In this document: one piece after another, positions 1 through 41,593 of the stretch
Layout: each line of letters starts with the position of its first letter
Numbering within the stretch: the stretch's first letter is position 1
Translations under genes and position numbers: made by a program
The notes under the pieces: generated by a model
Told to the model about the DNA's origin: nothing
What the model saw: only the letters and a program-made list of their open reading frames with translations
Databases searched by the model: none
DNA from: a virus
Virus record (IMG/VR): IMGVR_UViG_3300032893_000127
Location: 1 to 41,593 of that record
Direction: 5' to 3' (one strand)
DNA: 41,593 nt

Positions 1-31
1 CTTTATATTCCTTACGAAATGGATCCACCAT
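1..31 (-). CDS. Acb2-like sponge, 5' fragment (allele 1)
   Basis: Only the first ten codons are present, read from base 31 down to the window edge. They give MVDPFRKEYK, which matches MTDPFRKEYK at the start of the complete gene at 40477..40680. The ATG lies one base after the stop codon of the sponge gene at 33..266. I read this as the allele-1 copy of the Acb2-like gene, cut by the contig end rather than a pseudogene. The DNA around it (bases 1-38) is also visibly similar to 40647-40690. Confidence 0.7.
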   Translation of the reverse strand, partial: MVDPFRKEYK

Positions 32-32
32 A

Positions 33-266
33 TTAGTATTGCCACGTTATAGCTTTTACTGCCCACATCTGCGCGGACTGCGCATCTGTGATTGCTTCGG
101 AGTACATACGACCCTTGTCTCCGGGGCCTGCCTGCGTGCGCAGGTCATTGAGCTGGTCAATGATGGCCGCAAATGCTGCCTTGATGGTGTTCACTTCTGC
201 GTTGCCGCCGGGATTGAACGTAAGCCCTACTGCCTTCTCTCCAAACGTGAGTTCTCTTTCTGGCAT
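33..266 (-). CDS. Acb2/Tad1 hairpin-domain protein (cyclic-nucleotide sponge)
   Basis: A 77-residue protein starting at MPERELTF; the longer frame would need a TTG start inside groES. It shows the pattern I associate with the Acb2/Tad1 hairpin family: an N-terminal FGEKAVGLTFNPGG segment, a helix with IIDQLNDLR, and a C-terminal helix ending AQMWAVKAITW. Family knowledge: Acb2 and Tad1 are phage proteins that bind and sequester signalling nucleotides made by CBASS or Thoeris defence, so effectors are not triggered. The ligand cannot be read from sequence. The gene starts 10 bases after groES and leads directly into an Acb2-like gene. It is missing from the other allele of this locus, where an HNH gene takes its place. 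Confidence 0.75.
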   Translation of the reverse strand: MPERELTFGEKAVGLTFNPGGNAEVNTIKAAFAAIIDQLNDLRTQAGPGDKGRMYSEAITDAQSAQMWAVKAITWQY

Positions 267-276
267 GGTAATTTTG

Positions 277-585
277 CTATTTGATAAATGCAATGACGTC
301 TGCGTCCTCGAGGATCTTGTAGTCGACCTGCTTTTCGCTCTCGCGGGTCTTGATGGACTCGCCGGCGTACGCGCCGTAGATAACGCGGTCGCCCTTCTTC
401 ACGTCCTTGATCTCGGGACCGACCGCTTCGACGGTGCCCTGCGCCTTGCGCTCCTGCTCGATGTCGTCGGGGATGACGATGCCGTACTCGTTCACGCGGC
501 TCTGCTCGTCGTCGACGCGCACGAGGATCTGCTTGCCACGCGGCACGATGACCACCTTCTTCTCCTTTTGCTTTTTTGTGCTCAT
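277..585 (-). CDS. groES: GroES-like co-chaperonin (allele 1)
   Basis: 102 residues. The Cpn10 fold is recognisable: a central VIVPRGKQILVRVD strand, a mobile-loop region with the hydrophobic GIVIP tripeptide that docks onto GroEL, then GTVEAVGPE and KKGDRVIYG strands. A basic N-terminal extension (about 10 residues, many Lys) is longer than in typical GroES. It overlaps the upstream membrane-protein gene by an ATGA and shares a genome with a GroEL gene at 38389..39936, so the phage appears to carry a complete chaperonin pair. A second copy at 41199..41507 differs by a handful of residues and mainly silent changes. Confidence 0.93.
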   Translation of the reverse strand: MSTKKQKEKKVVIVPRGKQILVRVDDEQSRVNEYGIVIPDDIEQERKAQGTVEAVGPEIKDVKKGDRVIYGAYAGESIKTRESEKQVDYKILEDADVIAFIK

Positions 586-857
586 GATGTGAGTTCGCTA
601 ATGTGAGTATCTCTGCCCTTCGCGCGGTTTTCTTCGATGACCTCCTGCCGGGCGAGTTCGTCGTCGTCGGGAGGCGTCTCTACGAAGCCGCGGGGAACGA
701 GCGGGAGTTTTCCGATGACGGGGTATTCGCGCTTTGCGGCTTCCCGTATCGCGTTGCCTGCCCTATCGACGTACCGCTCGGCCTTTACGGCGACGATGAC
801 GGCGAATATGAACGTGCAGGTGACGACGCCCGCTATGTATCCCAGGGCGAAGATCAT
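582..857 (-). CDS. Small membrane protein, unknown function
   Basis: 91 residues. Residues 1-24 form a hydrophobic membrane segment (IFALGYIAGVVTCTFIFAVIVA). It is followed by a charged cytoplasmic or periplasmic tail rich in Arg, Asp and Glu. The stop codon overlaps the groES start (ATGA), so the two are translationally coupled. No family recognised. The C-terminal 30 codons reappear identically at 41504..41593. Confidence 0.75.
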   Translation of the reverse strand: MIFALGYIAGVVTCTFIFAVIVAVKAERYVDRAGNAIREAAKREYPVIGKLPLVPRGFVETPPDDDELARQEVIEENRAKGRDTHISELTS

Positions 858-858
858 G

Positions 859-1134
859 TTACTGATCCGACCCCGTCACCTTCGCTTCCGGAGCCGCAGA
901 TGCGGCCGGTGCGTCGGATGATGCCGGCGCTGCCGGTTCCGGCTTCTTCTCCTGCGCGGGTGCGCGGAAGAGAGTCGGGCGCGCGCCGATACGACCATCC
1001 GGCGTGATGAACGCCGTGGCGCCGAGTCCGACGTTGAACTCACCGAGGAGCGGGATCAGCTTCGCGTTGAAGCCCTCCACGTCCTTTTGGAGCTGCTCTG
1101 CGTCGAGTTGCTCCTGTGTTTTTTCTTCTGCCAT
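859..1134 (-). CDS. Hypothetical phage protein with Ala/Pro-rich tail
   Basis: 91 residues: an acidic N-terminal helix (EEKTQEQLDAEQLQKDVEGF), then a compact conserved-looking core (LIPLLGEFNVGLGATAF, TPDGRIGARPTLF) and a low-complexity Ala/Pro/Glu C-terminus. I have seen similar short cores in metagenomic phage proteins, but no function is known to me. It lies one base upstream of the membrane-protein gene in the same unit. Confidence 0.75.
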   Translation of the reverse strand: MAEEKTQEQLDAEQLQKDVEGFNAKLIPLLGEFNVGLGATAFITPDGRIGARPTLFRAPAQEKKPEPAAPASSDAPAASAAPEAKVTGSDQ

Positions 1135-1167
1135 ATAGATTATAGATTAACGCTTATAACTAATAAA

Positions 1168-1338
1168 TTACTCGCCCTTCTTCGGTCCCCAGCGGGCGAT
1201 TGCCCCCTTGGTACCGAGTTCCGACATGCCCTTTTTGCCGAGGCGTCGGGCTGTGGTTTTACCACCGGCACTACCCACTTTCGCGAACGCTTCGCGCTCT
1301 GCTTTGGTGAGTCGTCGTTTTCGTTTCTTTGCCTTCAT
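1168..1338 (-). CDS. Small basic protein, first gene of operon P1
   Basis: A 56-residue Lys/Arg-rich protein, too short for a standard ORF cut-off. The N-terminus is KAKKRKRRLTKAERE. The rest is Gly/Lys-rich with GGKTTARRLGKKGMSELG and ends ARWGPKKGE, reminiscent of KGG-type DNA-associated small proteins (weak resemblance only). A TATACT -10 box ends 6 bases before its ATG, so its mRNA would start at or beside the A of the ATG. It heads the operon leading to groES and the sponge genes. Confidence 0.7.
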   Translation of the reverse strand: MKAKKRKRRLTKAEREAFAKVGSAGGKTTARRLGKKGMSELGTKGAIARWGPKKGE

Positions 1339-1344
1339 GACTCT

Positions 1345-1389
1345 AGTATAGCAAGCCGTCGCCTATCAGTTAGGACGTGGTGTGGATAA
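1345..1389 (-). promoter_or_regulatory. Promoter module P1 (-10, palindrome, DnaA-box)
   Basis: On the minus strand: TTATCCACA at 1389-1381, then a 30-base gap holding the palindrome variant GCAAGCCGTCGC (plus strand, 1351-1362), then TATACT at 1350-1345. The ATG of the 56-residue gene follows 6 bases later, so the transcript would be leaderless. No good -35 hexamer is visible. One of nine modules of the same design. Confidence 0.7.
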
Positions 1390-1390
1390 A

Positions 1391-1621
1391 TTATCCGTTG
1401 AGCCAGTCCGACTCCATGTCCTCAATGGCCTCGAGGACTTTCTGCACCGTCGCTTGCGGCATCTGCGCCGCGTTTGCGAGGAGCACGACGACCGCCTTCT
1501 TTCTTAGGCGACCGTTTAGGAGCGCGTGGACTTGGCGGGACAGCTTCGCTATCTCCTGCGCTATCGTCTCCACCCGTTCCTGTGCCTCCTTTTCCTCCTT
1601 CGTCTCTGGTTGTTTTGCCAT
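1391..1621 (-). CDS. Hypothetical helical protein
   Basis: 76 residues, predicted all-helical: charged N-terminus (KQPETKEEKEAQERVETIAQ), then LSRQVHALLNGRLRKKAVVVLLANAA and a C-terminal acidic helix. No family recognised. Its first 200 bases overlap the C-terminal frame of the NinB-like gene, an unusually long overlap (see that entry). The stop is immediately followed by promoter module P1. Confidence 0.65.
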   Translation of the reverse strand: MAKQPETKEEKEAQERVETIAQEIAKLSRQVHALLNGRLRKKAVVVLLANAAQMPQATVQKVLEAIEDMESDWLNG

Positions 1622-2084
1622 GACTTTTTGGTTGTGCTTTTAATGGCGCGAGGTCGAAGTTCTCCGTCGGTGGCGCTGCCACGCCGGTCTCCTCCTGCAC
1701 GTTCGCTATGAACTCGCAGAAGCCGCCGACCGTCAGCTCCGCCGTGCTCGCGCGTATGTAGCAGAGCTGGCCTTTGCTGTTGCGCCACTCTTTTATCGTG
1801 AGGAACTTGCGCGCCAGATCCTCGTGCGTCTCGAGTGCGCTGCCGCTGCCTTTGCCTGCCGCGAGTATTGCCGGCAGGTATACGCCCCACCAGTAGTTGT
1901 TCTGCGACTCGGTGCGCTTCGGCTTCCGGTTGGTGAGCGTGATCGACACCTCGTCGCCCACCTTGAACTTCGCCACCTCCGCGTCGTAGTAGAGCGGAGC
2001 CTTTATGGCGATCTTCTTCTTGCCGTTTACGAGCGTGACGCGGCCGGCGAAGTATCGACTGGTGTACGTGTAGGCCTTCCCCAT
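1422..2084 (-). CDS. NinB-like recombination protein (C-terminus uncertain)
   Basis: Start chosen at MGKAYTYTSRYFAGR. The central part resembles phage NinB/Orf recombination mediators: a beta-rich start, RTESQNNYWWGVYLPAI, a HEDLARKFL helix, and a late LTVGGFCEFIANVQEETG helix. Family knowledge: NinB helps load recombinases on single-stranded DNA. After about residue 150 the frame becomes low-complexity (Gly/Lys/Arg/Pro) and lies on top of the 76-residue gene at 1391..1621 for 200 bases. That tail may be spurious: an ATTAA run near 1640 would give a TAA stop in another frame if a single base were gained or lost. Confidence 0.5.
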   Translation of the reverse strand: MGKAYTYTSRYFAGRVTLVNGKKKIAIKAPLYYDAEVAKFKVGDEVSITLTNRKPKRTESQNNYWWGVYLPAILAAGKGSGSALETHEDLARKFLTIKEWRNSKGQLCYIRASTAELTVGGFCEFIANVQEETGVAAPPTENFDLAPLKAQPKSHGKTTRDEGGKGGTGTGGDDSAGDSEAVPPSPRAPKRSPKKEGGRRAPRKRGADAASDGAESPRGH

Positions 2085-2088
2085 ACGG

Positions 2089-2232
2089 TTACTTGAGACG
2101 CGCGAACACCTTTTTGACCCCTGCCTCCACGATCTCTGTGAGGCGTTGCTCGTGCTGGGCTTCCTCGATTGCATCGCGCACGACTGCCATCACACGCTTC
2201 TCAATCGTCCGGTCCCTGAATAGTCTTGCCAT
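2089..2232 (-). CDS. Small charged helical protein, first gene of operon P2
   Basis: 47 residues starting MARLFRDRTIEKR, with charged helices (DAIEEAQHEQRLTEIVEAG) and ending VKKVFARLK. Too short for the usual ORF cut-off, but it ends 4 bases before the NinB-like start and is the first ATG after promoter module P2. Unknown function. Confidence 0.55.
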   Translation of the reverse strand: MARLFRDRTIEKRVMAVVRDAIEEAQHEQRLTEIVEAGVKKVFARLK

Positions 2233-2263
2233 GTACCTTTTACGATTAACTTTTAATGAACTT

Positions 2264-2310
2264 ATTGTATAGCGAGTGGTCGCTATAGTCTACGCGGCAC
2301 GTGTGGATAA
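2264..2310 (-). promoter_or_regulatory. Promoter module P2
   Basis: Minus strand order: TTATCCACA (2310-2302), -35-like TAGACT (2292-2287), 17-base spacer containing the palindrome GCGAGTGGTCGC (2272-2283), then TACAAT (2269-2264, within TATACAAT). Leader of about 25 bases to the ATG at 2232. The box lies just downstream of the terminator of the preceding unit. Confidence 0.75.
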
Positions 2311-2338
2311 CAAAAGAACCCCGCCTTAGGTGGCGGGG
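2311..2338 (-). terminator. Rho-independent terminator
   Basis: Minus-strand hairpin CCCCGCC-ACCTAA-GGCGGGG (arms at 2338-2332 and 2325-2319) followed by TTCTTTTG. It closes the replication operon whose last gene ends at 2373, immediately before promoter module P2. Confidence 0.85.
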
Positions 2339-2372
2339 CAGGTCTCCGGCTGCATTGGGCATTCGCCGGTTT

Positions 2373-2573
2373 TCAGTGGCGCTTCATCCTCCATTGGAGG
2401 TAGCACGAGTCCTCGGGCTTGTCGCCGGGCTCCATCTTGCAAAAGAACCTTGCACCATTGGCGGTGCTTGCGACGGCTCGCTCGTCGCCGAGCCACGCTC
2501 CGCAGTTTGCGCATTGCACTCCGAGCTCCGGATTGCCGCCGTTAACGTGGTGAAGTGGCGTGGGCTGTACCAT
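2373..2573 (-). CDS. Small zinc-ribbon-like protein
   Basis: 66 residues from MVQPTPLHHV. It has four cysteines, as CxxC (CANC), FFC and a late DSC, consistent with a metal-binding site. No family recognised. The start overlaps the end of the upstream Cys-rich gene by 32 bases. It is the last gene before the terminator at 2311-2338. Confidence 0.65.
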   Translation of the reverse strand: MVQPTPLHHVNGGNPELGVQCANCGAWLGDERAVASTANGARFFCKMEPGDKPEDSCYLQWRMKRH

Positions 2574-2796
2574 TGTCGCCTCCGTTGGCTTGCTGTCTGC
2601 GGAAGGCGTGCCATGCGGTTTCGCTCGCCTTTTGCCGCTCGTATTCGATGACGCATTTGGATCCGCAGAGCGGTATCCCGTCGCGTACATGCGTAGCGTC
2701 CGCGAGGTCGAGCATCGTTCCGTACCTCGGGTTGCGCATATTGCACCAGCAATGCTCTTTCAAGGCACACCTCCTTTCCGGTTGGCCTTCACACAT
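2542..2796 (-). CDS. Cys-rich hypothetical protein
   Basis: 84 residues with six cysteines (MC, RRC, HCWC, LCGSKC), suggesting zinc binding, then a charged helix CVIEYERQKASETAW. No known family. It starts 15 bases after the PD-(D/E)XK nuclease gene. Confidence 0.6.
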   Translation of the reverse strand: MCEGQPERRCALKEHCWCNMRNPRYGTMLDLADATHVRDGIPLCGSKCVIEYERQKASETAWHAFRRQQANGGDNGTAHATSPR

Positions 2797-2811
2797 TCTA
2801 CACCCAGTCGT

Positions 2812-3267
2812 TCATAGGAACTTTTGCACCTTGGCGATAGCCTCTTTGAGATGCTGCACAGCGTGGTTCAGTTCTCGAGTGTCCTCGGTTGGCTGGCGTG
2901 GCGCCTGCTGTACGCCGTTGCTCGCATGCACGAGCCGGAGGAAGGTGTCGAGGTATATCGTCACTAACGTGCCCTCGTACGGGTCGTGTGGGAGCTTGAA
3001 CGCGAGGATAGGCTCGCGGCCGATGCTCTCCAGCTTCTTCGCCTGCCTCCACCATTCTGGTATCGCCACCGTCACCGTGTTCTTGCACTCGATGCCGGCG
3101 GCCTGCCCGAGCACTGTCATCGAGGTCGATATGTCGGCCTTTTCCCTGTTGCCGTTCCCGCTGCCGTTGCTGCGTCGCGCCTTCGGGTCGATGCCGAGCG
3201 CAACTATCTGGTCAGCGACGTAGTCCTCGAGTTCCTTTCCTTTTCGTATGGCGGAGGATGCTTTCAT
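2812..3267 (-). CDS. PD-(D/E)XK nuclease (Holliday-junction-resolvase-like)
   Basis: 151 residues. The nuclease core shows the expected order of residues: E12 in GKELED, D45 in EKADIS, and E60-C-K62 in AGIECKN. The next helix (PEWWRQAKKL) also fits. This is the PD-(D/E)XK arrangement of phage resolvases and VRR/RusA-independent endonucleases; the exact substrate is not determinable. Neighbours are RecA, a helicase loader and an initiator, supporting a role in replication or recombination. A coiled-coil-like tail ends the protein. ATGA overlap with the upstream 50-residue gene. Confidence 0.7.
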   Translation of the reverse strand: MKASSAIRKGKELEDYVADQIVALGIDPKARRSNGSGNGNREKADISTSMTVLGQAAGIECKNTVTVAIPEWWRQAKKLESIGREPILAFKLPHDPYEGTLVTIYLDTFLRLVHASNGVQQAPRQPTEDTRELNHAVQHLKEAIAKVQKFL

Positions 3268-3416
3268 GACTTCACTTTTTTGTAGAACGATAGCAGGCTC
3301 GGATCTTTGATGAGTTCGATGGTCGGGCTGGTGTTGAGCCGGTACCCGTAGTAGCTCGCGCCGCTCTTGCCGCGGATCTTCGTGCGCTGCAGGAGCCCTG
3401 GGTTTTCCTTCATCAT
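3264..3416 (-). CDS. Small hypothetical protein between recA and nuclease
   Basis: 50 residues (MMKENPGLLQRTKIRGKSG...), too short for the usual cut-off. The stop overlaps the nuclease start as ATGA, the coupling used throughout this operon. Basic, with GASYYGYRLN; unknown function. Confidence 0.6.
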   Translation of the reverse strand: MMKENPGLLQRTKIRGKSGASYYGYRLNTSPTIELIKDPSLLSFYKKVKS

Positions 3417-3449
3417 CGCGGAGCGAAGATCGCCTGCCGCATTGTCGGT

Positions 3450-4448
3450 TTATACCTCATAGCTTTTTTTGATGGCTTCGCGCAGCTCCTTCGCCACGTC
3501 GGGGTTCGCTTTCAGAAACTGCCGGCTCGCGTCGTATCCGCGGCCGAGCGTGCGGTCGTCGTACACGTATGCGTTGCCAGACTTCTTTAGCGCTCCTGCT
3601 GCCTCGCCGAGCACGAGCATCTCGCTCTCCGGAGAGATGCCCTCGCCGTAGATGATGTCGTATTCGGTGATCTTGAACGGGCTCGCCACCTTGTTCTTTA
3701 CCACCTTCGCCTTGATGCGCGCGCCGACGACGTCCTCGCCTTTCTTTATCGAACTCGTGCGGCGCAGGTCGATGCGGATAGTCGCGGCGTACTTGAGCGC
3801 GCGTCCGCCGCTCGTGGTCTCCGGCACCTGCCCGTTGGGGCTGTACGCGCCAATGTTGGTGCGGAGCTGGTTCACGAACACGAGGCAGGTGTTGGACTTC
3901 GAGATCTTGCCGGTGAGCATGCGCAGCGCCTGCGACATGAGGCGCGCCTGCCCTGCCATGTGCGCGTCGCCAATCTCGCCCTCGAGTTCCGACTTGGGAA
4001 TGATGGCGGCTACGGAGTCGAATACGACGACCGCGAGCTTGTGGCTCTCAATCATCGCCTCGGTTATCTTGAGCGCCTCCTCGCCGCCGGATGGCTGCGA
4101 GATGAGCAGCTTTTTTGTGTCGACACCGATCTTGCGGGCATATGCCGGATCCATCGCATGCTCGAGGTCGATGTATGCGCATGTCTCGCCTTCGCTCTGC
4201 GCCTGCGCCACCACGTGCAAGGCGAGCGTCGTCTTGCCGGTTGCCTCGGGGCCGTAGATCTCGGTGATGCGGCCGCGTGGCAGGCCTCCTATCCCGAGAG
4301 CGTGGTCGAGCCCGAGCGATCGCGTGGAGATTGCGCCGATGTCGACGGCGTTGTGGTCGTCGAGCATCATCACCGCGTCCTCTCCGAAGCGACTCTGCAG
4401 GTCGCGCATGAGTTCGTCGCCCACGTCTACTGTCTTTTTCTTGCTCAT
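3450..4448 (-). CDS. recA: RecA recombinase
   Basis: 332 residues from MSKKKTVDVG. Walker A is GPEATGKTT (66-74), where most RecA proteins have GPESSGKTT. The protein also has FDSVAAIIPK (Walker B region), MSQALRMLT, the NQLRTNIG loop (L2 region) and GGRALKYAA. It catalyses strand exchange on single-stranded DNA. It overlaps the helicase-loader gene by ATGA and is transcribed from the initiator promoter P3. Somewhat shorter than bacterial RecA (about 350), lacking much of the C-terminal acidic tail. Confidence 0.97.
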   Translation of the reverse strand: MSKKKTVDVGDELMRDLQSRFGEDAVMMLDDHNAVDIGAISTRSLGLDHALGIGGLPRGRITEIYGPEATGKTTLALHVVAQAQSEGETCAYIDLEHAMDPAYARKIGVDTKKLLISQPSGGEEALKITEAMIESHKLAVVVFDSVAAIIPKSELEGEIGDAHMAGQARLMSQALRMLTGKISKSNTCLVFVNQLRTNIGAYSPNGQVPETTSGGRALKYAATIRIDLRRTSSIKKGEDVVGARIKAKVVKNKVASPFKITEYDIIYGEGISPESEMLVLGEAAGALKKSGNAYVYDDRTLGRGYDASRQFLKANPDVAKELREAIKKSYEV

Positions 4449-4966
4449 TTGAGTCGGCGGTCCACGCCCTCTAGTTTGATAATCTCGCACATCTCCGCGA
4501 TGCGGCTCGAGATGCGGTCGCCGAGGCGCTCCGACATCTCGCCTAGCTCGAGGTTGCTGGTGATGATGGTCGGCAGCACTTCGCGGTACCGCTTGTCGAC
4601 GATCTTGAACATGGTCTCGCTCACCCAGTCGCTCGCCTTTTCCGCACCGAGGTCGTCGATGATGAGCACGCCCCGGTTGGCCAGTATCCGGTCGAGGTTG
4701 AAGCTGTCCTTGTGGTCGAAGTCGTCGCGGATCATGTCGAACATCTCGGGAGCGCTGTGTATGCGCACGGTGATGCCCATCTCGTAGAGGCGCTTCCGGA
4801 TCGCGTAAATCGTGTACGTCTTTCCGACGCCTATCGGGCCCCAGAGGTACAGACCCTTCCTCGTTTTGCGCACGTTCTCGATGATGTCGCGTATCTGCTG
4901 CGGGAGCGTCGAGAAGTCCGCATGCTCGAAGCGCTTAGGCGCGGGTGCTGGTTCCAACATTGTCAT
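4445..4966 (-). CDS. DnaC/IstB-like AAA+ helicase loader
   Basis: 173 residues. Walker A GPIGVGKT (43-50), Walker B GVLIIDDLGAEK, and sensor-1-like TIITSNLELGEM with an SRIAEM arginine motif. This is the minimal ATPase core of DnaC/DnaI-type loaders, which place a replicative helicase on the origin. No phage helicase is encoded here, so it probably recruits the host helicase (inference). It overlaps both the initiator gene (32 bases) and recA (ATGA). Confidence 0.9.
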   Translation of the reverse strand: MTMLEPAPAPKRFEHADFSTLPQQIRDIIENVRKTRKGLYLWGPIGVGKTYTIYAIRKRLYEMGITVRIHSAPEMFDMIRDDFDHKDSFNLDRILANRGVLIIDDLGAEKASDWVSETMFKIVDKRYREVLPTIITSNLELGEMSERLGDRISSRIAEMCEIIKLEGVDRRLK

Positions 4967-5681
4967 ATTTCGAGTTCTTTTTCTGCGCCGGCGCGATCTG
5001 GTCGTCCCAACGCTCGCCGTTAATCCACGTAGCCGGGTGGGGTATGTACCTTCCGTCGTCCTTCGACCATTGGGGACTCTTTTTCGCGGCGTCGAGGGCT
5101 GTCATGATCTTCGCGATGAGCTCGGGGGTGATGTCCACCTTCTGCCACGCCTTCCATGCGGCCTTTTTGCCGACCTTGTTGGGGTATTTTTCCCAGAAGG
5201 CGACGAAGGCATTGTCAGAAGTGAGCGTATTTGTATTATCTTTACTTTTCTTATCTTTACTTATCTTAAGCGGCGTTTTGGAACCCGTTTGGTTGCCACT
5301 TGGTTGCCCGATGGTTGACACAGGCGGAAAGTCGAATGATGGAGCCGGAATATGGCTCTCCCGGCGCCTGTCCTCGCGTATTTGTTGGTATTCCTCCCAT
5401 TTTGGGTGGAAGAAGTACTCCTCTCCGTCGACGTCGTACTTTACGACCAGTTTTTGTGCCTCTATTTCCTTGAGCCAGCGTGCCACGTCGGCTACTTTCA
5501 CGTCGTCGTCGTAGGGGAATATCTGGCTGCGGATTAGCGCAGCGCTTCCCTTAAGACGCCCGTCGTCGTCGCCGAGCGTTATCATGCCGATGTAGAGGAG
5601 ACGGCCTTCCTTCGAGAGGCGGGAAAACTGCCCGCTGGCCCATATCGTCGTGTGCACCATCCTCTTTTGTCCTGCGTTCAT
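4935..5681 (-). CDS. Replication initiator (O/DnaD-like)
   Basis: 248 residues from MNAGQKRM. The N-terminal winged-helix-like part (LSKEGRLLYIGMITLGDDDG, then DVARWLKEIEAQKL) resembles phage replisome organisers. A Lys/Asn/Thr-rich linker sits in the middle (about 130-155). The C-terminal part (AFWEKYPNKVGKKAAWKAW, then IPHPATWINGERW) is the common tail of phage O/DnaD-type initiators. The linker DNA contains iterons and an AT-rich stretch, as in lambda O, so the gene probably contains its own origin. First gene after P3; -10 ends 9 bases before the ATG. Confidence 0.8.
   Translation of the reverse strand: MNAGQKRMVHTTIWASGQFSRLSKEGRLLYIGMITLGDDDGRLKGSAALIRSQIFPYDDDVKVADVARWLKEIEAQKLVVKYDVDGEEYFFHPKWEEYQQIREDRRRESHIPAPSFDFPPVSTIGQPSGNQTGSKTPLKISKDKKSKDNTNTLTSDNAFVAFWEKYPNKVGKKAAWKAWQKVDITPELIAKIMTALDAAKKSPQWSKDDGRYIPHPATWINGERWDDQIAPAQKKNSKYDNVGTSTRA
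5236..5319. repeat. Putative replication origin: AT-rich repeats plus iterons
   Basis: Inside the initiator gene. TTATCTTTACTT occurs at 5236-5247 and 5251-5262 (15-bp period) with a partial third copy from 5261; this is a sharply AT-rich patch in GC-rich DNA and could be the unwinding element. Next to it are three 9-bp direct repeats: TTGGTTGCC at 5289-5297, TTGGTTGCC at 5300-5308 and ATGGTTGAC at 5311-5319. They have an exact 11-bp period, about one helical turn, as expected for initiator binding sites. Confidence 0.7.
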
Positions 5682-5690
5682 AGTTTTTTC

Positions 5691-5736
5691 ATTATACCAA
5701 CCCGTCGCCATTCGGCGAGTTGGAATGTGTGGACAA
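5691..5736 (-). promoter_or_regulatory. Promoter module P3 (replication operon)
   Basis: Minus strand: TTGTCCACA (5736-5728, one change from the DnaA box), 31-base gap, TATAAT (5696-5691), then 9 bases to the ATG at 5681, so at most a 2-3 base leader. Between them is a larger inverted repeat: GTCGCC (5704-5709) and GGCGAG (5714-5719) inside matching CCAAC/GTTGG flanks. Confidence 0.75.
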
Positions 5737-5739
5737 CCC

Positions 5740-6036
5740 CTAGAAGGGGATGTCGTCGGGGTTTATGTCCTCGGGAGGGTAGTCTGCCGCCGGTTCTTCC
5801 TCCGGCGCTTCTTCCTCGTCTCTGCGCTTTGGCTGCCACGTGTCGAGCTCGCAGTAGATCTTGCCGCCCTTGCTCTCCTTGATCTCGATGTTGATCCACT
5901 CCTTCTCGCCCTTGTGGTCGCCCAGCCATACGATGAACTCGTCGACCTTTATGGATAATGACCCCTTCACGTACGGCGGAGCCTTTGCCCTTGGCTCTTT
6001 GAAGATCAGGCCGTTGGTAAATATCTTTTCTGCCAT
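5740..6036 (-). CDS. SSB-like single-stranded DNA-binding protein
   Basis: 98 residues. An OB-fold-like beta-rich body (KGSLSIKVDEFIVWLG, EWINIEIKESKGGKIYCEL) is followed by an acidic tail ending DDIPF, the protein-interaction tip typical of bacterial SSB. The body is not a standard SSB sequence, so the call rests on the tail, the size and the neighbours (ERF annealase and a RecB-like nuclease). Expected role: coat single-stranded DNA and recruit partners. Last gene before promoter P3. Confidence 0.65.
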   Translation of the reverse strand: MAEKIFTNGLIFKEPRAKAPPYVKGSLSIKVDEFIVWLGDHKGEKEWINIEIKESKGGKIYCELDTWQPKRRDEEEAPEEEPAADYPPEDINPDDIPF

Positions 6037-6040
6037 GGTT

Positions 6041-6655
6041 TTAAGCTAGTCTTTTAAGTTGATGTCGATACTCTGCGTCAATCTCCCGGGCCACCCTATT
6101 GGCTAGAGACATATACTCAAGCACCTCGGTGAGGCCTATTTTCACGTGAAAACTCTGTATGTTTCCAGTGAAACGTACCCCTTCATCTCCCTCCTCGGTC
6201 TCTATGCAGTCCAGCCAGCACTCCGTAGGAAGTTTGCCGTATTTTAGATAGATCATTGTGGCGTAGTGGTGGAGTTGCGGATGTCGTTGCGCTTGCTTTT
6301 GCGTCCACATGTTTCTTGAAGTCTTGTACTCGCGGATCCGCAGCTTTTTCGGGTCGAATGTGTCCAGTTTTCCCAGAAGGTCAACCTCGCCATCCTTGGT
6401 CCGCATCGTGACCCGCATTTCATACTCACGCTCGCTGTAATGAGGCAGCAGTGCTAGTACGGCCTCCATGATGGCATCTCCTCCAGCTTCGCCTGTTTCG
6501 AGCGCCTCCGAGGTCTTTTTGCCGTGTTCTATGCCACTATTCGTGAAGGTTCGATCCTCTCCCATGATGTAATTCGCAATATAGCGCTGCTTGTTGCGAC
6601 GCCACATATCTATTTGCGTATACGAGAGGTAACCTCTCGGGTTTTTCAGCTTCAT
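6041..6655 (-). CDS. RecB/Cas4-like PD-(D/E)XK exonuclease
   Basis: 204 residues. It shows the RecB-nuclease signature: SYTQIDMW start, H44 in GIEHGKK, D98 in LGKLDTF, E109-Y-K111 in REYKTS, and Q127xxxY131 in PQLHHYA. No iron-sulphur cysteine cluster like that of Cas4 is evident. Located between the SSB-like and ERF genes, so likely the end-processing nuclease of a phage recombination system (inference). ATGA overlap with the HNH gene upstream. Confidence 0.8.
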   Translation of the reverse strand: MKLKNPRGYLSYTQIDMWRRNKQRYIANYIMGEDRTFTNSGIEHGKKTSEALETGEAGGDAIMEAVLALLPHYSEREYEMRVTMRTKDGEVDLLGKLDTFDPKKLRIREYKTSRNMWTQKQAQRHPQLHHYATMIYLKYGKLPTECWLDCIETEEGDEGVRFTGNIQSFHVKIGLTEVLEYMSLANRVAREIDAEYRHQLKRLA

Positions 6656-6924
6656 ACGAATTGTCCTTTTTTATTCTTTTCCCGGCCACCGTAATGGAGT
6701 TTTGCGTGCTTCGCCTGCGTCGTCACCTCGAGATTGCTAGGGTAGTTGTCCGATCTATCGCCGTTTTTGTGGTGCACGACCTCATCACGGCGCAAGGGTC
6801 GGCCGAGCATGTGCTCTGCGATAATGCGGTGTACGAGTTTGTAGCGAGCGCCCTTTGCGGATCTCGGTATAACGCCGCACCGCATCATGACGTAGCCGTC
6901 CTTGCGCCAGATGAAGCCTTTCAT
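6652..6924 (-). CDS. HNH homing endonuclease
   Basis: 90 residues with the phage HNH pattern LVHRIIAEHMLG, EVVHHKNGDRSDN, YPSNLEV. It is spliced precisely between ERF and the RecB-like nuclease, sharing 4-base overlaps with both (6652-6655 and 6921-6924). Likely a mobile free-standing homing endonuclease that exploits the operon's translation coupling. Confidence 0.85.
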   Translation of the reverse strand: MKGFIWRKDGYVMMRCGVIPRSAKGARYKLVHRIIAEHMLGRPLRRDEVVHHKNGDRSDNYPSNLEVTTQAKHAKLHYGGREKNKKGQFV

Positions 6925-7565
6925 GCGTTCTGCAGTTTTTCGATGCGCTCCTTGACCAGCGCCAGGAGTTCCTTCTTTTGGGCGGCGTTGAACGACCCTT
7001 TGCCGCTCGCGAGGTTTTCTTGGTACTCGAGCAGGCCGTCGACGTTGCGCGTCTGCTGGAGCATGCGCTTCGCGGTCTCAAACTTCTCGTCTGTGCTCCC
7101 AGCCGACTTGCCCTTCCCCTTGCTACCGCGCGTCTCCTCCGCGTCATCGCCGGTCTCGACGAGGAACTGCTTCGAGAGGACGTACTTGAGCGCCATCGTG
7201 TAGGCCTTCGGCGCGCCCTTGTCCTCGCCGTCTTGGCCGTAGCCGATGCCTACAGCGATGAGGAAGTCGGTCGGGTCCTTGATGTTGGTGAAGCGGAACT
7301 CGAACGTGAGCTTGGTGAGGAACTTCTGCGAGCCGCTCGAGCTCTGGCCGTGCGGTACCTCCTCCTCCTTCACGAGCGAGTGGGTGATCGCGAGTCCCTC
7401 CTTGCCGAGGAGCGGCTTCACCTCCGCGACTATGTCGCGCTCGCGCGCGAACTTGTACTTGAAGTGGTCGTTGTATCCGCCCTTGATCACCGTGTGGATC
7501 GCCTGCTGGATGTTGAACACCTTCTCGTAGACGTTCGCGCCTTTCGTCTTTTTTTCTTCTGCCAT
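6921..7565 (-). CDS. ERF-family single-strand annealing protein
   Basis: 214 residues from MAEEKKTKGA. The ERF core is visible: VFNIQQAIHTVIKGGYNDHFKYKFA, then VKPLLGKEGLAITHS, the central beta-rich LTFEFRFTNIKDP, and DKGAPKAYTMALKYVLSKQFLV. A linker and a helical C-terminal domain follow. ERF proteins anneal complementary single strands during phage recombination. First gene after promoter P4. Confidence 0.88.
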   Translation of the reverse strand: MAEEKKTKGANVYEKVFNIQQAIHTVIKGGYNDHFKYKFARERDIVAEVKPLLGKEGLAITHSLVKEEEVPHGQSSSGSQKFLTKLTFEFRFTNIKDPTDFLIAVGIGYGQDGEDKGAPKAYTMALKYVLSKQFLVETGDDAEETRGSKGKGKSAGSTDEKFETAKRMLQQTRNVDGLLEYQENLASGKGSFNAAQKKELLALVKERIEKLQNA

Positions 7566-7593
7566 GGTAATTTGATTAGTTTTTAATGAAGTC

Positions 7594-7631
7594 ATTGTAT
7601 CGCGTATGGCGAGCCGTCGCCATGTGGATAA
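7594..7631 (-). promoter_or_regulatory. Promoter module P4 (recombination operon)
   Basis: Minus strand: TTATCCACA (7631-7623), directly followed by the palindrome GGCGACGGCTCGCC (7621-7608), then TACAAT (7599-7594). Box-to-minus-10 gap is 23 bases here instead of 30-32. Leader of about 22 bases to the ERF ATG at 7565. Confidence 0.65.
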
Positions 7632-7817
7632 CTACCACTTCCTGAACCGGACCGTCACGTCCGGCGCGGCGAAGTACAGCACCACCCACGAGCCGCGTAT
7701 CTTGACCCCGTCGGCCTTTCGGCCCACTAGCGTCTCCACGTCCGCGATTGTGAGTCGTCTGAACGACACCGCCCGTTCCTTGCGCTCGCGAGGAGGCCTT
7801 GTCATTACGACGGTCAT
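7632..7817 (-). CDS. Small basic hypothetical protein
   Basis: 61 residues: Arg-rich start (TRPPRERKERAVSFRRLT), ADVETLVGRKADGVKI, then a beta-rich end (WVVLYFAAPDVTVRFRKW). No HTH that I can identify. The stop codon touches the DnaA-box motif of P4. Confidence 0.6.
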   Translation of the reverse strand: MTVVMTRPPRERKERAVSFRRLTIADVETLVGRKADGVKIRGSWVVLYFAAPDVTVRFRKW

Positions 7818-7818
7818 A

Positions 7819-8403
7819 TCATCGCGCGCTTATTACCTTCTCCTCGTAAACCTCCGCGCCCGGTACGCTCACGCCGGCCTTGAGGGCTTCGGTGATCTTC
7901 GCCATGTCGGGCATGAGGAACTCGCGCGGCAGCTTCGACTCGTCCGTCACGCGGTACTTTTTGATGATCTTCGTCGACACCTGCCCGACCTTGCCTGTGG
8001 TCGTCGTAGGCGCGGTGCCTATGTCGTCCATCTTCTGCACGGCCTTCTCCGTCGAGATCTTGCCGCTCTCGACCTGGTCGACGACCTTCGCCTTCGCCTT
8101 CGCGATGCGCTTGTCCTCGGCATCCTGCCAGTCGAGCATCTTGCCCTTGATGATCCGCTCTGCGTCTGCGAGATCTGCTTCCGGCTTCCGGAATAGTTCG
8201 CGTGCACTCGCGAGTGCTTCATTGAGCGGCTTGGTGATGGCCTCCTTGCGCTCCTTGAGGAGCTTCGCCACCTGTTTGATCTTCGACAGCACATCGGTCG
8301 CGTTCGTCATGTCTTCTTGCGATGCAATAGTGACACCAGTTGCAGTCGTGAGTGCTTTCGACGCTTGTTGCTTTACTATCGCTACATTTTTATCTTCGGA
8401 CAT
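7819..8403 (-). CDS. Coiled-coil protein of the recombination region
   Basis: 194 residues, mostly helical. Central heptad-like segments run from about 45 to 130 (LKERKEAITKPLNEALASA, KPEADLADAERIIKGKMLD). A Thr-rich linker (TAPTTTTGK) and a small C-terminal domain with KLPREFLMPDMAKITEALK follow. Similar proteins often accompany phage annealases; function unknown. The upstream HNH gene overlaps its start by 22 bases. Confidence 0.7.
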   Translation of the reverse strand: MSEDKNVAIVKQQASKALTTATGVTIASQEDMTNATDVLSKIKQVAKLLKERKEAITKPLNEALASARELFRKPEADLADAERIIKGKMLDWQDAEDKRIAKAKAKVVDQVESGKISTEKAVQKMDDIGTAPTTTTGKVGQVSTKIIKKYRVTDESKLPREFLMPDMAKITEALKAGVSVPGAEVYEEKVISAR

Positions 8404-8792
8404 ATTTTTCCTTTATTCCACGGAGTCCTGCCTTTGTTTGAACCGTCGTACAGCATGTGGCACGATCGGCAAAGTTGCCAGAAGTTTCTCCGCAGACGCT
8501 TATAATCTTTTCCCTTTCTAAGTGCCCAGTTGAAGTTTTTGCTTCGACCTGTGCACTTTCTCCTTTCGCACCGATTCGCCTTTCCATAGGTTCTTTGGAG
8601 CCAGAGATGTATACCGCCATATTTAATTTGGTCGCCATTCCACCGATGGTTTCGTTCTCCGCTGATCTTTCGGATCGTGCTAGCGGTGTGCCTTTTACCG
8701 ACGTGGGACAAACTCATCTTCAGTCTAGTTGCCGCAGAGTGAGATTGATGTTTGTACATTCCAGTCGTCATAGGTCTTCGTCTTCCTGTCAT
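8382..8792 (-). CDS. HNH endonuclease with NUMOD3-like region
   Basis: 136 residues. Residues about 18-50 resemble the nuclease-associated modular domain NUMOD3 (AATRLKMSLSHVGKRH, STIRKISGERN). The later part has a zinc/HNH-like FWQLCRSCHMLYDG. The start at 8792 is supported by an ATGA overlap with the 24-codon ORF upstream. Low GC relative to neighbours suggests a mobile gene. Confidence 0.75.
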   Translation of the reverse strand: MTGRRRPMTTGMYKHQSHSAATRLKMSLSHVGKRHTASTIRKISGERNHRWNGDQIKYGGIHLWLQRTYGKANRCERRKCTGRSKNFNWALRKGKDYKRLRRNFWQLCRSCHMLYDGSNKGRTPWNKGKICPKIKM

Positions 8793-8863
8793 TCTTCCTC
8801 TTCCTCAAAGTCGTCCTCCTCCTCGTCCCATTCGTTCTGGTCCAGCTCTCTTAGGCCTGCCAT
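8789..8863 (-). CDS. Possible 24-residue acidic peptide
   Basis: MAGLRELDQNEWDEEEDDFE plus four more Glu. ATG is 2 bases after the stop of the upstream membrane-protein gene, and the stop overlaps the next start as ATGA. The tight packing argues for translation; nothing else supports it. Confidence 0.4.
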   Translation of the reverse strand: MAGLRELDQNEWDEEEDDFEEEEE

Positions 8864-8864
8864 G

Positions 8865-9038
8865 TTAGTTGATGCAGACCTTTCCGGCCGACGTCATGAT
8901 GCCGCTGATGCCGCATCCGCTGTCGAGCCAGATGAGGTACACAATCCCGAGCACGAACAATGCAGCGAACACCAGAGGCGCGAGGCTGGGACGAGACCGA
9001 CGCTCCGTTTTCTTCTCTCTTAGATCAAGTACATTCAT
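8865..9038 (-). CDS. Small single-pass membrane protein
   Basis: 57 residues: charged N-terminus (MNVLDLREKKTERRSR), one hydrophobic segment (PLVFAALFVLGIVYLIWL), and a short outer tail with two cysteines. First gene after promoter P5. Unknown function; could be a small membrane effector or lysis-related protein, but it is not with the lysis genes. Confidence 0.65.
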   Translation of the reverse strand: MNVLDLREKKTERRSRPSLAPLVFAALFVLGIVYLIWLDSGCGISGIMTSAGKVCIN

Positions 9039-9076
9039 ATGGTTTTTATTTAAGCTCTAATATATCGACCATCGTT

Positions 9077-9121
9077 ATTATAGCGACCCCTCGCTATCTG
9101 TCCATAGAGTCATGTGGATAA
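9077..9121 (-). promoter_or_regulatory. Promoter module P5
   Basis: The cleanest module. Minus strand: TTATCCACA (9121-9113), -35 TGGACA (9104-9099), a 16-base spacer carrying GCGACCCCTCGC (9083-9094, plus-strand reading), -10 TATAAT (9082-9077). Leader about 32 bases to the ATG at 9038. Confidence 0.85.
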
Positions 9122-9130
9122 CTCTGATAC

Positions 9131-9155
9131 GCAGAAAAGCCCCATTTTTAGGGCT
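9131..9155 (-). terminator. Rho-independent terminator of the late operon
   Basis: Minus-strand hairpin AGCCC-TAAAAATG-GGGCT (9155-9138) followed by TTTTCTGC. It lies after the lysin gene and before promoter module P5. Confidence 0.8.
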
Positions 9156-9163
9156 TATTCTGC

Positions 9164-9194
9164 TTGGTTGACGTTTGGTTGCCGCTCGGTTGTC
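9164..9194. repeat. Second iteron triplet
   Basis: Three 9-bp direct repeats with an 11-bp period: TTGGTTGAC (9164-9172), TTGGTTGCC (9175-9183), TCGGTTGTC (9186-9194). Same unit, orientation and spacing as the triplet in the initiator gene at 5289-5319. Here they are essentially non-coding, between the lysin stop and the terminator, which argues against a codon-usage coincidence. Confidence 0.65.
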
Positions 9195-9603
9195 ATTCTT
9201 TTGGCGGCATCCCTATGTGTGCGACACATGCTGGGAATTGATGGTGGAGGTTCACTCGGTTGTCGATAATCATGTGCTCGACGATCTGGATCTGCTCTAT
9301 CGGGTTCATGTAGTCTGTTGTCGAAGCGAGGCCGTACAGCTTTGCGAACTCTGCGTATGTCGATGGTTTGAACTGCAGGAGTCCGTAGCTCGGCGTTCCG
9401 TCGCTGTCGCGAGGGTTGATCGCCTTCGGGTTTCCTTGGCTCTCGCACCACTCGAGTGCTCCGAGCCATGCGCTGCGCTCAGTTGCTATCGCGGGATCTT
9501 CCTCTCCTCTCTGATAATAAACGTCGTTTCTATCGAGAGCGGAAGCGATTGTGGAGAGCGATGCGAGCAACACCACAGCCGCGACTGCTATTTTTGCCAC
9601 CAT
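9193..9603 (-). CDS. Exported lysozyme/transglycosylase-like endolysin
   Basis: 136 residues with an N-terminal signal-like segment (VAKIAVAAVVLLASLSTIASA). The domain then reads ALEWCESQGNP, with a Glu in the catalytic position, PSYGLLQFKPSTY, and MNPIEQIQIVEHMI, typical of small SLT/resuscitation-factor-like muralytic domains. Next to a holin-like gene at the end of the late operon, so likely the endolysin. The signal segment suggests export or signal-anchor release. Confidence 0.75.
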   Translation of the reverse strand: MVAKIAVAAVVLLASLSTIASALDRNDVYYQRGEEDPAIATERSAWLGALEWCESQGNPKAINPRDSDGTPSYGLLQFKPSTYAEFAKLYGLASTTDYMNPIEQIQIVEHMIIDNRVNLHHQFPACVAHIGMPPKE

Positions 9604-9605
9604 GG

Positions 9606-9875
9606 CTAGCCCTGCGAGGCGGGAGTCGTCGGCGGAGTTATGCCGAGCAGACTACCGTTGTTCGTAGAGAGGAGATCCTTTCCGAGCGTGAGCACGGATG
9701 CAATGATTGCGAGGTTCAGCATGTTGTGTCCCACTTGTTCCCAGTCGAGCGAGAGGACGTCGAAGTTGGGGGCCGACACGATAGATACCGCTGCTGTTCC
9801 GACCGCAACGACGACCGACATAAGGACGGCATCTGCGATGCTTCCCCAGTCGAGTTTGAAGAGTCCGTTGTTCAT
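9606..9875 (-). CDS. Holin-like membrane protein
   Basis: 89 residues with two hydrophobic stretches (IADAVLMSVVVAVGTAAVSIV and MLNLAIIASVLTLG) and a short polar tail. Two bases upstream of the lysin gene, the usual holin-lysin order. Holins form the lesion that times lysis. Confidence 0.65.
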   Translation of the reverse strand: MNNGLFKLDWGSIADAVLMSVVVAVGTAAVSIVSAPNFDVLSLDWEQVGHNMLNLAIIASVLTLGKDLLSTNNGSLLGITPPTTPASQG

Positions 9876-9920
9876 ATAGTTGGTTGATATTTAAGCGTCA
9901 CTTATAAACTATCTCCGCAC

Positions 9921-11159
9921 TTAGTTCGGATGATGCGCACCGGGGTCGAGAGGACGAGGAAGCGGTGCCCCACTCGCGCTCTGCGCATTGTCGAGGAGTG
10001 CCTGTGTGAGCGCTGCTCGGCTCTGCGGACCGAAGTCGTGCCCCTGCGGTTCGTCCGCTATCCCATGGTCGACCTGGAAGCGGCCAAGTGCTGCTGCGGT
10101 CTGCGGACCGTACGGCCCGAATACCCCGCGCATCATGTATGGCTTCCCGTTCTTGTCGAGAAGCGTCTGGAGACCCTCCTGCAGCGCGTGTATCTCCGAA
10201 GGAGCGCCGACGCCGAGGGCGAGGTTGACCTGATAGTCGTAGGTGAATGTCTGAACCGGCGGGGGAGCCTGCACGTTCTGCGCCTTCGACGTGATCACGC
10301 CGCGCATCGCGTACGTGATGCTGTAGCTCGGCGAGAACTGCTTCATCCACGGGTTGTAGTGGTCGAGGATGTCGTAGTCGTTCGTGCTCGGGTCGACGTA
10401 GAGAAGCGTCGTCGCGTGCGCGCAGCCCGGGCCGCACGCCTGTATCGGGTCTGCCGTGTTCCATCCCGCGCATACCGCCGTCGCTATCTGGAGCGGGGAC
10501 ACAGAGAGCGCCTGCGAGAAGTCGGAGGGGCTCTGCGCGCCGCCTCCCGGCCACGCCACCCATTCGTATTGGATGTCGAACCACGAGGCGAACTGCGCGC
10601 CGAGGTCTATGACATCCTGCGAGATTGGCGCGTAGTAATCGTTCCAGAGTGCCTGTATGCCGCCTCCGGAGTCGAGCGTGGTGGAGAACGCTGTGGTCGG
10701 CATCGGCCACGCAGAGTCTGGCACCACGCCGTTGTGGCGCATCGAGTGCCACACGTTCGGCAGGCTGTTACCGTTCTGCGGTGTCGTTCCGCTCATGACA
10801 GCGGTGAAGCGCGGCGAGAGGTTGATCTTGCCGTCCTCTCCGACGTAGCCGTTGTTCTTGAGGAAGTTGAGACCGTTCGGGTCAATCTGCCCGTTCTTGA
10901 TCATGTAGTCGAGCTGCGTCGCTACGTCGTTCGTGCCCGAGAAGTCGGTGCACGAGTTGGTGTCGCCGTACGACACGCCGTTGACCTTCATGAGCTGCCC
11001 TTTGGGGTCTGGTGCGCTCGGGCGCCAGTCCATGGCGTTGTTGCGGATGACCGCCTTCACTCCGGTCTCGCCGCCGAGTACCCAGTCGCTGATAAATGCC
11101 GGGAGCACCTCTTTGAGGCCTGAAAATACGCCCGGACCTTCTTGTGTTTCTTGTGGCAT
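9921..11159 (-). CDS. Papain-like cysteine peptidase with peptidoglycan-binding domain
   Basis: 412 residues. C70 in DTNSCTDFS, H248 in GCAHATTLL and N269 in DHYNPW are spaced like the Cys-His-Asn triad of papain-fold peptidases. The C-terminal part (about 310-395) looks like a PGBD_1 repeat (GVFGPYGPQTAAALGRFQ, FGPQSRAAL). There is no signal peptide. Located between internal virion genes and the holin/lysin pair, it may be a virion peptidase or an accessory lysin. The triad assignment is mine from sequence alone. Confidence 0.65.
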   Translation of the reverse strand: MPQETQEGPGVFSGLKEVLPAFISDWVLGGETGVKAVIRNNAMDWRPSAPDPKGQLMKVNGVSYGDTNSCTDFSGTNDVATQLDYMIKNGQIDPNGLNFLKNNGYVGEDGKINLSPRFTAVMSGTTPQNGNSLPNVWHSMRHNGVVPDSAWPMPTTAFSTTLDSGGGIQALWNDYYAPISQDVIDLGAQFASWFDIQYEWVAWPGGGAQSPSDFSQALSVSPLQIATAVCAGWNTADPIQACGPGCAHATTLLYVDPSTNDYDILDHYNPWMKQFSPSYSITYAMRGVITSKAQNVQAPPPVQTFTYDYQVNLALGVGAPSEIHALQEGLQTLLDKNGKPYMMRGVFGPYGPQTAAALGRFQVDHGIADEPQGHDFGPQSRAALTQALLDNAQSASGAPLPRPLDPGAHHPN

Positions 11160-11167
11160 AATTTTAT

Positions 11168-11500
11168 TTAATACTCTTTATAATAAGCGAGCGCCCTATC
11201 CGCTTGCTCTGCTTTAATAATAAGGTAGGGTCGTATATCTCTAAGAAGTTGTCTCGCATTTGCAGCAGTCACTCTCCATGCCCAACTTTGGTTATGTTTC
11301 GGGCTTAGCACTTTTCTTTTGGTAAATGCCCCCTTATAGTTTTTCTTCAAAAATAAGAGCATTTTGTAATTGGTATTTACCACTACTACGGTTGCTGTTT
11401 TATATTTTCTCCGTCTTTTTCCCGCAGATGTCACCAGAGATACCCACCCTTCTCCATCCACAATTCCCGCTATATACGCTTTTGTAGGTTCGCTTGTCAT
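11168..11500 (-). CDS. LAGLIDADG homing endonuclease
   Basis: 110 residues from MTSEPTKAY. It has a single LAGLIDADG motif (AYIAGIVDGEGWVSL), then basic strands (KTATVVVVNTN) and a C-terminal helix; it would act as a dimer. The DNA is visibly AT-richer than the flanking structural genes, consistent with recent arrival. It interrupts the spacing between two virion genes. Confidence 0.85.
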   Translation of the reverse strand: MTSEPTKAYIAGIVDGEGWVSLVTSAGKRRRKYKTATVVVVNTNYKMLLFLKKNYKGAFTKRKVLSPKHNQSWAWRVTAANARQLLRDIRPYLIIKAEQADRALAYYKEY

Positions 11501-11515
11501 GCTATAAAGAATGGC

Positions 11516-11665
11516 ATGAAAGTGAAACATCCGCTACTGGCAGCCTGTGTATATTTCGGCATCGGCTTGGCGCTCTTTTGGTGGGGCGTGCACGACGGCA
11601 CATTTATTGTCGTCTGTATAGCTTGCGGTGTTGTCATATATGCCTTTTTATCCTCTCTAAGATGA
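11516..11665 (+). CDS. Small membrane protein, the only plus-strand gene candidate
   Basis: 49 residues starting MKVKHPLLAACVYFG, with two hydrophobic helices separated by WGVHDGT and ending LSSLR. Its TGA ends at 11665, exactly abutting the stop codon (11666) of the converging 756-residue gene. It lies right beside the LAGLIDADG gene, so it may have arrived with it. No Shine-Dalgarno sequence; a weak TATAAA lies 13 bases upstream. Coding is likely but unproven. Confidence 0.5.
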   Translation: MKVKHPLLAACVYFGIGLALFWWGVHDGTFIVVCIACGVVIYAFLSSLR

Positions 11666-13936
11666 CTACTGGTTCGTGCCGAACACGGTGGCTGGTGCCT
11701 TCATGCGCGACATGCCGCGGAACACGGTCGGTGGCGGCAGCTTTGCCGGCGCGTTGTTGATCGCCGACGCACCTTTTTGCAGGTACGTGGCGACCGCTGA
11801 AAGCAGCGGCTTCGCGTTGCCGTATGTGCGGATGATCTTCGTCGCGACGTCGGGGTTTGAGAGGATCATCTCTCCCAGCGATGCGGCAATGATTGGCAGG
11901 TTCATACTCGTAATGCCACCAATGAGACCTCCCGCTCCAAGCACTGATCGCGTGTACGTTCCGGTCTTTGCACCTGCGGCGCGCTCGAGATCTTCCGAAG
12001 CCTTGAGGATCTGTATCTTCTTCGTGATGCCCGGCGAGATCTGCTCGAGTCGGTCGAGCACCTGTCCCTTTCCTTTGCCAGTCGCATTTGCAATCTTGTT
12101 GACCGCGCTGTCGGTGAGGTTCCCGTCTTTGTCGACGAACCCCTTGCGCAGAGTCTTGAGCTCCTGTATCTGCGAAGAATAATCGGCGTCCTTTTCCTCG
12201 AGACCGTCGATGCTTGGGCGGTACTGTGTATTGAGCGACCCACGGATCTGGTCTGCGACGCCCGCAACGTCTCCGCTCTTTACGCCCGCATCGTTGTACG
12301 CAATCTTTGAGAGCTCACTGCGCATCGTGAGGAACTGGTCGGGAGTCATCTGGCCGCCATCAAATACTGGCTGCCATCGGTTATAGAAGCTCTGGAGGCG
12401 CGACACGTCACCCGGGTTGCTTATTCGAGAACCCGCTGGCGCGGTTATCTTCGCCTGCACGGGAGGGTTCTCGCTCTCGGGCTCCATCTGTATCACGGGC
12501 TCCGCTCCCGGCGCGGGTGCGGCCGGAGGGTTGGCGTCGCTGATCTTCACGCCTGCGGTGCTTTCGATTGTGTTTTTGAGGAACGAAGGGTCTACCTCGA
12601 TTGGTTCCGTCGAGTTGCGTATCTCTTGGTATCCGGTGCCGGACTCGCTCAAGTTGTCGATGCGCTGCTGGAGTGCCGACCCCACTATTGAGCCGAGGTT
12701 TTCGCGAGTGATAGACCCCGCGTTCGCCTTACTAAAGGCTTCCGGATTGTCCGCGATCGTGCTAATGGTCTTGGGCTCGAGGCCAGTTGCTTGGCCGAAG
12801 GCGTAGCGCACCATCGAAGGAACGGCGCTCGCGACTCCTCCTGCTGCCTTTTCTGCCAACGACGTCACGGGGGACGCTATCGCTGTCATTCCTTTGTCGA
12901 GCGCATCGCTCACGGGTGTGGTCGCTGGCGCACCTTCCTCTGCTGGGGCACCGAGTCCGCTGTCCGCGATCTTAGCGCCTCCTTCTGCGGCGAATACAAA
13001 GGGCGCAATCGAGCCAACAGGGTCATTGGTCACGTCTTTTGCTGCGCCCGATATGTTGCCGGAGAACAAGTCCTTTCCGAATTGCGGCACGAGTTCCTGA
13101 TATGCCGAGGGCAGTATGCTTGAGAGCGTATCGGTGAGCGTGGATCCAATGTCGCCGTTGTGCGCGGCGAGCGCCGCGTCCCATGCACCTGGGATCTGGG
13201 AAATTGTCTGGATGATTTGTATCGGGTTCATCGACTCCAGTACGCCCTTTCCGAAATTGAGCGCAGAGGGGATTGTGTTGCCCGCAGTCTTAAGGCCGGC
13301 AACCGCCGGGGAGTCCGTTGACGATGCAGGGAAGGGTACGCCGAAGTTCGTGCCCGATGCGCTTTGTAACGTATCCTGCGATCCATCAGAGCCACCAGAG
13401 GGTGCTTGGTCAGGTGTCGCGGATGCAGAAGGACTGGGCGGTGCTACCTGCCCGTAGGGCACCTGCTGGCTGCGCAGCTTAGTGAATGTCGCCATGACGT
13501 TCTTAACGTACGCTGGCGTATTGTACGAGACCTCCTGTCCGTTAATCATGGTAGTGCCTTGGTGGCTCCCCGGTTGCCAGTTATCCGGACTACCGCTGTT
13601 CCATTTCGATGCGATCTGGTAGGGCTGCAGACCCGCGGCCTTGTCCTGGGCCATCTGCATGTACGCGACCTTGTTTTGGTTCTCCGGAGAGAAGTCGGTC
13701 GGATCGAGGCCGAACTGCTTCGCTGCGTTGACGAAGTTCGCGGGGATCTGCCCAGCTTGCAGCGGCTTGCCGCCGTTGTTCCACTGGTAGGCACCAGAAG
13801 AAGTGGCGTTATCGCCCATTTTCGTGAAGTCGCCGCCGCTTTCCTCCTGGCGGATTGACTGGGCGAGCGCGACGAGAGACGGGTCTGTCGGGTTCCCCTG
13901 CGCGTCGACGTATTGTGAGGGGTTGAAGTTTGCCAT
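11666..13936 (-). CDS. Internal virion protein with N-terminal lytic transglycosylase
   Basis: 756 residues. Residues about 20-130 form an SLT-like domain: LAQSIRQEESGGDF with a catalytic Glu, NATSSGAYQWN, and NQNKVAYMQMAQ. The rest is long, Ala/Gly/Pro-rich and helical, with hydrophobic patches near the C-terminus (GAGGLIGGITSMNLPIIAAS). This layout resembles ejected internal proteins of short-tailed phages such as T7 gp16: an enzyme opens the wall and the remainder forms a DNA conduit. The homology is architectural only. Confidence 0.7.
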   Translation of the reverse strand: MANFNPSQYVDAQGNPTDPSLVALAQSIRQEESGGDFTKMGDNATSSGAYQWNNGGKPLQAGQIPANFVNAAKQFGLDPTDFSPENQNKVAYMQMAQDKAAGLQPYQIASKWNSGSPDNWQPGSHQGTTMINGQEVSYNTPAYVKNVMATFTKLRSQQVPYGQVAPPSPSASATPDQAPSGGSDGSQDTLQSASGTNFGVPFPASSTDSPAVAGLKTAGNTIPSALNFGKGVLESMNPIQIIQTISQIPGAWDAALAAHNGDIGSTLTDTLSSILPSAYQELVPQFGKDLFSGNISGAAKDVTNDPVGSIAPFVFAAEGGAKIADSGLGAPAEEGAPATTPVSDALDKGMTAIASPVTSLAEKAAGGVASAVPSMVRYAFGQATGLEPKTISTIADNPEAFSKANAGSITRENLGSIVGSALQQRIDNLSESGTGYQEIRNSTEPIEVDPSFLKNTIESTAGVKISDANPPAAPAPGAEPVIQMEPESENPPVQAKITAPAGSRISNPGDVSRLQSFYNRWQPVFDGGQMTPDQFLTMRSELSKIAYNDAGVKSGDVAGVADQIRGSLNTQYRPSIDGLEEKDADYSSQIQELKTLRKGFVDKDGNLTDSAVNKIANATGKGKGQVLDRLEQISPGITKKIQILKASEDLERAAGAKTGTYTRSVLGAGGLIGGITSMNLPIIAASLGEMILSNPDVATKIIRTYGNAKPLLSAVATYLQKGASAINNAPAKLPPPTVFRGMSRMKAPATVFGTNQ

Positions 13937-13942
13937 GGTGTT

Positions 13943-15646
13943 TTACCAGTTCCAGCCGGAGGGTACGGCTCCCGACGAAGAGCCGCCTGTACCGAAGTTG
14001 GAAGTGGAGGGTGGTGTGATGTTTTGCTTTGCGGTGTTCACTTTTTGCGCTTGGTTGGTGAGAAGCGTCTGTCCTTCCTGCTGGATGCGATCGAGCGTCG
14101 CCTGTAACGTCCCCACTGGCGCACTGCCGTTGATGATGCTGTTCGCGTCAGTTGTGAGCTGCGTCGGAGTCTCGCTGCCTCCGATGGAGAGCATGCCGGA
14201 CACTTTCGCGCGGAGCGCCGCGAGCGTGCTGTCGAACTGCGCCTGCGAAGGACTCGAGAGTTCGTTCCTAAACGCTGCGATGGTCATGTTCGTGTACTTG
14301 TCAGATGTGGGGTTTATAGCGTTCCCGCTCGAGTCGGTCATGCCGCTTGTGAGCAGTTGACCGAAGCCGTCGACATTTTGTGTGTAGGTCTGGAGGTTCG
14401 AGTAATCGGACAGAGCTTGCTGGTAGATAGAACTCTCTGCCGTCGGCGTCGCAGTGCCTGAAAGCTCCGTATTGCTCTCTGTCGCTGCCGCGCTTCCGGT
14501 GGCTCCTGGGATGCTGAAATTGGCCCCGAGAGCCTGCTGCAGGGCGTTGATGCCCGGCTGGCCGTATGCGGCGAGCGCTGCGGCCGCGCTGGCGGGGTCT
14601 GTGGTGCCGTTTTGGAGCTTTTCTGCTTGCAGGGCGACTGCGGAGGCCATGTCGGCCGATCCGGTGCCCACCATGCCGCCCGTCTCGGGAGTTCCGAAGA
14701 ACGTGGCGCCTGCGACTGGCTGCGTCGCTGCCGCCGCTTCCTCGAGGGCGTTCTGCTTGGTGGTCTGGCCTGCGTTTGCGAGGGTGCCCGCTTCGTTGAG
14801 GCCGGTTTCCTGCAGTCCCACGCCCGTCTCTCCGAGTTGTACGCCGGTCTGCGCCTGCGATACGGCATTTGAGAGCGCGGCGAGGATGCCTTGGTTCTGC
14901 TCGCCGATGACCTGCTGCTGGCCTTGGATGAACGGCATCGGAATGGGCTGCCTTCCGGTGTTGCCGAGCTCGGTCTGCAGTCCGCTCTCGAAGTTGGCGA
15001 GGTTTTCGACTGCGGTGTCGTATCCGGATACGCCGGGGCCGCTGTTTGCGGGGTTGACCGCAGCGAGGCTCTGCAGCCCCTGAACGGACGGTGCTACCGG
15101 CGACGTTCCCTGTCCGGCGCTCGAGAGTCCGCTTGTCGCAGTTCCGAAGATGCTGTTGGGGACAGTCGGCGTGCTGCCGAAGTTCGAGGACGAAGGGGCC
15201 GGAGTGACGAGCGCGCCCGTGTACTGGTTGACCTGCGCGCCGGACGGCGTGGTCACGATCGCATTGCCCGAAGTGCTCGGGTTCTGCGGGAGCGCGGCGG
15301 GTGTCGTCGCAGGGATGACCGGCTTGGGCTGCACGGCCGGGGTCGTGGCAGTGACTGGAGGAGGAATGGTCGGCTTCGGCATCTGCGAAGGGATGGTCGC
15401 AGGCGTCGATCCGGACATGCTCCCGAACGCGCCAAGGTTCGGTACGGCGGGGGAAGTCGGTATGCCGAAAGAGAGGGGCGCGGGGGTCTGCGGCACCGCG
15501 AGGTTCGACACCATCTGCGGCTTGGGCAGCGTTGGTGCGACCGACTGCGGCGTGCTTCCCGACATCGAGCCGAAGATATTCGGCACGGTCGGCGACCCGG
15601 ACTGCCCGAGTGATGAAAATATAGAACCGATAGAGGTGTTTGCCAT
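13943..15646 (-). CDS. Low-complexity internal virion protein
   Basis: 567 residues from MANTSIGS. The N-terminal ~190 residues are Ser/Pro/Thr-rich with repeated modules (VPNIFGSMSGSTP and VPNLGAFGSMSGSTP, each followed by a PKP motif, plus a later variant). The rest is Gln/Ala-rich and helical. It sits next to the transglycosylase-bearing virion protein in the late operon, so a partner in the ejection apparatus is plausible. No family recognised. Confidence 0.6.
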   Translation of the reverse strand: MANTSIGSIFSSLGQSGSPTVPNIFGSMSGSTPQSVAPTLPKPQMVSNLAVPQTPAPLSFGIPTSPAVPNLGAFGSMSGSTPATIPSQMPKPTIPPPVTATTPAVQPKPVIPATTPAALPQNPSTSGNAIVTTPSGAQVNQYTGALVTPAPSSSNFGSTPTVPNSIFGTATSGLSSAGQGTSPVAPSVQGLQSLAAVNPANSGPGVSGYDTAVENLANFESGLQTELGNTGRQPIPMPFIQGQQQVIGEQNQGILAALSNAVSQAQTGVQLGETGVGLQETGLNEAGTLANAGQTTKQNALEEAAAATQPVAGATFFGTPETGGMVGTGSADMASAVALQAEKLQNGTTDPASAAAALAAYGQPGINALQQALGANFSIPGATGSAAATESNTELSGTATPTAESSIYQQALSDYSNLQTYTQNVDGFGQLLTSGMTDSSGNAINPTSDKYTNMTIAAFRNELSSPSQAQFDSTLAALRAKVSGMLSIGGSETPTQLTTDANSIINGSAPVGTLQATLDRIQQEGQTLLTNQAQKVNTAKQNITPPSTSNFGTGGSSSGAVPSGWNW

Positions 15647-15654
15647 ATTGTTAA

Positions 15655-16116
15655 TTATAATACTGTTAATCGCGTGCGACCTGCGAACGTCGGCGTCGCT
15701 CTGTGGCACGGAACACAGAGAGTCCGACCGTTGGATAACTCAAAACGGAGTTCGGGGAACAAAGCGAACGGCTTGATGTGGTCTGCGTGCAGTTCCACTC
15801 CGCGGGCACCGCACTCTTGGCATGTATAGTCGTCCCTCTCGAATACCTTGCGACGCCATTCTCGGTATTCAAGGGATCGTCGGATTGCCACATGTTCTTT
15901 CACTAATGCGCCACGAAACGCGGGACATAGTTCTCCACGTCGTCCGAACATCGGATTATTCTCTCCTCGTTGCGCTTGGCTTTGGCGCTTCTTCGTCTTT
16001 TCCGAGAGCGTCCAATGTTTGCCGAAGCATGGATTGAGAGCTCCGACTCGTTTTTTCATCTGCTCCGCGCGCTTAGTTCGCAATGCAGGAGTGTAATGTG
16101 CTTTGGTTAGACTCAT
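15655..16116 (-). CDS. HNH endonuclease (NUMOD type)
   Basis: 153 residues. NUMOD3-like repeats near the start (HWTLSEKTKKRQSQAQRGE, NPMFGRR) are followed by a classic HNH domain: FERDDYTCQECG, ELHADHIKPF, NGRTLCVPCH. The gene is linked to the adaptor gene upstream by an ATGA overlap (16113-16116). Confidence 0.9.
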   Translation of the reverse strand: MSLTKAHYTPALRTKRAEQMKKRVGALNPCFGKHWTLSEKTKKRQSQAQRGENNPMFGRRGELCPAFRGALVKEHVAIRRSLEYREWRRKVFERDDYTCQECGARGVELHADHIKPFALFPELRFELSNGRTLCVPCHRATPTFAGRTRLTVL

Positions 16117-17036
16117 AGACGTATGACTAAATTTGGATTTATGATCTGCGGGTCGTCTCCGGTGTCGATGACGAAGTCGCCGCCCGGCGCGCTCCACGTG
16201 CGTATGAGGTCGCCCTCGTCCTTGTCCGCGGCCGCCTTGAACTTGTCGTAGCGACCCTCGTCGTCGGACTCCTTGCCCCAGTAGCCCTGCGCGGCGCGCT
16301 TCCACGGCGTGTCGTGGAAGTCCTCGGGAAGGAGCGGCATCTGGGCGAGGATGTAGTTCGCGCTCGCTCCGGAGAAGTCGGCGCTGTACTGGTTGGCGAG
16401 CACGAGGGTCGTGCTGTTGGTCACGCCAGTGACGAGATACCATTGGCCGTCGCCTGCGGAAGAAGCAGCGGTCGGCGTAATCTGCATCCAGAGACCAGCC
16501 TGTCCGGCGGTCCAGCTCGTGCCGCTTCCGGTAACGGTCGTAAGGCCGCTCGCGCTCGCGGCGGTGGTGATGGTGCCCGTGGTGTAGTCGGCGAACTGCA
16601 GGTCGACGACCCGGCATTTCTGCGTGACGTTGATGGTGTTGCCGCTACTCGCCGGCGTCGGCCAGAGGCCGATGCGCATGCCCGCTCCCGAGTTGCCGCC
16701 GAATATGAAGTACCACTCGGGGATGTCGGAGGTGAACTTGGAAAGATTGAGCTGGTCCCAGTGCTCGCGGCTCGGGGAGAGCTTCGGCGTGTACGTGATG
16801 TTGTTGACGAGCACCGAGATCTCCTTCACGCGCGCGCAGTCCCACGGCGCGGGGTAGAACTGCTGGTTGCCGATGGTGGAGATGGTGCGGAGCTGCTCGA
16901 GGAAGCTCCAGTCCTTGAGGGCGCAGAGGTGGCGGTACGCGTCGTTCGCGGTCTGGTCGAGGTAGGAGAGGTTGGACGTGTTGGTGTTCTTCGTCCAGAC
17001 TCCTGCGAGGTTTCTTCCTGTGGTGTAGCTTTTCAT
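16113..17036 (-). CDS. Putative head-tail adaptor / tail-fitting protein
   Basis: 307 residues. The N-terminal half (LDQTANDAYRHLCALKDWSF, IGNQQFYPAP) and the end (LLPEDFHDTPWKRAAQGYWG) look like connector proteins that sit under the portal. Residues about 150-235 form a Thr/Ser/Gly-rich beta insert (TTVTGSGTSWTAGQAGLW, WYLVTGVTNSTTLVL) of the kind found decorating phage adaptors. The start context is AATATATG. Role inferred from position and general resemblance. Confidence 0.55.
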   Translation of the reverse strand: MKSYTTGRNLAGVWTKNTNTSNLSYLDQTANDAYRHLCALKDWSFLEQLRTISTIGNQQFYPAPWDCARVKEISVLVNNITYTPKLSPSREHWDQLNLSKFTSDIPEWYFIFGGNSGAGMRIGLWPTPASSGNTINVTQKCRVVDLQFADYTTGTITTAASASGLTTVTGSGTSWTAGQAGLWMQITPTAASSAGDGQWYLVTGVTNSTTLVLANQYSADFSGASANYILAQMPLLPEDFHDTPWKRAAQGYWGKESDDEGRYDKFKAAADKDEGDLIRTWSAPGGDFVIDTGDDPQIINPNLVIRL

Positions 17037-17059
17037 ATATTTATAATTTTACTATTAAA

Positions 17060-17560
17060 TTAGGTGAATACAGCGAAGAAGAAGTCGTACGACCCTGCCC
17101 CCGTGGAGCTAGAGTTTGCATAGATGCGGAACGACGACGAGCTGTCGGGATACCATTGCGCCGTGATTGGCGTACCAGCCGCGCTCTTTATCGTCGCCAA
17201 AACTACGTAGGGGGTGCTTCCAAGTGTATGATTTATCTGGTAGTAGGGAGGGCCACTCACATACGTCAGCGACCATCCCGATGGGAATATCGCACCGGCG
17301 GCATTGCTTGTAACTTGGCCGATATAGTAGGAGCCACCGCCAGTGCCGAAAGTGAGACCGGTCGCCGTGGAGTTGACTTTTACTGTCGCCCCAGCGTAGC
17401 TAGTGTTAGCATCTTGGTAATAAGAGTCGGGTGTATCGAGCAGAGATAGAAAACGGACACGCAACGAGTCGACCCCAGTGTGCCTGTGAGTCTCCAACGC
17501 GGAAACTCTTGCTAGGAGGCTCTGATATTGTTCTTGTGTGATTGCGCTTTGGTCAGTCAT
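17060..17560 (-). CDS. Virion-associated protein, tail-fibre-like
   Basis: 166 residues from MTDQSAITQ. A short helical start is followed by HRHTGVDSLRV, a motif common near the N-terminus of phage fibre or appendage proteins. The remainder is Ser/Gly/Tyr-rich beta structure ending GSYDFFFAVFT. Likely an appendage or fibre component; specific role unknown. Confidence 0.55.
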   Translation of the reverse strand: MTDQSAITQEQYQSLLARVSALETHRHTGVDSLRVRFLSLLDTPDSYYQDANTSYAGATVKVNSTATGLTFGTGGGSYYIGQVTSNAAGAIFPSGWSLTYVSGPPYYQINHTLGSTPYVVLATIKSAAGTPITAQWYPDSSSSFRIYANSSSTGAGSYDFFFAVFT

Positions 17561-17564
17561 ATTT

Positions 17565-19298
17565 TTATGGAAGGAGGCGCACCTCTCGCACGCGAGCAGC
17601 CGACGTACCGCTTGCACCGTTTGCGACGGAAGCCACCTCGACTTGGATCTGGATGTTTTCTATATCTATGAGGCCTACGTCGCTGTCGAAGGAAGTGGTG
17701 GTGCCATCGAGCGTGTAGGTCGCAAGCGTTGTGAATGAGCCCGTCACGCCGGTTCGATATGAGATGCGTATCTGGCCACCCGAGCCGCCTGGTTGATCGA
17801 GTTGGCACTCGAGAATGGAGTACGTGGTTTTCTCGAAGCGCGTGCCGACGTTGTAGAGACGACTTTGCACGAGGCTGTTGCCGAGCGTGTCGTAGCGGTT
17901 CGTCGACACAAGGTCCACGCCGCCTGCATAGCCGGAGAAGTAAAACTCGCCCGACTGGTTGCCGAGGACGCGTGGAAGGAGCTGCCCCTGCGACGGCGTG
18001 TTCTCCCAGATGAGGCGCCCGTCGGGATAGATCAGGAATATCCCAGCCGCTCCATTGAGACCGCTCACACCAAACATAAATGCGCCGTTCTTGGCGGCAA
18101 CACCGCCCCATGTGATTAGGTTTGACCCACCGCTCGTACTCTGGAATAGATGCTCGGGGAGCTTGCGCACCTGCGTCACGAGGTAGCCGGTCGTGCTGTA
18201 CACGATGCCGCGGAGGCCGGCGAGTATGTATACCTTGTTGCCGATGTTCTTCATGCCGTAGATGCCGACTTCCGGCGAAAGGAGCGGTAGGTCGAAGCTC
18301 GGGGAGATGCGGTCCCACGGATAGATGAGGTTGGTGTAGCCTCCACCCACGAGGAGATCCTGCCCGAGCTGCTCAAGGCATTGTGCAATGTCATTGGCAG
18401 GAAGTGTGAGTGCCTTCGAGTTGTACGAATACGTGCCGCTCGAGCCGGGCGCGAACACCTGGCCAGGTACTTCCTGTATCGAGACTATGTAGCGCGAATC
18501 GCACGCGTAAACGATGTTGTCATATCCGAGGAGTGCTTGGTGAACGGCATTTGACCCAGCCCCCGAGTTGAGACTTTCCCATGCGGTCGTCCAGCATGAA
18601 TTGCCGACTGGATCGCGACGCTTTGATTGCGTGCTCACGTCGCACACGTCGATGGTCGCGTTGCGGAACACGAAGAGGTAGATGGCGCTTCCGTCGGAGA
18701 CGGGGAATAAACAGAGTCCTTGCCCGTCGCCGTTCGTTATCGTGTTGCCGTTGAGCAGGTACGTGCCAGTGGTTCCTTCCGAGTACCACACGCGACCGTT
18801 GCTGTCGCCGAAATACGCGACGTTGGTACCGTTCGCGTCGTTGCCCTGCGCGTATGAGTTCACCGTGCCGATGTCGACGGTCGTGACGGTGCAGGTGCCG
18901 GAGCCGTTTCCGGCGAGCGAGAGGTTGTTGTGGCTAAGAGCGTGCCCGAGTGTGTCGGCTATGATTACGCGGCCGGAGGCGAACTTGTATAGAAAATAAA
19001 TCGTGCCAGCCGTGATGTTGGAGTCGAGCGTGCCGCCCCCTGCGGTCGAGAACGTGACGGCGACGCCGTCGGTCTGCAGCACGGTGTCGGGAGAGGTGAG
19101 GTCGCAGGTGCCCGAAACGTTCCACGTGAACGTCTGCGAGTGGTTCGTCGGGAAGCTGTTGAGCGCCGGCATGTAGTTCGGCTGCACAGTTCCCGGCACC
19201 GCATCGATGGACGCGTTCTGCACAAGACCCAGCCCGACGTTCGGGCTGTCGCCCATCGCGTCGTTCCATTCGTTGATGATGAGTGGTGTAGTTGCCAT
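17565..19298 (-). CDS. Large tail protein, possible nozzle/stopper
   Basis: 577 residues, mostly beta. It starts with a short extended arm (PLIINEWNDAMGDSP), then many Gly/Ser/Thr-rich strands with repeated W/Y-G turns suggesting a propeller-like body. A C-terminal beta domain ends ARVREVRLLP. Size and position after the adaptor gene resemble nozzle proteins of short-tailed phages (T7 gp12-like), but I see no decisive motif. Confidence 0.5.
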   Translation of the reverse strand: MATTPLIINEWNDAMGDSPNVGLGLVQNASIDAVPGTVQPNYMPALNSFPTNHSQTFTWNVSGTCDLTSPDTVLQTDGVAVTFSTAGGGTLDSNITAGTIYFLYKFASGRVIIADTLGHALSHNNLSLAGNGSGTCTVTTVDIGTVNSYAQGNDANGTNVAYFGDSNGRVWYSEGTTGTYLLNGNTITNGDGQGLCLFPVSDGSAIYLFVFRNATIDVCDVSTQSKRRDPVGNSCWTTAWESLNSGAGSNAVHQALLGYDNIVYACDSRYIVSIQEVPGQVFAPGSSGTYSYNSKALTLPANDIAQCLEQLGQDLLVGGGYTNLIYPWDRISPSFDLPLLSPEVGIYGMKNIGNKVYILAGLRGIVYSTTGYLVTQVRKLPEHLFQSTSGGSNLITWGGVAAKNGAFMFGVSGLNGAAGIFLIYPDGRLIWENTPSQGQLLPRVLGNQSGEFYFSGYAGGVDLVSTNRYDTLGNSLVQSRLYNVGTRFEKTTYSILECQLDQPGGSGGQIRISYRTGVTGSFTTLATYTLDGTTTSFDSDVGLIDIENIQIQVEVASVANGASGTSAARVREVRLLP

Positions 19299-19299
19299 A

Positions 19300-19785
19300 T
19301 TATTTTATGTCGATGTCCGGCTCCGTGGGGGAGTCGGCAACGATGACCTTCTTGAGAAGGTTGCGGATCGAGCGGAGCACAAATGCCACTGCGTCGAACT
19401 CGGTCTGTATCTGTCCGGTGCGGATCGAGTATATGTTTCCGATGACGCTGTACGCCTCGGAGAGTATCAAAAGATTGAGGATGCCCTGCGCGAGAAAAGC
19501 GAGGTCTATCTGCACGCCCTTGCCGGCGAGTGCTAGGGTCGCGGGCACTGCGATGAGCAGCCCCTTCGCGACGAGGCCACGCTGCAGAATGCTCGAGCGT
19601 ATGCTATGGCATCCGTGTATGGTCGCGGACTTGAGGATGCCGGTCACCACGTCGGCGACGATGAGGATAAGGAGCACCTCCACGCTTATCGGGACGAGCC
19701 CGAGGAACATGGACGAAGAGGCGAGAGCCGCGATGTAGCTCCCGTTTTTGATCCATTCCCAGAATGTGAAGGCGTGGTCTTGCAT
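19300..19785 (-). CDS. Holin of the phage holin 4 / TcdE-like type
   Basis: 161 residues from MQDHAFTFWEWIKNG. Hydrophobic segments include SMFLGLVPISVEVLLILIVA and GLLIAVPATLALAG, and the family-like DVVTGILKS and LNLLILSEAYSVIGNI are present. This matches Holin_4-type proteins. It lies among tail genes, 10 kb of transcript before the second holin-like gene at 9606..9875, so the phage may have two membrane-permeabilising proteins. Confidence 0.75.
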   Translation of the reverse strand: MQDHAFTFWEWIKNGSYIAALASSSMFLGLVPISVEVLLILIVADVVTGILKSATIHGCHSIRSSILQRGLVAKGLLIAVPATLALAGKGVQIDLAFLAQGILNLLILSEAYSVIGNIYSIRTGQIQTEFDAVAFVLRSIRNLLKKVIVADSPTEPDIDIK

Positions 19786-19789
19786 AGTA

Positions 19790-20527
19790 TTATGCTCCGC
19801 TTCGAGCACCTGCTGTAGAACGTCCCGATGCGGCAGAGCGTACGGCATTGGGGACATCCGTCGTGTAACTCATGAGACTGATGGTGCCAGTGTGACCGTT
19901 TCCACTGGTGTCATTGGCAGTTGAGCCGCTTCCCTCGTCGAATAGGTACTCGGCTATGCAGGATGTCGCTGCGTCGGCCGGTTTCGTATTCAAGTTGTAT
20001 AGGTTCCCGAGTTCTGTCGATGTGAGCACACGGTTGAACATACGCACGACATCCATAGCGCCCACAATCTGATTGCCCGTGGAGTTCGAGTTACCAAGAA
20101 AAACGTGCGTAGAGCCTGCGACGGGTGTGCCACTTGATTGGTTCGCTGTGCCAGATAGGACATTATTTATGTAAAAGTTGCATGTACCGCTCGCATCTCG
20201 GGTCACGGCAACGAAGGTCCACTCTCCCGTCCGCAGACTGTAGGTAGCGGAGGTGGGACCAGAAGACCCGTCGGATCGGAAGCGAAAGTGCCCCTCGCTT
20301 TGGCTTGTTGGCGCGAAGTTCAGTATGGTTTTCCCGTTATCGACGATGCGACCAGCGGATGATATCATTGCTCCCAGCGTGACTTTAAACCACGCCGAGA
20401 TGGTGAAGGCCGTCACGCCGATAAAGTCGGTTCCACAGTCCACCTTTCCAGAGGTTCCTGGAGCTGCATATATAGCAGTCCCGAACGCGCCAGGTGTCAC
20501 TCTTGCTCCTGCTACAAGTCTTGTCAT
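19790..20527 (-). CDS. LamG/concanavalin-like tail protein
   Basis: 245 residues. The central part is a LamG-type jelly roll: FTISAWFKV, GKTILNF, EWTFVAVTRDASGTCNFYIN, and a DVVRMFNRVLTSTELGNLYN end, as in laminin-G-3 domains. Such domains bind sugars. In a tail-gene cluster this suggests receptor binding or a fibre tip. Adjacent to a glycoside-hydrolase-like gene. Confidence 0.7.
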   Translation of the reverse strand: MTRLVAGARVTPGAFGTAIYAAPGTSGKVDCGTDFIGVTAFTISAWFKVTLGAMISSAGRIVDNGKTILNFAPTSQSEGHFRFRSDGSSGPTSATYSLRTGEWTFVAVTRDASGTCNFYINNVLSGTANQSSGTPVAGSTHVFLGNSNSTGNQIVGAMDVVRMFNRVLTSTELGNLYNLNTKPADAATSCIAEYLFDEGSGSTANDTSGNGHTGTISLMSYTTDVPNAVRSAASGRSTAGARSGA

Positions 20528-20537
20528 ACTTTCGTTG

Positions 20538-21404
20538 TTATGTTGTTAAGAAGCGTCTCCCTCCTGGGTTCACGAGAGCCTGTATTGCGATATTGACGTC
20601 CTGCAAATAGACTCCGTTCTCCGTTAGGAAACTCTGCCCAAAGGTCGTGCTGTGGCTCCTCCACTCGAACGCGTACGACCTCGAAACTCCCGCAGTCTGG
20701 ATGATGTTCACGAGTCTGCCCATTTGCACGCACCATATATCTTGGTCGGAGTTCGAGTCCGTCTCGAAGCCGTGTACCGTCGAGAACTCGCCTATTTCTG
20801 CGCTCGATCCGAAGGTGGTGACCATCGTATGGCATTGGCTTTTGAGAGACGATTCGGTGGAATAGAAGTTGAACATGATCTTGCCCATGCTTCCTATCCC
20901 CTCCGACACCCATGAAGTGAGCTCGCTCGCCTGCGCCTCGTATCCGATGACTCCTGGAAACGTGACAGATGATGCCAGCGTTTTGATGCGTGCTGGGAGA
21001 TCTGCGAACCCTGGATCTCCGTTGTTGTGCGAGTATATCTCGTTGCCCACATAGAACTCCGATGCTCCTGCTTGCGATGCCGTTATGGCGTCCGCCTGAA
21101 CGAGCGAAACATATGTCGGCCAGTTTGTATCCGTGAGATACCCTCCCGAGTTGTCGACGTTCTCCACCCACGAAACGGGAAGGCCTGCTGCGAGCGCTTG
21201 TTGGCATATCATCTGGCATGCCGCGAGCGACACCGATGGGTCGACTCCTCCGTTGTTCGTGAACGGGTTGTGATAGATCTTTACTCTGTCGGCGTAGAGA
21301 GCGATGCTCTGCATGTCCTGCAGGGTCTGCGCCACCGTCTGGGTGTTGTACCCCATGGACTCGTGGTAGTAGTCCATGCCTATTTTTAGTGTGGTGAGCG
21401 CCAT
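20538..21404 (-). CDS. Glycoside-hydrolase-like (clan GH-A) tail protein
   Basis: 288 residues resembling a TIM-barrel glycosidase: an early KIGMDYYHES strand, VKIYHNP, then FYVGNEIY with N121-E122 as candidate acid/base and EIGEFST with E206 as candidate nucleophile. The 84-residue spacing fits clan GH-A enzymes. SYAFEWRS may be the last barrel strand. Probably a virion glycosidase acting on host surface polysaccharide (inference). Substrate unknown. Confidence 0.6.
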   Translation of the reverse strand: MALTTLKIGMDYYHESMGYNTQTVAQTLQDMQSIALYADRVKIYHNPFTNNGGVDPSVSLAACQMICQQALAAGLPVSWVENVDNSGGYLTDTNWPTYVSLVQADAITASQAGASEFYVGNEIYSHNNGDPGFADLPARIKTLASSVTFPGVIGYEAQASELTSWVSEGIGSMGKIMFNFYSTESSLKSQCHTMVTTFGSSAEIGEFSTVHGFETDSNSDQDIWCVQMGRLVNIIQTAGVSRSYAFEWRSHSTTFGQSFLTENGVYLQDVNIAIQALVNPGGRRFLTT

Positions 21405-21413
21405 ACATACGCT

Positions 21414-21857
21414 TTAGCGGTACGCTACTGTGTAGTCTGCGCCAGTGCCGGTCGCAGATACGATAGTGAGTCCCGTTGCGAAGGTCACATCGTAGAAGAG
21501 CGACTGAACCTGCGCGGTCGTGTCGATCACCGCTATCACCGTGCCAGAGCCAGCGGTGTTGTCGTATACCGTGAGCGTATTCGACGAAGCGCCCTTTGTG
21601 TTGATTGAGAGGCAATGCAGGAAACCTGCACCACTCTTGACCGTCGTGGTCGCTGTACCTGCAGCGACATGCGCATAGCTGAATCGCTCCTCGGTTTTGA
21701 GTACGTTGTTTGTCAAGTCCTCTCCGGCGATGAGCGTAGCCATGGTCACCTTGCCGTTGGCGTTCACGTCGAGCGCAAGGCCTGCGCCTTCGCCGTCGTT
21801 GAGCGTGATGGCGTTGGCGTTGTACACGCCTGTGTAGCCGAAATATGTTCTTGCCAT
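21414..21857 (-). CDS. Small beta-rich structural protein
   Basis: 147 residues, Gly/Thr/Ala-rich strands throughout (NTLTVYDNTAGSGTVIAVID, TGLTIVSATGTGADYTVAYR). Looks like a virion surface or fibre-associated protein. No family recognised. Confidence 0.5.
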   Translation of the reverse strand: MARTYFGYTGVYNANAITLNDGEGAGLALDVNANGKVTMATLIAGEDLTNNVLKTEERFSYAHVAAGTATTTVKSGAGFLHCLSINTKGASSNTLTVYDNTAGSGTVIAVIDTTAQVQSLFYDVTFATGLTIVSATGTGADYTVAYR

Positions 21858-21862
21858 AGTGC

Positions 21863-22588
21863 TTAATTGCTATTTTGTAATCGCTCTCGGCGGATCTTTT
21901 CCGGAACGAAAGCCTCGTAGTAGCGGTGGACCAGCGCCTCTTTTTCGTCGAGAGCAGCCTGCCGCTTGTCGAGTTCCTCGCGCTCCTTTTCGTTCTGCTC
22001 GCGCTCGATGGTGTTGCGAGCCGCGATGCCGGAGAGCCTTTCATTATCAGCGGTCACTATCGACTGGTGCCGCTTTCGGTCCGTGTCGAGCTTCGCCTGC
22101 GCCTTGGCGAGTTCGACGCTCTTGGCGTTGTTCTCGGTCTCCACGCGCTTGACGACATCCTCCCTCTGCGAGACGTTTTCTTCGCGCTTTTTGAGCGCTT
22201 CGGCGTCTGCTTGGAGCTTGCGGTTGCCCTCGGCAAGGATTGCCTCGTTCTTTTCGAGGTTCTCCTCGCGTTTCGCCACCGCCACCATGCGCTCGTCTAC
22301 ATCCTTGCGGTCTCGGTCGATTGACTCGGCGAGAAGGTTGCGCTTTTTTGTGAGCGCGTCGATCTCGTTGTTGATCTCGAGCTTCCGCTTCTTTGCCGCC
22401 GACTCCACCTTGTCGAGATTGGCCGCGAGTTCCGCTTCCGCTTCCTCCACGGCCTGCCGTGTGAGGTTGAGGCTCTCGACGATGCGGGCTTCCACGGCAG
22501 CCAGTCCGATGGTGCGGCGCTGGCTGTCGAGCTGCTCGTCGCGGCGGTCGCTTGAGACCTTATTCGGTGTGAGCAGTTGGATACCCAT
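21863..22588 (-). CDS. Long coiled-coil protein
   Basis: 241 residues, almost one continuous coiled coil from about 40 to 215 (AEAELAANLDKVESAAKKRK, DERMVAVAKREENLEKNE, EREELDKRQAALDEKEAL). The short ends look globular. Placed between tail and head genes; could be a fibre shaft, an assembly scaffold or an internal protein. Cannot be narrowed from sequence. Confidence 0.65.
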   Translation of the reverse strand: MGIQLLTPNKVSSDRRDEQLDSQRRTIGLAAVEARIVESLNLTRQAVEEAEAELAANLDKVESAAKKRKLEINNEIDALTKKRNLLAESIDRDRKDVDERMVAVAKREENLEKNEAILAEGNRKLQADAEALKKREENVSQREDVVKRVETENNAKSVELAKAQAKLDTDRKRHQSIVTADNERLSGIAARNTIEREQNEKEREELDKRQAALDEKEALVHRYYEAFVPEKIRRERLQNSN

Positions 22589-22592
22589 ATCG

Positions 22593-23207
22593 TTATTCGG
22601 CTGTTACCGGAGCCGGCGCAGACGACGTCGTCGGGGCTGGGGTTTCCGGCGTGCCCGTCACGGGAACGCCCTCGAAGCCGTCCTCCTCGTCATCGTTGAA
22701 GTCTGGCGGAGTCACTATCTGCGGAGCGTTGCCCTTGCCGAGAGCGCCTGGTGCGCCGTCGACGGGGACAGTGTCGCTCTCACGGGTAAAGTTCGGATCT
22801 TCCTCCGGCGCGGGCACACGCGGCTGCGGCTTCGCCTCGACGTCTGGCCCGAGCTCGCTCTTGGGAGAGGAGACTCGGAGTCCGGGATCGCCTGCCGTGC
22901 GGTTGAGATGCACGGAGTCGACCATGTCCTTGAGGGTGTTGCGCTTCTGGCCCGGCAAATCGCGGTCGCGTTGGTACGCGATGCGGAACAGCTTGTCGAA
23001 CTCGGGCTGGTCCTCGGGGTTCTTCGGCGACGTTGCGTAGTCGAGACCCTGTCGGTGCAGCTCGCGGTTCGTCAGGTGCTTTGCGAAGTGCTGGGCGAGG
23101 AACGCGGGCATGTAGCGTTTCTCCTTGGGAGCAAACGTCATGTCCTCGCTGTTCCAGCGGCCGGTGAACGGGTAATCGGAGAAGTTGTAGAAGAGTGCTG
23201 TAGGCAT
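22593..23207 (-). CDS. Hypothetical virion-associated protein
   Basis: 204 residues from MPTALFYNFSDYPF; the start is chosen because it sits in the AAATATATG context used by neighbours. The N-terminal part is conserved-looking (GRWNSEDMTFAPKEKRYMPA, AQHFAKHLTNREL). The C-terminal half is disordered and rich in Pro, Glu, Asp. Unknown function. Confidence 0.6.
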   Translation of the reverse strand: MPTALFYNFSDYPFTGRWNSEDMTFAPKEKRYMPAFLAQHFAKHLTNRELHRQGLDYATSPKNPEDQPEFDKLFRIAYQRDRDLPGQKRNTLKDMVDSVHLNRTAGDPGLRVSSPKSELGPDVEAKPQPRVPAPEEDPNFTRESDTVPVDGAPGALGKGNAPQIVTPPDFNDDEEDGFEGVPVTGTPETPAPTTSSAPAPVTAE

Positions 23208-23306
23208 ATATTTTTGTGGAGGTTGGTCAATCCGCTCCAATTTGGACCACACGGGCTGCGGCACTTCCCGTCTCTAATTTGTTAACCGCGATATTAAGGG
23301 CCTTCT

Positions 23307-23347
23307 CGGGCTGGTCCCCGCTCCCGTGAGGAAGCGGAGCCAGCCCG
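23307..23347 (-). other. Strong intergenic hairpin without U-tract
   Basis: Inverted repeat CGGGCTGG / CCAGCCCG (23307-23314 and 23340-23347), extendable by CTC/GAG on the outside, lying directly after the stop codon of the 251-residue capsid-region gene. No T-run follows on the minus strand, so it is more likely a processing, stability or partial-termination element within the late operon than a full terminator. The rest of 23208-23306 shows nothing I can name. Confidence 0.55.
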
Positions 23348-23353
23348 CGAGGG

Positions 23354-24109
23354 CTATCCGAGCGTGAGGAACACCGGAACCTGGTCGGTCGAGGTGCCCG
23401 TCTGGTAGAAGTTGCCCACTACCGCGGCGGTTACCGAGCTCGAGCCAGCCGGTTGCGTCTTGACAGCACCAGCGGTGCCGGTAGATGCAACTGCGGACGT
23501 ACCGACGGTGCCGGTCGTGTCGCAGAGTACGCTTGCGACGCCGCCGACCTGGATCCAACCGTAGTTGGTGGTCGGGAGGGCGTTGATCGCAACGCCGACC
23601 GGCGCGCTGGTCGCCGTGGTCGGGTTCTGGATGACCCCGTAGTAGGGGTTCATCACGAGAGACACCTTCGACGAGGTCGTGAGAGCGACGTCGATGGGGC
23701 TGTTGAGCGTGATCGTGACGACCGCGGACGTGACAGCCGGGTGGCTCTGGATCGGGTAGATGCGGCCGATGTCCGGAGTCACTACGACGTGCAGGTAGCC
23801 GAAGGCGTACTGGTTCGCGGTGAGGGTCACCGTCGAGGTCGTCGTGATCTGGTTCGTGCCGATTGCAGCCGCCGCGACCGAGAGCACTTCGTGCGCCGTG
23901 GTCTCGGCCGGAGCCTGGAGCAGGTTGCCCGCGACGAGGGTCACGCCGCCAGCTTGCGCATAGCGGAACGTGCGGCCGTCGTTGGTGCGAGCGAGGTCTC
24001 CAAGCGTCTGCTGCCCGGCAGTCTCGGCGACGTCGTAGAGGCCTTGGGAGACCATCGTCGGGTGACCGAGGAGCTGCTCTTGAGCGAGAACGGGTTGAGT
24101 AGAAACCAT
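23354..24109 (-). CDS. Putative capsid decoration protein
   Basis: 251 residues, mostly Ala/Thr/Val-rich beta structure (TTTSTVTLTANQYAFGYLHV, VTITLNSPIDVALTTSSKV) with an N-terminal helical arm (VLAQEQLLGHPTMVSQGLYD). Position two genes after the major capsid protein and composition fit a head decoration protein. Starts in AAATATATG context. Confidence 0.5.
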   Translation of the reverse strand: MVSTQPVLAQEQLLGHPTMVSQGLYDVAETAGQQTLGDLARTNDGRTFRYAQAGGVTLVAGNLLQAPAETTAHEVLSVAAAAIGTNQITTTSTVTLTANQYAFGYLHVVVTPDIGRIYPIQSHPAVTSAVVTITLNSPIDVALTTSSKVSLVMNPYYGVIQNPTTATSAPVGVAINALPTTNYGWIQVGGVASVLCDTTGTVGTSAVASTGTAGAVKTQPAGSSSVTAAVVGNFYQTGTSTDQVPVFLTLG

Positions 24110-24146
24110 ATATTTTTAATGCTAAGTGAATAATGTGGCTAGTTGC

Positions 24147-24746
24147 CTAGCGGAACGACTGGTACGCGTACGACGTGGAAGCGGTAGCGCTCCACGTGAA
24201 CGTGGCCCCAGTCTGGTTGAACACGTTGATGGTGCAGTAGCCCGCCGTGGTCGAGGCGTATGAGCCGATCACGTCGAGGGAGCCCCATGCGCCCACCGTG
24301 GTGGTCGCGTACACGTCGCACTCGCTTGTCGGGACGATGCCCGGAAGCGTGCCGCCGACCTGCCCCGTAGAGCCGATGTCGACGCGCGCCGTGGAGGACC
24401 CCGCGATGGTGTTCGAGTAGGCGATGACATCTCCAAAGCCGTAGTTGACTTGGTTGATAGCCGTGCCGCTCGAACCGATGGTGACGCCGCCGGTCTCCGT
24501 GCCGCCGCCAGACTCGGTCCAACCGTTGGTGAACTGCACCGGATAGTTGGTGTAGATGCCTCCGTTGTCGCGAACGTACGGAATGTAATTCTCGATCGGA
24601 AGGTCGCCCACGCCTCCTATGCCGCCCAGCGAAGGAGCAGGGACACTTTGGGTGCCCGAGATCTTCGCATAGATGAACAGCCCGATGACGACGGCCACGA
24701 TTGTGACCGCTACGCCGATGAGGATGTCCTTGAGGTTTTGGTTCAT
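24147..24746 (-). CDS. Membrane-anchored beta-rich protein in the capsid cluster
   Basis: 199 residues. It begins NQNLKDILIGVAV and has one strong transmembrane helix (about 8-27), then a 170-residue Gly/Ser/Thr-rich domain with two cysteines (SECDVYA, GYCTINVF). A signal-anchored exported domain between capsid and decoration genes is unusual. One of the few genes with a plausible purine-rich stretch (AAGAAAAGG) before the ATG. Function unknown. Confidence 0.6.
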   Translation of the reverse strand: MNQNLKDILIGVAVTIVAVVIGLFIYAKISGTQSVPAPSLGGIGGVGDLPIENYIPYVRDNGGIYTNYPVQFTNGWTESGGGTETGGVTIGSSGTAINQVNYGFGDVIAYSNTIAGSSTARVDIGSTGQVGGTLPGIVPTSECDVYATTTVGAWGSLDVIGSYASTTAGYCTINVFNQTGATFTWSATASTSYAYQSFR

Positions 24747-24780
24747 GGTTGCCTTTTCTTAGCTGGTAATGCGGCAGGGA

Positions 24781-25797
24781 CTAGATGCCCGTGATGACCG
24801 TCAGCTTGCCGTGGCGCTTCGGGTTGGTCGTGATGAACTGGCCGCCGACGTAGATGTGGCCGACCACCGATGCGGAGTTCGCAGGGATGATCCAGTCAGA
24901 CCACGAGAAGCCGAGGCCGAGGGGAGCTTCGTAGTCGTTCCCTTCGATCTGGTTCTTGTACGCGACCGGCTTGGCGTTGTAGTACGGCAGAGCGTACCAA
25001 TCCAGGAACGGCTCGTTGAGCATGATGAAGGCACCCGTGGTGCACTTCTCGTCCATGAGGATCGGCTTGCCGTTGTAATGCAGCGCCGTGTAGCCGGTGC
25101 CCGACTTCATCTCGCCACCATCGATCGGGATCTCCTTGCGCTCCGTGGGGCGCAGAAGCTGTCCGTAGAAGTTGTAGACCGATTGAGTCGTGAAGATCGC
25201 CGTCGGCCGGATGTTGCCGGAAGTGACGTTGATCCACAGGGTGTCGACCTTGGAAAGCGCGAGCACGCCGCTCGAGCTGGTTACGACGCCAGCAAGAGTC
25301 GGGTACGTGGAGCGCGAGAGACCGCCGATGGTCGAGACGTTCGTGCCGTCGTCGACGAGGGCCGCGAGGCCCAGCGGGTCTTTCGAGCCGTTGCCCGTTC
25401 CGTCCGCGTACCAGATGGTGCCGAGGTTGTCGGCCATGTCTTCTGTGTCGGACTGGATGGTGAGCTTCATCAGGTCGAGGACCTTGTCCTCGGTATCCGC
25501 CACGGAGAGTTCGTCTCCGGGGAGGGCGCACGTGATCTGATAGAAGCTAGGGGTGAACTCCATGAACTGGCGGTTGTTGGTCGCCGCAGTCGAGAAGGTG
25601 TCGAAGCCGCGGAACGAGGTACCCGTGTTGTTCTTGGAGATCTTGACCGGCACGCGGAGCGTGCGGCCGTTCCACTCCTTGCCGGCGCGCACGACGCGCT
25701 GGAAGAGGATGTTGGAGTTGAGCACCGTGTCCACGACGAACGGAAGGTATTCCGTCTGCACCGTGGTCTGGATGCGTTGACCGTATAGTTCAGCCAT
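24781..25797 (-). CDS. Major capsid protein, HK97 fold
   Basis: 338 residues. It has features of HK97-type capsid proteins: NSNILFQRVVRAG early, then PVKISKNNTGTSF, the long LSVADTEDKVLDLMKLTIQSD helix (spine), a Gly/Ser loop (GTGNGSKDPLGL), SKVDTLWINVTSG, and a C-terminal ANSASVVGHIYVGGQF strand. Preceded by a scaffold-like gene, as expected. Builds the head shell. Confidence 0.85.
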   Translation of the reverse strand: MAELYGQRIQTTVQTEYLPFVVDTVLNSNILFQRVVRAGKEWNGRTLRVPVKISKNNTGTSFRGFDTFSTAATNNRQFMEFTPSFYQITCALPGDELSVADTEDKVLDLMKLTIQSDTEDMADNLGTIWYADGTGNGSKDPLGLAALVDDGTNVSTIGGLSRSTYPTLAGVVTSSSGVLALSKVDTLWINVTSGNIRPTAIFTTQSVYNFYGQLLRPTERKEIPIDGGEMKSGTGYTALHYNGKPILMDEKCTTGAFIMLNEPFLDWYALPYYNAKPVAYKNQIEGNDYEAPLGLGFSWSDWIIPANSASVVGHIYVGGQFITTNPKRHGKLTVITGI

Positions 25798-25837
25798 ATA
25801 TTTGTAATGCTATGAGTAATTTGGTAATGGGGTGGTG

Positions 25838-26611
25838 CTACCAGGGCTTCTTCTTTCGGAAGTCGGCCGGCGTCCGGAAGTTCTTCGGCGCTCCGCCTCC
25901 GGTGCCTCCGCCCACTCCGTCGACAGTGGCTCCTGCGAGCTTCTTGTCTCCGGTCTTGGGGGTGTGCACGGTGGTGGAGTGCGAGTTCATCAGACGCATG
26001 CCAGCCCGGTAGTTCCAGCGGCCCTTGGAGTCAACGAGGTCGTTGTCCATCACGACTTTGAGGAGCTTCTCTGGGTCGATTGGTTTGCCGCTGGGGTTCA
26101 GAGTTTTGTCGGCAGTGATTGCCGCGAGTTCCCCTCGGAAGTATTCCGTCGCCTCGTCCACAGCCTTTTTTTGCTCGTCGGTCTGCGACTTGGCCTTCTC
26201 AAACGTGCGGTTGATCGCCCGCTCCTCCACTCCTTGGAGCTGCTGGTCGATCCACCCACGGTACTCGTCCCACTGCTCTTGGTTGCCGCCGAACCACTTG
26301 GGGATCTTGGTCTGCTCGGCGTTTTTCTGCCTCTGTTCGCCAATCTCCTTGCGGATGCCGGCTACGTTGTCCCCGAACTCCTTGCGGAGTTTTTCCTCGA
26401 TGCTGGCAGTGCGGCTCTCGACTTGGCGCTGGATGTAATCCTGCACCTTGGGGTCTTCGTTGAAGGGGACTGTGGGGGCGGCACCGCCGCCTTCTCCACC
26501 TCCGCCCTCCGTCTCGGTTTCGGTCGTTGACGAGGCGCCAGGAGTTTCCTTCTCCTCGACTTGGAAGGCTGGATCGCCCTCCCGTCTTATCGTCGTTTTT
26601 ATTTCTGTCAT
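25838..26611 (-). CDS. Scaffolding-like protein
   Basis: 257 residues from MTEIKTTIRR. Disordered acidic N-terminus with a Gly run, a long central helical region (VQDYIQRQVESRTASIEEKL, ERAINRTFEKAKSQTDEQK), and a basic C-terminus (RTPADFRKKKPW) suited to docking on the capsid protein. Directly upstream of the capsid gene. Confidence 0.7.
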   Translation of the reverse strand: MTEIKTTIRREGDPAFQVEEKETPGASSTTETETEGGGGEGGGAAPTVPFNEDPKVQDYIQRQVESRTASIEEKLRKEFGDNVAGIRKEIGEQRQKNAEQTKIPKWFGGNQEQWDEYRGWIDQQLQGVEERAINRTFEKAKSQTDEQKKAVDEATEYFRGELAAITADKTLNPSGKPIDPEKLLKVVMDNDLVDSKGRWNYRAGMRLMNSHSTTVHTPKTGDKKLAGATVDGVGGGTGGGAPKNFRTPADFRKKKPW

Positions 26612-26669
26612 ATCGTGTTCCGCACGAGTACTTGCTATGGCGGCCCCGCTGCGATGCCGCAATTATTCT

Positions 26670-26993
26670 CTAATGCCTAATCTTGTCGTTGAGCGTCTTT
26701 CGCATGTGGCAGTTTGGGCAAAGTGTCTGTCCGTTATCGACTTCCCACATGAGTGCCTTATTTTCACACTTCTGGATGATGTGGTCTGCATGCATGAACC
26801 CATCGAGTAATTCTCGGAGTCCGCACATTTTGCAGGTGAAGTCGTCTCGGATGAGAACCTTCGCTCTCCATATTTGCCTCATGCTGTGACGTTTTCTTCC
26901 AACTGTCAGTCCGTGTTTGTAAAAGGGGTTTTTAGATCCGCGCATATTCTCGGATCTTTTCCTTCTCCATTCGGCTGATTTGGTTCCTTTCAT
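26670..26993 (-). CDS. HNH endonuclease
   Basis: 107 residues: RGSKNPFYKHG (NUMOD-like), LIRDDFTCKMCG, FMHADHIIQKC, and NGQTLCPNCHMRKTL, a complete HNH domain with two zinc-binding CxxC pairs. Inserted between the Ala/Pro-rich head gene and the scaffold, and AT-richer than both. Confidence 0.9.
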   Translation of the reverse strand: MKGTKSAEWRRKRSENMRGSKNPFYKHGLTVGRKRHSMRQIWRAKVLIRDDFTCKMCGLRELLDGFMHADHIIQKCENKALMWEVDNGQTLCPNCHMRKTLNDKIRH

Positions 26994-27004
26994 GTTTCAA
27001 AGAT

Positions 27005-27478
27005 CTACGCTGCGGGCGCATCAGCGGCCGGAGCTGCTGGGGCGTCTGCTGCTGGCTCTGCGGGAGCTTCGGGAGCCGCGGGCGCGGCCGGAGTTTCCTC
27101 TGGCGCTGCTGGTGCGGCGGGAGCGTCCGCAGGGGCTGCCGGTGCCTCGCTAGGAGCCGGCGCTTCCGGCGTCGCTGGTGCCGTTTCCTGTGAGGGCTGC
27201 GAGGACTCTTGCTCCCCACCATCTTTTGGGGACGGTGCGGGCGCTCCAGGAGCCTCCGGTTCCGGAGTCTCTGGGGTCTCGGGAGCGGCTTGGTCGGCAG
27301 CGGCTTCCGCCTCTGCGACTTCGTCCTCCACGACCTCCGCGATGTATCCGTTGGTGAGGAGCGGAAGCACGCGCTCGTGCTTGTCGTCCATCACGAATAC
27401 CTCGCCTCCTTGGCACAGGACGCCCTCTTGGTTGAGGACCTCGTGGCCTGCCTTTACGACGTACTTTTTCTTTGCCAT
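27005..27478 (-). CDS. Head-region protein with long Ala/Pro/Glu tail
   Basis: 157 residues. The first 55 are a small folded domain (KKKYVVKAGHEVLNQEG, GEVFVMDDKHERVLPLL, GYIAEVVED). The remaining 100 are low-complexity Pro/Ala/Glu. Such acidic tails can mimic nucleic acid or act as flexible spacers. Unknown function. Confidence 0.6.
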   Translation of the reverse strand: MAKKKYVVKAGHEVLNQEGVLCQGGEVFVMDDKHERVLPLLTNGYIAEVVEDEVAEAEAAADQAAPETPETPEPEAPGAPAPSPKDGGEQESSQPSQETAPATPEAPAPSEAPAAPADAPAAPAAPEETPAAPAAPEAPAEPAADAPAAPAADAPAA

Positions 27479-27503
27479 ACAGTTTTTAACGATTAACTAA
27501 TAA

Positions 27504-27707
27504 CTACTTTTTGTCCTTCCCGATGCTTGGAAAGCGTCGAGCCACTTCCCTGCGCACCGCCTCCTTCTCTGCCGGGGTGCCGTTCGCCGATACCCGCGAG
27601 AGGGCATTGCGCGCATGCGCCTTGTCCTCTATCGGGTACCGACGCCCTGGGAGAGCGAAGTCGGTACGGGGGATTGCCTTTCGGGCTTTGGTGGTTAGTT
27701 CGGCCAT
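27504..27707 (-). CDS. Small head-region protein (DUF6582-like)
   Basis: 67 residues with a pattern I associate with small phage/prophage proteins: LTTKARKAIPRTDFALPGRR, AHARNALSRVSANGTPAEK, ending REVARRFPSI. Function unknown. Located between portal and capsid. Confidence 0.65.
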   Translation of the reverse strand: MAELTTKARKAIPRTDFALPGRRYPIEDKAHARNALSRVSANGTPAEKEAVRREVARRFPSIGKDKK

Positions 27708-27711
27708 ACGA

Positions 27712-28044
27712 TTATTCGTTTTCTTTATCGCTATCTTCTTCCTCCATGTCGCGGTGGTTGCCCTCCTCGCCTTCGTTCTCTGCGGAGGGGCGCTCCTCCT
27801 CGTTGCAGAGCTCCATCTTGTGCACCTCGAACTCGGCGTCGTTCTGGAAGCGGCTCTGCGATACTCCGGCCACTTTGCCGTGGACGCGCATTGAGTATTT
27901 GTCGCCTACCTTCATGTCCTTGGCCTCGGGAACGTGCTCGAGGTCGAAGCGGATGGTCGGGTAGACCTTCTTGCTTCGCGCCTCCTTCGACGGGGCGGCG
28001 AGTCCGTTGTCGTACGATTTTGGTTTTATTTTTCTCATTGCCAT
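27712..28044 (-). CDS. Hypothetical capsid-associated protein
   Basis: 110 residues. Beta-rich middle (YPTIRFDLEHVPEAKDMKVG, YSMRVHGKVAGVSQSR, EFEVHKMEL) and a very acidic tail. The core resembles small capsid-associated ('staple'-type) phage proteins, but this is weak. Adjacent to the portal gene. Confidence 0.55.
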   Translation of the reverse strand: MAMRKIKPKSYDNGLAAPSKEARSKKVYPTIRFDLEHVPEAKDMKVGDKYSMRVHGKVAGVSQSRFQNDAEFEVHKMELCNEEERPSAENEGEEGNHRDMEEEDSDKENE

Positions 28045-28067
28045 AAACTTTTTTGTTGGTTGATAAA

Positions 28068-30332
28068 TTACTGCGGCGTCGGCGTCACGCCCTTGTTCAG
28101 GTCACCCGTCGACCCGGGGATGGTGTCCTCGAGATTGACCTTGTTTTCGTGAGCCGCGATGCCCTCGGGATGGAGGGTGATGCCCGCTTCCGCTGCGAGC
28201 TGCGCCTTGCCGTCCGGAGGGAGGTCCTTGAACGAGATCGAGGTCGTCGGTCCCTTCTTGCCTTCCGGCGGATGCTTGGCCTGTTCGAGCTGGAGCTGCG
28301 CTTGGTGCGCTGCGGCAGCGTTCTGCGCCATGCGCTGGACTGCGGCCTGCACGCGCGGGTCGTCCTTGTAGAGAAGGTCGGGCGCGTTCTTCTCGAGCCA
28401 TGCGTTGGCCGCGAGTTCCTCTGCGTTCGGGTATTCGAGCGCGGTGTAGAGGTCGAGGAGCGACATCTTCTCGCCGCCTGCAAGCTCTATCGCTTGGTTG
28501 GCGAGCGTCACTTTGTCCTTCGGGAGGAGCGAGCCCTCTTTGATGGAGACACGTATCTTCGGGAGCGGACCCTGCGCGGCGAGCGCGACGTACTTCTCCT
28601 CGTAGACGAGCTTGAGCTGGACGGCGTAGTTGTAGAAGTCGTCCGCGAACTGCTCGAGGATCTCGGAGATGCCGCCGCCGATGCGGTCAGTGTCGAGCGT
28701 GCGGTTCATGATCTTGCCGCGCACGGTGTTGTCGGGCTCGATGCCCGCAGGAGAGCTGCCCTGCACGCCCATGATGCCGCGGACGCGCTGGCGCAGGTCT
28801 TGCATGTTTTCGTATATGAAAGCCGGCATCTCCGGCGTGTCGGGCCGGTAGACCGCCTCGTTCGCGGGGCCTGCGGGGATGCCGACGACGCCGCCCTTGC
28901 GGAGCGCCTCGGTCACGCCCTTGGCCTGCTGCGCAGTGAGGCCAGAGCGCTCGAGCGAGACCACGAGGCCGTTGTTGGTCGTGTCGGCGTACTTGTCGAT
29001 CTGCTTGTTGCGCTTGTTGATGAGGTCTTGGTTCGCGAGGTTCTGGGTGATGAGGCTCGTGTTGTCGACCGGCTGGTCGAGCAGATTGAACATCACCAAG
29101 AAGAAATACGGCTTGGTCGGCGCCGGCAGGTGGTTCTGGCCGGGGCGCTTGAGCGGTATCGCCGGTTCCTCCTCCTCGTCGTCTGCGGGGATCGGGCTTT
29201 CGTCCTCGTCGGCTTCCTCGCCGGTCGCGGAGTCCTTAGTGGCGATCTCCGCAGGAGGCTCTGCGCCTGTCGTGTCAATCTCGGTCTCGTTCGAGCCTCC
29301 GCCTTCGTTGCCGAGGCCGGAGAGCTTCATCGAGGGAACGGTCGGGCGGCCGGGCGCGCTCGCATCTGGCGCCTCGGACGCTTCCGGAAGCTGCGGCACG
29401 GCGGGAGAGCCCTCGGGCGCGATGCCGACGGGCGTGAAGTCGCTCTCGTCTGTCTGGTCCTCGTCGCCTTCCCAGTTCCAGTGCGGATTGCGGCGCTTCA
29501 TGAGCACCGTCTTGCCGCCGAGCGTCCAGATGAGCGTGGTGTCGGTCCACCATTCGATGAACTGCACCTTGGTCGCGAGATCTTCCTTTACGAGCGCGCG
29601 GAGCACCGACTCTGCCTCGCGTTCGGTGCAGAACGGGAGCATCTTGTGCGCGGAGAGCGAGCGGTACTCGCCCACGATCTCGCCGGTGTAGCCGTCCTCG
29701 TCGTTGGCTGCGAGCGGGTCGAGGATGATCTTCTTCGGGCGTACGGCCTTGAGGGTCGGCATGTCGCGGCGCGTGTCCCAGCCTGCCTTGCCGATGCCGA
29801 CGAGGTGCAGGAGCCAGAAGCGCGCGACCTTTTTCATCTTGGCGCGCAGCTTGATGTCGTCGCCGAGGTCGGCGAGCTCGTCCTGCAGGGAGGTCACGTA
29901 CACCGTCGCGATCGGGTTGGTCGGCTTGCCGTCCGCGCCTATCTCGCTGCGGCGCAGCTCGACGTCCGGCTCGGGGTTGCGGGAGATGTACTGCGGGATG
30001 GAGGTCTCGATGCCCTCGAAAATGACGTTATCGACGAGCGCGCGCGTCTTGTCGGTCTCGGGGCGCTGGAAGTGCTTGCCCTTCCAGTAGTTCTCGTTCT
30101 CGTCGGAGCGCTTCACCCACTCGGCGTACACGTCGCTCTCGAGCCAGCTTTTTTCGTACTTGGCGGTCACCTTGAGGATGTCCGCGTTGTCCATCTCGAC
30201 CGAGATCTCGGGCAGCTTCTCGGAGACGACGCCCTGCTGCGTCTCGAGCGTGGTGTGGCCGGGCAGCTTGTTGATGTCCCGCGAGAGCGAGTTGTATGCG
30301 TCGACGATTATGTTGCGCGGTGATGTTGCCAT
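28068..30332 (-). CDS. Portal protein
   Basis: 754 residues from MATSPRNIIVDA. Features of large podovirus-type portals: TAKYEKSWLESDVYAEW, ENYWKGKHFQ, PKKIILDPLAANDEDG, KVQFIEWW, a disordered acidic Ser/Glu insert near 300-410, then PYFFLVMFNLLDQPVDNTSL, GIMGVQGSSPAGIEPDNT and a long helical C-terminus (barrel-like) rich in Gln/Ala. Directly downstream of terminase. Forms the DNA channel of the head. Confidence 0.85.
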   Translation of the reverse strand: MATSPRNIIVDAYNSLSRDINKLPGHTTLETQQGVVSEKLPEISVEMDNADILKVTAKYEKSWLESDVYAEWVKRSDENENYWKGKHFQRPETDKTRALVDNVIFEGIETSIPQYISRNPEPDVELRRSEIGADGKPTNPIATVYVTSLQDELADLGDDIKLRAKMKKVARFWLLHLVGIGKAGWDTRRDMPTLKAVRPKKIILDPLAANDEDGYTGEIVGEYRSLSAHKMLPFCTEREAESVLRALVKEDLATKVQFIEWWTDTTLIWTLGGKTVLMKRRNPHWNWEGDEDQTDESDFTPVGIAPEGSPAVPQLPEASEAPDASAPGRPTVPSMKLSGLGNEGGGSNETEIDTTGAEPPAEIATKDSATGEEADEDESPIPADDEEEEPAIPLKRPGQNHLPAPTKPYFFLVMFNLLDQPVDNTSLITQNLANQDLINKRNKQIDKYADTTNNGLVVSLERSGLTAQQAKGVTEALRKGGVVGIPAGPANEAVYRPDTPEMPAFIYENMQDLRQRVRGIMGVQGSSPAGIEPDNTVRGKIMNRTLDTDRIGGGISEILEQFADDFYNYAVQLKLVYEEKYVALAAQGPLPKIRVSIKEGSLLPKDKVTLANQAIELAGGEKMSLLDLYTALEYPNAEELAANAWLEKNAPDLLYKDDPRVQAAVQRMAQNAAAAHQAQLQLEQAKHPPEGKKGPTTSISFKDLPPDGKAQLAAEAGITLHPEGIAAHENKVNLEDTIPGSTGDLNKGVTPTPQ

Positions 30333-30468
30333 GATGGTTGTTTTTGCAACGCAAAACGGGCACACAACCGTTAGGTCGTATGCCCGCTGGGATGTCCAGT
30401 TGGAGCGTTGGTATGTAAATGCCGAAACGGCCGCGCGGCGCGAAGTTCCCGCAGGGCTTCATCCAATC

Positions 30469-30717
30469 TTAAGGCATAACCGTCTTGCGCGGAATGGGAG
30501 CGGGTGTGGACAACTCCCTTGACCGCTGGTAGGTCCATGTCTCGAGCTGCACGCCCATGACGAAGCCACCCTTGAGGTGCACGGTCGCTTTGCCGTCGGT
30601 CGCGTCGAACATGCCAGCGGCCGCGAGCGCCTCGATCTTCTCGCGGTTCTTGAGCACCAGCTCCACGAAGGAAGCGGGCACGGGCACTATCTGGAATGTG
30701 GTGAGTGCGTCGGTCAT
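30469..30717 (-). CDS. Small hypothetical protein between terminase and portal
   Basis: 82 residues from MTDALTTFQ. It contains VPASFVELVLKNREKIEALA, then a small beta region (KATVHLKGGFVMGVQLETW). No family recognised. The 136 bases between it and the portal (30333-30468) contain a short inverted repeat around CGGGCA/TGCCCG and an open frame with CPFC but no ATG, so I leave that stretch unassigned. Confidence 0.6.
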   Translation of the reverse strand: MTDALTTFQIVPVPASFVELVLKNREKIEALAAAGMFDATDGKATVHLKGGFVMGVQLETWTYQRSRELSTPAPIPRKTVMP

Positions 30718-30721
30718 GGTT

Positions 30722-32446
30722 TTATCGCCAGTCGTCATCCTCCGGCTCCCAGCCGGGCGGCGTGTCGGGGGAGTTCCGGAACATGTCGTCGGGATTGAAG
30801 CTCACACTCTTGCCGTCGGGGTTGAGGAGGTAACTGTTCGGCGTGACGGGTGTCTCTGCCTGCACGATCGAGCCGGTCTGCCCGTAGCGGGAGAGCCCCA
30901 CGCGGAAGTAGACCGTGGCGTGCACCCAGTCGTCACGGTCGTTGCGCATCCACACGTACTGGTCGACGCCCAGCGCGTCTTTTTTCCACGTGCGGTAGAT
31001 ATGCGACCAGTGCAGCGCGTACGGCTTCCAGTCCTCCTTGCTCGCGCCGTTGAATATCTGCAGGCCTTCGATGTGTATCTCGTCGGCGAGGAGCTGGATC
31101 ATGCGGTTGCGGTCGACCACCACGCCGCCGTAGCTTTCGCCTTCGCCCCACCGGATGAGTTCCATGTCCTTTTGGTCGCGGCGGTAGTAGCAGAGGAACA
31201 CGCGGCCCGGGTATTTCTTCTGCAGCGCGCGCACGCCGACGATGTCGCCGCCTTGGTCGATGATCATCACGCTGTCGGGGAACTTCACGAGGAAGTACTC
31301 GAGGCTCTCCTCCAGCACGATGGATGGTCGAGGGTCGCCCTCCTTCTTCTCGCGCGGCTCGTACGCTTCCATCTGGCCGAAGCCCACGAGCCCCTGCGAG
31401 TTGCCGATGACGTAGCGGAGCTTGATGCCGGTGTCGACGCCGATGACGAGGCGCCCTTGGTATTTGTTCTTGTCGGGCGTCCAGCACTTGAGCACCTCGT
31501 CCTCGCTCACGTTGTTGCCGCCGCCGGCGTACGGCAGGCCGAGCACGCGGGAGTAGAAGAAGTCCATGGACTGCCTGCCCTCGAGCACCTCCTGCCACTT
31601 GTCGACGATCTCGCCTGCGGTGGTCTGGATGCTCATCATGAGGTTGATGTGGTAGCCGCTCCACTTCGCGCCCTCGGTGCCTTTCTTGCGGCGCCAGTGG
31701 CCGTACGCGCGATCGTGGTCGTTGAGCGTGGCGTCGCATTTCTTGCAGCGGTAGCGACGCCCTTCGATGTCGACGCTCATCTTGCGCGGGTCCTCGGTGG
31801 ACCATGAGAGCGTCTGCCAGCGCTTGCAGGTGTGGCACTGGATGAACCACTCCTTTTGGTCGGAGAGGAGCCAGTAGGCGTGCACGCCGTTTTTCGGGGT
31901 CGAGGGGTGCGCGAACACGTGCGTCTGCTTGAGCTTCGAGTGCTGGAGGCGCGCCTGCAGGCCGCGCACGTTCTCGATGCGCGAGGTGTCTATCTCGTCG
32001 TGCACGAGGCGGTCGGCAGTGATCATGTCGGTGGTGCGCTCGCCCCACGTGCCGCGGAAATAGATCGTGCTCTTGCCTATCTGCTTCTGCTCGATGGAGT
32101 CCTTGTCGCGGACGTCGTGGAGCATCGTGTCGTTGTTGGCGATGATGCGGTTGACCTTGCCGCCGACGAACACGGTCACGTCGCTCGCGGTCGGGAGGGT
32201 GTAGATGATGTCGATCTTCTGGTGCTTGGCGTCGAAGTGGTTCTTGAGGCACGCGCAGGTGCTCATGCCACACTGGGCGCACTTCATCACGCAGAGGAGC
32301 TGGCTCTGGTCGAGGTAGATGTCCCAGAGGTAGAGGTGGTCGGTGAAGGTTATCGGGTCGCCCTTCTCGTTTTTGATGCCCTCGCGCATGATCCACCCGT
32401 GGATGCTGTGCTCGGCGAATACCGGGTCGATGTCTGCGGTTTGCAT
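30722..32446 (-). CDS. terL: Terminase large subunit (GpA-like)
   Basis: 574 residues. The ATPase part has K-C-A-Q-C-G-M-S-T at 55-63, corresponding to the KSAQxGxST adenine/Walker A region of GpA-like terminases but with Cys replacing Ser and Val. Walker B is LVHDEID. A zinc ribbon follows (CHTCKRW and CKKCDATL). The RNase-H-like nuclease part has LVIGVDTG and VMIIDQGGD. It packages DNA through the portal. Overlap-free junction with the small downstream gene. Confidence 0.88.
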   Translation of the reverse strand: MQTADIDPVFAEHSIHGWIMREGIKNEKGDPITFTDHLYLWDIYLDQSQLLCVMKCAQCGMSTCACLKNHFDAKHQKIDIIYTLPTASDVTVFVGGKVNRIIANNDTMLHDVRDKDSIEQKQIGKSTIYFRGTWGERTTDMITADRLVHDEIDTSRIENVRGLQARLQHSKLKQTHVFAHPSTPKNGVHAYWLLSDQKEWFIQCHTCKRWQTLSWSTEDPRKMSVDIEGRRYRCKKCDATLNDHDRAYGHWRRKKGTEGAKWSGYHINLMMSIQTTAGEIVDKWQEVLEGRQSMDFFYSRVLGLPYAGGGNNVSEDEVLKCWTPDKNKYQGRLVIGVDTGIKLRYVIGNSQGLVGFGQMEAYEPREKKEGDPRPSIVLEESLEYFLVKFPDSVMIIDQGGDIVGVRALQKKYPGRVFLCYYRRDQKDMELIRWGEGESYGGVVVDRNRMIQLLADEIHIEGLQIFNGASKEDWKPYALHWSHIYRTWKKDALGVDQYVWMRNDRDDWVHATVYFRVGLSRYGQTGSIVQAETPVTPNSYLLNPDGKSVSFNPDDMFRNSPDTPPGWEPEDDDWR

Positions 32447-32455
32447 AGCTTCATA

Positions 32456-32704
32456 TTACTCCTCGTGGTCTGGCAGTCCCTCGCGCACGACAAAGACCTG
32501 CCCTTCTTCCCATTCGACGTTGGATACACTGCTAGTCGTGCTCTCTGCCACGTTCTGGATGCGGTGCCGCGGGCGCTTCACGGAGCGCGAGAACACGTCC
32601 CGAGTCTCCGAGCATGCAGGATCGGCGCAGACGATGCGGATGCCGGGCACGCCCACGTGGCGCAGGTCGTGCTCGACGGTCACGAAATGGTGTTTGTGTA
32701 TCAT
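32456..32704 (-). CDS. Small protein with CxxxC motif
   Basis: 82 residues from MIHKHHFVTVEHDL. RIVCADPACSETRDVF and a His-rich start suggest metal binding. ATGA overlap with the membrane-protein gene upstream. Unknown function. Confidence 0.6.
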   Translation of the reverse strand: MIHKHHFVTVEHDLRHVGVPGIRIVCADPACSETRDVFSRSVKRPRHRIQNVAESTTSSVSNVEWEEGQVFVVREGLPDHEE

Positions 32705-33123
32705 AGTGCCTCTTTTCGCGGGTAAAGGTTCGCTACTTTCTCCACTGCATCGCACACGCTGTCCCAGTACTCCTGTCCGTGACCGCTCTTGCGTCTTGAG
32801 CGGTTTTCGGTGAGAGCCTGCTTGAGCTTGTCGCGGTCGTAGGGCGTCTGGCCTTTTGCCTTCGCCCAGTGGTGCCGGAGGAGCTCGTCGAGCTTCTCGC
32901 CGTGCGACTTGTGGTGCTCGGTCTGTGTTTTTTGCGCCACCATGATGATGGGCAAGAGGACGAGCTGGATGACGTAGGAACTCACGGCGCCGCACACGAG
33001 CGCGAGTGTGGCGTTGTTGAATATGACGCCGACAAGGCTACCTATGCCGATGACAAGAAACAGGTACGCGCACCACATGGTGGCTACGCGGTCGGTGATC
33101 CATTGTGCGATGCGCTCGTTCAT
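32701..33123 (-). CDS. DUF1003-like membrane protein
   Basis: 140 residues. Two transmembrane helices (MWCAYLFLVIGIGSLVGVIF, LVCGAVSSYVIQLVLLPIIM) are followed by VAQKTQTEHHKSHGEKLDEL, the arrangement of DUF1003 and low-affinity iron-permease-like small proteins. A charged C-terminal domain follows. Why it sits among packaging genes is unknown. Confidence 0.55.
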   Translation of the reverse strand: MNERIAQWITDRVATMWCAYLFLVIGIGSLVGVIFNNATLALVCGAVSSYVIQLVLLPIIMVAQKTQTEHHKSHGEKLDELLRHHWAKAKGQTPYDRDKLKQALTENRSRRKSGHGQEYWDSVCDAVEKVANLYPRKEAL

Positions 33124-33125
33124 GG

Positions 33126-33341
33126 CTATTGCTCTGGGAACTTGTAATGCTGCGCGAAGTAGTCGGCCGCGTGCTTGCACTCGGTGAGCGTCGGGAACTT
33201 GCGACCTTCTCCCTTCATGGTCTCGAGGTCGATGACGAAGCACACGAACTCGTTGCGGCGCACCGTGGTGTAGATGCGCTTGTCGCCAGTATAGACGTCG
33301 TAGCCGGGGACGCGGGCGAAGGTGTAGCGTGGCTGGCTCAT
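33126..33341 (-). CDS. Hypothetical protein
   Basis: 71 residues from MSQPRYTFARVPG. Beta-rich start (DVYTGDKRIYTTVRRNEF) and a C-terminal helix (TECKHAADYFAQHYKF). ATGA overlap with the upstream 57-residue gene. Confidence 0.6.
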   Translation of the reverse strand: MSQPRYTFARVPGYDVYTGDKRIYTTVRRNEFVCFVIDLETMKGEGRKFPTLTECKHAADYFAQHYKFPEQ

Positions 33342-33511
33342 ATCGTCTCGAGGCGCACGAGCTGCGCATTGGGGAGGGTAATGAGATGCGCCTCTGCGAC
33401 CTTGAGGGCATCGGTGAATGACGGCGCCTGATACTCGACGTAATCGTACCGGAGGATGCCTTTCCGATCGCTCTGGTGGTGCCACTGGATTGTTGCTTTA
33501 TATTTTTTCAT
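33338..33511 (-). CDS. Small hypothetical protein
   Basis: 57 residues starting MKKYKATIQWHHQSD, below the usual ORF cut-off. Supported by 4-base overlaps at both ends (with 33126..33341 and 33508..34158). Helix TDALKVAEAHLITL near the end. Unknown function. Confidence 0.65.
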   Translation of the reverse strand: MKKYKATIQWHHQSDRKGILRYDYVEYQAPSFTDALKVAEAHLITLPNAQLVRLETI

Positions 33512-34158
33512 CGTTTTGTTTTGCTAAATCGTCTAATAAGGTCGACCGCTCCCGACTGCCCCACGACGCTGCCGTACATCGGGCTGGCCAGCGTTGAGGC
33601 GAGCTGCAGGAGCTTGCGGTTGCGCTGGTTGCGGTCCTTGTGCTTCTTGCACCAGTAGTCGTACTGGTGCGCGTAGGCGCGGGCTTCTTGGTCGATGCGG
33701 AAGTAGGGGTCGGAGAAGTAGCGCGCCCACCAGCGGCCGGCACCTTCGGGGTTGTGCCCCTGCTGTTCGGCGTGGAGCTCCTCGTGGTGAACGTAGTCGT
33801 CGGGGGTCTCTATCTGCTGTGGATTGTATATCACGTCGCCGAAGGTGAAGAGGGTACTGGCGATGTTGATTTGGAAGTTGCGCAGCACCTCCTCGTACAC
33901 CGGCGGCTTGGCGAAGCACTGGTGCATGAAGCTGCCGGGGAGGGGGTAGAGTATCTCTATCGGGCGCGCTGCCTTGATGGCGGCAATCATGTGCTGCTCG
34001 AGTTCCTTCGGGCTTTTTATGTTCGCGAGGATGTCGCCACCTAACGCAGCTCGGTACGTCTTTCCGTCCTCGTCGAAGATGCACTCCACCTCGAGAGCGT
34101 TGGGAACGTTGCGCCAGTTGGTGGCGTCGTATGCGTCTTGTCGGGTAAGGGTTTTCAT
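33508..34158 (-). CDS. Putative zinc metallopeptidase (HExxH)
   Basis: 216 residues. HEELH at 125-129 (in DYVHHEELHAEQQ) fits a zincin HExxH site; an EARAYAHQYD helix about 30 residues later offers a third ligand (Glu158 or His). The flanking sequence is rich in Tyr/Trp/Arg. It could process virion proteins or be a structural relic. Placed between TerS and TerL. Confidence 0.6.
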   Translation of the reverse strand: MKTLTRQDAYDATNWRNVPNALEVECIFDEDGKTYRAALGGDILANIKSPKELEQHMIAAIKAARPIEILYPLPGSFMHQCFAKPPVYEEVLRNFQINIASTLFTFGDVIYNPQQIETPDDYVHHEELHAEQQGHNPEGAGRWWARYFSDPYFRIDQEARAYAHQYDYWCKKHKDRNQRNRKLLQLASTLASPMYGSVVGQSGAVDLIRRFSKTKR

Positions 34159-34406
34159 GGCTTCTTTGTCGCGCGCTTCTTGCGGTTAACGTCGTCGAGG
34201 AAGTCAGCTATCTTCCGCATGCAGTCGGAGTCGAGCGCGACCCACGCCATGCCGTCCACGTTGATGAAAAATGCGTACTTGCGCCACCCTCCGTACCAGC
34301 GGATCTTGCCCACCTCGTCGTTCGTTCGCTTGTTGCGAACCTGCCAGACGAACGTCTTGCCGGTGTCGCTCGGCGCGTATTCGATTATCTCTATGTACTT
34401 GCTCAT
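34155..34406 (-). CDS. Hypothetical protein next to TerS
   Basis: 83 residues from MSKYIEIIEYAPSD. Beta strands (KTFVWQVRNKRTNDEVGKI, RKYAFFINVDGMAW) followed by a helix CMRKIADFLDDVNRKKR with a basic end. ATGA overlaps on both sides. Unknown function. Confidence 0.65.
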   Translation of the reverse strand: MSKYIEIIEYAPSDTGKTFVWQVRNKRTNDEVGKIRWYGGWRKYAFFINVDGMAWVALDSDCMRKIADFLDDVNRKKRATKKP

Positions 34407-34906
34407 ACCTGTTTGTGGGGCGCTGCTACGGCCTCGCGCAGGGCTTCGTTTGCTTTTGCAATGCCGGCAGCCAGCTCGGGCGTCATTGGTGTGTGGGTGA
34501 TCACTTCGCCCGACATCTCGACTTTGCTCTTGTTGGCGAACTCGTCGGTCATCTTGTGCTCGGCCCACCAACGAGCGCTGGCCTCGTTGTCGAGGTTTGC
34601 GACGAGCGTCTTTTGCGCGCGCAGGTCCGGCGTGAGCTTTAACATCTGTTTTCGGTCAATAAACTCTGGATGCTCTTTTTGGTAATTGTAGAGCGTTTGT
34701 TTTGAAATACCCGCGTAAGCACATGCTCTTTCGTCGCTCATTCCATAGCTAAAAGCGTCCTCGAGTTTCTGGACTGTCGTCGGCGTCATTACGGTGGGCC
34801 TGCCCTCGGGTCGCTTGGGGATTATCTCCTTGAATGCGATGCCGCGCGGACCCATGAAGTCCTTGACTCGTGATGGTTGTCCTGTTGTTATTAAGAGGTC
34901 TGTCAT
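34403..34906 (-). CDS. terS: Terminase small subunit
   Basis: 167 residues. A helix-turn-helix (TVQKLEDAFSYGMSDERACA, YAGISKQTLYNYQ) is followed by a helical oligomerisation region (LRAQKTLVANLDNEASARWW) and a tail (MTPELAAGIAKANEAL). This is the usual build of HTH-type TerS, which recognises the packaging site. It lies two short genes' distance upstream of TerL in the same operon. Confidence 0.75.
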   Translation of the reverse strand: MTDLLITTGQPSRVKDFMGPRGIAFKEIIPKRPEGRPTVMTPTTVQKLEDAFSYGMSDERACAYAGISKQTLYNYQKEHPEFIDRKQMLKLTPDLRAQKTLVANLDNEASARWWAEHKMTDEFANKSKVEMSGEVITHTPMTPELAAGIAKANEALREAVAAPHKQV

Positions 34907-35340
34907 AGAGTTTTGATGCGCTCAAGGACGTCTGCGGCCGTGTGGCCGTCCCACTCGGGTGCGCGGTCGTAGACTATTGCAAAGTCGGTGTCGTCCCATT
35001 TCTCATTGGAAAGGTGGTAGGTGAGCTGCTCACCGGCCTTTTCGCCTATGCCGAGCACGAACCACCCATCGAACGAGCTGCCGTCTGCGTGCTGGCGCGC
35101 GCGCCATATCGGCCGCTTGAAGCCTCCGTATGCCCCGAACGAGGCCTCTGCGAGGGTACGGCACAACGCGATCCACAGCTCGATGCGGTGCGCATAGAGC
35201 TCGTCCATCGTGTGGTATCCATCACTCACCTGCATGTCGTCCTCTCCTTCACACTTCTGGTCGATCAGGCGCCGTTCTCCCACTTTGTAAGGAGTTGTGA
35301 TTGATGTCTCGGCTGTGGTGATGTGGTAGGTCTTACTCAT
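34903..35340 (-). CDS. WDGH-domain protein, first late gene
   Basis: 145 residues from MSKTYHITT. Contains DGYHTMDELYAHRIELWIAL, a DGSSFDGWFVLGIG strand pair, QLTYHLSNEKWDD, and the closing APEWDGHTAADVLERI. That WDGH signature defines a small phage family of unknown function. The first gene after promoter P6; -10 ends 9 bases before the ATG. Confidence 0.75.
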   Translation of the reverse strand: MSKTYHITTAETSITTPYKVGERRLIDQKCEGEDDMQVSDGYHTMDELYAHRIELWIALCRTLAEASFGAYGGFKRPIWRARQHADGSSFDGWFVLGIGEKAGEQLTYHLSNEKWDDTDFAIVYDRAPEWDGHTAADVLERIKTL

Positions 35341-35349
35341 GGTATTTTC

Positions 35350-35395
35350 ATGATAGCACGAAGGCAAGCTGTCGCCATTCTTGGGGTGTGGATTA
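35350..35395 (-). promoter_or_regulatory. Promoter module P6 (late operon)
   Basis: Minus strand: TAATCCACA (35395-35387), 31-base gap holding GGCGACAGCTTGCC (35376-35363), -10 TATCAT (35355-35350), 9 bases to ATG at 35340. The box overlaps the stop of the methyltransferase gene. As far as I can see it is the only such module in front of 26 kb of structural and lysis genes. Confidence 0.7.
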
Positions 35396-36649
35396 CCAGA
35401 GCAGGGGCTCCCCGTTGCATTTTATCTCTCGGTTGCCAGTGTATTCTACCCATCGCTCGATGATGACGTCGACGTACTTCGGGTCGAGTTCCATGCCGTA
35501 GCAGAGGCGGTTGGTCTTTTGGCATGCGATGAGTGTGCTGCCGGACCCGAGGAATGGGTCTAGCACTATATCTTCTACCTTTGATCTATTGGCCAGTGCG
35601 TACATGATCAGCTCGACGGGCTTCTGTGTCGGATGAACGTAGTCGCTCACTGGTTCACGCTTCATTGTCCACACCGTGGTCTTGCCATTTTTCTCTGCCT
35701 CCTTTTGCTTTTTGACCCACGCCATGAGCTGCTGCTCTGTTTTAGTGAAGTCGATGATAGTGGTGTTGGTACGGTCACCGTAGAACAGCGGATCTTGTCC
35801 CTCTGCGCTGGCGTAGAGGAATGGCTCGTGCTTGCTGCGATAATCGCCAGCCCCAAGACCGCCCGAGGGTTTATTCCAGATGAGTTGGGAGCGGACCCGT
35901 ATGCCGTTTTGTTTGAGGGCGAACTCGAATATCGCCTGTGTTTTGTCCGAGTGGAAGATGTACATGCCGGCGCCAGCTTTTGTGTGCGCTTTCATGTGCC
36001 GGAAGGCATCGACGAGGAAGTCTGCAAACTTTGCCGACTCCATTTTGTCGTTCATGATGCCGTTCGAGGTGTTCTTGCCGCTGCCACTGTAGTTTACGTT
36101 ATACGGCGGATCAGTGAATATCATGTCGGCCTTGGTGCCGAGTAGGAGGACTGCGACATCTTTTTCGTCGGTCGAGTCGCCGCAGAAGATGCGGTGCGCG
36201 CCGAGTTGGTAGAGAGAGCCCCTTGAGCTCCTCGCGGTTGCCGGCACTGCCGGCACGTAGTCATCGCGCTCAGGGTTTTCGAGAACGAGGGAGCGATTGA
36301 AGCCGGTTAGGTCGAGCATGGGTAGAGAGAGCCCCTTGAGCTCCTGTATAACTAGGCTCATGTCCCAATCGCTCTCGTTGAGCTTGTTGTCGGCGAGTCG
36401 GTATGCGCGTGCTTTTTCTTCGTCGAGGTCAAGTTCAAGTACAGGCACTTCTTCGAGTGCGAGATAGCAGGCGGCTGCGTAGCGGCCATGCCCTACGATG
36501 ATAACTCCCTCACCGTCTACCACGATGGGTTGGTTGAAGCCAAATACTTCGATGGAGGCGGCTATTTTCTTTATCTGGTCGTCTGGGTGTTTTTTGGCAT
36601 TCTTACCGTAGGGAGTGATGGTGCCGAGTTTTCGTTGCTCTACCTTCAT
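35393..36649 (-). CDS. ParB-domain DNA methyltransferase fusion
   Basis: 418 residues. N-terminal ParB/sulfiredoxin-like domain (ITPYGKNAKKHPDDQIKKI, IVVDGEGVIIVGHGRYAAA). A methyltransferase follows, with IFTDPPYNVNY (DPPY at 180-183) and VLDPFLGSGST (364-372), a DPPY-first order typical of beta-class amino-methyltransferases. It would methylate adenine N6 or cytosine N4; the site is unknown. No restriction enzyme lies nearby, so it probably protects phage DNA from host restriction. Confidence 0.88.
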   Translation of the reverse strand: MKVEQRKLGTITPYGKNAKKHPDDQIKKIAASIEVFGFNQPIVVDGEGVIIVGHGRYAAACYLALEEVPVLELDLDEEKARAYRLADNKLNESDWDMSLVIQELKGLSLPMLDLTGFNRSLVLENPERDDYVPAVPATARSSRGSLYQLGAHRIFCGDSTDEKDVAVLLLGTKADMIFTDPPYNVNYSGSGKNTSNGIMNDKMESAKFADFLVDAFRHMKAHTKAGAGMYIFHSDKTQAIFEFALKQNGIRVRSQLIWNKPSGGLGAGDYRSKHEPFLYASAEGQDPLFYGDRTNTTIIDFTKTEQQLMAWVKKQKEAEKNGKTTVWTMKREPVSDYVHPTQKPVELIMYALANRSKVEDIVLDPFLGSGSTLIACQKTNRLCYGMELDPKYVDVIIERWVEYTGNREIKCNGEPLLW

Positions 36650-36658
36650 AGTGCTTTA

Positions 36659-36704
36659 ATGATACCACGTAAGCGACGGGTCGCTACGCTCTAATTGTGG
36701 ATTA
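36659..36704 (-). promoter_or_regulatory. Promoter module P7
   Basis: Minus strand: TAATCCACA (36704-36696), 31-base gap with the perfect palindrome AGCGACCCGTCGCT (36685-36672), -10 TATCAT (36664-36659), 9 bases to the ParB-methyltransferase ATG at 36649. Confidence 0.7.
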
Positions 36705-36708
36705 CTGG

Positions 36709-37575
36709 CTAGAAAAGAGGGTATGGAGTGCCTGCTATTCGCCTCTCTGCCAGCTTGATATACTCGGGATTGAGTTCGATGCCTAGGAACTTGCGCCCCA
36801 TCTTTTTGGCTACGACCGCCGTGGTACCGGCGCCCATGAACGGGTCGAGGATGATGCCACCTTTCGGACAGCCGGCGAGCACCATGGGCTCTATCAGCTC
36901 CTCGGGGAAGGTGGCGAAGTGCGCCTCTTTGTACGGAAATGTTGGGACACTCCACACGCTACGCTTGTTGGCCAGTCCGTCGCCGATGAGTGTGCCGTCC
37001 GGCCGGAAGTCTCCGCTGTGGCCGTGTAGACCGCTGCCGGTGATTGCAGCTCGCTTACCGGTTTTCATGGCCTTACGTCCTTGGTTCTTTTCGTTCGCCC
37101 ATCCGACTGCGGTGTGATCGGCGCCGTCGGCCCAGCCAGCAGGACGGCCGAGCAGATACCATCCAGCATTGCGTAGGCTGAATGCGAGCATCCATGGAAT
37201 GCCCACGAGGTCTTTTGATTTGAGTCCTCGCACTTTGTTGTTGAGCGCGGTGCCTTGGCCATTGCGGCCATTTTTGTATTTCGGATCGCGGTACTCGGCA
37301 TCCTTCGTTGTCTTGTTGCCCGTGCCGACGTAGCTATCTCCTATGTTGACCCAGCACGTACCGTTCTTTTTGAGCACGCGGCGGCATTCCTCAAAGACTG
37401 CCACCATGCCGGCTATAAACTCCTCCGGCGTTTTCTCGAGGCCGAGCTGGCCATCAATGCCGTAGTCGCGCAGTCCCCAGTACGGCGGGGATGTGATGAT
37501 GCAGTCGACGCTGTTGATCTCCAGAGTTTTGAGCGTTTCGAGTGCGTCGCCTTGCAAGATCGTATCCTCCGTCAT
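36709..37575 (-). CDS. DNA methyltransferase (SPPY type)
   Basis: 288 residues from MTEDTILQGDAL. IITSPPYWGLRDYG (SPPY at 29-32) and GIILDPFMGAGTT near the C-terminus, with FLGIELNPEYIKLAERR after it. SPPY is common in cytosine-N4 enzymes, but adenine-N6 cannot be excluded. A Gly/Lys-rich insert (about 100-170) probably forms the target-recognition region. ATGA overlap with the CAP-domain gene. Confidence 0.88.
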   Translation of the reverse strand: MTEDTILQGDALETLKTLEINSVDCIITSPPYWGLRDYGIDGQLGLEKTPEEFIAGMVAVFEECRRVLKKNGTCWVNIGDSYVGTGNKTTKDAEYRDPKYKNGRNGQGTALNNKVRGLKSKDLVGIPWMLAFSLRNAGWYLLGRPAGWADGADHTAVGWANEKNQGRKAMKTGKRAAITGSGLHGHSGDFRPDGTLIGDGLANKRSVWSVPTFPYKEAHFATFPEELIEPMVLAGCPKGGIILDPFMGAGTTAVVAKKMGRKFLGIELNPEYIKLAERRIAGTPYPLF

Positions 37576-37937
37576 GATGCGAACTCTTCGACTGTCACGC
37601 CGCAGGCATTCCCGATGCCGATGCGGCTGTAGTGGACGTCGAGGATGTTGTCTCGGTGCTCGGGAGAGGCCATGAGTGCGGCATTGGTGCTGGTCGCGTC
37701 CGGAAAGCCCTCCGCGAGGTTTTCTCCGATGTAACCGGATATGCCCTGCATCCAGTTGGTCCACTCCGATGGCGTACCGTAGGTGCCGTGCGAAAAGGGG
37801 TGCGTGCAGAGATATTGCGCCCTGCTCTGCGCGCGCTGCGATATATCCGCGCTGTACACGAGGGGCTGCAGATGCGGCACCGTTGCCCTATCCGCGTTTG
37901 TAAGGAGGAGCATCGCGATGATTATTGCCGTGTTCAT
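37572..37937 (-). CDS. Secreted CAP/SCP-domain protein
   Basis: 121 residues from MNTAIIIAMLLLTNADR, a signal-peptide-like start. The CAP fold motifs are clear: SRAQYLCTHPFSHGTYG, GYIGENLAEG, LMASPEHRDNIL, and a closing IGIGNACG. Family knowledge: CAP proteins are secreted and bind lipids or act extracellularly, with variable activity. A CAP protein translationally coupled to a DNA methyltransferase in a phage is unusual. Role unknown; cell-envelope modification or exclusion is possible. Confidence 0.85.
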   Translation of the reverse strand: MNTAIIIAMLLLTNADRATVPHLQPLVYSADISQRAQSRAQYLCTHPFSHGTYGTPSEWTNWMQGISGYIGENLAEGFPDATSTNAALMASPEHRDNILDVHYSRIGIGNACGVTVEEFAS

Positions 37938-37946
37938 AGTATCTTC

Positions 37947-37992
37947 ATTATAGCGACGGCTCGCCATGTGTCCAGTCCCGCTTTGTGGATAA
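37947..37992 (-). promoter_or_regulatory. Promoter module P8
   Basis: Minus strand: TTATCCACA (37992-37984), -35 TGGACA (37974-37969), 16-base spacer containing GCGAGCCGTCGC (37964-37953), -10 TATAAT (37952-37947), 9 bases to the ATG at 37937. Same layout as P5. Confidence 0.85.
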
Positions 37993-38000
37993 CTTCACAC

Positions 38001-38255
38001 CTATCCCTTCACAGCATAATAGCGTCCATTTCTTGTTCCGCGCCCCTGAAATTGCTCGGCTAAATCCTCAATGTCTTTCTGTGGAAGTTCCACTGGATTG
38101 ATTTTGTTGATGAACGCTTTTGCTGTTCGGAGCGACAAAAAACCGCTATTCCAAGCCACCATTATGCCTGTCATTTTTCGGCATACGCAATACTCTCCCC
38201 ACTTATTCAGGTAGATGCGGAAATTGTTGTAGATGATTTCAGTGTCGGGCTTCAT
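38001..38255 (-). CDS. Hypothetical protein
   Basis: 84 residues. Beta start (EIIYNNFRIYLNKWGEYCVC), GFLSLRTAKAFINKINP, and a basic end (RGTRNGRYYAVKG). No family recognised. It follows a -10 box by 6 bases, so its mRNA would be leaderless. Confidence 0.65.
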   Translation of the reverse strand: MKPDTEIIYNNFRIYLNKWGEYCVCRKMTGIMVAWNSGFLSLRTAKAFINKINPVELPQKDIEDLAEQFQGRGTRNGRYYAVKG

Positions 38256-38261
38256 AGGGTA

Positions 38262-38300
38262 ATTATACCAATTAGGTTGTCAGGGGATAGGCATGGATAA
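38262..38300 (-). promoter_or_regulatory. Promoter module P9 (degenerate)
   Basis: Minus strand: TTATCCATG (38300-38292), 24-base gap, -10 TATAAT (38267-38262), 6 bases to ATG at 38255. The GCGA-N4-TCGC palindrome is absent here. Sits directly after the tRNA. Confidence 0.55.
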
Positions 38301-38304
38301 CTTG

Positions 38305-38375
38305 TTGCGCCGGCAGAATCGAACCCGCCTCTCCGCCTTATGAGGGCGGCGTGGTCACCAGACCACCTCGGCGCG
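38305..38375 (-). tRNA. tRNA with anticodon CAU (Met/fMet/Ile2)
   Basis: A cloverleaf can be drawn: acceptor CGCGCCG with CGGCGCA, leaving C1 opposite A72, the mismatch typical of bacterial initiator tRNAs; D-arm GTGG/CCAC; anticodon stem CCGCC/GGCGG with loop CTCATAA (anticodon CAT); T-arm GCGGG-TTCGAT-TCTGC with a short loop. It lacks the three G:C pairs usual in initiator anticodon stems. The 3' end reads A-CAA, so CCA would be added. It lies 13 bases downstream of groEL and is probably co-transcribed. The short T-loop means it could be degenerate. Confidence 0.65.
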
Positions 38376-38388
38376 CGTACACTATACC

Positions 38389-39936
38389 TTATTCCCTTTT
38401 CGGCTCCGGCGGCGGCTCTACAATCATGCCGGACACCGTCACTAGGATGCTTGCGATGGATACTGCGCTCTCGACGGCCGCGACGAGTACGTCGACTGCG
38501 TCGAGGACGCCGACCTTGAGCCACGGGCCGGTCTGGCCTGTGACCACGTTGAGCGCGTCGCCCTTTTTGAGGACCGGCATCGTGTCGATGCCCATGTTCT
38601 CGAGAAGCTGGCGATGCGGGCGACGGAGCGCCTTGTTGAGCAGTTCGCTCGAGGTCGTAACATTGGCGAGTGCGATCCCGCCTCCCGCAACCACTCCGCC
38701 ACGATACGCTGCCTTCACGGAGTTGACGGAGTCCTCCACTTTGTACTTGCGCGCCTTGCGCTCGTTGTCGGTCTCTGCGCCGACTTTGATGACAGCCACT
38801 TGGTTGGTGAACATGCCGAGGCGGCGCTTGAGCGCGTCCTTCTCCTTCTCGTCCTTCGCCTCGTCGATTGCGATGCGGAGGTTGAGGATTGCCTCGGTGA
38901 CCGTCTTGCGGTTCCCTTTCGGGCGCACGATGACGGTCTGGTCGCGCTTCGAGATGACGCGGTCGGCGCGGCCGAGCTGATCAATCTCCACGGTCTGGAG
39001 CTTGTCGCCCTTCTTCATCGAGAAGAAGCGGGCGCCAGTCATGAGCGCGATGTCTGCGAGCACCGTCTGCATGCTCTCGCCGGACGGTGCCGGCACGGCG
39101 ATTGACTGCACGATGCCCGGCTGCCGCGTGTGCGGGTTCATGATATTCGGATGGTTGATGAGGAGCGTCGCGAGCGCGGCATCCTCGATGTGCTCGGCGA
39201 TGATGACGAGCTTGTTCTTGCCGGCCGCCGCCATCTTGTTGAGGAGCGGGAGCACGTCGTCGGAGTTCGTGAGCCGGTAGTCGGTCACGAGGATATACGG
39301 CTGCTCGATCACTGCCTCCATGCGCTGGGGGTTCGTGACCATGAACGGCGAGAGGTAGCCGCGGCGTATCTGTACGCCGTCCGCGAGCTCGGCGGTTACG
39401 TTCGGGAGTGGGGAGTCCTCGAGGGTTACCTCTCCGTCCTTCCCGATTTTGTGCCACGTGTCGGCGATGACCTCGGCAATCTCTGGGTCGTCGTACGAAA
39501 CTCGGGCGACCTTGAGGAGTTCCTCCTTGGTCGTCACTTTCTTCGCCATGCCGCGGAGCTGCTCAACGGCCTCCTTTGCGGCCGCCTTGAGCTCGCGCTC
39601 GATTTTGTGGCCGTCGCGCTTCGTGAGGTCGGCTACGCCGGTGATGATCTCCTGCACCATGATGGTGGCTCCGGTGGTGCCGTCTCCAACGCGGTCGTTG
39701 GTCTTTATCGCGGTCTCCTTGATGACCTTGAGCACCGCGTTCTCGTTCGGGTCATCGAGCTCGAGATCGCGCATGATCTGCACGCCGTCGTCCACGACCA
39801 TGCGGTATATCGGCTTGTCGATGATGACCTTGTTGCTCGACGGGCCGTAGGTCGGGCGCACCGCAGCGCCTGCCTGCTTGACAGCATTCACAATGATGTC
39901 GAACGGGTCTTTGGTAGTGATTAAAACTTTTGTCAT
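38389..39936 (-). CDS. groEL: GroEL chaperonin
   Basis: 515 residues from MTKVLITTKDPF. ATP site GDGTT (84-88; the Asp equivalent to E. coli D87 is D85), the ATPase Asp in KVEDSVNS (D402, equivalent to D398), and GGVVAGGGIAL. The apical domain RRGYLSPFMV, LLNKMAAAGKNKLVIIAEHI is conserved, including hydrophobic substrate/GroES-binding positions. The phosphate-loop region reads YGPSSNKVIIDK instead of LGPKGRNVVLDK. No Gly/Met-rich C-terminal tail. With groES in the same operon it should assist folding of phage (capsid) proteins. Confidence 0.96.
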   Translation of the reverse strand: MTKVLITTKDPFDIIVNAVKQAGAAVRPTYGPSSNKVIIDKPIYRMVVDDGVQIMRDLELDDPNENAVLKVIKETAIKTNDRVGDGTTGATIMVQEIITGVADLTKRDGHKIERELKAAAKEAVEQLRGMAKKVTTKEELLKVARVSYDDPEIAEVIADTWHKIGKDGEVTLEDSPLPNVTAELADGVQIRRGYLSPFMVTNPQRMEAVIEQPYILVTDYRLTNSDDVLPLLNKMAAAGKNKLVIIAEHIEDAALATLLINHPNIMNPHTRQPGIVQSIAVPAPSGESMQTVLADIALMTGARFFSMKKGDKLQTVEIDQLGRADRVISKRDQTVIVRPKGNRKTVTEAILNLRIAIDEAKDEKEKDALKRRLGMFTNQVAVIKVGAETDNERKARKYKVEDSVNSVKAAYRGGVVAGGGIALANVTTSSELLNKALRRPHRQLLENMGIDTMPVLKKGDALNVVTGQTGPWLKVGVLDAVDVLVAAVESAVSIASILVTVSGMIVEPPPEPKRE

Positions 39937-40223
39937 ACAACCGAGTATCGAATTACTTTTGTTAATTTTTTTGAGTTGCACGGCCCGCAAAGATGAGCTA
40001 TACGCCATTCACGAGCTTTTACTTTTGCTCTTGCTTTTACCTCTGGCTTTGCTTTACACTTTGCAACAATTTCCTTTCTTCTTTCAGGATGCGCCAGAGC
40101 CCATGCTTTTGATCTCGCCTTTGTCGCCTCTTTAGAGAGTTGATACCGTGCTGGGTTTTTTGCTCGGAGACGTTCTCGGTTACGAGCATAAAACTCCTTC
40201 CAATATCCAGGTGGCATTTTCAT
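39933..40223 (-). CDS. Basic protein, possible homing-endonuclease remnant
   Basis: 96 residues from MKMPPGYWKEF. Highly basic repeat-like helices (YARNRERLRAKNPARYQLSK, KAWALAHPERRKEIVAKCK) like the N-terminal regions of some phage HNH proteins, then HLCGPCNSKKLTKVI with one CxxC. No full HNH core. AT-rich and wedged between groEL and the zinc-protein gene by 4-base overlaps. Probably a mobile or decayed endonuclease. Confidence 0.5.
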   Translation of the reverse strand: MKMPPGYWKEFYARNRERLRAKNPARYQLSKEATKARSKAWALAHPERRKEIVAKCKAKPEVKARAKVKAREWRIAHLCGPCNSKKLTKVIRYSVV

Positions 40224-40474
40224 AGAACAATTATACATCTTTCTGGTTCGTACATTCTCATAAAAAGTTGATGCGTAGCACCATCTTTTTGAGCAAAATT
40301 ACGAATATGAGCCTTGAGGTACTTCACGTTGTTCGTGCGTCCCTTGTGCCCTTTCGGCCACGAGAACTTGCGGTTGCAGATGGTGCAGCGCTCCACTTTG
40401 ATGATGCTCGTCTCGCCGACGGGCACGAGGTCGTGCGGCACTCCGCTCCATTTGCAGCCGTAGTCCTTAGCCAT
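40220..40474 (-). CDS. Zinc-binding hypothetical protein
   Basis: 84 residues from MAKDYGCKWSGVPHD. VERCTICNRKFSWPKGHKGR holds a CxxC and a His that could form a zinc site. Helix KYLKAHIRNFAQ follows. Unknown function; lies directly after the Acb2-like gene. Confidence 0.6.
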   Translation of the reverse strand: MAKDYGCKWSGVPHDLVPVGETSIIKVERCTICNRKFSWPKGHKGRTNNVKYLKAHIRNFAQKDGATHQLFMRMYEPERCIIVL

Positions 40475-40476
40475 AG

Positions 40477-40680
40477 TTATGCCGTTATACCGTGGACGGC
40501 CCACATGACCGCCTCGATGACCTTCTGCTTCGCGATCTCGATGTCGAGGCCTGCAGTCCCGACGCTCTCGGCGGTGCCGATGAGGTCGTGGAGCTTGAGC
40601 GCCGCATCCTTGATGTCGGTGATGAGCTGGTTGCCAGCGTCGCCGATCTCCTTGTACTCCTTGCGAAATGGATCTGTCAA
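40477..40680 (-). CDS. Acb2-like cyclic-nucleotide sponge (allele 2)
   Basis: 67 residues. MTDPFRKEYKEIGDAG, a helix with LITDIKDAALKLHDLIG, then AKQKVIEAVMWAVHGIT. The final VMWAVxxIT helix and overall length match the Acb2 anti-CBASS family as I know it. Acb2 binds cyclic di- and trinucleotides and blocks CBASS effectors. The start codon here is TTG overlapping the HNH stop (TTGA), with AAAGGA upstream, while in the other allele (1..31) the start is ATG. So the HNH insertion seems to have rebuilt the gene's 5' end. Confidence 0.7.
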   Translation of the reverse strand: MTDPFRKEYKEIGDAGNQLITDIKDAALKLHDLIGTAESVGTAGLDIEIAKQKVIEAVMWAVHGITA

Positions 40681-41195
40681 ATTAGTTCCTTTGATACTGA
40701 CACTAGAGCCTGAAACTCAGACTGTAGCCGTTTCTCGTCTTCCCGCCTTTTTGGATGGTGGAAGTGGCATAAGGTAATGCCATTGTTTACTTGATAACGA
40801 AGCTCTGGATACTCTTTCCATCCGAGTATGTGGTGAGCTTCAATACGCCCCTCACAGTCTGGATTGTCTATCTTGCATTTGAAGTTATCTCGTAGCCAGA
40901 CTTCCTTTCTCCACTCTCTGTAAGCACCGCTTCTCCTATCTTTTGCCTCGTCATTATACCTCTGCAGTTTTGTACGATCCTTTATCCATTTGTAATGCTT
41001 CTCACCCCTGTTGGGTGTAGGCTTCGGATTTGAGACTTTCCATCTCTTGCCGAGAGTATGGCCGGGCTTACCTCTTTGAGACTCTGAAATGTGGCGTCTA
41101 TGTTCTTCGGTGAAGACAAACTTTTTACCCAAACGAGCACTATTCTTCCTTATTTTTTCTATCGCTTCTGGGGTTTGTCTCCATCCTTTTGCCAT
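40677..41195 (-). CDS. HNH endonuclease replacing the sponge gene (allele 2)
   Basis: 172 residues. NUMOD-like start (GWRQTPEAIEKIRKNSARLG, FTEEHRRHISESQRGK) and an HNH core (WLRDNFKCKIDNPDC, EAHHILGWKEYPELRY, NNGITLCHFHHPKR). AT-rich compared with groES beside it. It starts 3 bases after groES and ends by overlapping the Acb2-like start. In the allele at the window start the same position is occupied by the Acb2/Tad1 gene. Confidence 0.88.
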   Translation of the reverse strand: MAKGWRQTPEAIEKIRKNSARLGKKFVFTEEHRRHISESQRGKPGHTLGKRWKVSNPKPTPNRGEKHYKWIKDRTKLQRYNDEAKDRRSGAYREWRKEVWLRDNFKCKIDNPDCEGRIEAHHILGWKEYPELRYQVNNGITLCHFHHPKRREDEKRLQSEFQALVSVSKELI

Positions 41196-41198
41196 ATT

Positions 41199-41507
41199 TC
41201 AACGAATGAACGCGATGACATCCGCGTCCTCGAGGATCTTGTAATCGATCTGCTTTTCGCTCTCCCGGGTCTTGATGGACTCGCCAGCGTACGCGCCGTA
41301 GATGACGCGGTCGCCCTTCTTTACGTCCTTGATCTCGGGACCGACCGCCTCGACGGTGCCCTGCGCCTTGCGCTCCTGCTCGACTTCGTCCGGTATGACG
41401 ATGCCGTACTCGTTAACGCGGCTCTGCTCGTCGTCGACGCGCACGAGTATCTGCTTGCCGCGCGGAACGATGACCACCTTCTTCTCCTTTTGCTTTTTTG
41501 TGCTCAT
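41199..41507 (-). CDS. groES: GroES-like co-chaperonin (allele 2)
   Basis: 102 residues, the same protein as at 277..585 with PDEVEQ for PDDIEQ, KQIDYK for KQVDYK and a final R for K. About 17 base differences, mostly third-position, lie in bases 41199-41466, and none beyond. Not a paralogue in my reading but a second population allele, joined at the contig end. Confidence 0.9.
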   Translation of the reverse strand: MSTKKQKEKKVVIVPRGKQILVRVDDEQSRVNEYGIVIPDEVEQERKAQGTVEAVGPEIKDVKKGDRVIYGAYAGESIKTRESEKQIDYKILEDADVIAFIR

Positions 41508-41593
41508 GATGTGAGTTCGCTAATGTGAGTATCTCTGCCCTTCGCGCGGTTTTCTTCGATGACCTCCTGCCGGGCGAGTTCGTCGTCGTCGGG
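41467..41593. repeat. 127-bp exact repeat of 545-671
   Basis: Bases 41467-41593 equal bases 545-671 (offset 40,922); position 41466 differs from 544. 127 bp is a common k-mer length in short-read assemblers, so the repeat most likely marks circular closure at a graph branch, not a biological terminal repeat. The implied genome length is about 40,922 bp. Confidence 0.85.
41504..41593 (-). CDS. Membrane protein, C-terminal part (repeat of 582..671)
   Basis: Partial gene, cut by the window end. Identical base for base to 582-671, the C-terminal 29 codons of the small membrane-protein gene. Confidence 0.85.
   Translation of the reverse strand, partial: PDDDELARQEVIEENRAKGRDTHISELTS

Follow-up and report, generated by a model that had tools for sequence, protein, structure and literature searches.

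Promoter architecture in the phage window

Nine sites on the minus strand of this phage have been proposed to share a nine-base DnaA-box-like word (TTATCCACA), a palindrome, a −10 element and an immediate ATG, raising the question of whether host DnaA gates the transcription of the genes behind them. In the window (the whole 41,593-nt stretch of phage DNA analysed), all nine boxes were found at the plus-strand coordinates given in the preliminary description, and the distances to the −10 elements, listed here in map order, were likewise as reported (30, 32, 31, 23, 30, 31, 31, 31 and 24 nt).

1381–1389, minus strand: promoter 1, box TTATCCACA; −10 TATACT at 1345–1350; gene 1168–1338 (56 aa)
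1351–1362, minus strand: promoter 1, palindrome GCGACGGCTTGC, a putative phage operator
2302–2310, minus strand: promoter 2, box TTATCCACA; −10 TACAAT at 2264–2269; reads into genes 2089–2232 and 1422–2174
2272–2283, minus strand: promoter 2, palindrome GCGACCACTCGC
5728–5736, minus strand: promoter 3, box TTGTCCACA; −10 TATAAT at 5691–5696; gene for a phage replication initiation protein, 4935–5681
5697–5708, minus strand: promoter 3, imperfect palindrome GCGACGGGTTGG
7623–7631, minus strand: promoter 4, box TTATCCACA, short-gap class (23 nt); −10 TACAAT at 7594–7599; ERF recombinase gene, 6921–7595
7609–7620, minus strand: promoter 4, palindrome GCGACGGCTCGC
9113–9121, minus strand: promoter 5, box TTATCCACA; −10 TATAAT at 9077–9082; gene 8865–9038
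9083–9094, minus strand: promoter 5, palindrome GCGAGGGGTCGC
35387–35395, minus strand: promoter 6, box TAATCCACA; −10 TATCAT at 35350–35355; WDGH-domain gene, 34903–35340
35364–35375, minus strand: promoter 6, palindrome GCGACAGCTTGC
36696–36704, minus strand: promoter 7, box TAATCCACA; −10 TATCAT at 36659–36664; ParB-methyltransferase gene, 35393–36649
36673–36684, minus strand: promoter 7, palindrome GCGACCCGTCGC
37984–37992, minus strand: promoter 8, box TTATCCACA; −10 TATAAT at 37947–37952; CAP-domain gene, 37572–37937
37953–37964, minus strand: promoter 8, palindrome GCGAGCCGTCGC
38292–38300, minus strand: doubtful ninth box TTATCCATG, gap 24; −10 TATAAT at 38262–38267; gene 38001–38255

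Five boxes match TTATCCACA exactly (1381, 2302, 7623, 9113 and 37984), three differ at one position (5728, 35387 and 36696) and the box at 38292 differs at two; this last site also lacks a palindrome and has the 3' end of a tRNA-Met gene 3 bp away. We consequently retain eight solid promoters of the nine proposed.

Could accident alone have set an AT-rich, DnaA-like word together with a palindrome before −10 elements in a GC-rich phage? Seven boxes (≤1 mismatch) lie 28–33 nt from a −10 (≤1 mismatch), against a mean of 0.015 and a maximum of 1 per shuffle in 200 dinucleotide shuffles of the window, the comparison that had been suggested for this locus; permuted boxes in the same gap class gave 0.08, and the eighth solid box, with its 23-nt gap, falls outside the class. 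The 28–33 spacing is specific, since shifted gap windows returned 0 or 1 match to a TTATCCACA-type box. Each of the window's five exact copies of TTATCCACA belongs to one of these promoters. The seven one-mismatch words located off promoters are near chance expectation, and the box does not reach the same frequency in the rest of the window. Accident, which fits 38292 alone, is refuted for eight of the nine sites by these counts and by the conservation across diverged genomes described below, and as a general explanation its probability is negligible.

The centre of the box falls at about −47, just upstream of a −35 element that is weak in the window (TTGAC- is present in phage relatives), in agreement with the activator-like position originally claimed. 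As expected of sigma-70 promoters, a TATAAT-type −10 stands close upstream of the start codon. The immediate ATG holds for six of the nine sites, where 6 or 9 nt separate it from the −10, and fails at 2302, 7623 and 9113, where the likely start is ~25–40 nt downstream. Transcripts would mostly begin at the ATG or within a few bases of it. The arrangement supports the view that a conserved, activator-positioned element resembling a DnaA box marks a set of phage promoters.

The palindrome and its candidate binder

A search for [GC][CG][GA]A-N4-T[CTA]G[CG] on the minus strand, within 12 nt of a −10, recovered all eight promoters plus a single further site, confirming that eight carry the palindrome. 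On its own the palindrome shows no over-representation (30 occurrences in the window versus 50 expected), and therefore it is its conjunction with the −10 that counts. In most promoters it adjoins the −10, while at 7623 it adjoins the box instead. Across the phage family the consensus reads S-C-R-A-N4-T-Y-G-S, and enrichment is evident in the phages (23 versus 0) and not clear in hosts (5 versus 0–3); the palindrome is specific to this phage family, and the host counts leave a role as a host operator unsupported.

One palindrome recurring at several promoters, where it overlaps the RNA polymerase contacts, is what a set of operators would look like. No cognate repressor gene of the HTH type was identified in the phage, and the 56-aa product of 1168–1338, predicted to form a single helix, is uninformative on operator binding.

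Conservation in related phages

Related phages have capsid proteins that are 77–80% identical, with most other proteins at 25–65%. Box, palindrome and −10 are kept at orthologous genes with the spacing preserved; three genes retain the box, and two or all three of these retain the palindrome. L231, L007 and G637 all show the architecture of promoter 1 at their orthologous gene. In the last of these, a box promoter at 5274 precedes the relative of 1422–2174, the orthologue of promoter 3 has box TTATGCACA with a gap of 32, and that of promoter 4, at the ERF gene, has box TTATCCACT and a gap that is likewise short (22 nt). TTATCCACT is a common phage variant of the box and not an obvious DnaA preference.

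The two elements also co-occur when only one is used for selection: 17 of the 29 sites in the phage family with a palindrome and a −10 carry the box, versus 0.14 expected, and viral contigs chosen by palindrome and −10 alone yielded box sites in L436/L437, L439, L097, L104 and L442. Within the family, G653 and G660 have no such promoter, and at one orthologous gene G636 has a palindrome but no box.

The box in unrelated phages and Patescibacteria genomes

To our knowledge, little is known about the control of transcription in Patescibacteria and their phages, which are mostly uncultured. The idea of a regulon peculiar to the phage did not survive a wider search. Two unrelated phages (G640 and G639) have 14 and 5 box promoters without the palindrome, and a scan of 85,000 species genomes, run blind, placed box promoters mostly in Patescibacteria, where the box is also a promoter element. 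Summed over the tabulated counts, TTATCCACA-N12-42-TATAAT occurs ~218 times in the class of G007 (144 genomes; reversed controls, 21) and ~383 times in the class of G002 (142 genomes; reversed controls, 10), i.e., at about 10 to 40 times control. The box-to-TATAAT distances are helically phased at about 22, 31 and 40 nt, with peaks near 22–23, 31 and 39–41 nt in the former class and, in the latter, a peak at 30 nt accompanied by minor ones near 22 and 40–42 nt.

The box precedes 16 of 30 mechanosensitive-channel genes, 8 of 30 ribonucleotide reductase (RNR) genes and only 1 of 30 recA genes in Patescibacteria (permuted-box controls 0.15, 0.23 and 0.03, respectively), as well as 11 of 75 type IV pilin genes; a cluster of four boxes stands before mraZ-rsmH-ftsL-ftsI. 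It is not a universal promoter element in these bacteria: most host promoters are TTGACA-17-TATAAT without a box (the host −35, TTGACA, lies 14–20 nt from the −10), and in two of five sampled host genomes the part covered holds no intergenic box.

DnaA or another protein

That phage and Patescibacteria promoters share one word at one helical spacing suggests that DnaA serves as a gene switch in both. The DnaA C-terminal domain was found in nine of ten Patescibacteria genomes, and the DNA-binding signature RDHTT/RDHST in all four of those read. Few boxes were found within ~1.5 kb of the domain match in host genomes, where an oriC cluster adjoining dnaA was sought. We infer that DnaA binds the box because several Patescibacteria have a canonical DnaA DNA-binding signature and because RNR is a classic target, RNR genes being DnaA targets in E. 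coli (PMC11317965). Of the proposal that host DnaA gates the phage promoters, the box, its position and its spacing stand, and DnaA remains the probable occupant.

A less likely alternative is that a different Patescibacteria transcription factor recognises AGTTATCCACAG, its likeness to the DnaA box reflecting convergence or a shared binding-domain ancestry. Almost all E. coli sites have two boxes 2–3 bp apart (PMC11317965), and the single boxes seen here would suit another factor; the flanks of 85 host promoters gave no signal of a second box, only a conserved AG before the first, which also fits that reading. Paired boxes were not seen here, the pairing rule being one established for E. coli only. 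Mechanosensitive channels and pilins, both among the targets, are not classic DnaA targets, and G276, whose genome may be incomplete, has no match to the DnaA C-terminal domain despite 11 box matches. Against another factor, the box is the exact nine-base DnaA consensus, domain IV of DnaA is canonical in host genomes, the targets include RNR and the four-box cluster, and the variants tolerated include TTATACACA, TTATGCACA and TTGTCCACA.

The boxes might alternatively be negative or titration sites, sequestering DnaA to halt host replication or letting it repress the promoters until removed. The phage genomes carry many boxes, and several E. coli promoters are repressed by DnaA (PMC11317965). 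Yet titration needs no fixed spacing, whereas the boxes are phased, and they lie upstream of the −35, an activator position; we consider this explanation improbable.

A two-part promoter model

We lean towards reading the eight solid sites as promoters of the early region of a tailed phage, each made of two parts, a host-DnaA-type box and a phage-family palindrome. Host DnaA, or a host protein of equal specificity, would bind the single box near −47, on the helix face from which it reaches RNA polymerase, and stimulate initiation; marking genes with the box would be the host's own way of labelling a gene set, adopted by the phage. A dimeric regulator on the palindrome, most likely a phage-made repressor, would shut the promoters in turn. 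The chances are about even for the broader proposition that in much of Patescibacteria DnaA is a general activator acting through single phased boxes (at RNR, mechanosensitive channels, pilins and division genes), and that several unrelated phages adopted this switch, tying their expression to the replication state of the host.

At phage lambda pR, which host DnaA stimulates, the boxes are downstream of a single promoter; in the present phage each of the eight promoters is preceded by one box, at a fixed distance. The site just upstream of the −35, the helical phasing and the weak −35 of the window resemble class II activator-dependent sigma-70 promoters, unlike which the factor here is a candidate, likely the replication initiator. 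The DnaA promoters of E. coli (nrdA, nrdD and polA) share the nine-base box and include RNR among their targets, but their sites are paired and few (16 bound regions by ChIP-seq; PMC11317965), whereas the boxes described here are single and phased, and mark several promoters both in phages and in some of the Patescibacteria genomes. RNR promoters of Patescibacteria combine a DnaA-type box with an NrdR-like repeat (assigned by eye) that occupies the place of the phage palindrome, as in NrdR-controlled RNR promoters; the palindrome differs from it in sequence, and its binder is putative. We found no published description of such DnaA-box promoters. The outcome is a testable promoter code with a candidate global regulator and regulon; if DnaA is the factor, the phage would be a clear example of early promoters coupled to the initiator of host replication.

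Host of the phage

A megablast search of phages with the first 25 kb of the window gave no match, and searches of genomes with the 506-aa protein (20524–22044) and RecA returned no close relative; terminase and RecA found only distant contigs among viral contigs. Aligning the capsid against 380 Patescibacteria genomes revealed no prophage or capsid match, which without a positive control shows little, and a search of 380 such genomes with the methyltransferase, whose family is widespread, was for that reason uninformative. The box signature may help to assign orphan phages to Patescibacteria hosts. The host of this phage is probably an uncultured Patescibacteria bacterium: L231, a contig of a Patescibacteria MAG, encodes six relatives of window genes and carries the same promoter.

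Promoters with a DnaA-type box in the phage genome

The phage contig spans 41.6 kb, and its identified genes are all encoded on one strand:

Minus strand: terminase, major capsid protein, two DNA methyltransferases, GroEL, GroES, RecA
Minus strand: ERF recombinase, replication initiation protein, IstB-like ATPase

The nine DnaA-type boxes of the preliminary description were confirmed on the minus strand, as were their gaps to the promoter -10 (23–24 and 30–32 nt, matching the gap classes of host genomes). Five are exact copies of TTATCCACA, three carry one mismatch, and the box at 38292 carries two; this last box, situated 3 bp past a tRNA-Met gene and devoid of the palindrome found in the other eight promoters, is doubtful as a box promoter. 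Seven sites in the window place a box (≤1 mismatch) 28–33 nt upstream of a -10 (≤1 mismatch), as opposed to a mean of 0.015 and a maximum of one in 200 dinucleotide shuffles searched with the same rule, while an eighth promoter, 7623, is a short-gap site. Since a box at other distances from the -10 yields 0 or 1 site, the spacing carries the signal. The proposed enrichment at a fixed distance holds against shuffled sequence. The immediate ATG ascribed to all nine promoters is found in six, where it follows the -10 by 6 or 9 nt, which makes leaderless transcripts probable at these six; at the remaining three a short leader precedes the start codon. Box promoters are confined to the non-structural part of the genome (1381–9113 and 35387–38292), with none in the structural-gene region (about 9.6 to 34.9 kb of the window).

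The palindrome, a putative operator, shows no enrichment by itself in the window; combined with a -10 on the minus strand, it marks eight promoters plus one other site. It occurs 23 times in 0.63 Mb of phage-family sequence versus 5 times in 1.9 Mb of host sequence (scrambled-arm controls: 0 and 0–3, respectively), and is thus enriched in the phage family and not clearly in hosts. This distribution suggests that its binder is probably phage-encoded; a search for such a phage protein found none.

The window also contains two GroES-like genes (277–585 and 41199–41507), located near opposite ends of the contig within stretches that are >90% identical over some 350 bp, and its final 127 bases are identical to 545–671. 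The two copies stem from a gene duplication or else from the way a repeat was assembled.

Conservation of the box in related phages

Related phages were gathered by a methyltransferase search followed by capsid alignment. The capsids of G636, G637 and G638 show 77–80% identity, and most other shared proteins 25–65%. Box and spacing, which the preliminary description proposed to check in relatives, are conserved there at three genes. The 56-residue gene at 1168–1338 has a box promoter at its orthologues in L231 (a contig from a Patescibacteria MAG), L007 and G637, the palindrome being altered in G637; G636 has the palindrome without a box. The replication gene of G637 has the box TTATGCACA with a gap of 32 nt, and the ERF gene keeps a short gap in both phages (23 nt in the window, 22 nt in G637). 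Across 21 phage-family sequences, 17 of 29 sites with palindrome and -10 carry a box (0.14 expected from permuted boxes). Some members have few or no box promoters, so use of the switch varies within the family. A box-blind scan of all viral contigs for palindrome plus -10 recovered L436/L437, L439, L097, L104 and L442, whose sites have a box at about 31 nt; this independent route agrees with the family conservation.

The gene at 1168–1338, which stands behind the most conserved of the box promoters, encodes a small basic protein that shares invariant G-x2-GG, G and G-x2-GA-x2-RW residues with its relatives.

The box in other phages and in Patescibacteria

The pattern TTATCCACA-N26-30-TGGTATAAT occurs in 53 viral contigs versus 16 for a scrambled box. 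Among the records reached through this pattern are G640 and G639, tailed phages whose terminases differ from that of the window and which have almost no proteins in common with it; they contain 14 and 5 box promoters, respectively, all without the palindrome. A search of 84,980 species genomes for this pattern found mostly Patescibacteria: by our own count, 47 of the 80 loci listed were Patescibacteria by title, another 14 were titled only "bacterium" or "uncultured bacterium" and 19 came from scattered other groups. The notion of a phage-only regulon therefore had to be abandoned. Separately, five box promoters of an 89 kb viral record (G643) have in common, following the box, a stretch resembling TTGACAAGTRAR that may be a further phage-specific operator.

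Within the class of G007 (a Magasanikbacteria genome; 144 genomes searched), TTATCCACA-N12-42-TATAAT gave, by our own sums, about 218 matches and the reversed pattern 21; within the class of G002 (a Yonathbacteria genome; 142 genomes searched), the corresponding figures were about 383 and 10. Among the 150 matches listed for each, gaps peak at 22–23, 31 and 39–41 nt in the former and at 30 nt in the latter, with minor peaks near 22 and 40–42; they step by about one helical turn, as would be expected of a protein facing RNA polymerase. Unbiased stretches of five genomes contain canonical TTGACA-TATAAT promoters with the box on a minority, mostly intergenic, and the box is not a general Patescibacteria promoter element.

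Of the genes that follow 75 host box promoters, 15 code for mechanosensitive channels, 11 for type IV pilins and 6 for ribonucleotide reductases (RNR); channel-like membrane protein genes (L462–L491) are the commonest targets. A gene-centred test found box promoters at 16/30 channel, 8/30 RNR and 1/30 recA genes (permuted-box expectation 0.15, 0.23 and 0.03), the channel result being not wholly independent because some test genomes also supplied part of the 75 promoters.

Host of the phage and the protein reading the box

Six window genes, GroES and GroEL among them, have relatives on L231, which also carries a promoter with box and palindrome like those of the window. Taken with the bias of the box towards Patescibacteria, this contig points to that phylum as the likely host group. 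It is possible that L231 entered its MAG through a binning error, and 380 Patescibacteria genomes yielded no provirus.

We consider DnaA a reasonably probable reader of the box: host genomes encode DnaA with the usual DNA-binding signature, TTATCCACA reproduces the DnaA consensus exactly, and DnaA is known to target RNR genes (PMC11317965). Some doubt arises because E. coli DnaA needs two boxes 2–3 bp apart (PMC11317965), whereas the phage and Patescibacteria promoters have single boxes. Our literature search, incomplete in coverage, found no description of DnaA-box promoters in Patescibacteria or of a phage regulon of this type.

Patescibacteria RNR promoters (L528, L531, L535, L545) combine a DnaA-type box with an NrdR-like repeat beside the -10, in the position held by the palindrome in the phage promoters. 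This correspondence suggests a common design, in which a DnaA-type box would serve activation and a gene-specific operator would lie near the -10. A cluster of four DnaA-type boxes lies ahead of mraZ-rsmH-ftsL-ftsI (names assigned by eye from translations) in a Patescibacteria genome (L363:79-234; G215, about 60 kb), and division genes may thus also be DnaA-linked.

Follow-up and report, generated by a model that had tools for sequence, protein, structure and literature searches.

The DNA analysed here (the window) is a whole virus record of 41,593 bases, in which the main genes all read leftward. The lysin gene is the last in a series of genes for structure and lysis, and the early operon holds the genes for an annealing protein, an exonuclease, the replication initiator, a helicase loader and RecA; the labels early and late are assigned from gene content. 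The same repeated unit forms one array inside the initiator gene (the primary array) and a second array at the late/early junction. The features of the two sites are as follows.

4445..4966, minus strand: DnaC-like helicase loader, the gene next after the initiator
4935..5711, minus strand: replication initiator (PHROG replication initiation protein) with a winged-helix N-terminal domain, residues about 20-125
5228..5267: unwinding element of the TAA/TAG type, AT-rich (82%), adjoining the primary array; gene strand AAGATAAGTAAAGATAAGAAAAGTAAAGATAA
5289..5319, plus strand: primary array, the in-gene origin iterons TTGGTTGCC, TTGGTTGCC and ATGGTTGAC with an 11-bp period
9077..9104, minus strand: strong promoter of the sigma-70 type, TGGACA-16-TATAAT (11/12), the presumed early-operon promoter
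9080-9097: palindrome ATAGCGAggggTCGCTAT between the promoter hexamers
9113..9121, minus strand: TTATCCACA box upstream of the promoter, matching the DnaA-box consensus perfectly; the genome has five such boxes
9131..9163, minus strand: terminator hairpin of the lysin/late operon, abutting the second array (sequence, pattern scan and RNA fold)
9164..9172, plus strand: second array, unit 1, TTGGTTGAC (sequence and pattern scan)
9175..9183, plus strand: second array, unit 2, TTGGTTGCC (sequence and pattern scan)
9186..9194, plus strand: second array, unit 3, TCGGTTGTC, sharing two bases with the lysin stop codon
9193..9603, minus strand: lysin, which has a transglycosylase domain of the SLT type (PF01464) and ends the presumed late operon
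9256..9264, plus strand: stray single unit TCGGTTGTC in the lysin gene, outside the 11-bp register

The initial annotation had described three units with an 11-bp period at 9164-9194, and both the coordinates and the sequence were found to be exact. The unit, the plus orientation and the 11-bp spacing are those of the origin triplet at 5289-5319, as had been claimed, and the arrays are 3.85 kb apart (given earlier as 4 kb). The second array had been called non-coding, which holds for all of it except the last two bases of unit 3, since these also belong to the stop codon of the lysin gene (TGA, 9193-9195). Its left edge directly abuts the hairpin at 9131-9163; hence, it does have the lysin stop on one side and the terminator on the other. 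The stray unit at 9256-9264 is 70 bp away, which is not a multiple of 11, and it is therefore out of register and probably background.

With up to three mismatches allowed, the triplet pattern was found at only two places in the window (5289-5319 and 9164-9194) and in none of 100 dinucleotide shuffles, and three GGTTGNC cores at 11 bp are expected 2.4e-6 times in the window under a first-order Markov model. Scored against the unit, both arrays reach 23/24, and no other place exceeds 17/24 when overlapping registers of the two arrays are left out. Isolated GGTTGNC cores occur often on the plus strand, partly from strand composition (32 on the plus and 3 on the minus strand, with 16.0 and 4.6 expected), so that only the arrays are informative. 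The GGTTGNC core is identical between the first and second arrays at 18 of 18 positions, while their 40-bp flanks, compared in register, match at only 7/40 and 10/40 positions. It was concluded from this difference that the second array is not a recent segmental duplication, and a duplication of the origin was ruled out on the unrelated flanks. As all 18 core positions are shared between unrelated flanks, and the second array is free of coding constraint, the conservation of the units points to protein binding.

The primary array lies at a relative position of 0.51 of the initiator gene. As in lambda, where the iterons also lie in the initiator gene O at ori, it is accompanied by an AT-rich unwinding element and the helicase loader gene comes next; lambda differs in its longer iterons and its single ori. 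A structure model of the initiator contains a winged-helix domain predicted with confidence (pLDDT averaging 95-98 across residues 21-100) and a helical C-terminal part, joined by a low-confidence linker (pLDDT about 53 for residues 131-140, and under 50 for residues 141-163), of which the array-encoded segment is a part. The top PDB fold matches of the model, at ranks 1-3, are the N-terminal domains of plasmid initiators (4pql and 4pt7), and these are weak (E about 0.006-0.02, target TM about 0.45). Pfam RepA_N gave no match in 28 members of the initiator family.

Viral contigs were scanned by the DNA pattern alone, without reference to genes, which returned at least 119 stretches. Among the matches listed, at least 94 arrays of three or more units, at no fewer than 92 loci, lie inside homologues of the window initiator, mostly at 0.33-0.60 of the gene length, and both orientations relative to the gene occur (68 versus 27, the window included). 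At least 10 remaining arrays lie in other genes, the N-termini of which look initiator-like by eye. Since a search that used only DNA finds the pattern in the middle of initiator homologues, GGTTGNC at 11 bp is, by its genomic association, the iteron of this winged-helix initiator family. In two loci (L037 and L060), triplets lie directly upstream of the initiator gene start or overlap it. In-gene arrays are followed on the 3' side of the gene by an AT/purine-rich TAG/TAA run (e.g. GGTAAGGATAGGTTAGGTAAG); the best 40-bp stretch has a median AT content of 0.75 and starts 26 nt past the array, and the primary site, at 0.825, fits this pattern. The idea that iteron orientation sets the side of the unwinding element was ruled out, as the AT-rich side tracks the 3' end of the gene in both orientations. 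The survey thus gives an origin signature that is short and can be searched for (GGTTGNC units spaced at 11 bp, then a TAG/TAA run, inside an initiator gene) and that recurs in many viral contigs, and of which no description was found in a limited search of the open-access literature.

No GGTTGNC dimers were found in 16 named phages with distant initiator homologues. Most of the named phages examined carry arrays of other units in or beside the initiator gene, with periods of 10-14 bp and often of 11 bp, and no distant second copy of these arrays was evident. Examples of the units are TCTCGCGAG in PFR1 and CCAATGGAC in a Lactobacillus phage, and several loci (L249, L252, L253, L248, L258, L260 and others) combine a period of mostly 10-11 bp with very different units. 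This suggests that initiator specificity may change rapidly at constant spacing.

Perfect core dimers were also counted in whole records, comprising about 146 other array-bearing viral contigs, many of which are fragments. A genome of this family normally has a single array, and in several of these records additional dimers lie no further than about 400 bp from the main one. Paired arrays, for which the initial annotation had proposed a search in related phages, were found in one of these records (G006), and the rest hold no perfect dimer more than 1 kb away. The second copy in G006 consists of an intergenic iteron pair (18938-18955) beside a repressor-like gene, followed by GGTAAGTATAGTTTAGTAAAGGGTAGTATAGGGTAG; the pair and its TAG-type run (G006:18936-19014, equal to L165:8437-8515) lie 6.7 kb from the in-gene array and possibly form a complete second origin. 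A chance occurrence of one perfect dimer in this much sequence is not very improbable (by estimate, fewer than one is expected), and hence the G006 case rests on the adjoining TAG-type run. As distant second arrays are rare, replication of this type cannot depend on them.

Searches with TerL, lysin, RecA and the initiator returned only distant relatives and L161, and no close relative that retains the origin triplet. L161/G055 is the nearest relative found and the sole one sharing the lysin and late/early junction; its lysin is 61% identical and the order of lysin and then early genes is the same. Its initiator is different and has iterons of its own, CACCAAAYG, at G055:31775-31851. This genome contains no GGTTGNC arrays anywhere, nor a second copy of its own CACCAAAYG iterons, and the joint absence of GGTTGNC arrays is compatible with a second array that depends on the present initiator. 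The repeats inside the gene for this different initiator (TCACCAAAYGRKGA) are at L161:10755-10834, and AT-rich DNA follows them. A separate locus, L118:4914-4944, carries a non-coding triplet beside a hairpin (CCCCATTTATATGGGG), similar to the GCCCCATTTTTAGGGC hairpin by the second array of the window; L118 is a fragment, and no initiator was found in that locus.

The occurrence of the same unit and 11-bp period mid-gene in initiator homologues gives good support to the proposal that the initiator has a further binding site here, and we infer that the initiator of this phage binds the second array. The array is real and unusual, and its function as a putative initiator-binding site is probably auxiliary. 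No unwinding run of the TAG/TAA type was found within 110 bp on either side of it, and its best 40-bp AT contents on the two sides are 0.60 and 0.575 (7th and 4th percentile). Since no stretch of the family type adjoins it, the second array is probably not a replication start. The missing melting stretch, together with the rarity of such arrays among relatives, makes a control or fork-stopping site likelier than a second origin.

For a role as a roadblock or pairing partner, the closest functional precedent is oriR of Bacillus phage SPP1. In SPP1, gp38 (G38P) has two binding sites, oriL within gene 38 itself and oriR in a long intergenic region; gp38 at oriR has been proposed to stall forks and so to bring about the switch to concatemer synthesis (PMC6316719, PMC3485210). 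SPP1 and the present phage both have one array in the initiator gene and another, intergenic one kilobases away, the second site is bracketed by transcription signals in both, and the genome sizes are similar (PMC6316719, PMC3485210). The two differ in that oriR has an AT-rich element, whereas none adjoins the second array here, and in the distance between the sites, which is 12-13 kb in SPP1 as against 3.85 kb. In RepA_N plasmids of the pSK41 type, the origin boxes lie centrally in the initiator gene and encode a linker, and iteron arrays are known to pair in other plasmids of the iteron kind (PMC5703833). The RepA_N initiators (pSK41 Rep and pTZ2162 RepA; 4pql/4pt7) may resemble the window initiator in their winged-helix N-terminal domain, and the binding boxes are central within the gene in both systems; iteron sequence and spacing differ, and the only boxes described for pSK41 are those in the middle of rep.

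The preferred reading, to which we give a little less than an even chance, is that the second array serves as an auxiliary site for the phage's own winged-helix initiator, either as a barrier or as a pairing site. Initiator molecules would be bound on one face of the helix at the 11-bp spacing, as at the origin. The occupied array would then act as a barrier that stalls the fork coming from the in-gene origin, in line with the switch model for SPP1 oriR; alternatively, the second array would pair with the origin array, limiting re-initiation. The choice between fork stalling and pairing is speculative. A narrower form of the idea, in which a site made of iterons only is dedicated to fork stalling or origin pairing, so that the oriR switch of SPP1 is split from origin function, is considered doubtful. 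The model for how phages switch from circle-to-circle replication to replication producing concatemers is largely based on SPP1, and a natural initiator array with no adjacent unwinding element would allow a barrier or pairing role to be tested apart from origin firing.

It is a good deal less probable that the array is a transcription control site, at which the bound initiator regulates the promoter at 9077-9104, presumably that of the early operon, or insulates it from late-operon read-through. The level of replication protein would in this way be coupled to early transcription. The array is located in the late/early intergenic region, abuts the terminator and lies 60 bp upstream of the -35 hexamer, and the triplets of L037 and L060 are found at initiator gene starts, where autoregulation would be natural. 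However, its centre is about 80 bp upstream of the -35 hexamer, which is far for direct repression, and the promoter contains a palindrome of its own that already resembles the operator. Moreover, going upstream from the initiator operon, the first promoter of this type is a different one (box at 7623), which has no iterons. The related suggestion of a late-transcription checkpoint agrees with the location of the array, after the late-operon stop and before the terminator, and nothing beyond that location supports it directly.

A complete second (late) origin, also put forward in the initial annotation, is disfavoured and regarded as improbable, the second array being without the TAG/TAA-type unwinding stretch seen after in-gene arrays. 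According to this explanation, an AT-rich stretch at 9043-9082 (78%), which lies 82 bp from the array and is part of the promoter/leader region, could serve as an unusual unwinding element and would melt with the aid of the TTATCCACA box and the early promoter. Both the stretch and the perfect box at 9113 are close by, SPP1 has two origins, and G006/L165 seems to carry intergenic iterons together with a TAG-type run. Nevertheless, the terminator hairpin separates the array from 9043-9082, and the box is found at four other promoters that lack iterons. The cumulative GC skew, with its minimum at 9103 and its maximum at 39425, would also seem to favour an origin here; the skew extreme coincides with the late/early gene boundary and is therefore not clean evidence, and it was rejected as such, the minimum moving to 13,078 after detrending.

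About equally improbable is a functionless array, either a relic of another origin or the product of chance growth from the seed ACAACCGA. This seed is present at the aligned place in the lysin gene of L161, the aligned 3' end of which has ACAACCGATAGCG opposite ACAACCGAGCG; moreover, second arrays are rare among array-bearing records and the phage is a singleton. On the other hand, all 18 core positions are intact in spite of the non-coding location and of flanks that bear no relation to the initiator gene. Translation continued past the lysin stop and through the array gives the peptide QPSGNQT, which might suggest a relic of an initiator gene; this was ruled out, since arrays of this kind encode the consensus QPxGNQ in that frame family-wide, and the peptide is thus no sign of a gene fragment.

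It is highly improbable that the array is an RNA element at the 3' end of the late mRNA, used by Rho or bound by a protein; the transcript does have three unstructured C-rich GNCAACC repeats, 11 nt apart, just before the terminator, and the array is single-stranded beside a strong hairpin in the centroid fold, but there is no Rfam match, and both the identity with the origin iterons in unit, spacing and strand and the family-wide link of the unit with initiator genes would be left unexplained.

The TTATCCACA box occurs five times in the genome, always on the minus strand (1381, 2302, 7623, 9113 and 37984), with 0.21 occurrences expected for TTATNCACA. A -10-like hexamer lies about 30 bp downstream in four of the five cases and 23 bp downstream at 7623, and a palindrome of the form AT(A/G)GCGAnnnnTCGC(T/C)AT is found at the promoter for four of the boxes (2269, 7606, 9080 and 37950). 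The copy at 9113 was ruled out as an origin-specific DnaA box, as every one of the five is associated with a promoter. Together, these promoters look like a regulon whose members share an upstream element similar to a DnaA box and a putative operator for a phage repressor. A scan for relatives using the promoter palindrome gave no match with a TTATCCACA box beside the palindrome. Lastly, the phage encodes both a GroES-like co-chaperonin (277-585, minus strand) and a GroEL/Cpn60-like chaperonin (38389-40008, minus strand), and a tRNA-Met (CAT) gene is located near the latter (38304-38375, minus strand).
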